The notes beneath the pieces were generated by a model. It made no database searches. It saw nothing but the letters and a program-made list of their open reading frames with translations, and was not told where the DNA came from. From assembly GCA_000310025.1 (NCBI GenBank), contig FN649734.1, forward strand, positions 3,002,100 to 3,044,420: 42,321 nt of DNA. Direction: 5' to 3'. A program made the translations under genes and the position numbers. Below are positions 1 through 42,321 of the stretch, piece after piece; the stretch's first letter is position 1; each line of letters opens with the position of its first letter. This DNA is from Ectocarpus siliculosus. Its lineage: Eukaryota > Sar > Phaeophyceae > Ectocarpales > Ectocarpaceae.

Positions 1-64
1 GTTTTTTTTTTTGGGGGGGCTGGGGGGGATTCGGGACCTTTCCCCCCCCCCCCCCCCCCCCCCC
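1..64. repeat. Homopolymer runs (poly-T, poly-G, C23)
   Basis: The window opens with runs of T and G, followed by 23 consecutive C at 42-64. This looks like a contig or gap edge, or a low-complexity tract that was hard to sequence. It matters because gene A, just downstream, lacks its first exons. Confidence 0.8.
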
Positions 65-1080
65 TGTGCAGAGAGCTACTGCTGTTCGAAAATTTTTTAG
101 GGCACATTTACAAGCCCGTTGTTCTTGTGGACGGTCGCGGCTGTCATGAGATGTTGTCGGATCACGAGCATGCGCTCTCCATGAAGGTCATGCACCCAAG
201 GCCGGGCTTGGTAACCACGTTAGCGCCGAGAACCCGGGACCCAACATGTCTTTGGCGCAAAACCAAGCGGGTGGGAAGGGGTAATCGCAGCCATTTGTTC
301 CGGCGGCATGGCTTCGGCCGCAGCAAGCAGCTTTACTCTTTGTTGCTTTTTTGTCATCAGCCGTGCTCTTTTTTTTTTTTGCATCACATAAAAATCAGCG
401 CTCGAATACTGCATTTCTGCCGTGAAGGATCTGCAATCCGTGGCCACGCATGAACTCTGGGAGGCCAAAACGGAACCCTTCGTTCGTTGCGCGGCCGCCC
501 TCAGCTGTGTTGATCAGTATGGGTACAAACTTCTTCCAGGAACGGGCATAGCCATGGTGTATCGAAGTATTACCCAGAAGAAGGATGCGCACCCCACAGG
601 CAAATGAGATATCTCTCTCTATCTATCTCCGGGGGGATGCACTTGGGACCCCAACCGCATACGTTCCCCTCACACACATACTGCCCAGATCGGGTATCGT
701 ACCCAAATACCACAAGCACGCTTCCTCCAAGTACGGGGGGAAACGAACCTACCCCAGGAACAATTACGTGGGGTGGGGGACTCTTTCTGGAACTGCACGG
801 TGTAGCCAACAGGAACCCACCGTACAGCGCTCTCAGAATCATGTTGCTTTGTTGTGAGGCGACGTGATTCATTCGCTAGCTTGTTGGGAGTTGAGCACGG
901 AGCGGTCTATCTACCTTCTTGAAGGCGCAGCAGCGGTGGTTTCTTCCCTGAAGGTCTCACTCTGACGCTCGTTCGTGGACTGTTGTTGCGCCGCACGTCG
1001 TAGTCGGTCGAAGGCAGAAAAAGTCGATTCTTCGTGGCCCGTCGGCGGTACGACATGTTTTTTTTTTTGCCCGTGTACAG
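65..1080. other. Upstream of gene A; no supported gene
   Basis: Genes B and C have three 5' exons (signal peptide, CPNH exon, and an exon ending in an NGV[AS]V[YF] motif) ahead of their YHYH exon. No clear equivalent is seen here. The only weak candidate is an open stretch at about 680-803 (+). It reads YCPDRVSYPN and later LFLELHGVAN, and ends in AG like the homologous exon ends. However, the next bases are GAACCC rather than a GT donor, and the upstream splice phase does not fit. It may be a decayed exon or chance. Confidence 0.35.
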
Positions 1081-1410
1081 GACACCGGTCGTTCTTCTCC
1101 ATCACCTCTTCCCGTCGTCCTTGGTCTGCTTTACTTTTTCCCTTTTCGTGTTCCTTTTTTTTTCTGTAACGATAATGATGGATGGGCACCCAAACACACC
1201 GGTCGTTCTTTGTTTGCTTCTTTTTTTTTTTTCCTTTTCGTGTTGTGTCCCTTTCCTTTTTTCTGTTACGATATTGGCGGATGGGATACCCAAAACACCG
1301 GTCGTTCTTCTCCATCACCTCGCTCCCCCCCCCGTTGTTCGTCTGCCTGCGTCTTTCATATTTGCTTTGCTGCCCTTTCTCTTGTTTCTGTAACGATGAT
1401 GCCGAACAAT
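1081..1410 (+). repeat. Pyrimidine-rich imperfect tandem repeat before the gene A exon
   Basis: The phrase CACCGGTCGTTCTT occurs near 1084, 1197 and 1297. The phrase TTTCTGTAACGATAATG, with small variants, begins at about 1161, 1260 and 1385. Copies are spaced roughly 99-125 bp and separated by long T/C-rich runs. The last copy runs into the splice acceptor of the first recognised gene A exon, so the repeat probably forms the end of an intron or a decayed 5' region. Confidence 0.6.
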
Positions 1411-1416
1411 GAAAAG

Positions 1417-4400
1417 CTCATGGGCGCTTGACGCCGTGGAGGAGTACGAGGACACGGCCTTTTACCTGGAGGCGGACACGCTCGACCCTTGCGGCGGCCA
1501 CGCAACTCCCACGGGGGCCTACCACTACCACGGCACGGCGGGGTGCCTGCAGGAGCAGGCGGGGGCGCTCAAGGGCGAGCACTCACCGGTGCTGGGCTGG
1601 TCATACGTGAGTGTACATGTATGTGTGTATGTATATATATTCTTTTCGAAGTGTTATAGCAGCGAACCGGTGATTTGATGCCTGGATCTCGCGGGGGGGG
1701 CGGGCGGGGGGGGCGTCCGTAATGCATTCGTGTGTGCTGTGAGTCAAGCGTTCGCTTGCTTCTGAGGGCTGCACGTACGCTGCAGGGAGTCAGCGCACGA
1801 GTGAGAGGTTGGTTGAGGGTATCCAGAGAGGCTGGCTGTATCTGCATCTCTCTGGGGAAAGGGAGAAAGAGGGAAAAAGAAAGGCGTTGGGCTGCAGCAA
1901 GAGCGCTTTCGTGCGTCAAGGTTGACAGGCGGATTGTTAGGTTGAGCACCACTCGCGCGCCGGCTGGACGTGGGGAGGGATTTGTGTGCGTGCTTGTGTA
2001 CCCTGCGTTGCTTGTCTGGGCTATTTGACGCATCCCAGCATGACTCGGTCCCTATCTTTCAATAAGCTTCCCTATCTTTCAATAAGCTTTCATGACACCG
2101 CGAACTGTTGCGCGGAAATCGATCACGGTCGGCGATTTTTTCGCTTCAAAGAGCAAATAATAGCGGGGTGCGCTTCAACCCCGGCGACCGTCACAAACTG
2201 ACTTCTCTGAACTCTTTGTTTGACATCGGAGAGGCGGAACCCGAAGGAGCAACAAGGAACGTTTCATGAGCCCCCCCAACAGCGTGCTCGGCCCGTTTCG
2301 TACTAAACCTCCCACCATGACAGTCGCATGCCCTAATCCTCATCGAGACGCTCCTCCGCCTGCGGTCAGCGGGTTTTACAGCCGTAGAAGGGCTGCGACA
2401 GGAAAGTCGGCTCTCGAGGCCGAACCCACATGGCTTCTCCGTCCTCCACCGACCCAATCCAACCAGCCCCCTTCCGTTTCCGCGTAACGCCATTCCAGGA
2501 CGGGTTTCCGATCTACGGGCAGTTGGGCCCTGACGGAATAGAGATGAAGGTAGGTCGTTGGTGATGTTGCTGTCGTGTTGGATGCTGCTGATATGTTCGC
2601 CTGCTTCGAGATTTTTGTCTCTCAGGAGCCGGTCTACTCTACGTTCCACTTCTAGACGCGCGCGGGAGCGTTTCATTCCAATGGGGGGCGGGCGGGCGGG
2701 TGCACCACTGGTAAAGTAGAACCGCCCTCTTGTGTATTGCGGTGGCGATACGTGCGTAAATCCCCGCCGGCCGCACGGTCGAAAGCCATCCCCCAAGCCG
2801 CCTAACCGCTGGACTGGCGCTTCATTGTGTGGCAGATGTGCGGAGCCGATGGGGCGCACGACACGGCCTGCCTCGACTTGTGCTCCGGCTACGAGGCTAC
2901 CATCGACGAGGACGAGTTCACGTACCGCTACTACACGGTACGCAACCGTCCCTTGTTTTCACGTGCGTCGTGATCCCGCCGGACGCGATTCTTTGCGCCC
3001 TTCCCTCAGACGATGAACGGATGTTTTTTGGATCAGCAAGTTGCTTTCCCAGGCACGGCTGCGGTGTATTTTCATTTTTCTAACCTGGGCTTGCCGGCCA
3101 AGGCCTTCGATCCACAATTCATGTTAGTTGCAGGGTTTTGTTTTGCGACACAGAGAGTAGGGCAACAACCCGCCAACGCACTGAATGGCGCTGTTACGCA
3201 CTCGAAAGTCCCACATGCAGGCGATTCCGGTGTGTAGGCGTGTTCTCCGAGGTTCGCATGTGCGGGCGAATTATCCCTCTAGTTAGTCAAACGTCATGAT
3301 GGTCGCCTGTGAGCAACACCAGCCACGCTGACGACGTTGGGCAGGGCGCCCCGTGCCCAGTCGTTACTTGCTTCACTACATCATGTGTAGTCAGTGGTGT
3401 GCTGGCTCTCGTGCGCTGTTCTTACGCCCTTCGTTCGACGGTTTGTCGGTATTCTATTTATATAGTCGGTCGTACTCCTGACGATGCTTAACCCGGGAGG
3501 GTACGTCGCAGGCAAAGAAAACGCTCTTTTTCGTGTGAAAGCAACCGGCCACTCACTCCCGAATAACACCGATTCTTTTTTTGTTCCGATGTTTTCCCCC
3601 CCTTTTCTCCGTTTGTTCGGTGTTCGGTGTTCGATCCTCACATGCGTGGCCGTCCAGTCATGCGGGTTCGACGAGTCGTTCTTTCCCTTCACCCTCAACT
3701 GCTTCCGCGGCTGCTGCCCGACGGGCAACACGTAAGACTCGGCCGATGAGCCTGTTGCTTCTCAATCAAGTAATATTTCTGAACGGCGAGGCGGGCCCGC
3801 GCTGCTGTCGTAAATAGTATAGCGTTGACACCAACCGCGACGACACAATCAGCCACCCCTCACGAGGACCCTGCTCCCTGTTCGGCCATCCCTCTTCCAA
3901 TTTAGCTACGCTACACATCTCCATCGCGCTCGACCCAAACCCACAACAGGTGCAGCGACAGGCTTGACGCGTGCGGGGATGACGCGGAAGTAGGCTACAC
4001 CGACGACTACGTGCCCGTCGCACAAGAGTCTATGGACGAGTTCTACGACACCGAACTGATCCTTGGGGACGACCTTGAGCTTATCGGCTCCCAGATCACG
4101 GTCAACTGCACCCTGTACCTGGGTAAGAGATGTTTTTTTTCTTCTTTTTTTTTTCTCTTTTTCCTTTTGTTTGGTTTGTCGTGGCAGCTGGGTCCGGGTG
4201 GCCTCTCTCTTGCATCGACCTTCTTGCCGACAACCAGCTCCCCTTCTTCTGGCGCTGCTGCACAAGCCATGTTCTGTGGATTTTGTATTGTTCGCTCCCG
4301 CTACTTACCAGCGCTCCATCTCTGTGTCTGTTGCAGCGCCGGCCGACATTATCCGTGTGCACATGCTGTGAAGTTCTTTTGCTCAGGCTGCGATGCCGAG

Positions 4401-7117
4401 AAATGAAGTTGATTTCTCGCCCCGTCGATATTGGTGTGAAAGAGGAGGAACCAAAGGTAGGACCAGGTTTGTTTTTCAGTTTCAACCTGACGGCGACAGC
4501 CCAATCCTCCGGAGTTGGCGTGTCCGCCGCAGTCATCCGGTTCTTCGTTTTTGTCCTCGCTTACCGTAGGTGATGGAAGATATCACACCCCCCGGACCCA
4601 TTTTTGAACAGCTCGAACACTCTACCTCAACCCTGACGGGCGGCGTCGAAAGTGTCGGCGTGGAAACCTCTTGTCTAGGGGTTTAGAACAAATGGTATTT
4701 GGTTTGGTTTTGCACATCCTTTTTCGTCGTGGAGTACTCGAGCTTTGAAGAGTCGGTGCAGGGGGTATGGTATCGTACGTCACCTTCGACACCCCGCTGA
4801 TCTAACCAAAGAGACTCTCGACGCCCAGCCAGACGGAAATGAGTGGAGTAGTCGCAAGTTGTTTTTTTGTCTGTGGTCGATAGCTTCCGCTAGGAGTCAA
4901 CTCCTTGCCCTCCAGCCAACAGAGCGACAAGGACATGAAAGTTGGGCTGCGTTTTTTCGGCCGTCCTGATGTGTGTTCGTCGTCTTCTTCTCTTGAAGAC
5001 AAGAACGGACCCGTGGTGTAGGTACTATAGGGCGAGAAGATAATGTCCGGTTCTCCTCGAAACATATTTCTGTGCGCATTTTTTCAGCACGCGATTGGGC
5101 GTGTCTGCCGCACAAGGACAGCAAACATACTTCAGGGGGAGGGAAACGATGGCCCTCTCAGAGAGGAGTGAACCACGCTGCGCTCTACAACAAATCGTTG
5201 AGTGCCCTGCTCCTTCCACCCCCGATTTTGGCTTTTCTTTCCATCACAAATCAACTCTAGGCTCTGAGTCGGAGCTGGCGACTGGAGATGTTGCCCGCGA
5301 AACGACCCCACCCCCTACTCCGGCCGCCGTCGCCGATGCTGACCAAGAAACCCCCTCCCCGAGCGCTGCGACCCCCGCTCCCACCATGGGCGGCGGCAGC
5401 GGCGGGGGCGGGTCCGCGGCGGACGCGCCTACACCATCTCCGGAGGCAGCTGCTAGGAGCGCGCCGGAAACGACTGCCCCGCCGAGTACGTTGTTGGTTG
5501 CGTGCGTGCGTGCGTGCTTGGCTGACGATCATGTGGTAGCGCTCTTCCGTTGCCTGCCGTCTTGTTTTGTTGGTTGGGTTTCCCGTTCGGTTCGGCCATG
5601 CCATCATCGTTTGCCGCGCGCGCCCCTGGCTGTAGGATTTGCTGCTGTCACGACGCCGCCACAGGTTGTAGCCTACACCCTGCTGCTTGAGCCCCGCCCC
5701 GCGCGCGTTGTATTCGTTGTTCTCGGACCGTTTTTTCGTACGTTTGTGATGGTGGCAGGGGCGTTCGGCCCAGTCGCTCTGCGGTTGGGGTTTTTGTTTG
5801 TGAACCTTTTTGGCGCTGTGTTTTTCAACAGTCTCGTCGCAACTGACTTCTAGGCGATGGGAGAGAGGGACCTCACGCCCCCGACCGGGCGCGAATTGCC
5901 CTCCCCTTACTTGACGACCTCGAACCACCGGGCGCGCGTCACGCCGCGTGCTTTACCTTTGGGGCCTTCCTCGCCGTCTTCTTTCCCGATCGTCAACGAT
6001 GCCCCAACTTCCGCGATTGGACGCGAGTTGCCCGACCCCCCCGCTCGATTTCGAACCACCGCGCTCGCGTCAAGACGCGTTCCTTTCCTTGGATACCTTC
6101 CTGGTTATCTTCCCGGCCCCTCAACGACACTCCAACGTACCGTGCGAGTCCGACCTCTATCCTGCACACACCCATCACGCCTCGATGCTTCCCCGGGAAC
6201 GACACCGGAAAAACGTTTGGCCCGTTTTTTCCCGTTGCCCCGCATCCAAGGGAACCGGGAATGTTGTGGATGTTGTTTGATGGGCAGCAATACCGGCACT
6301 GCTCTCTTTTTTTCCACCTGCGTTTCGGCCGCCTTTCTCCAAGGGCCACCCCCCTTCACTTCACTGACCAACTCACTCCATTGGCCACCTTCTTGTATCG
6401 GCAACCTGCCTCCATTGGCCGGACAGATCCCTCCGATGGCCACCTGCCTCCATTGGGCCGACCACCACCGCGTGCCCTTCCTTGCAGTCCCGTGCTTCCT
6501 TGGCCTCCCGCCGTGCGCTCTTTGCCGCCTACCCAATGCGGGGCGGGAGAGCAGTCGCACCCGTGAGACTCATGCACGGCCATTTTTTTTATTTTTTTTT
6601 CATTTTGGTTCGAGCCCTAATATTACTGTCGTCGGGTGCCCTCGACAGGTGTGGGTATGTGCTAAGCGCGTTTCCCCCCCCCGCACTATTCAAAGCTTTT
6701 AACCACATCTCAATCATTCTCTCTGTGCCAGCCGATGTCGCCAGAACTATACCGGGCGCACCGGACTGTAGTATGTAACGTGCGAGGTATGGATGGATTT
6801 AGCGCACAAATGTTTAAGGCGGGAGCGATGACTTGCTCAGCGGTGTCTCGGCGAGAAACATGAGAATGCCAAGAACAAAACCGGGGGTTGTCGACGTTAA
6901 CACTTGCTACCCCCGAGGTTAATGGTCTACCGACTACACAATTCACGACTATGACTACCTCTCCCCCCGCCCCCTCCATTTTTGAAATTTTGCAGGTTCG
7001 GGGGGGGACACCGAAGACGCCGACATTGGCGGGGCCCCCGGGGGGATTTTGAGCTCCACGCCCGGCATAGTCTTCCTGGGCTTGATAGCCACCGCGGCGA
7101 TGGCTTTCGCCTCCTAA
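1417..7117 (+). CDS. YHYH-domain surface protein, gene A (5' partial, 7 exons)
   Basis: Exons: 1417-1606, 2499-2549, 2836-2937, 3658-3731, 3950-4122, 5261-5485, 6996-7117 (TAA at 7115-7117). All have GT-AG ends and compatible phases, and give 311 complete codons plus stop. Seen in order, counted from the first complete codon: CGGH and YHYH (35-38), CLQEQ, GWSY, DGFPIYGQLGP (64-74), CLDLCSGYE...YRYY, FPFTLNCFRGCC, GYTDDY, YDTELILGDD, a Thr/Pro/Ala stalk ending in a Gly/Ser run (198-271), and a hydrophobic C-terminus resembling a GPI signal. The YHYH family (Pfam YHYH) has no known function. Secretion and surface anchoring are inferred from genes B and C, because the signal-peptide exon is not found here. 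An in-frame ATG at 1409 sits just before the acceptor and could start a shorter, leaderless product. Two introns present in B and C are absent. Its 3' end faces gene B. Confidence 0.8.
2050..2089. repeat. 20-bp direct tandem duplication in gene A intron
   Basis: CCCTATCTTTCAATAAGCTT occurs twice back to back (2050-2069 and 2070-2089) inside the 1607-2498 intron. It looks like a recent slippage duplication, because the copies are identical. Confidence 0.85.
4711..4786 (+). repeat. Dispersed repeat copy related to the 39-kb foldback arm
   Basis: This intronic stretch shares the phrases TTCGTCGTGGAGTA, TCGAGCTTTGAA and CAGGGGGT, in the same order, with 39227-39300. It lies in the gene A intron 4123-5260. 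It suggests a mobile or dispersed non-coding family with at least two members in the window. Confidence 0.55.
5885..6110 (+). repeat. Imperfect duplication of about 133 bp in gene A intron
   Basis: The phrase GCGCGAATTGCCC...TCGAACCACCGGGCGCGCGTCA, starting at 5885, recurs with changes from about 6018 (ACGCGAGTTGCCC...TCGAACCACCGCGCTCGCGTCA). Both lie in the 1510-bp intron between the stalk exon and the last exon of gene A. Confidence 0.5.
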
Positions 7118-10100
7118 AGAGGGGACGATGCTGTCTTGTCAAAAAAAAGTGTGCCACAAGGGACGCGACCTCGTTATGGTTTTCGCGCAGTGATGGGTGA
7201 ATCGACACAGCTGGTTTTGAGGTGATAAGTTTTGCGATGGGTAAACCGACGCGAAAGGTTTTGGAGTGAAAATATTTTGAATGTCTTGTGTGCGGCAGGC
7301 CAGCGGGGCACACGGTAACGGAAGTGGTTGCGTCTGTACTGTTCGTTTGGAGGGAAGGGGATGGGTAGGAAGCAAACACCGACTCCCGCCGCATTAAACG
7401 TCCCCTTTTTCCATTCTCATGTCCAAGTTCCTGTTGTTGTCGACGGACACATGAGGAAGAACGGCCGTGTTGCGACGTTGCGGCGGCACTCCCATTGAAG
7501 GCCTGGTTGCTCGGCGAAGGGCCGTTTACTGTACAATTTATTGCATCGGTTATCCACGACTTGGTTTTTCATGTCAGCACGGGGTGAGTCGTTATTTTAT
7601 TTTTCGGGATTTTTCGGAATGGGGCCGTCTCGCAACGCTCCCCGTCGTGCCGTGCCCGCGTGAAAACCGCTTAGTTTGGTGCTCTTCAATGGCTGGGCAT
7701 GCTGCCGGCCGGACTTGAGCCACTATCGTGCGTAGCGCGCGCGACGCTTGCCGAAAGGCCCGTCCGAATTTTGAGGGGCGGAAAAGCTGCTCCTATCTCT
7801 CGTGCTGACCGTTTTGTTTGTAGTTGAGGCCGGGCGGGGTGTTTTGGGTTTAAACTCTAGTACCGCGCCTGTGTTGGTGAGCTTGCGATGCTTATTTGGC
7901 TTCGCGTAGTGCGGGGTGTAGAAGAAGGCGAGGGGGGTCTCTTTGTTTTTGCCGTTCAGTTTCCGCACCAGCACGCGAGACAAGACGGGGTGGCGTGCAT
8001 CACTCTTACATTACATCGAATATTCAGTTAGGGTATAGCCCGATTCCGTAAGCTGCAGCCTATGCAGCCCCAAGAACTGCGGCACGGGGCGGGGGCAGTG
8101 ATTACGGAGGGCGGGGTGTGGGGGGTATCTACGTCTGGAACCCCTTGGGGACCACGCTTGCGTGCGGAGGGAGTGATGTTTCGTTAGAGACACTGGCGCA
8201 GCGATTTGGCGCGACGAAGATGGCGGAAGTGGCACGCCATCATCCGCGTGGTATAGTCCTGTCGTCTGTTCATTTTCTGGAGGCATAGGAGGAGGCTTTG
8301 GGTTTTGGCGTTACGAGTGCTGTGTGACTTGTGGTGCGATGTTGTACGGGTCGCAATTTTTCCTCTGTCGACCGCTAGGATGTTGAGTGTGTATTGTGTT
8401 GTTTCGGTGTATCTCGTACGTTAATGTTTTTCGTGCTTATGAAGCATGCGATGATGTTCCACTCATCCATGCCAGAAGAATGCGATATTATTGGTGTCCA
8501 CACGAATATTAGTTTTTCTCGATTGGCAGGATGCTGTGTTGTGGTGCGCATGCTCAAGTTTCGTTATGGTGTAAAAGGAGGGTAATAACTGGCGTCTCTG
8601 GCGTGTCACTCTCCTACGGTTCAGAAAGATCTTGAACATGTTGCTGTAAGGCACGGGGCTAATCATTGTTGCGTTCGCTACTGTCATGCCGTCGGTGATT
8701 ACTCTCATGTCTTTCACAACTGCAAGACTACCCTTGTCTTTCATAACGGGGAGACGGGCTTGTGCTCTCTCTTGCTCCTCATGTTGGGCGATGATCGGGG
8801 CGGACTGTTTCGGTTTCTTTCGGCATGGCGACCGGCCTAAAACCTTGAACATGGTAACGGGGTGAACACTTCCTCATTGATTTCGTGTTGTCTATGACGA
8901 TCCATACAGGCCTACTCTCTCTTGCTTATCACGCGGTGCGTTGAACGGGGCGGATTTCGGCCTCTGTCGTCAAGTCGGTATCGTGTAGGCCGGCCCAAAG
9001 ATGAGCCCGTAGCAGAGTAGAACACTGCCGTATCCAGATAGTAACCGCTTGGTTCGATGAACGTTTTTGTGGCAGCGCGTTGTTTTCGTGATGCAAGTGT
9101 GTCTGCCACCTTCGAGTTCATTCGCAAGAAGACGTGTTCACGTGGCCAAGAACAATCTCACCATCCGATGAATGAACCGGAGCGATTGGTATCAACGCGT
9201 GGATTGGCCTCAAGCGCAGCATCGTTTACGGTGTGGTCATTGTAACTTGTTGACAGCAACGACCAGTACTGGTCGGGAAATTTCACTACCCGTTCGAGAT
9301 ATTACCACAACCGAGGGGATGTGAACGTGGAAAAAAACGACTGGATAATGGTCGTCTGTAGTTTGAGGCCGAGCCTTTCCTTGCCACCCTTCACGGCAAG
9401 CAACAACCGTGTGTGGTCTAAACACATAGAATTGATTATTGTGTGATTTCGAAGAGAAGGGCGGAAACGCCTTCCAAGCGGGCTTTCAGAAATCCTGCAT
9501 AATTTGGAAACCCTATACTTGTAGGCTACGTAGTCTTGGTACAGAGACCACTCGACCGCAATACAATGCTGCCGACTTCGGGTTGAGGGGCCGTTCACCA
9601 TCAGAGTTCTCGCGCATGCACTTCCTTCTACTGTTTGCCTTGTCGATGAGCAGAAGGTTCTGGCCTTCCACAAAACTTTCTCACAATGGGAAGCCGCATT
9701 TGGTAGACTAATGACCAACACTTGGAGGCCGTTGAAGGAATGTTTGGCGCGGACCGATAGGAAAGAACGCGTGGTAGACTAATGACCAACACTTGGGCGG
9801 TGTAGCTGGAATGTTGGGCGCGGTCCGGGAGGAAGGAACGGGCGCTTCGACGGTCCACGTGACGCGGGCGCGAGGTGGCGAGAGAATTTCGCACGAGAAA
9901 CGCCTGTGATGCGTTGGGTAAAGATGAAGGAATACATTCACGCTCCAGGGTGGGACTGGTCAGAGAGGATGGGGGTGGGAGGGAGAAGGAGTGAGCTAAC
10001 AAAATCTCCTCATTGTTATACTCGGGGCAACTCCTGCGCGGATGTATGTCAGACATCAATCGACTTAAACGGTTGGTAGGGGCATCTCGCCATATCTACG

Positions 10101-12196
10101 TAATTAAGAAAAACGAAACCGAACACTACCGTGCTCTGGGGGCATTTCATAATACCTTTGGTTCACCTGTGTGCTGTTGATACTTGCTGCAGTAGAGGGA
10201 TGGCTGGCGGGGCGCTCGGGGTGGGAGAATCGAAGGGGTTCGCCGGACTTGCAAAGACAGTCGGTGTTCGATAGGGTATATGCAATGCTGATGCAAGGTC
10301 TGAGGGTGAACTCTTTGTTTTAGAGGGAAATCACACCAATCGATCATCTCGGACATCCGTGGGCGCGCGTTTGCTTGTGTATGAAAGTGTTCTTGAAACC
10401 CCCGACAGGGCGTCTGATTAAGTGACGCCTCGCGCTTGGGTAGGTCCGGCTTCCGACTGAAAAAAGCCGGGCATCTCATTCATTCATTCACATTCACATG
10501 TGTTGTTCATGCAAGGTGAGACCTCAAATACACCCTAAACATATCAAACACTCCGCTTCCCAGTCTTGCGAGCCCCAGCGGAGTATGCGCAGGTAAGGGA
10601 TTTCCTCCCCACCTGTCTCCCCCCCCCCTGGGTGTTTGCCATCGGGGTTGGATCTTTTTTTCGTCGCTTGGCAACGATGTTGTAAAACAAGCCGATCACT
10701 TCGTGAGCTCGACAACCAGGCTATCGCTTTTCTCTTGCCTTATATTGTTTTTTTTGCGGTAACCGTGAATGGTGGTCGAGTAGACAATGTTGTGCGGGGT
10801 CGAGAACCCTCACTCCACGCAAAGGAGATAATCGCACCACGTTGTGTGAAGTTGGTCAAGCACCTTCAAGGCAGTTACACAATGCTTACAACTGTCTCTG
10901 GAAGTGAAAGCACCAGAAAATAAATTAAGTCATACGCAGCTGTCATCCGTACGCAAGGAAGTAAGCACAAGATGCCGAACACCCTAAGCAGGATGCAGCT
11001 CATCCTTCATGCGACTCGCCCAATACCTCACGGCACTTCGCGCTTGGTGATGTGAGAGCCTGGTCCGGCGAGAACCCGGCGTGCTTGGTCCCGGCTTTGT
11101 AGGGGTGCGGGTCAATGGTCTAACGACTCTGGCATGCACGACCCCCCTGTCTCCCTCAAAGTGCAACTTGTACTTGATCCTTCCTTCCCGCGGGGACCCT
11201 AACCAAGCCACGGAAAATATTATCAGCGTGACGGTTTTTTGGTGACCGCGAAGGTATCGGCATGCCCGGGCCATGATGACGATGTACAAGACAGTGAGAC
11301 CAATGGTGCAAGTGATTGTAAAAACATTACGGATACACATTCACTGTTCATGCCCCCCCCGACCAAGAATGGGCAGGTGTACTGCCATGGGATCAAATCA
11401 TGATACGATTCTACCTACACCAACGATACAAGGAGATTGTACCGACATGTTGCCGTGCACTCTACGACGGAGTAGTGCGTCGATGATAAACAAGAACTTT
11501 CCAAATTCGCAATGCTTGGTACTTGATGCCTGAGTCAGAGACAGTCAGAAACGAAAAGGTGCAACACGAAAAACAACCCCTTTCGGCCCGGCACGTACGC
11601 CAACCGGACAAAAGACATTTTTCACGCGTAGATGATGCCATGCATAAGGCCAGATTGCCCTGTTTTGAAGCCACCATCTTTCATCGGCCACACGATATCT
11701 CTTTCTCGAAAATGGACAGTAACGGGCGAATTGCACTCGATCTCTGTTGCATGACTCATTGACCTCTCGACGTGCGTCATCCGTGCCCCCGGCGTTTGCT
11801 TCGCAAAGCCCTCGCGGCAAGTGTGAACCCGACTGACTGCACGCGCATCCATCCCTCTTTGTGTGTGTATACAAAAAGTTTCATGTACTGTGTTCTAAAA
11901 TGTAGTGACGGAAGAGCAAATCGACTCCTGGAAAGTGCATACGTGACGGACCTATCTGGACAGCGTTGTACAATCCCAATCCTGGTCACCCGAGGGGGGG
12001 GGGGGAAAGAAGAGAAGGAGCGGTAGAAAGAACCAAGTATCGTTTTCGGCTGAACCCGTTGTTCTGTAGTAATCCACCTCTGTTGCACATACGAAACGCG
12101 AGTGAAACGAGGAGGGTATGTAGGCGACACCGCTGTGCCCCGGCGACGTCGTACGCAGCAGCTAGGTAAGCGTCTGCTTGGCAGGGCAACTAGAAG
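7118..12196. other. Intergenic region between convergent genes A and B
   Basis: This stretch of about 5.1 kb lies between the stop of gene A (+) and the stop of gene B (-). No open frame here combines length, plausible composition and splice signals. One minus-strand frame (8463-8852, 129 aa) is the longest plausible one but has no recognised domain. The region holds the 71-bp tandem duplication at 9701-9842 and short direct repeats near 7190-7280. It must contain the 3' ends of both gene A and gene B transcripts. Confidence 0.6.
9701..9842. repeat. 71-bp tandem duplication (two copies)
   Basis: TGGTAGACTAATGACCAACA begins at 9701 and again at 9772. The similarity continues through GGAATGTTTGGCGCGGACCG and its second-copy variant. 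The first part is identical and the rest diverged. Confidence 0.75.
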
Positions 12197-15100
12197 CTAC
12201 CCCAAAGCATCAGTGACTACGGCAACCGCCACCGTGACGGATGAAACCAGCAGATACATGGACCTTGCCATTGGTCCGTAGGCCCTCCTGCCACCCGCCC
12301 CATTGAAGTCGTCGTCGTCTACCACCCCTAGCGGGGCAGGCGTCGGGGCTGGTGGTGGGTTGGGCTCCGCGGACCCTGCAAGGGGCGTTCATTACCGGGT
12401 GAGTATCGCCGAAAAATGAGTGAAAATCGTGCACCAGCCCAAACACTCGGAGCTCAAGCGAATAAGCTCTCAACAAGATGAACGAGCAGTACCCAGAGCA
12501 GGGCATAGTGCCGGTGGGCGCACAGCAGTGTTCGTAGTGCACTCTATGTGTTCTCATTGTGACACGCAGCCTAGAGGTGAATAGGAGCCTATCCTGTTCC
12601 CGTGCTCCTTGCCAAGCAAGTTTTTTCGGAGTGAAACTTCCCACAAATTCACACGATTTTGAGGTCTGCGGCAAAAATGATCAACCTAAACCTAAGACTG
12701 ACATGTTCACGCTTTTTTCGAGAACATCTTACCCATGTAGAAGGAACAATCCATTTCGTCCTGGGTGGCGACTTGGTCCACGTCGTCGCCTTCAATAAGA
12801 TCGCTGTCCATGTACGGTGTGTCTAGATATAATGATTCGTAACTCTGTTTTTAGGAGTCCAAAAGTTGGTGTATTCGTGGCGGGGATCGGGGAAGCCGGG
12901 GGAAAGAGCAGTGGGTCAACGAGAGGAAGCTCTGCCAACGGAACACTCGTGGGCAATGGTCGCCTGACGCGTGCGATGGCAAGTACTAGGAACTCTTAAC
13001 GTCCACCGCGAGTTCTTCTCACTATGGATCAATTGGGGTACACGGAAACTTGAGTGAGTGCATCTCAAACACGTTGATGGCGTGTTGCGCCCAGACTGAC
13101 CCCATTGATTGTCGATGTGGAGCTTCGCGAAGAACACAAAAGGCCGCATCCAAAGAGTGTTATTCATGGGTGGATGAACTCGAACGCTTGCCCGTACACA
13201 ATTCTCAATGGGCTGTACCATGGGCGATTGAAAAGAAACACGGAGCAGGAACGATGTACAGTAGAGCAACCGCCAGCTCTTTGTGCGGCACAGAAAACAA
13301 GTGTTTGGACACGAGTGTAACGTCGTTCTTACTTGACCGGCGGTGAAGTCGTCTGTGTATCCAATCACAGCACCGAGTTCCTCGATGCAGTTCTGCACCG
13401 TGCTGTGACACCTGGTGAAAAACAATAAATCCATTAAACCAGTCGGGTGCGAGGGGGGTAGTTGCTTTTGGAGAGTTCCATGGAAGTCCATGGACTTCCA
13501 TGAAAAGTTCCATGGAGCTCCATGGACTTCCATAAAAAAATTCATGGAACTCCTTGAAATATTTCATGGAAGTCCAAGGAGTTCCATAAACATTTTAATG
13601 GACTTCAATGAAATATTTCATGGAAGTCCAGGGAGTTCCATGAAAACATTTATGGAAGTGAAAGGAGTTTCATGAAAAGATTCATGGAAGTTCATGGAGC
13701 TCCGTGGAAACAAGTAAAAAGTTTCTTGGAAGTCCAATGAAGCCCATGCGCACAGTTCATGGACATCAATGTCCAACACAGCCAAGGCTCATTGTCGCCA
13801 TTTATCCACCAAGTTGGCGTCACTGGAATATTTCTAGAACGTCCATGCCATGAATGTTTCATAGACTCCCATGATGAAATATTTCATGGGCCTCCACGGA
13901 CTTCCATGGACATGGTGTCATGGACTTCCATGGACTTCCATGAAATTTTTCATGGAAGTCCATGAAAGTCCATGGACTGGTTTCATGGGACTCCATGGAA
14001 CTCCATGGACTTCCATGAAATAGTTCACTAAAAAATATTATAATGTAGATGATTGGAATGATTCCACAAACAGGTGGTCACCTGTTTTTCAAGTCGGAGA
14101 TTTTCCCAACACCGGTCGCCGACAGCGGCGGTGACGAAAAGCGTCATACCCTTCGGCGCGTTCGGTCTCTAGACATTGCGAAACAGACGTATGTGCGTAC
14201 GTGCCCGTTTCGCCCTATCATGGAAGGCATGTGTTCGGCGTGTGCCAAAGGCCCGTGATCACCACAGAACAGGGGTTTTACTGCAAGGTAGATACAGAAC
14301 AACAGGCGGATCGTGTTTATTACTTAGAAGTATGTTTTATTGGTCCTGTTGCCATTGGCGGTGATAATGGTGGTGGCGGTACCATCATCACACCGGACTG
14401 TTTTGACCCGTATTCGTGTAGAGGTATGCACGCGTTGCTCAGGCAGGGGCTACTGTAAGATCCTGTCCTCCCCTGTTTTATCCCTCTGCGGGGAGTTACA
14501 TCTACGCTTTCTAGAAGGAATCGTTCTCTTCAATGTTCCGTTTACACTCGGCAACTTCAATACCTATGCTTGTTGCCGAACACCAAAAATGGCTCTACCA
14601 AATAAACTACGTTCATGAGCCAATCTTCAAGGGGTCGACACAACAAATAAATGAGAGCAAACACAAGTGGTCGCGCTGGCTTCGTTGATGTCGAGAGAAG
14701 AGCGTAATCGATAGAAGTATATCGAAATGAAAAACCTGTGCTGTTGTCCTTTCCGTGCAAGTGCCCCGTACCAACACGTTTTTTCTACATAAAACACAAC
14801 ATCTCAACTGCCAACACGTACGTATTTGAAGTACCAAACTATTCACCTTCGTCCAAGCTCAATTTCGCTACCTCATGTGGCCTACACGATTTTCTACCGA
14901 AAAAAGCCCACACCACTGCCAATAGCATTGACTTGACGACAACGCCGACGCGGAAATACCATGAATACAAGAACAGACATGATGAGACAAGCCATTGTTA
15001 TTGCCACGCAAGGTCTGCACTTACCGCGTCGTTTCTTCGCAACACCCACGGTAGCAGTTGATGGTGAACGGGAAATACTCTGGGCCGGATCCACACGTCT

Positions 15101-16939
15101 GGACACCCAAGTTGCGGGGACGACAAGGACGACAAGCGTGCGGTGAGGACCAGCTCGACGTCGAGGGATGGAAGGAGAAGCAACTCGATGCGCTTGATGT
15201 GCAGTGACGCAAAGGTTTGCGAAGCAGGAACTAAAAAATTGTCTGTGTCTTTGTATGATGTTTCGTGCACTCGCTGTTGTTTTGATCGGAATCACAACTC
15301 AGCGTGTCTGTGGAAGCTATTCCCTTTCCTAGGCAATGATTTGTTTCAGAAGCCTCCCCGCTACCTGCCATACCCAGTCCATTTTTTTTCCCAGCGAAAG
15401 GCAACTTTAGGCCACCGTCTACAGTAAGCCTATTTCTGGTAGAAGGTCCCAGGAGGCCTTATTGTGGCAAAGCGCCTACAGTCATTTATTAAGATCTTTG
15501 GTTCCGATTTACATCTGCCGCGTCACTCTCTTCTTTCATTGCCTACATGTATTACAGCCGTCTCCTAGAATCAACCCACTCTCCCGATCAATGTTCCCGC
15601 GAAACTACATATGTATGTCTTTGTCGTTGCAACAGCACAGTTCCCAGAGGTCCGACGGTGTTACTATTAGAGTCCTGATTTTTTTACGTACCATGTAATA
15701 GCGGTACAGCAAGTGGTCGACACCGGATATCTCCCCTTCATACCCCCCGCACTCATCCAGGCAGTACGTTTCATTCGCTCCGGTAGTGTTGCATCTCTGT
15801 GCGGTGAGGTTGTCGTCAGCAAATACAGGGAAAAAGCGAGTGAGTGCCTACGAGAGTTGCTTGTTTTGCAATGATGTTTCGATTGGCCTCGGGGTGCTGC
15901 CGCCGGTTTCATAATAAGTGATACAACCTCAACCCGGTATTTATTTCGCGCATCCCTCGAGGACGGCTTGGCGTCAAGCCTCTCGGTACACGGGCGTATT
16001 ATTCACTGTTCTGTTTCTTCGGAGTGGTGTACGGAGCATAAGGCGGCGAAAAAGAGACGGAAACACGCCTCACCCTGCTGTGGTCGCGTCTCCCGTGCTT
16101 TCTAACGGGACGTCAACGGTCCCTTTTGTGACTATGGTTGCACAATTTGTACTCTGAGTCTCGGAGGCGGAGGAGGTGGACAACTACCGGGCTATCGTTC
16201 GGGCACAGCAAGGAATTCGAAAGGCAACAGGACGCCATCACACACAGAACAACGACAGCACCGCCTAACAAAAAAAGACAACATACATATACTTCTATTC
16301 AATAATATGATAAGTTGACCTCACCAGCATCTCCACTCCACTGGGCCCTAGCTGCCCGTAAATGGGAAACCCATCCTGCGTAGGCGGGTACGAACCGAGG
16401 CCCAATATCAATGGTGTCGTGTGGGGGTACTTCTCATGTATCCAACACCGTCCCCGCCCGTTTCTGTTGAGTCGAGAACCTCGAAACCACGCCGGCCGGG
16501 GAACCTCTCCGGAGAACAATTACAAACGTTGGGCACGCATTTCTTGGAATAAACAACACCAGTTGTGTGGCGGTTCCGATCCGAAATCTTCCGTCTGTTG
16601 TTGTTCCCGAGTAACGCGCAGTCTCCGTTGACGGTCAGCCAGCTTGAGGACCCCAGGTTGCGATGATTTAGTACTGGTGTTGGGTTCGCTGGCTCGAGAC
16701 GATTAACCGGAGTGTTTTTCGCTGTTGCCACTCAGGAACGAGGACCCATATAGTAACAGACGACACAACCCAAACCCTAACCCTAACCCTAACCCTAACC
16801 CTTTGTTGATGTTGCTACTGGTATTGCTATAGCTGTTGCTTGCTGCTGTTGAAGCTATTTCTGTCGTCGCCGTCATCGTCGCCATCGTTGTCGTCATCAG
16901 TGGCATCTTAACATATCAACGTCGGTGTCGATCTTGTTG

Positions 16940-16996
<57 letters not shown>

Positions 16997-19250
16997 ATAT
17001 TTGCTAATCTTTGTGTTCTATTTCTTCTTTCGTGTGTCTGTGTTGAGTACCACCTATTCTCTATGTCAAATCTGCCCTTGCTTAACAATGTTCCGCGCAG
17101 GGACGACAGAAGCGTTGGACGCAAGAGGAGAAGAGTCGATTGAATAGACCCGCAGGACTGTTCGAGGCACTCACATAGGCCCAGCCCAGGAGCGGAGAGT
17201 GGTCGTCCGCCGTCAAGTTCTGCGCTTTCATGGCCTGACAATGCGTTGGAAGTGAAAGGTTCCGAAGGGGGCATGGAATGGGTTGCCGCACGCGGACAGG
17301 GGACTGAGAGAGTCGTAGGGGGAATCGGGAGGGGGTGCGGGTCAGCCGACCATTGCGCCTAACTCTACCCCGTACGTGTTGCTTGCAAAGCAATTCAAGG
17401 AGTTCAGAAAAGAGAACCGCTCCTTCAATCTTGCTAGCCTTTGGGTCCTTTTCTTCCGCTGATCGTTCGGAGATCACTTCAGGCCAAGGATACGGTGGGG
17501 AGCTACGGTAAACATTCCGAGGGTAGAAAGAGGGGAATCGAACGTAAGAATAGGCATGGTTTCGATGACCACACCTGCTCCTGGAGACACCCTGGGGCAT
17601 TGTGGTAGTGGTACACCCCGTCTGCGGTCGTGCTTCCCCCGCACAGGTCAGTGGTGTCGCCATGCAGCTTGGCCGCAGCGGCCCCGTACGTTGTGGCTGC
17701 CCGATCATCGGCGTAAGAACTTGAGCGTGAAACAGCGGGGTGGGGGGTAGAGGTCAGGTCGGAAGACGGGCTAGTAGAGCGTGGTGGGGGGCCGTGTGTG
17801 GTCGTGGTATAGGCTGCGGGGATCACAACACTACGTCGTATTCCTTGGGGTGAAGCTAGGATCGTAGTGTGCTACGACACCCCTTCGCCGTCGTGAACAG
17901 CAACGCAGTTACGACAACATTTCACCTGTAGACGGCGACCCCGTTGATCATCATGCCGACGGGCCCTGAAACATCGCTGAGGTTGGTCGCGCGGTCGATG
18001 CCGCCACGGAACCACGGGGAACCGTTTACGTCAACGCTCACCGCTTTTTGCTGATACGCATCGAAATTGAGAGAGGCGAACGGCGAAGGTGATGCGTGCG
18101 CTTGAGGCATCATCAAACATACTCCGCGTTAGATTCGACTGACTGAAGATTATGACGGCATCAGGGGGGCAGGGAAAAAGTCGCTGATCGAAATACTCGA
18201 GGGGACTCTCCAACTGGAGAAATATCGTGTCATGTCTTCGTACGGTAACAGGAGTCTACGCTGCTAGGCATGAGGCGTGCTACGGAGGCATTGCCCTACA
18301 CGGTTGTCCGGGGAAATTTCGCACCAATGGAATATCGAGAACGGCGATATCGTAGTAGGTTCGTAGAAAACACGTTGCACGTTGCGCGAAAACTGAGCCA
18401 AAACGGGTGCCGAAGGAAAACTGTCGGTCGCTGTCTTCGATGCAGGTCGAAACACAAACCGTTGTCGAAATCTGTATCTTTGAAATATTTGTGATTGTGA
18501 GGGTACGTTGGTGATGAAGTCCCCAGGGGCAAAGAGGGGACTCGAGCTGGGTGCATGCTCGAGGCCAAGCTTTTGCCCTCTCACTCTACCTGCAAGTCTC
18601 GTAATCCTTTAGCATGGATGCACATTCAAAGATCAAATTCGCCAACATGCGGCCGTGTAGAGGATCACCTTCGGCGCGACACCCCCGTCGATGGAGTAAT
18701 GGACATGGTTGGGACACCCCGTACCTGTTATCAAGGCCCGGGTTATCGGGAACAATTTTCTGCGAGGTGGCCAACAATAGAGCGCACGACAAAGAGAGCA
18801 GATGAGTAATCATGTCATCCGTCAATCATATCCTCCCATCGCTTCCAACAGACAGTTGATCTTCAGCCACCCGTCGGGGTTCACAATACCACTCAACCTA
18901 GCATGATACCTTCTGTGCCTGTAGTGAACAGAAGCAACATGTCCGGCCTTGGTGTATGCTTCTTGCACCTCCATCTACGTCTTACCTACGGTTTGGGTAG
19001 ACTGATTATATCAAGACTATCTTGCACCTCGACAACGACCATTGACAATAACAGTAACGACAGATCGCACAACTCACACGATCGAAAATCTGAAATCGGC
19101 GGAAGATCCATCCGCTGCACAGTCGAGGCTTTCGGATCTGTGTGCAAAGGCGGGAGGAATCTCACACAGCGCCGTGCACCAGACGAAGGCGCCAATGGCG
19201 AAGGTCGCGAACCTTCGAATCGTTGTGTTTTCGATGACGACCGCCGACAT
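12197..19250 (-). CDS. YHYH-domain surface protein, gene B (11 exons, 397 aa)
   Basis: Exons in transcript order: 19250-19078, 18759-18669, 18050-17926, 17719-17575, 17234-17175, 16375-16325, 15796-15692, 15098-15025, 13411-13333, 12844-12733, 12375-12197. All are GT-AG, phases agree and the total is 1194 nt. The ATG at 19250 is chosen because a signal-peptide-like stretch (hydrophobic FAIGAFVWCTALC, then PPAFAH) follows at once; a longer in-frame start exists at 19379. Seen: CPNH (73-76), NGVAVY before exon 4, CGG (155-157 region), YHYH (166-169), CLQEQ, GWAY, DGFPIYGQLGP (199-209), CLDECGGYE...YRYY, FPFTINCYRGCC, GYTDDF (292-297), DSDLIEGDD (about 314-322), a short Pro-rich and DDDD stalk, and a hydrophobic tail (MYLLVSSVTVAVAVV). 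Inferred to be extracellular, disulfide-rich and possibly GPI-anchored. The family's function is unknown. It is the tandem neighbour of gene C. Confidence 0.88.
13475..14022. repeat. Self-complementary minisatellite (CATGGAAGTCCATGGA type)
   Basis: About 30-33 bp units such as TTCATGGAAGTCCATGGAG, each followed by TTCCATGAAA, repeat imperfectly from 13475 to about 13745 and again from about 13831 to 14022. Each unit is close to an inverted repeat (TGGAAGTCCA, CCATGG), so single strands can fold into hairpins. The array lies in gene B intron 8 (13412-15024). The plus-strand open frame through it (repeated FHGSP..SM) is a by-product of the repeat. Confidence 0.9.
16772..16802. repeat. Interstitial telomere-like array (CCCTAA)n
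   Basis: Five perfect or near-perfect AACCCT units lie in gene B intron 5 (16376-17174). The repeat corresponds to the TTAGGG telomere type reported for many stramenopiles. Coding exons on both sides show that this is interstitial, not a chromosome end. Confidence 0.9.
16943..16996. repeat. (CTG)18 / (CAG)18 microsatellite
   Basis: Eighteen uninterrupted CTG triplets on the plus strand read as CAG in the transcript sense of gene B. They lie in the same intron as the telomere-like array. The flanking 16800-16920 is also degenerate triplet repeat (GTT/GCT/GTC). Likely length-polymorphic. Confidence 0.95.
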
Positions 19251-21597
19251 TTTCCCTCGCGAGATTTTTTCGATTTCGGCGCCTTGGAGCGGTGGAGAAA
19301 TCAAATGCAAGCACAGCGTAAATCTCACGAGGCATACGTATTTTCCGCAGTGCCTGTCGTTTCTATACAATATCTGCAAGCAAACTACGAAAATCTGATA
19401 TGTTCATTTCTCTACATTGTACCCGACAAGTGTTTCAACGCAAGCCAGCCCACGCGAACAACAACTACTACACAACGCTAATGGAAAGCAAACTACAAAA
19501 AAAGTACTTTAGTCTACTGTACGAGTCTACAGTACCGTATCTATTACAAGGCAGAGGCTACACGTAGAGCTCCTTGTCGTGTAGGTATGCCCGAGAACTA
19601 TGCCAGGCTCAGCATTGTCGGTCGAACGCCTTTGTCTCTTCTCTGTCGTACTCCGAGATTCGAACAAGGCCCGTTTTGCGCACAATGTCCACCGGCCGGC
19701 TGACTGTGTAACACAATGTACGACGACCGTGTTGTCCCAGCACCACCAACGCCATAGACTATATCATCCAGAACAATGCAATGATCAGATGTGGAAGTCA
19801 AATGTCAAATATGCGTTTCAAAAGGGTTCCGCAGCGGCTAGTCGTTGGTTGCATGCTATTTACCAACCTTTAGAACCCAGGAGAACTGTGCGCTTCCGCG
19901 GCGGTGCTGTCCGTGTGGTTGACTTAGGTAGACTTTGTTGTGTGTTTCGGATACCCGATGGGACGTGTAGACGATACTGAGCCTGGAGTTACAGTAGTAG
20001 GAACAACTCCCTCTCCCTTCCTCCCTCTCATACACACACGCACATTCATGTCGAGGCTCATGCTGCTCGAACGGGACCTAGGTGCCTCTGCCAATCATGT
20101 CCCCGAGGGCCCTCGGTCTACTACATCATGTCACATGCAGAACAATATTGTAAAAAAAACGCGGTGGGATTTTCACTGCGCGGGACTGTCAGGACACGGT
20201 CCCGATAACTGTATTGTGGAGATATCGCCGTGTGCTGCTCGTGGAACAGGTAGAAATATGAGTTGGCCACCGTACAACACGGCCTCTGCGGAGGATTTGT
20301 TGCGTTCTTTGTAGAATAAAAAAACTTCTCCGCGAGGCTGTTACCCATACATAGACTATAAGTCTACATAGCGGACCTACAGTGCACCACCATCTTACGG
20401 GAAGACCAGCAGAAACACAGCGTTGAGCCTAATTATTCAACAATGAATCCATAGCCAACAGATTCCGGACTCCCGTCTACGGATACGTGCAGTCTAGAGA
20501 TGATGAGACAGATTCAACACACCATTCTGGCGCACGCACTCTTTACACAGACTACACAGAGACGCGATGTACACGATTGATTGTCTACAGTACCACTTGG
20601 CAAAAGCGAGCCTTCTTGTCTACAGTCCGCTTTCGTTCCGGAGAACTGATACAACAATACGAATTACGGAATACCCGACACATGCACGCTGAAACATGGT
20701 TCGACTCTGTTCAAAGTCAATGATTCCAGCTCTTCGCCTGCATGGATACAACATGTACATGAGTAGGACAACTCAGACTCCCTCTCGTCCACTTTGGACG
20801 TATGTTCTTTCTGTAGGAATGACTTCTCCTGACCCAGTCTAACGCGGCTTACCAGCAAAGGCAGAATGGGCAGTAGCAGCTGGTATGCAATACTGTACGA
20901 CAAATGCATACGGTGCAAAGTACTAGGGCTGCGGCGGCTTCCGCGTCCACGATTCCAAGGCACATGCGTTTGCCTTTACAGCAGCTACATACGTCAATGG
21001 GTTTTTCACGTGGGCATGGAGATGATGATACTTTATGTGACATGATTGTCCCAACGTTGGGTTGGCGTGGGAACACCAAACTAGAAGCTGACCATCTATT
21101 TCACCACGCGTGGTTGCTGACCACTGAAGACCAACAGTCAGGATGTTGTCTGTGCGGCAGTTTTACGCGAGCATGATTACGGCGAGCTCCGTTCACGAAT
21201 GGTTAATGTGTATTGTCGCGCGTACAATCATGTGCGTGCGCACACATGGAGTCCATGGAGGCTACATCTTGCTCGCGGGGGTGACTGAGCGCCTTAGTCT
21301 ACGAATGGTTGACGACGAAGGATGCCACGGAGCGAAAGTCGAGTTTTTGCATGGCTTAACAGATAGACCATTGACCACGGGTCCTCGAGAGGCCGGAGCA
21401 AGAATCCCTCAGGGCCGATCACCGATGGCTTTCCGTTCCATCCTATTTTGCCAAAGGTGACTCAATTTCGTTTTTCCTCCGGAATATACACCCTATCGAT
21501 ATTACTTCCCGCCTTTTCAGACCATTCCTATTCCCCAGCATTGGTTTCGTCTTTGACCTCAAAAATATCACTGTAACTCTCTCCAATTCTTCTCAGC
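19251..21597. other. Upstream region of gene B; no supported gene
   Basis: This lies 5' of the gene B start and must hold its promoter. No TATA-like element can be assigned with confidence. Open frames here (for example 19600-19980 and 19940-20314, plus strand) show no recognisable domain or convincing splice context. The sequence is rich in short CTACAGTA/TACTGTAG-type palindromic words near 19510-19560. Confidence 0.5.
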
Positions 21598-22003
21598 TCA
21601 GTCATGTTTATCTCTCTCTTGTTCTGCGTTGAACGGATATTCTGCGACTACATGAACCCGGGTTTCGCTGCATTCACATTTGAACTTGTCGTCGTCAGCG
21701 TCTACCTTCCAAAATTTCGTCGCGTTCTCGAAGGCCAAGGTCCCCGGTCCAACATTTGACCTGTTGACTTTAGCTTTCTGCATCCATTGGGCCACGCAGA
21801 TTCTCCTTGAACCCTTTTTCTTCTTTGACATTCCGTACACCTAGACCCTCTTTTTCCTTGGTTTGATTGGTAATAATTCCGTGCTTGTGTCTCGGCAAAA
21901 GCAGCAGATTTCGCCTTTGGAACACCTGTAGACCTACCGTTTCCAACGTATCACCTTTGTCAACATTGAACCCCAAATAGCGTGCTATACAACTGTTGCC
22001 CAC
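21598..22003 (-). pseudogene. Possible decayed coding fragment in two frames
   Basis: Two overlapping minus-strand frames have protein-like composition. One is 22003-21770 (starts MGNSCIARYLGFNVDKG, later FQRRNLLLLPRHKHGI). The other is 21840-21598 (contains FWKVDADDDKFKCECSE). Together they read like one peptide interrupted by a frame change near 21800-21840. I do not recognise a family. A transposable-element remnant is possible, and chance is not excluded. Confidence 0.22.
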
Positions 22004-22705
22004 CCTTTGGATTGTCTACCCTGCTTCTTGCTTGGCCACTTCGCCTCCCTCTGTAGCTCTTCTCAGCAACCTCTCCTCTCCCATGCCGTGCACACGGGGG
22101 GGAGGGGAGGACGGAGCATCACACCGACTGAGTATGTATGGAGCTGAAACCAATGATCCCTTCGTGGGGGAAATTTGCGCTCGGGTGACAACAGACGTCT
22201 TGTGGATCAACACCGAGCACGGGTCTCATCTCACGAACGGCCGACTGTGCGCCTCGCTCGCGCGCGAACATACTGCTGATGTGGCTGGATTAATGTGAAT
22301 ACGCAGAGTGCAAGGTGCAAGAAAAACCAGTGAGTACAACGCTACAGACAGGCAGCACCATGCGGCCGATCGGGTCACAGCGGACAGTACTCAACATTCA
22401 AGTGATATCGGCAGAGAACCGCGCCAGAGTAAAACCTAAACGGCGTACCGTCAACTTCTGGCCCGTGGTTCGTCGGGAGAGGAATCAACAAATAGGTGAG
22501 TCTCTCTGGAAAAATGGCGAAGTGTGGAATTGTAAGGTTCCGCCCGTCTTCAACTGGTGTTTTGTTATCCACAAGCCAAATACGATGTGCCGATCGTACC
22601 GTCCCGTCATTGAGACCTTCATTTTTTCCTCTCGCGCAATGTGTAGTAAAGGACCTCTCGAAAACTCATGTCACAACAACAAACGATCGATGACTCCAGA
22701 ACGTC
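22004..22705. other. Downstream of gene C; no supported gene
   Basis: This holds the 3' flank of gene C, whose stop is at 22706-22708. The plus-strand frame 22315-22764 runs antisense into the last exon of gene C, has no recognisable domain, and is not called. Confidence 0.5.
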
Positions 22706-25700
22706 CTAGGAAATACACCCGAAAGCACGCATGCTGGCGATGCCCGAAAGCGCCAACGAAGTAGCCAGGAACAGCAGCGGCGGGGCTCCTCTGCTGGCGA
22801 TTGCACCGTTGCTGCCGTCCTCGTCGTCGTCGGGCGCCGTGCCAGCAGCGGCGGAACCTTGTCCCAGACCGACAGATGACAAGAAGGCAGCAAGAAGTGG
22901 GGCGCCGTGCAAGTCGCAGTGGTATTACATAGTTCATGGTCGGCGGCGGCCGCTCATGTTCGAAGCTTCAAGCACCGTGCCTCGCAGATAAGACAGAATC
23001 GATACTAATATGCCCAAGCAGGGCGGAAAAGTGGACGCAAACCAAACATGAAACGCGCTCAGCGTAGCCGTGTTTGAATCGTCGGCAGCACCAGGATCTG
23101 CTTCGAATATATATATATGTGCAGGACGTGCGTAGGGTGCGTGCTGACGAACTTTGTAGAGATAGCCATGACCGCCACCGCAGAGAAGGAGCAGGCACCG
23201 GAAACTACAGCCGGGAGCAACAACCAACACGAGGGCACACACGTGCTTAAGGCGCGGCGCACAGGCGAGTGTGGACCCCGCCTTCCTCGGGGTATTGAGC
23301 AGGAGGGTTGCTACTCATCCTCGAGTTGAAGCGGAACAGATAGGGCAAAACCCCAACATCCTCTTGTTGTAGTTGCCCTACAGTCAAGCACATACCCCAA
23401 CGCGTGTCACCCGTCGCTCTATTTGAAAAACGGACGTCTCTTTCGCCAGTTCGCTGTATTCTACTCTTTCATCGAGACAACCGCCGATCCGTCAAAGGGT
23501 GAGGAAAATCCCCTGCACTGTCAAAATAGACCTGTTCATTGCTGCACGTAGTACCATCGATTCGTGTACAGACTATCATGCCGTGCCCGTAACCCCCACT
23601 GTCAACGCTTCAAGCTTTACACGAATTCAATGTCAACTTTTTTGTGTAGGCTAGTCCGGATCTGGAAACGTGGCGCACCTGCACTGGACGCGAATTTCAG
23701 AAAAAAATGTGAAATACCCAGGGTTTCACCTCTTGCGATCCAGACAGCCTGGATGGTCTCCTTGACGAATACGTGACCGACGTCATTCCCGCAACGCAAA
23801 CCTCCCGGTGTAACAAATCTGATTGTATCGATCCCGCGTAGCGTTGTTCTTACGCAAACATAGTTCGACTAGCAAAAACTTGGCAATATAGAAGTAACAC
23901 ATCACGGTGACTATGTATCTCCCAACATTAACACGCTTTACCTTCTTTGACACCCTAGACTATGCGAGAACCAAGCAACCAATATTACAAACAACACGTG
24001 TCTTGTGTCACTGAGAGGTGACTTTTCTCACCCACGTAGTACGAACAGTCCATCGAAGTGAGCGTGTCTTCCGCGTCGTTATCGTCTCCGGCGATCAAGT
24101 CGGTATCGTAAGGCTCGTCCAGCGAGTGGTCCACCTTGGTTCGTGATCCGACGGTGGTCATTGTCATTGGTGATTTTGAGATTGGTGTTGATGCTCATCC
24201 TTGCGGTCGCGGTTCTGCAACGCCCTTGCACTATTTAAATTTGCTGTAGGGCACGGGGCCAACAATATTGTCGAACCTCGTTTCCCAGCGACTCCCCCCG
24301 GAGCGACTGACACGCTCGAAGGTGTAGGCACCCAAGCGTCTGCGGAGCGACTGCAAAGGGACGTACCCCACTTGTCCAAGAGATCGTATCCCCGCCAGAC
24401 AAACGTTTCTAGCGAGATTTTCTCTGCAGTGTACGAACAAGAGGGTGCGAACACCGACCGATCTGTGCAAGGCGAGTTCAACGGTTTTCGGCATGGGAAA
24501 CCTCTTGCTGGCTGTGGACCGTTCGAGCTACAGCATATTACTCGGTCTACTGTAGCGGGGGTGCGATATCTCGCACAGCCATACAACATCTCACGTGTCT
24601 GGTGGTGCATGATGCTGAGCGACGCACGATTGTTCCGCCAAAGGGTGTCGGAACGTTCATGAACCGTAGTACAATACATGCGCATGTTTACTTGGCCGCC
24701 AACGAAATATTCGACTTCTACGCGAATCTTCCTCACCACCTCCGCTGTATAGTCGTCGGTGTAACCGGCCGTGGCGCTACTACCGCACGCCTCCACGTAC
24801 TCGTGGCACCTGGGAAGGAGATGAGGCGAAGGCTGGGGCTTATGAAGGTTCCACCCCGAAGGAAAAACAGTGGTCGCACGTACTTCGTTGCTAGAAAAGA
24901 TCGCGGTGGTGGCGTGACAGGAAAGGTTCGAAAACCGCGGCAGTTCTGACGCCGCCGTTGCAGATGATGAAAGATGCCGCTAGGGATTTCAGTGCGGTTA
25001 CAACACGCCACCCGAATCGCTTAGGTTCAACAACGTTGTTGAGTACCATACCCGGCAACACCTATCCGTTGCGATCACGAAAAAAATGATAGGTATCAGC
25101 TTTGGCTTCCGTCATTCTGCCTGCATCATCGGCACGGATTTTGCCGTGTTGAGACGCGTTGCCACATGATTGGATGACCTCTCGCTTGTCGCGAAACCAA
25201 GGGGTCATCAGGGCCTATGCTAAGACTGGCGAGTCCAGCCATTGGTTCATGGCTTGCTACTCACGTTACGCCAGTAGGGCAGCAGCCCCGGTAGCAGTTG
25301 GTCGTGAAAGGGAAGAACGCCTCGTCGAAACCGCACGTCTGCACTGACGAGAAAATGAAACGCCCGGGGCGCCACAACAACTAAGAGAACAGACGTGGAT
25401 ATTTCATCAGCGGTATCGATCAATTTGCACAAGTCCTCGAAGGGATGGCTGGGCGGGGTGGACCGCCGTTGCCGTTACTGGGTGGGCACAAGATTCAAAC
25501 GGGGCTCTCACGTTGTAGTATCTGTACGTGAACCCATCGACGTCAGGCAGCTCCCCCTCGTATCCACCGCAGGAGTCCAGGCAGTACGTGCCGTGTGCTT
25601 CATCACTCCCGCACAACTTTTTTTCAATATGGGTTGTCCGGCGTTTGGCGACGAGGTTCAGGGTGCGGAAAAAGCGGATTGATTTCCGCGGCATCCGATC

Positions 25701-28700
25701 GGGATGACCTTCGAGCAGTGATCGGGGGCGCACGCCGAACACCTCGGTCTGCCGTGTGTACGTTCGAGCGTCGTCCTACTATGGCGGAGGCTTAACCCTC
25801 CGTACCAACAAAGAAGAGCACATCACCGAAGCGCGGCTCCAGTTGCAGTTCGTCGAAAAACAACAATCACCAGAAACACGAATCGCGGCAACTGATTGTG
25901 ACAATAATGGAGCTTGTCCATTTTGAGGACGTCAAGTTTCGTGCCCCAATCCAATACCCACCAGCATTTCCACTCCGTCCGGTCCGAGCTGTCCGTAGAT
26001 CGGGAAACCATCCTGTCGACACCGTTCATGGATGGGTCACTTGAAATTGCTTTCTTCCCTTGAAACGCAAACTGCATGTAGTTTGGTTGTTGCTGTGTTG
26101 TGATGGTTTTCCGCGGCGCCCACATTAAGAGCGAAAATGCTTGGCGTGGGTGGGGGATGCCACCAGGCCTGGATCCATATCCAAACGAATACAGTACAGT
26201 ATCCGCTAACAGGTGTTCGGGATGACTGTCTAGCAGCCGAGACCGATAGTGAATGAACGGGAGACAGTTCCCGCCCAGAATATGGTTCGATCCGAAACGT
26301 GTGTCTTTTCGCTACGTGCCTCTCGACTGATTTACTATACTTCGGCGGATCTATGCCGTAAACTCACATACGACCATCCTAGCTGAGGTGTATGGTCTGA
26401 GGTCGTCGTGCCTGCGAGCGACATTGCCTGCGTCATTTCAAAACCAAAAGGCATCGAAGAATACTGATGTAGGTTGGTCGACATTAACAGAAATTTCAAA
26501 TCTCATCAAAGCATCCAGCAAAAAAAATACAAGCATCGCCCCACATTTACCATTGCGTACGTTGGTTCGTGCTTGAAACTACTCAGCAATCAAAAGAGTT
26601 TCGATGCAGACTCGTGACGCAATGGAAAACATGAGAAGGACAATCTACGGTACCATGCCTAGCTGCAAAGTTGGCAGTCCCAGACGCGTCCCGCTAGGAG
26701 TTGACGATTTTGTCACTGTTTGCGTGTTTCCTTAGGCCAAGTGGTACAAGCTTGCTCTTGAGTGGTCACGATCAGCCAAACACGATGCAGAGGTCCGCGT
26801 TCAACCCGGCTGACTCTTCTACAAGACTGGTCATGCAGTGCACGGATCTACGAAACAACTCCTTATTTCGGCAAGGAATCTACATGAGGTACGTACCTGC
26901 TCTTGAAGACAACCGGGGGTGTTGTGGTAATGGTACGTCCCGTCAAAGGTAGAATGCCCACCGCAGAGATCGAAACTGCTCCCCTCCAGGTAGGTTGCAG
27001 ACGTCTCGTACGTAGTGGCTGCAACCCCATCTGCATATCCACTTTTGTAATATCAGGACATCGGTGCTTTGGTTGGTATGGATGTGATCCCGGGCTGAAG
27101 GGGAGAATGGGTTGTGGCAAGAGTGAGGGCATGGGACGGGATGACAGCTGAACGAGAGAGCGTTTATCTACGGCGTGTTGCTGTGCTGCTCGCCCCCAAG
27201 TCTCAATAGCGGTGACTTTGGGTGCTGATGCCCAAGGGCGGCTCTGAGGAAAACATTTTTTGCAGTTTTGCTTCGTGTATCCACAGGACGCACTCGCGGG
27301 TACATTGGTTGTGGCGCCTTCTGAACACCAAGGAGAGGAACACACCTGAACACGGATACTCCATTCAGCATGATCGCAACTTGGTTCCCCTGTTCGCTGA
27401 GATCTGTCGACCCCCCGGAAGAATCGATGAGCATCGGGTAGGCAGGGATAGATTGTTCTGAGACAGATTCCTGAGAAATGTGCAGTACACGATGAGCGCA
27501 GCACACGAGCGAAAGTTACGATTGGGGACGGAACACCCCGGAAAATGCAAAATAGAAACCAAGCTTGTGACAGACATACATTTCCATTATTAGAGTGAAT
27601 ATGTTCTCGTCGAAACAAATTACAGACCCATTAGAAAACGTATTGATCCCTTCCGAGATTCTGCAGCTGGAGCTCTTGTTCCCGTGGTGTTGGCCGTCGA
27701 GTATCGACGTATTAGCGAAAGGCAAGGTACTGTAGTAGAATTCACCGAGTCATACAGAGTTTCGCTGGAGCGTCCGCTGACTGTGCTACGCTCCGTAGTA
27801 GCTCGGAAAATGTGATGTTCTCAAAAGGGAACCTGCATAAACGCAAGGCGCGGGTTCGTCTTCGACGTAGCGTGTGTCGTGCAAGTCGCTCACCTTTGCA
27901 GAGTTTGGGTTGATGGAGTAGTGCACATGGTTCGGACAGCCTGTCGTTGACCCCACTTGTCTTTCCATCGTGGTTCCAGTCCCACTGTAGCGTATGCCAT
28001 CCGCGTGTTTCATGCAGGAGGTTTCAGAGAGGGAAAGAGCAGTGTCGACTTGGTGACACTAGGCTCGACCTTGGAGTGATACAACTTTGGAGGCTAGACA
28101 ACATCAACAAATCAGCAGCCGTAGGTGTTAGGTACGCACGAGACGTTGACAAGTCTTTTACCTACCAACTACGAAGCTTCTTTGATGCTCTATGCACCAG
28201 TGGAGACATTGCAGCATTTTGGACTTTGTGTAATTAGGCCATCCACGAAGCTCTCAGCCGGAAACGCACAGATGGCTGATAATGGCCCAGCTGCCTCACG
28301 CAAGAGTGCTCGAATTTTGCGGTTCGGTACACGTTGTTGAATAACGCTTGACATCGACCGGCTATTCCAACGTGGTCGATACACGAAGAAACAGGAACAA
28401 CATGTAGACTACGGTTTTATATACTGCATCACGTCATTCAATATGGTTCGCAGCTTCGAGCCACCCTACGGCCTTGCGTCGCACGAATCAGTCCTCTCCA
28501 TGCTGCCAGTAGAAGAATCATGGGCAATGCATGAGAAACTCATGCCACGGCAGATACGAGGCACACTCGTCTAGATTAACCTTTACGCCAACAAGGGTGA
28601 ATGTAATGAAATTTTGAAACATTGGAAAGAAGCTCAGGATACCACCTATATGTTCTACAGTAGCATCTGCTGCACTTCGTCACCTCAGACTTTCTGAGTA

Positions 28701-28862
28701 GTCGGCAGAACTCATTCCGTCGCACTCCGTGCCCGATGCCACTTGCTGCCCCCCTCCACCACCCCCACCCCCGCCTTGCGCTGAGACCGACGGGGAGCCG
28801 TTAAGAAGAACGCTCCCCAGCAACGCCATGGAAACCCCTATTCGACCCCGTGCTCTCGCCAT
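22706..28862 (-). CDS. YHYH-domain surface protein, gene C (11 exons, 385 aa)
   Basis: Exons in transcript order: 28862-28684, 27984-27894, 27470-27346, 27041-26897, 26427-26368, 26012-25962, 25616-25512, 25338-25265, 24809-24737, 24134-24032, 22857-22706. All are GT-AG, phases agree and the total is 1158 nt. The ATG at 28862 gives a classic signal peptide (RARGR, then hydrophobic VSMALLGSVLL, then SVSA); an in-frame ATG at 28919 is the alternative. A run of nine Gly follows the likely cleavage site. Seen: CPNH (76-79), NGVSVF, CGGH, YHYH (168-171), CLQEQ, GWSY, DGFPIYGQLGP, CLDSCGGYE...YRYY, FPFTTNCYRGCC, GYTDDY, YDTDLIAGDD, PDDDEDG, and a hydrophobic C-terminus (PPLLFLATSLALSGIA). Six central exons match gene B exactly in length and phase. 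The exon 9 donor could also lie 3 nt earlier. Inferred to be a secreted, surface-tethered protein of unknown function. Confidence 0.88.
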
Positions 28863-30655
28863 ATCAGTATTGATTCGAGCAAGGAGGAAGGCACACCTGA
28901 GAGCTGTTAGCGACAACAAACAAATGTAGGTGAGGGGGAAACGTCAGATGCTGTCTTGACCGTACGAACGTGAACTATTAATACCAGAGGCGGGAGCTCT
29001 TTCGATCTGGCACGTTGCTAATGATGAGAGGTTTGGAAGGTGCACGATGGATACTGGTTTGCGAGTTTCGAACCGTGCAAAAGTCGTTCAAATCGAACGC
29101 TCAAACAGGCGTGTACGTGAGATTTCCCATTACCCTGCTGTATGTGTGTCATTCTGTTTCATTTCGCTGAACACACCGACTCTGATGTGTTGTTGACGTC
29201 CGTCAACAAGAAAAAAAATGGTTAGTGTGAAGACAACAAGACTAAACAGACTCAGATCGTGTCGAAAAATAAGAAAAAACTGCTGAAAAACACTTCGCGC
29301 AGCGGCGGCGGTGGATCCCAATCTAAAGTCGACCATTGAGTAATCTGAGCTCGACGGTGCCAAAAATAAACGAAATTGATCCTCGACCCTACATTGATGT
29401 CTCTTTTCTCTGAGTACACGTTTCAAGCATTGCGTTCGACCGGGGGTGTATGTACGTCATTGACAGTTACATGTACTGAATCGCTTCGTTGCCAAGACTA
29501 CAACTGAATACCTGGTTACATGAATAACGCACGAAATATTTAGACTTTAAAAAGCTCTTGCATTGACCGTACGACATGGATTTTCAGATTCCAGACAGCA
29601 AATCTTGAGCACATGGCCTAAACTCTTTTGTCCCGACAATCTGAGAGTCTGTGTGAAGTTCGTTCCCAGAAAGGTGCCGGAACCAATGCTGCGTTTACGG
29701 ATCAGCATAAAAGGCCCAACGCGGCAGACTCGAATAATGCAAGAACTATGTGAAAATTCCTTTCAGTCAATGGAGACAATCTGGGCATGGGGAAGGGCAT
29801 GCACATATCATACACTATGCACTGTAGTCCATGAATCAGTGAAGTCGGCTTCGTGAGCTACCGTCAGACATCAGTGAAAAATAGTGATCACCGTAGGCCT
29901 TGTACTGCAGTAGCTCATTCGCCCTCCTACGTTCCCGATAAGACGGCAGCAGAGTATACCTATCAGTGGAACTGCGGATAGGGATCGACGCTTGTACACA
30001 GACTACGCTGCGTCTGCGGCAAGTATCTCTCTCAGTCTCGTAGCACTGCTGTACTATTGGGGGTGCTTCTGCGAGGCGCGTGCACATAGAAGCGACGGGG
30101 GCAGAAACGCGTTGTCTTACCAATGCTTCGCGTTGGATGAGGTAGCGTGGATAGTATGATGAGCAGCGTGTGAGGCGTTGCGGCACTGTACATCACAGGG
30201 CGTCATCAAACACATGACGACGTGGTATGGATGCACGTGTACTTGTGGTCGAAACGCAACACCGCCGGACGCGAACCGATCGTCTGCTTTGTACAAGAAC
30301 CATCTGCAAACCATAAAAAAACTGGTTCTGGGTTCAGCAAATTGTGATGACGTGATGACTTGAGGATTGGAAGATTTGAAGATTTGAGGCATGGCGACAT
30401 CCTGTATCCGGCGCGACTACAAGTACAGCTGTGTGCGATATCGGACCAAATTTGATCGGACCACAATGAGGGAAACCTACGTCTTGTAGCCAGCCCATCT
30501 GACCGATGAAGCATCGTGCACGCTATAAATAGAACATTGGGCATTTACGCCACGTCAGCGAGTGTTGATGCCTGGCCCTGGCATAGTTCCAGTGAGACTC
30601 TTCGATACCATCACCGAAACGCCTTGGTTCCTGCCAGCAGTTGTAGTTAAGGGCG
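28863..30655. other. Upstream region of gene C; no supported gene
   Basis: This is the 5' flank of gene C and should contain its promoter. No open frame has recognisable domains. The frame at 29130-29426 (-) has a hydrophobic stretch but no splice or homology support. Confidence 0.5.
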
Positions 30656-31371
30656 CACTGGGGATCGCAGTACCTCCTCTGAAAAATCCAGGAAACGCCT
30701 GCATATCTCGGTTTTCCAAAGTCTAACTGCAGTACGACACTACCATCGTAAATTAACCGTCCGCAGCGGTCGCTTGTGGACAATGTTAGCAGCTGAGATT
30801 GTAGCCCTTTCGATACACTACAGACTACATGTAGCGGTCCGCGATTTTCCAAACGATCCTTCTATCATCGAGTTCGGTGAGCTACAAGCTAGATTTTTGA
30901 AGCTGCTGTGCGGTCCAATTTTGGAACGCTTCAAGCACCTTTGCCTAAAAAGGCTGGACATGCATATACATGACCCTAGGCATTCAAATCGACAATGGCG
31001 ACCAGCTGGATATGTGAGGGAAGAGCTGCGCTGAAGTTCGCGGCCCCATACACTCACATAGGCGGTGATTCGTGTTCACCGTGTGCTTGAAGCGTTTCAA
31101 AATTGGGCCGCACAGCAGCTTGAAAAATCTAGCTTGTAGCTCACCGAACTCGATGATAGAAGGATCGTTTGGAAAATCGCGGACCGTTAGTCTGTAGTGT
31201 ATCGCAAGGGGTACAATCTCAGCTACTAACATTGTACACAAGCGACCGCTGCGGACGGTTAATTTACGATGGTAGTTTCGTACTGGAGTTAGACTTTGGA
31301 AAACCGAGATATGCAGGCGTTTCCAGGCGTTTCCTGTTTTTTTTAAGAGGAAGTACTGCGATCCCCAGTGA
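30656..31371. repeat. Large imperfect inverted repeat (arms of about 283 and 289 bp)
   Basis: Arm 1 (30656-30938) and arm 2 (31083-31371) are reverse complements with scattered mismatches and small indels, around a spacer of about 144 bp. For example CACTGGGGATCGCAGTAC at 30656 pairs with GTACTGCGATCCCCAGTG ending near 31370, and TTCAAGCAC at 30930 pairs with GTGCTTGAA at 31083. A transcript across it would form a long hairpin. It may be a foldback element or a duplicated sequence that inverted. I see no transposase. Confidence 0.88.
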
Positions 31372-33925
31372 GGCCTGAAGTCTGTTGGCTGCGAAACAAA
31401 TCAGGCTGAGAGTGATTTCCCGTTCCTTGGTGCACGTGAGTTCGAGGGGTATCCTCCACTGCTGTCCACGGCACACATTCGGCTACACGTTCCACGTAAG
31501 GGTATTGATGGTATTGATCTACAGGCCCTGGCGAAGGCCTGAATTTATTCGATTGAAGCGAAACCGTCACACATCCCGCAGTGTTGCTGCCTCGGCGTAT
31601 TGCTTGCTCTCACACTGCCATACATGACGAATGTATGAATCGGGAACGTAAAGGGCGAGAGAACACCTCCGGCGAAAAAAAACACTGCTGTCCCGATCGA
31701 CCAACAAACAACGCATGTGCGGAGCTTGCCACGTATCTACCCCCAGTACAACAAACTGCAGCCGTAAAACATGATCCGATAATACCTCCCGTAGTTCTAT
31801 GTAGACGCCTACTTCAGTCATCTACCTGGTACTCTGACAATCACTTACCGATGCCCTCGAAACCGTGCGGGAACAGCGATCAAAACCCTCCCTAGATGAT
31901 ACATGATCCCGCTTGTTTGTGGCAAATTCTACTTCGTACTCCCAAACACTGCTGCATTGAAATCGTAGAGCAGCGCCAGTAGAGAGAAGACCAGTTCCGC
32001 ATGAGCAAGTTACAGCATCTCTTTGCTGACCCATGCTATTCCACCGAATCCCTGTTGACCATTTCGATATTGCTCCGGCTACGGTCCCCATGACGCTCCC
32101 TTCCTGCTGCTGTGCACCTGCGCTTGTCGATACGTTACCTACGCAGCACGTTCAGACAGAGCACACACAGATAAGGGTGATACCCGTCAAACAAAAACGG
32201 CACGCCATCGCTGCGTTTTCACAATAAAAAGCCAGTCGTGTATGCACCTGAGCGATGTCCGCTCGTCGCCCAATCCGCCCCAACTTGCGGGGGACTGCAC
32301 AAAGGACCGAGGATAAAGCTTTGACCACTTGCGCCAAGAAGTTGCCATATATTATTGAGAAAGTCAGGTTGTAAGTGAAAGAGTCACGTACCTCTCGACA
32401 CAGGGTGATGCAACTAAAGAGAGGGGAGGATGGCTGATTTCGCCAAGTAACATATTCTTCTCTTCAGCGCTCGGGAGTTTTTCTCGCCATGTGCAGCTGT
32501 CACAATGAGACGTACGCAACACCGTACGTTAACAAGTTTCGGCAACCGCGTTGTGTTTACCGTTACCGATACTGAACAAAACAAGAGGCCAACATATGTG
32601 TGCCCACCTTGGGTCCGTTTCCTAGGAACAGAAAATCTCCTTGCCTTGATCGGATGTCCACGAGCGTATCCACCTTGACAGAAAGAAGCCAGAAAAGAAG
32701 CCAGCAAGGCAAAAATCGTAAGTTGGGCAAGATAATAGAGTCAGTCAGGTATCATCAGCCATCCCTCCACGCCAACTCCGGTACCTCATGTTGGCCGAAT
32801 ACATTGCCCTTACCTATGGAAGGTGGACGTCTAGGGTCTCGCTCGCTAGTCGGTGAGTAATGTCATCTCGTACAGAGGCACCTTTCGCGAGGTTATTGTA
32901 GGCGTCCTCCACCTACTCCCACAGGCTTTATTCCCTGCTCCCGTAGCTGCGAAATCAAAATGAACGAACCATACCTGCACAACTCGAACGGCCGACGTGC
33001 TGCAAATCTCCGGCCAGAGCTCGCTCATGCTCGGATACCGCAACGCACCGTACACACGCCCGTTGCCCCCGGCCTGGACGAAAGCAAGGGGTAGCGCCAC
33101 CAAACGACGGTTCGGGGTGATCGCATGTGTGTGAGCCACGAAAGGTTGATGAACCGTGTCGTTCTTGCAGCAATCACTCGCACCAAGGAGGTGCTAAACA
33201 ATTGGCGTTTTCTCATTCGTGTCACGTCAGCAACTGCACACCGGAGAAGCGCTTGGTACTTTTCGTACAGCGTCGGTCCTGGCTAGGGACGTTTGAACAC
33301 GCCTCATCTGCCACGACCGAGCCGTCGCCATCATCCGTTCCGAAAAACAGCCGAACAAGCGCGCTTCTCTTTGCAGCGAAGTCTTGCCTGGAGCGGTCCG
33401 ACCACGCTTTCCGCTGTGCGTTCAGAGTTGACCGAGAACTGGACCCTAGCGGTCAGCATCCGTAACGGTTGCCCAGTGTGTCCCAGACCCGTGAACGCGA
33501 GGTACTGCGCCTCGTCGCTGCAGGGCACGGAGAAGACTGAGGCGAAAGGCGAGTCCTTCGGCGGATTGTCTGGCTGGTACGAACGGCCGTCGAAGTCGAA
33601 CTCCTGGGCACGGGAAGGGGTTTATCGTCGCGAGAGTTGGCAAATGCTTTGCACATGTTGTTGGATCAATGCCAATTTATATACCAGGGAAACTCGAGAA
33701 AGCTAGTTCTAGAAAGCTAGTTCTTCTGTGAAGCGAGGCAGCCATAGTCGTCCTTTTTCCTGCAAGGATTCGACTGGCGTCGAGTTTGGATGGCTCCAAG
33801 CCGTCGACACGAACATGGAAAAGGTCTCATCAGGTAGAACAACACGCTTCGGGAGGCGACAACGCGATAACCGCTACACAACGGGCAGCCCGAACAAAGT
33901 CATTGGTGGCAACGGATCCGTCAAC
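31343..33925 (-). CDS. Unrecognised gene D, 3' exons (tentative)
   Basis: Proposed exons in transcript order: 33925-33878, 33603 to about 33340 (donor unresolved), 33193-32975 (or from 33163), 32673-32608, 32327-32248, 32122-31849, 31755-31614, 31527-31343 (stop). Each has an AG acceptor, and most have good donors (GTAAGT after 31849, GTGAGA after 31614). Phases agree wherever both ends are known. Protein-like segments include FDFDGRSYQPDNPPKD, LVALPLAFVQAGGNGRVYGA, VDTLVDIRSRQGDFLFLG and FVVLGVDTWQAPHMRC. I do not recognise a domain. The predicted stop lies inside arm 2 of the inverted repeat, so the true 3' end may differ. This set may belong with the 34212-37096 exons, since the phase 0 donor at 34212 fits the acceptor at 33925, or may be a separate gene. 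Confidence 0.35.
33695..33724. repeat. 15-bp direct tandem duplication
   Basis: AGAAAGCTAGTTCT occurs twice in a row in an inferred gene D intron. Confidence 0.7.
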
Positions 33926-34211
33926 CTGTTGAGTTGAGCGAGGTGCAGCCATCAATTGGGGTGCATTTCCTCCTGCACGTCTGACTGCAGACCTCACGCA
34001 TCCGCTAGACGCCAAAGCCAGGTTGCGGAGCCACAGCAACATGATGATCTCGAACAGTGGAGGAAAGGTAGACTACACCTCTCGTCTTCTCCGATCAAAA
34101 CCCCACACGTAATCGAGTAACCGACCGAGCCCCGTGCGTCTCCCAAGAAAGGTGAACCAGTATTTGAGCGCGGCAAGCTTGGACGGAAGTACAACGTTTC
34201 GTCTCACTCAC

Positions 34212-37096
34212 ACCGCAAACCCATTTTCGCCTCGACGTCCTCACCTCCCTTAGAGACTCCACCGCTATCACGTTGGCAGCACTCTCCGCTCTTCTCTCCG
34301 ATGGACCCTTCTCCCGGTCGCCCGTCTCCCTTGCCGAGGCCGCTACGGATGACGAATTATCGCTTAATCCGTTGCCGCATCCCCTCGGTGCCGCCGAGGC
34401 GTCACTCCCTACGTCTCCCTCCCCCATTTCCCACTTCATCGCTGTGTCGTGGTCTTCATCACACCCGCTCCAAGGAGCTCGATGTGTCTGCTCTGGACGA
34501 TTCCTGTTGGGGAGCAACAAACTGAGATCGCTCTCGGACGTCGAATCCTTCAAACCGTCCTCAGATCGCGTGCGACGTGCCGCCGGAGGCGCCTGAACCG
34601 TCAGCGGCGAAACGGCCGTTTTGGTCAGCGCCGGACCAGCGACGCGATCAAGGGCGGTGTCCGAAGCTCGTCGACGGAAAGGAGACCGAGGTGGCGCTAC
34701 GATGAGGGGCGAGAGGTTGTTGCTCCCTCCCCCCCCCCACAAGCCCGCCAGGTCGTCTCTCGCATCGTTTCCCATTTTGAGGTTCCACCCGGATTCGGCT
34801 TCGCCGGCAGCATGTCCCTGGTCGATGTTGACGGCGCTGCTCTTGAGAGCGCTAGGTCCGCCACGACTTCCGCGGTCCTCCTCCGCGACTCCTTTGCCGG
34901 CATTTGTCTCGTTGGCAGGTGCCCACCTCGAGAGATCCATGCACCTGGTTTTTCGTGGCATATTGATGTCGTCACCGACAACAGGCACCTTGGCGTGTGA
35001 GTGGTTTCTCTTAGGACCTAGTGCCCATGATAAAAATACGGGGGGCACTCTTAGGCGGTTTACGTGTAGGACCGTAGGATTTAAGGGTCGCCGCTCGATG
35101 GTGTGGCGAAGCCCCTGTCATTCAGGAGAGTTGCCTCGGACACAGTGCGCTCTTGATTTGTCGCTCAATTAAAGAACACGTCTACGCCAACGGGCGGTAG
35201 TTCTTGCTACACATGGGCAGCCCGGAGAGACTGTTGTAACACACGCTTGGGCGGCACTATCTGTCATTCCCCATCGTGTACAAACCCCGTACAAGGTCAC
35301 ACCTGGCGTCTCATGCCCTTCGGCGTGCTTGATAAATAGAGCAAAGCTGTTTGGAGCATCATTTATCAGTACAGGTGTACAAGTCACAGCAGGGATGGGA
35401 CACTTTTTTGTGTGCCAGGCATCGGCTATGACCCCGCAACTGCGAAACCACAGGCTTCCCAACAAAACCGCCCGCGAGTCAGACAGCGTCTACATGTAGC
35501 CTGCTAAGTAAACAGTGGTCTCTGGGGTTCGGCTAGATCAAAACACCTCCAACGTTCGAATCCGCAACATACTAGCCCACCCATAGTATGGTGTTCGTGA
35601 GCTGTGATCTATGCCGCCTGGAACGACACTTTTCACCGCGCCGTTGTTGACGTTTAGGAGCAACCTTTCCCCGCACTCGGTCTGGAGCTTTCGGTGTGAC
35701 AAAGCTTTCTGTGGTCGCACACGCGAAAACGAGAGTGTAACCTCAGCATGCAACCGGGCTGTACCCAAGCGGGCTAGAAAACTACTGAGACCAGCGAAAA
35801 AGTGCCACCTGTTGTACCACGTTCTGCAACTTGACGTGCGTCGCTGTCACTATCTATCATTCTCTCAGCCAAAAACTGCAGCTCCTTCGTCTTTGGGTTT
35901 TCAGGTGCCATCCGGGAGTATCGGGGGTGATGTCGTCGCAGCTACTTGCATTGTCTACACGTCCTGTGCTGTGGAAGCAACGTCCGTGGGCTGTGGAAGC
36001 AAGGTCGTTCGTTATCCATGTTCTTGGGGCCTCACCTACTAAACGCTTGGAAGAGGATGCCGTGCCCTTTGAACGGGTTGCCTAAACCGTCGTCCGAGTC
36101 ATTATCCTCATCCGACAGCAACCCCTGCTCTTCGGCCCTCCCCTGGCCAGCGCCCGCTTCGTCCCTGGGATCGTTAGGGCTAGGCAGATTCGCTTTCGAC
36201 GCGGACCGCTTTTTCAGCATTGCGTCCGGCGTATCTGCAAGGGGATCCGGACAGCAACACCTCATTTTGTTTCTGCCTCTCGCGACTGTAGATATTCCTC
36301 GCCAAAGGGATACCGATGGAAGCATCGGGGTACCTCGACTGACGAAGCGCTGACTACCGGAATGACATCTCTCGTACCTTGGGGGGTCGGAAACACGGTG
36401 CATCACAGACCGGCTTGACAGCAAACACCAGGCCGTTCGAGTCGCTTCGGCTCTTGTGAGGAAGCCTGTTGCACAACGTGACCAACACCACCCTGAAACT
36501 AGCTAGCCCCGAGAGAAAGGGAGGAAAGACTAAAAAAAAAAACAATAACCAATTTCCGCCTGCATCCTCCATCAACCCGACCAATGCTGCCAGCACTATC
36601 GGGTCACACGTTTACCTGGGCTCCTGTTGACGTTGGCGAAAATGCGGCTTCTCTCGTCCCCCGCCGCCGCCGCTTTCATCGACTTCGTCTGTCGACCACG
36701 CCGCAAAGAAACCGGGTGTGCTGCCACAGACTCCCCCTTGAGGAGACTGCGCAGGAGCAACGCGGGCCGATCTGCCGGCTGCGGCCCGGAAAACCGTACC
36801 TCGACGACCACACTCCTCGTGCCCGAGCTACTACTTTCCGAGTCGCCCTTCTCGGTTGTCTTCCTGTCGGTCTCGTCGAGCGTTCCATATTTTTTCCTCC
36901 TACCGACTGGCCCTCTGGGCGTGGCCGGCCTGACCGTCAGCCACGTAGTCGCCGTGTACGTGTCCGTGAAGGTGGCCAAGGCGGCTTCTTGTTGAGCTGG
37001 AGTTTTTTTCAACGAACACGCGCGGTTTTTGTGTGGCGAAGTTGGATTTGCGCCCCCTCGATAGGCGCCTAGGCCGGTGCTGCGATCACCGCCCAT
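34212..37096 (-). CDS. Unrecognised gene D, 5' exons: low-complexity Ser/Arg/Asp-rich protein
   Basis: Exon 1 is 37096-36616 (ATG at 37096; 160 codons plus 1 nt). Exon 2 is 36502-36378, with a phase-compatible acceptor after a pyrimidine tract. A third coding stretch ends at 36036 with a GTGAGG donor; its acceptor, near 36210-36250, is unresolved. A long exon is 34988-34212 (259 codons, phase 0 to 0, GTGAGT donor). An exon must be missing between 36036 and 34988 to correct the phase. Exon 1 is basic and Ser-rich (DSESSSSGTRSVVVEVRFSG). Exon 2 has beta-strand-like FRVVLVTLC and LVFAVKP. The third stretch is acidic (LLSDEDNDSDDG). The long exon is Ser/Arg/Asp-rich, probably disordered, with RRRAS and RTRSEDG that look like kinase sites. 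No signal peptide is evident, so an intracellular location is likely. The function is not recognised. Confidence 0.5.
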
Positions 37097-39082
37097 TGAC
37101 GACAGTCTTGGCTTCCAAGGGAAAGCGATCTGGGAAACTCAAAAGACAAGAGGTGACACACTACTGTAGGTACCGACGGTTTGGCAAAATAAGCGGTAAC
37201 GACTAGAAGAGCGAACTTGTGTATTCCGTTGCGTGTACGATTGGTGTGTCACTTGGCCAGAGGAAATGCAAGAGTTTTAAGGCAAGCGATGCGAATCACA
37301 GCCAAAGGACGTTCGTCTACGTGTACGCCTGGGGCAAGGTCGGCGGGCCGGAGTTGTGCTTGTCCCACACGCTTCCTGTTGACACAGGATGAATGGCCAC
37401 CTTTTTTTCGAGCATTTCAACCGACAAGTTTTGTCTAGAAAAACTGTTCACACACCAGAGAGAAAAAAGTGGTTGCACCCCTTCGCGCATTACACATAGC
37501 TTTGGTGGGTGCCGGAGCGCCTGTAGACGTCAACATGCTCTCTGTGTCGATTCGAGTCTTTAGGGCGAGACCCGGGTGGCGGGGTGTGTGGTGATGGGGT
37601 AGATGCTTCATTGCCCCCGGGTGGCAGCAACTATCTGTATCTAGACGGAACTATTTCGGCTTCACGATGGGTCCCACTATTGTCTAGCCCTGCCCTGCAG
37701 CAGCACAGCAGTCGTCGATGTCCTGTGCCGATTCGATTATGGTAGGGCTAGCCCAGCTGGTTGGCGTATCTCCCTCCACACACAGCGATTCTCTCTCAGG
37801 AGTTTTTTTTTCGTTCAACATTTAACATTTGCGGCGGACAATAACTATCACATACTACGGGCGTGAGGAATCGGGATGGCCGGCAAGAACTACTGCGGCA
37901 ACATGTAAGTCTTTCTGTGTTTGTATGTATTGTTCCAAATAAAATGTACCAAAGCAGGAAAGGGAGGCAAAGAAAACAAACAAGAGCGTCTGCTGTGTGA
38001 AAATTAAGCTTCCTCCGTGACCCAGCTGATACATCACCCACCCAAAGGCGTGTACACTGCCCATTACATACAACTCTTATGTATAGTACTGTAGATTGTA
38101 GACGAACATGGGACACAATCACGCCTCGACTACATATAGTAGGAGCACCGAGAGCCATTACTGGCCGAAGATTACGCAGGGGTGGTCCTGTGCTACGGTT
38201 TTACAGACAACCAAATTTAGTCTACTGCTGTACGTAACGGCCAAAACGTACGCTACTAAGTGTGTGTGTGTGTGTTTTCGTCCTATTTATTGTGGCAACA
38301 GTCCCCCCGTTTTTCGTGGTGAGACGTGTATTACACTGTTCAGCGTATGTAGAGTACTACACTTTTCAGTGTATTTTTTCGTACAACTGCAACTATCCAG
38401 GGTCACACAGGAGGGGGTAAACACCAGGACTTTTTTCTTATTATTATTTATTTTCATGCCGCACCTTCCTCCTGCGGTGCGTGCTGAATTTTATTTCTAT
38501 CGCTCCCTCGTCAACGGTGCTATTTGTAACGTCAAAGTTTGGTACTTACGAGAGCTTTTCAGCTATATTTCGCTTTCACCCGCGAATTTTGCAAATTTCT
38601 AAGTTTTTCACCCCACAGGAATACGAATTCACGACCTCTGGCGACTAGCGGTTTACGAAGATACCAGTAGACCACCGGGTCGACCGGACTAAATACATTG
38701 TACAAGTAACAATAATGTATCCAGAAATTTCGAACAACGGAGAGTGTACATAGTTCGAGCCTGTCATGTAGGTCTACCACAGATAGAAATGATTCATCAT
38801 GTTGACGCAGTTCAGACTCCAGCATCAGCGGTCAGATGGTGAGTCGGCATTGCGCAAAATACGCCTGAGGCAACCCGTGTACGCCGTAAATAATCAGGAG
38901 TCCATACGCCGTGTGTCAAAGAGCGATAATTATGCTTTAGAACAACACGAACCGCGCCCACATTTGTTCACTGCTGTTACGCCCGTGATTTGACTGTTTG
39001 ACTTCGACAACAGAGACAGCGTCCAAGAGACAGAGACAGCAGATTGGAGGTTGGCACTCACTGCTGCTGCTGCTGCTGCTGT
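37097..39082. other. Upstream of gene D; no supported gene
   Basis: The region 5' of gene D. The longest plus-strand frame (38108-38602, 164 aa) is rich in F, C and T and has no domain, signal peptide or splice support. It is not called. Confidence 0.5.
39059..39081. repeat. (CTG)7 microsatellite
   Basis: Seven CTG triplets abut the left arm of the 39083 foldback. Confidence 0.85.
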
Positions 39083-39318
39083 AGGTACTACCGTATATGA
39101 CACAAGATGACACACCCCCTTGGCCGATTTTCAAAGCTCGATTTCTCAACAGCAGGAAGAGTCACAGCGCCGAAAACGGCGGCGTTGGAACCGTCTCGTC
39201 GAGAGCTGTTCGAAAACGTATTGTTTCATTTATGCATCCTCTTCGTCGTGGAGTAATCGAGCTTTGAAAATCGGTCCAGGGGGTGTGTTATCTTGTGTCA
39301 TATACGGTATATACCTCC
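39083..39318. repeat. Foldback (MITE-like) element, arms of about 66 bp
   Basis: Arm 39083-39147 (CCGTATATGACACAAGATGA... CGATTTTCAAAGCTCG) is the reverse complement, with few mismatches, of 39251-39318 (CGAGCTTTGAAAATCGG... ATCTTGTGTCATATACGG). The spacer is about 103 bp. A related copy of the right arm and its flank lies at 4711-4786. There is no coding potential. Confidence 0.8.
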
Positions 39319-39485
39319 AATCTCCAAGTCTTGAAAAAATAAGTTGTTCCTTCTTTTCTAGAGGCACCTATTGGCGCTGCCGGCGATGCTACGTCTCGTG
39401 ACAGCTCCAAAATGGTGACGGCCGCAGAGCACGTAGTACAATGGCGTGGCCAATGTCAAGCAGCAAGCAACCCTCTCTCGTCTCA

Positions 39486-39535
39486 TCAATCCCCCTGCTT
39501 CCCCCCCGCTCTCTCTCTCCCTCTCTCTCCAGCAG
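39486..39535. repeat. CT-rich simple repeat
   Basis: A CCCCC then CTCTCTCTCC tract ends in CAG. On the minus strand it is GA-rich. Confidence 0.6.
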
Positions 39536-39543
39536 AAACTTAC

Positions 39544-39670
39544 CCTTCGTGTCGGAGATGCTGACGCCGGAGACGTGAAACTGCCAGCATCTCTGCTTTC
39601 TTGCGCTCGCCGCGGCGGCAGCAGCGCCCCCAGAGGCAGCACATGTAGTAGTGGTAGACGGCATGTTCAC
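39544..39670 (-). CDS. Possible first exon of an unknown minus-strand gene
   Basis: An ATG at 39670 opens a frame reading MNMPSTTTTCAASGG, then an Ala run, then WQFHVSGVSISDTK, ending at a strong GTAAGT donor (after 39544). A second frame is also open across the same bases. No downstream exon could be joined. Very tentative. Confidence 0.2.
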
Positions 39671-41926
39671 GAAGTGGAAGACACCACGGGGATGTGAAAG
39701 AACCCCTCCGGTTCTTCTTCTGTGGCCCGTCGAGTGCCGAGCCTCCCCAACGCACTCCCCTTCTGCCCCTCTGCTGCGGGGCAGAATAGAGAAGCCTGCG
39801 ACGCCGCCCGCCGTTCTTTCGAGACTGCTGTAGTATATTGAAGAAACCAGTTCAGCGGCTACACCAGACAGCAGCAGTGGGTCGCCAGACGCATACCCCC
39901 CCCCCCCCGCCGCACCACAGCGCCCTGGAGCTCGGATGGCAAGGCAGGACAGATCAAAGACCTATTCTCATGACTAGAGTGAAGGACGCGTTTGGGAGTT
40001 GTGCTGCCCAGCTGCTGGTTGATGTGCACATCTCCCACCCGCACTTTTCACGAATTCCGATGTTGGGTCCAATTACACGATGTGGTCGGAATCTCTCTGC
40101 TGCTTGCTGCTGCGGAGCACTTGAACGCTCGCGGTCTGACAGCCCGGCCGTCGTCCTTACAGCAGTATATGCTTCGACCTGAAGACGCGTGGGTGGAGGG
40201 AACCTGGTAACACTTCAGCAGTCGCCACGGTTTGTCAGATGGGGTTTAATGAGTGATGAGAGCCAGCTCTGACAACAGGTGACAGGAGCGGCGGGTTTGG
40301 ATACAGTATGACGTTTTGGGATCTTTTGAGGGCATCTCAACGCATCTCCGAAAAAAAGTAAAAAAAAAAGCCGTTCATCACATTGCTTAGTTGCGGCACC
40401 TCGAGCTCGGCTGACACTAACCCTGTAACAATAACGCAATCCTGACAAAACAACAAGCGCTTCTTTCAGTGGGTAAGCCACGCGTGCTTGACTATACGCG
40501 TAGAAAAACGCCTGCATTTTACTAGCACGAAACAGTATAGCAGCAGTGCTGTAGGATATTCGAATGATGTGTACCCGTGTATCCCCAGACTATTCGCGAG
40601 ATAGACTATAGGGAGCCTGCAAAAAGGGTTATGTATCGCTTTCCGCAGTACTGCTGTAGTGTCCATCAAAACCTCTTACAGCTGACGTCAGTACAGCACC
40701 TGGACGAAACACAGCACACACATACCTTGTTTAGCAGATGATTCTTGTGTGTACGTTTGTGGTTGTTTCTCTCACATTAGCTCCATAGTCCACAAAAATG
40801 GGGAGCCCGTGGTCGCAAAACCCGGCACATACCACGCCGCGCGGAAACGTGTGTACCAGTGACCTCTTCTACCGGTGGACCGCGCTGTGCTGCTGCTGCT
40901 GCTGCTGCTGCTGCTGCGCGATCTCCGATGAACAAATATTTTTGGAAGGTGGTGTGTGTTGTGCCCTCTTTGTTGAAGTGTCCAACACTGGTCGCGCAGC
41001 CGCACACAAAAAAAAAAGGACTCCTCCAAGGGGCTTCAAACCCGAACTTGATGTCTTCGATCATCAGAACAAACAGAAGCAGCGCCTGCGCTTTTTTCTG
41101 CTCAATACTATCGAATCAAGCTCCTGTTGTTGGTGGAGACTGGACAAAAGGTATGTCGCCCCAGATCCAAGAGAAAAATCCATGCTGCTTTTGGGGAATC
41201 CTTCCTAAACAGAAACACGGGTAGTTGTATCGGCTACTGCTGTATCGCTGCATGTATGAATTCGTTGCGAATTAATCCTGGGGGAGTCTTTACCTATGGA
41301 TGGATAGATATGAACTCGTTGCGTTTTCGAAAGAAAAAAAAGTCAATAGGGGGTTGTACACGCTCATCATCTCTGTGGATCTGGCCAAAAGGGGTTTGCC
41401 CACCGGTCAAAAAACACCAGCCTGAAGCATGTCTTGTCTCAAAAAGAGGGCATGGAACGGTGAGGCCGCCGTAGAGCGATTTCTCACTGCCATACATCGT
41501 GCCGGCCCGCTCAGAGGAAACAAACGTGCATCCTCACAGGAAAACCGAGGCTCAGATTGTGGATAAAACAAAGATGTCTCGATAAATAGATTGGACGCAC
41601 ACACGGCTGAAACCTGCATTTTGCATGCAGCCGTTCGATGGCATGCAGTTTACATGTAGTAGCAACTATCCCGCGCTCGATCATTGAGACGCTTTAGGCT
41701 TCGAGCCTTGCTCAAAACAGGTGTTTCCTTACAAGAGGAACCGACACCTTTTTGTATCTCTCAATCCCAGCCAAGCGCACAAGTTCCTTCCCGCCCCCCA
41801 CAAAAACGCCGTAAATTAACCGTTCATAAGAAATAGGAGCACTTCACACGATCTATTACGTACCAGAAGGCGGCCCGTTCGGCAGCACGATGGAACTGCA
41901 GCTTCGCAAACATAGTCACACTACAA
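39671..41926. other. No supported gene; microsatellites only
   Basis: Open frames between 40777 and 41224, on both strands, owe their length to the GCT repeat at about 40889-40917 (poly-Ala, poly-Cys). Nothing else is recognisable. Confidence 0.5.
40889..40917. repeat. (TGC)n microsatellite, about 10 units
   Basis: An uninterrupted TGC/GCA triplet run that creates artefactual poly-Cys and poly-Ala frames. Confidence 0.9.
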
Positions 41927-42181
41927 CTACAGCAAGACAAAATTCTGGGGGTATCCCCAATTATCCCCACATCTCCTGGGCGTCCTGAACCCAGGCACGG
42001 ACCCTCTGGTCAAGGCCCGTGAGGCTCTTCGGAAGACTTCGGCGCTAGCAGCGTTATCGGGGTGTATTCCGACCGGAATCCCGTCGGGCAGGCTTCCTTG
42101 TGCGGCAGCTCCAGCGCGCTTTCCGCCTGCCTCATGGCACGATTTTTGGACGGGACCGAAACAGAAAATAGGAACAAGCAC
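41927..42181 (-). pseudogene. HPD-containing coding-like fragment, possibly frameshifted
   Basis: A minus-strand frame reads IPVGIHPDNAASAEVFRRAS. HPD followed by an FRR..RA helix resembles the end of a DnaJ J-domain. In the neighbouring frame the sequence continues as LDQRVRAWVQDAQEMWG, and upstream a third frame reads MRQAESALELPHKE. This suggests a decayed gene with frameshifts, or exon pieces. The expected J-domain helix before HPD is not seen, so the assignment is weak. Confidence 0.22.
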
Positions 42182-42279
42182 CTACTTTGATTATGCCTGA
42201 GGTTAATGAACGCCTGTGAACATGAAACGGTGACAACAACGACCACGACCATGGCAACAATTACAACGCCAATGACGAG

Positions 42280-42320
<41 letters not shown>

Positions 42321-42321
42321 C
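42280..42321. repeat. (AAC)n microsatellite cut by the window end
   Basis: About 14 uninterrupted AAC triplets run to the last base of the window. Confidence 0.95.

Follow-up and report, generated by a model that had tools for sequence, protein, structure and literature searches.

Three genes (A, B and C) in the analysed stretch of Ectocarpus siliculosus DNA (42,321 nt, hereafter the window) are best read, on their sequences, as belonging to a single small family of secreted proteins in brown algae. In the proposed layout a signal peptide would direct secretion (that of A lies just outside the window). Next comes one compact YHYH domain with cysteines, then a conserved spacer rich in acidic residues and, after a stalk or linker, a hydrophobic tail. 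The YHYH domain is already known; its anchored, compact algal architecture was not found in the open-access literature searched.

The models were built by finding homologous exons through open-frame comparison among the three genes, reading the boundaries and then splicing. All three genes were reconstructed from sequence in this way, with every modelled intron GT..AG and phases in agreement (Table 1). An earlier note had B and C assembling end to end in phase, and the spliced models bear this out. Its coordinates were also right: the first readable exon of A begins at 1417 and the ATG of C lies at 28862. Six central exons reported as identical in length between B and C (125, 145, 60, 51, 105 and 74 nt) are so, as is exon 2 (91 nt), which gives seven of 11. 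In gene A two pairs of B/C-type exons are fused. All five core exon lengths of A (190, 51, 102, 74 and 173 nt) equal those of a paralog on another contig, D, which is likewise fused.

Table 1. Positions of genes, exons and copies of the algal family, and of bacterial and viral relatives. Positions are those of the window unless a contig is named.
Feature	Location	Strand	Basis
Gene A, 311 aa, 7 exons, 5' end open	1417-7117	+	sequence-based model
A exon 4/5 fused: DPCGGH...YHYH...EHSPVLGWSY	1417-1606	+	Pfam YHYH
A DGFPIYGQLGP exon, 51 nt	2499-2549	+	spliced model
A CLDLCSGYE...YRYY exon, C-terminal half of YHYH domain	2836-2937	+	spliced model, profile-profile alignment
A FFPFTLNCFRGCC exon, 74 nt, end of YHYH domain	3658-3731	+	spliced model, profile-profile alignment
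A Cys and acidic GYTDDY / LILGDD exon (two B/C exons fused)	3950-4122	+	spliced model
A stalk exon, Pro/Thr/Ser/Ala/Gly-rich	5261-5485	+	spliced model, composition
A last exon: hydrophobic GPI-like tail, stop	6996-7117	+	spliced model, hydropathy
Gene B, 397 aa, 11 exons	19250-12197	-	sequence-based model
B exon 1: start, putative signal peptide (AFA-H)	19078-19250	-	cleavage motif by eye
B exon 2: GCPNHVHY, 91 nt	18669-18759	-	spliced model, joint alignment
B exon 3: MMINGVAVY, 125 nt	17926-18050	-	spliced model
B exon 4: CGGS...YHYH, 145 nt; Ser for first conserved His	17575-17719	-	spliced model
B exon 5: DHSPLLGWAY, 60 nt	17175-17234	-	spliced model
B exon 6: DGFPIYGQLGP, 51 nt	16325-16375	-	spliced model
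B exon 7: CLDECGGYE...YRYY, 105 nt	15692-15796	-	spliced model, profile-profile alignment
B exon 8: FPFTINCYRGCC, 74 nt	15025-15098	-	spliced model, profile-profile alignment
B exon 9: GYTDDF	13333-13411	-	spliced model
B exon 10: DLIEGDD	12733-12844	-	spliced model
B exon 11: short Pro-rich stalk, hydrophobic GPI-like tail, stop	12197-12375	-	spliced model, hydropathy
Gene C, 385 aa, 11 exons	28862-22706	-	sequence-based model
C exon 1: start, putative signal peptide (VSA-Q)	28684-28862	-	cleavage motif by eye
C exon 2: GCPNHVHY, 91 nt	27894-27984	-	spliced model, joint alignment
C exon 3: IMLNGVSVF, 125 nt	27346-27470	-	spliced model
C exon 4: CGGH...YHYH, 145 nt	26897-27041	-	spliced model, Pfam YHYH
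C exon 5: DHTPQLGWSY, 60 nt	26368-26427	-	spliced model
C exon 6: DGFPIYGQLGP, 51 nt	25962-26012	-	spliced model
C exon 7: CLDSCGGYE...YRYY, 105 nt	25512-25616	-	spliced model, profile-profile alignment
C exon 8: FPFTTNCYRGCC, 74 nt	25265-25338	-	spliced model, profile-profile alignment
C exon 9: GYTDDY	24737-24809	-	spliced model
C exon 10: DLIAGDD	24032-24134	-	spliced model
C exon 11: short acidic/Gly-Ser linker, hydrophobic tail, stop	22706-22857	-	spliced model, hydropathy
Copy F	contig of the window (C9), 2986.9-2992.1 kb	-	genome search
Copy D	contig C30, 942.7-947.9 kb	+	genome search
Copy E	contig C30, 371.3-374.1 kb	-	genome search
Bacterial YHYH-sulfatase fusions	L063, L064, L066		Pfam scan
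Bacterial YHYH-multicopper oxidase fusion	L065		Pfam scan
Bacterial YHYH-phosphatidylethanolamine-binding protein domain fusions	L067-L069		Pfam scan
Viral domains, YHYH motif or its His lost, DGxPxYG part kept	L016, L017-L021, L025, L031		

Gene A appeared 5'-truncated because the window starts directly after about 1.86 kb of N (window -1858 to 0), a run which has C-rich sequence at its flanks. Upstream of this run, the sequence at window -2454 holds a first exon that begins like a signal peptide (MARVSTT...SRAQPGG...EEFLA). It matches the first exon of D, which has a start of the same kind, and its phase 2 end is shared with the first exons of B, C and D. With a phase-matched exon 1 beyond the N run, we rejected A as a truncated gene. 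The run probably hides exons 2 and 3 of A, including CPNH; CPNH was sought in the readable sequence upstream of gene A and was not found there.

Several repeats were seen in the window. A degenerate tandem array of CATGGA/TCCATG units occupies 13474-14011, between exons 8 and 9 of B. Intron 5 of B holds a perfect (CTG)18 repeat at 16943-16996, and a short telomere-like CCCTAA run lies near it at about 16770-16800. A long, almost perfect inverted repeat at 30647-31379, with arms of 145, 107 and 40 nt that are 88-96% complementary, looks like a palindromic transposable element. A Pfam scan of ten unspliced open reading frames at 33.3-41.5 kb gave no match at E <= 0.01, and an Rfam scan of the window gave nothing at gathering scores.

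A Pfam HMM search placed all three proteins in the YHYH family (PF14240), as had been proposed from the letters. E values were 6.5e-14 for A, 2.4e-14 for B and 2.0e-14 for C, with scores of 52.8, 54.2 and 54.5 bits against a curated cut-off of 25 bits; no other Pfam family matched A, B or C at E <= 1. All three carry the YHYH motif and then DGFPIYG, and of the 193 model positions the match extends only to 133 (B) or 111 (A and C). The C-terminal half of the domain (LDxCxG..YxY..FPF..C..G) was covered by a profile-profile match: hhalign aligned the algal core (3 sequences) with a bacterial set (9 sequences) over columns 24-139 at E 1.7e-14. The bacterial set came from ten loci of one genome scan, of which nine were aligned and one (L010) was omitted, its frame being broken before the YHYH motif. 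In the alignments CPNH of the algal proteins falls on the P-[DN]-H motif of the bacterial ones; the joint alignment held 12 bacterial, viral and algal sequences and left out A. The stretch described earlier as a Cys-rich block of its own (CLDxCGGYE...YRYY...FPFxxNCYRG) aligns to bacterial LDxCNGR...GTYHY...FPFIPRC..G. By these sequence comparisons the CPNH, YHYH core, DGFPIYG and Cys-rich blocks are one YHYH domain, and a separate Cys-rich module was rejected because the profile-profile match spans that stretch.

The algal proteins share with the PF14240 YHYH protein the domain-wide order PNH, NGV, GGH, YHYH, DGFPIYG, LDxCxG, Y-x-Y and FPF. Their domain is shorter, however: most of the bacterial stretch from DGFPIYG to LDxC is missing, and a short segment with Cys stands in its place. 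They are also set apart by additional Cys, by an acidic region on the C-terminal side and by the stalk or linker and the hydrophobic tail. NCBIfam gave no match at E <= 1 to B, C or two bacterial relatives. A PDB sequence search returned a single match, to a ryanodine receptor at E 0.11, which was rejected as chance. AlphaFold models of bacterial relatives from 14 and 13 sequences were both poor (mean pLDDT 54.6 and 51.9), and no metal geometry could be made out in them; L008, which has long insertions, was omitted from the second alignment. Of 129 Foldseek matches to the first model at E <= 10, none reached E <= 0.001, and the best, a small heat-shock protein at E 1.4, was treated as meaningless.

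Within the aligned cores, the third codon position changed most often in every pair compared. Differences at positions 1/2/3 were 29/16/53 for A-D, 59/51/106 for A-C, 70/65/113 for A-B and 59/62/122 for B-C. A and D are identical at 161 of 196 core residues, with dN 0.119 and dS 0.490 (ratio about 0.24), and are the one pair with dS low enough for trust. Identity was 119/197 for A-C (dN 0.342, dS 1.83), 96/195 for A-B (dN 0.460, dS 2.16), 119/196 for D-C (dN 0.334, dS 1.50) and 124/205 for B-C (dN 0.363, dS saturated). The exon frames of the A, B, C and D cores show the pattern of coding sequence that is held by purifying selection. The earlier note had suggested a diversifying family; with dN below dS in A-D and A-C, diversifying selection on the core was rejected.

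Surface anchoring had also been suggested, and the sequences do contain secretion-type starts and hydrophobic C-terminal tails; the GPI nature of the tails is what we infer from them. The hydrophobic 17-mer had a mean Kyte-Doolittle value of 2.06 in A, 2.09 in B and 2.11 in copy F, and neither Lys nor Arg occurs from this stretch onward. In C the value was 1.68, and one Arg was present among the last seven residues. Acidic and small residues lie before the hydrophobic stretch. The tails have the usual look of a GPI signal, that of C being the weaker. The proposed stalk is clear and long in A, as in D; in B and C its place is taken by a short linker. Over the last 120 residues the combined share of Ser, Thr, Pro, Ala and Gly was 70% for A, 41% for B and 47% for C. 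Cys numbered 12, 16 and 15 in A, B and C, and the acidic motifs GYTDDY and LI.GDD are conserved.

To the three genes first described, a genome-wide count added others. The host assembly (189 Mb, 492 contigs) was searched with C, B and a hand-assembled D core, and only six places matched; these counts are lower bounds, so that the family has at least six copies. The matches to F, A, B and C fall within about 44 kb, and D and E lie on another contig. The cluster had been described as tandem: local duplication is supported by the four copies in about 44 kb, but their orientation is mixed (F minus, A plus, B minus, C minus). Two structural types were seen, A, D, E and F with fused exons, and B and C. 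Copy E has YQYH in place of YHYH, LH in place of LD and an altered donor site, and neither the CPNH exon nor the acidic exon was found in it. Copy F has frame breaks within two conserved exons. E and F look like decaying copies, and for F assembly errors may also explain the breaks. No convincing candidate for the last exon of D emerged from a scan of about 3.6 kb that presupposed a single phase and a hydrophobic tail. In the genome the PF14240 profile by itself picked up just a single exon of A and a single exon of D. A bacterial YHYH domain found nothing in the host genome at E <= 1; this query is uninformative on further distant copies because it also missed all six known ones.

To place the algal residues in the wider family, conservation was read from a PF14240 survey of one bacterial phylum, taken as Verrucomicrobiota (the phylum of the Opitutus genome of L006), in which 30 of 288 genomes had matches, 29 of them above the cut-off. 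Among 30 open bacterial frames from 30 loci, numbered by an alignment model of the domain and counted where the column was present, the YHYH-region residues His106, His114 and His116 were each conserved in 29/29, Asp101 in 28/28, the DGF Asp (Asp140) in 29/30 and His21 of the N-terminal PDH/PNH motif in 18/20, a conservation that is partly built in, as the loci were found with same-family models weighting this motif. Asp192 was present in 26/27 bacterial domains, and the segment holding it is absent from the algal domain. At the positions readable, A, C and D retain the GGH His, both YHYH His and the DGF Asp. B reads GGS, with Ser for the first conserved His, and its frame and splice sites are intact. 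A passage of PMC7824862 describes a triad of conserved histidines plus an aspartate as a predicted Zn2+ site, giving no positions, and proposes a metal-dependent hydrolase for a phage-tail YHYH protein. The conserved bacterial His/Asp set fits that prediction. For the metal binding suggested in the earlier note, the conserved set is indirect support.

The partners of bacterial YHYH domains varied in a Pfam scan of 16 distinct genes, which were chosen for length and are thus an unfair sample of frequency, some frames being cut by locus ends: sulfatase was present in three, multicopper oxidase in one, a phosphatidylethanolamine-binding protein domain in three (with partial YHYH matches), Ig in one and EF-hand only in two, and YHYH stood alone in six. 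Four of 14 long bacterial frames were left out of the scan. In the sulfatase and multicopper oxidase fusions, as in the algal proteins, the YHYH domain is N-terminal to the other parts; unlike these fusions, the algal proteins have no recognisable enzyme domain. Most of the 16 genes carry no enzyme domain and the surveyed phylum is rich in sulfatases, so that the enzyme fusions may mean little for an alga.

Viral relatives were also compared. Of 11 distinct viral-contig sequences inspected, three had YHYH, one had YRYQ and seven lacked the motif, and DGxPxYG was kept in ten, including all seven without YHYH. L026 was left out of this set, and in the stretch read L028 and L030 duplicate L027 and L029, as L023 and L024 duplicate L015 and L016. 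C matched phrog_2576 at 1.4e-5, and hhalign aligned the algal core with four viral sequences at E 8.7e-10 over columns 25-80 only. The phage YHYH domains (PHROG 2576; tail and baseplate proteins) share CGGH..YHYH and H-S-[PK]-x-x-G-x-x-x-DG-[FY] with the algal ones. They are related to tail or virion protein families, and the segments inspected showed neither a stalk nor an anchor tail.

How these proteins act was considered from their architecture. The hydrophobic tail would be exchanged for a GPI anchor, and the His set would bind a divalent metal, for which zinc has been predicted in print. A metal-site domain would then be held at the plasma membrane, presumably facing the wall, where it may bind an anionic wall or matrix polysaccharide such as alginate or sulfated fucan. 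Brown-algal walls are described in a passage of PMC8307928 as uronic polysaccharides that gel with divalent cations, together with sulfated fucans. We tentatively favour this reading of the anchored domain as a wall tether or contact module that binds polysaccharide and is not an enzyme. Binding is preferred over catalysis because the intact gene B has lost a conserved His, because viral versions lose the YHYH motif and because some bacterial YHYH domains sit beside complete enzymes. This case is moderate and leaves a close rival, a metal-dependent hydrolase that would act at the cell surface to trim polymers of the wall or matrix. The invariant His and Asp sets would suit an active site equally well, the residues at issue (three His at 29/29 each and an Asp at 29/30 in bacterial domains) are present in A, C and D, and the published proposal for the phage protein is itself a hydrolase with a Zn2+ site. 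A hydrolase nevertheless seems rather unlikely given the Ser of B in a gene that has kept all exons and splice sites, the seven of 11 viral sequences without the motif and the four of 16 bacterial genes in which YHYH rides on another enzyme.

The same ligands could instead serve metal uptake or buffering by surface metal-binding proteins, with His, Cys and acidic residues all contributing. The His set, the 12 to 16 Cys per protein and the conserved GYTDDY and LI.GDD motifs are consistent with this; the Cys of secreted proteins are more likely to be in disulfides, however, and the Cys-rich stretch lies in a homologous domain that has few Cys in the bacterial set, so that we consider such a role quite improbable. 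A diversifying family of adhesion or recognition receptors, as proposed in the earlier note, was also considered. Local duplication, anchor-like tails and stalks that differ among A, B, C and D point that way, but the core is under purifying selection and only six copies were found, two apparently decaying, and we hold this to be improbable too. That the cluster is mostly dead or unexpressed duplicates is very unlikely: E lacks motif residues and a donor site and F has frame breaks, yet A, B, C and the D core retain their frames, splice sites and codon-position bias.

The polysaccharide-binding tether might extend to the domain at large. YHYH could be a metal-site domain that contacts anionic or sulfated polymers, beside sulfatases in bacteria, in host contact by phage tails and as a GPI-anchored wall tether in brown algae; we regard this broader proposal as doubtful. 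The open-access literature searched yielded no tested function for the widespread YHYH domain. In B, a natural variant without one conserved His makes the questions of the metal site and of binding versus catalysis testable.

Other stramenopiles may well carry the anchored architecture. A passage of PMC11992049 places YHYH among diatom-prevalent families that are more abundant in temperate waters. Another cysteine-bearing family was also surveyed in the host genome: EsV-1-7 cysteine repeats (PF19114) matched in 150 of 150 scored from 880 candidates and in 0 of 14 control genomes, a set that may be a poor guide to other eukaryotes. These repeats are a brown-algal hallmark and suggest a brown alga as host.

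The anchor-tailed YHYH proteins are candidate links between membrane and wall in brown algae. If the general polymer-contact reading of YHYH were true, the algal family would be a lineage-specific wall-attachment system.
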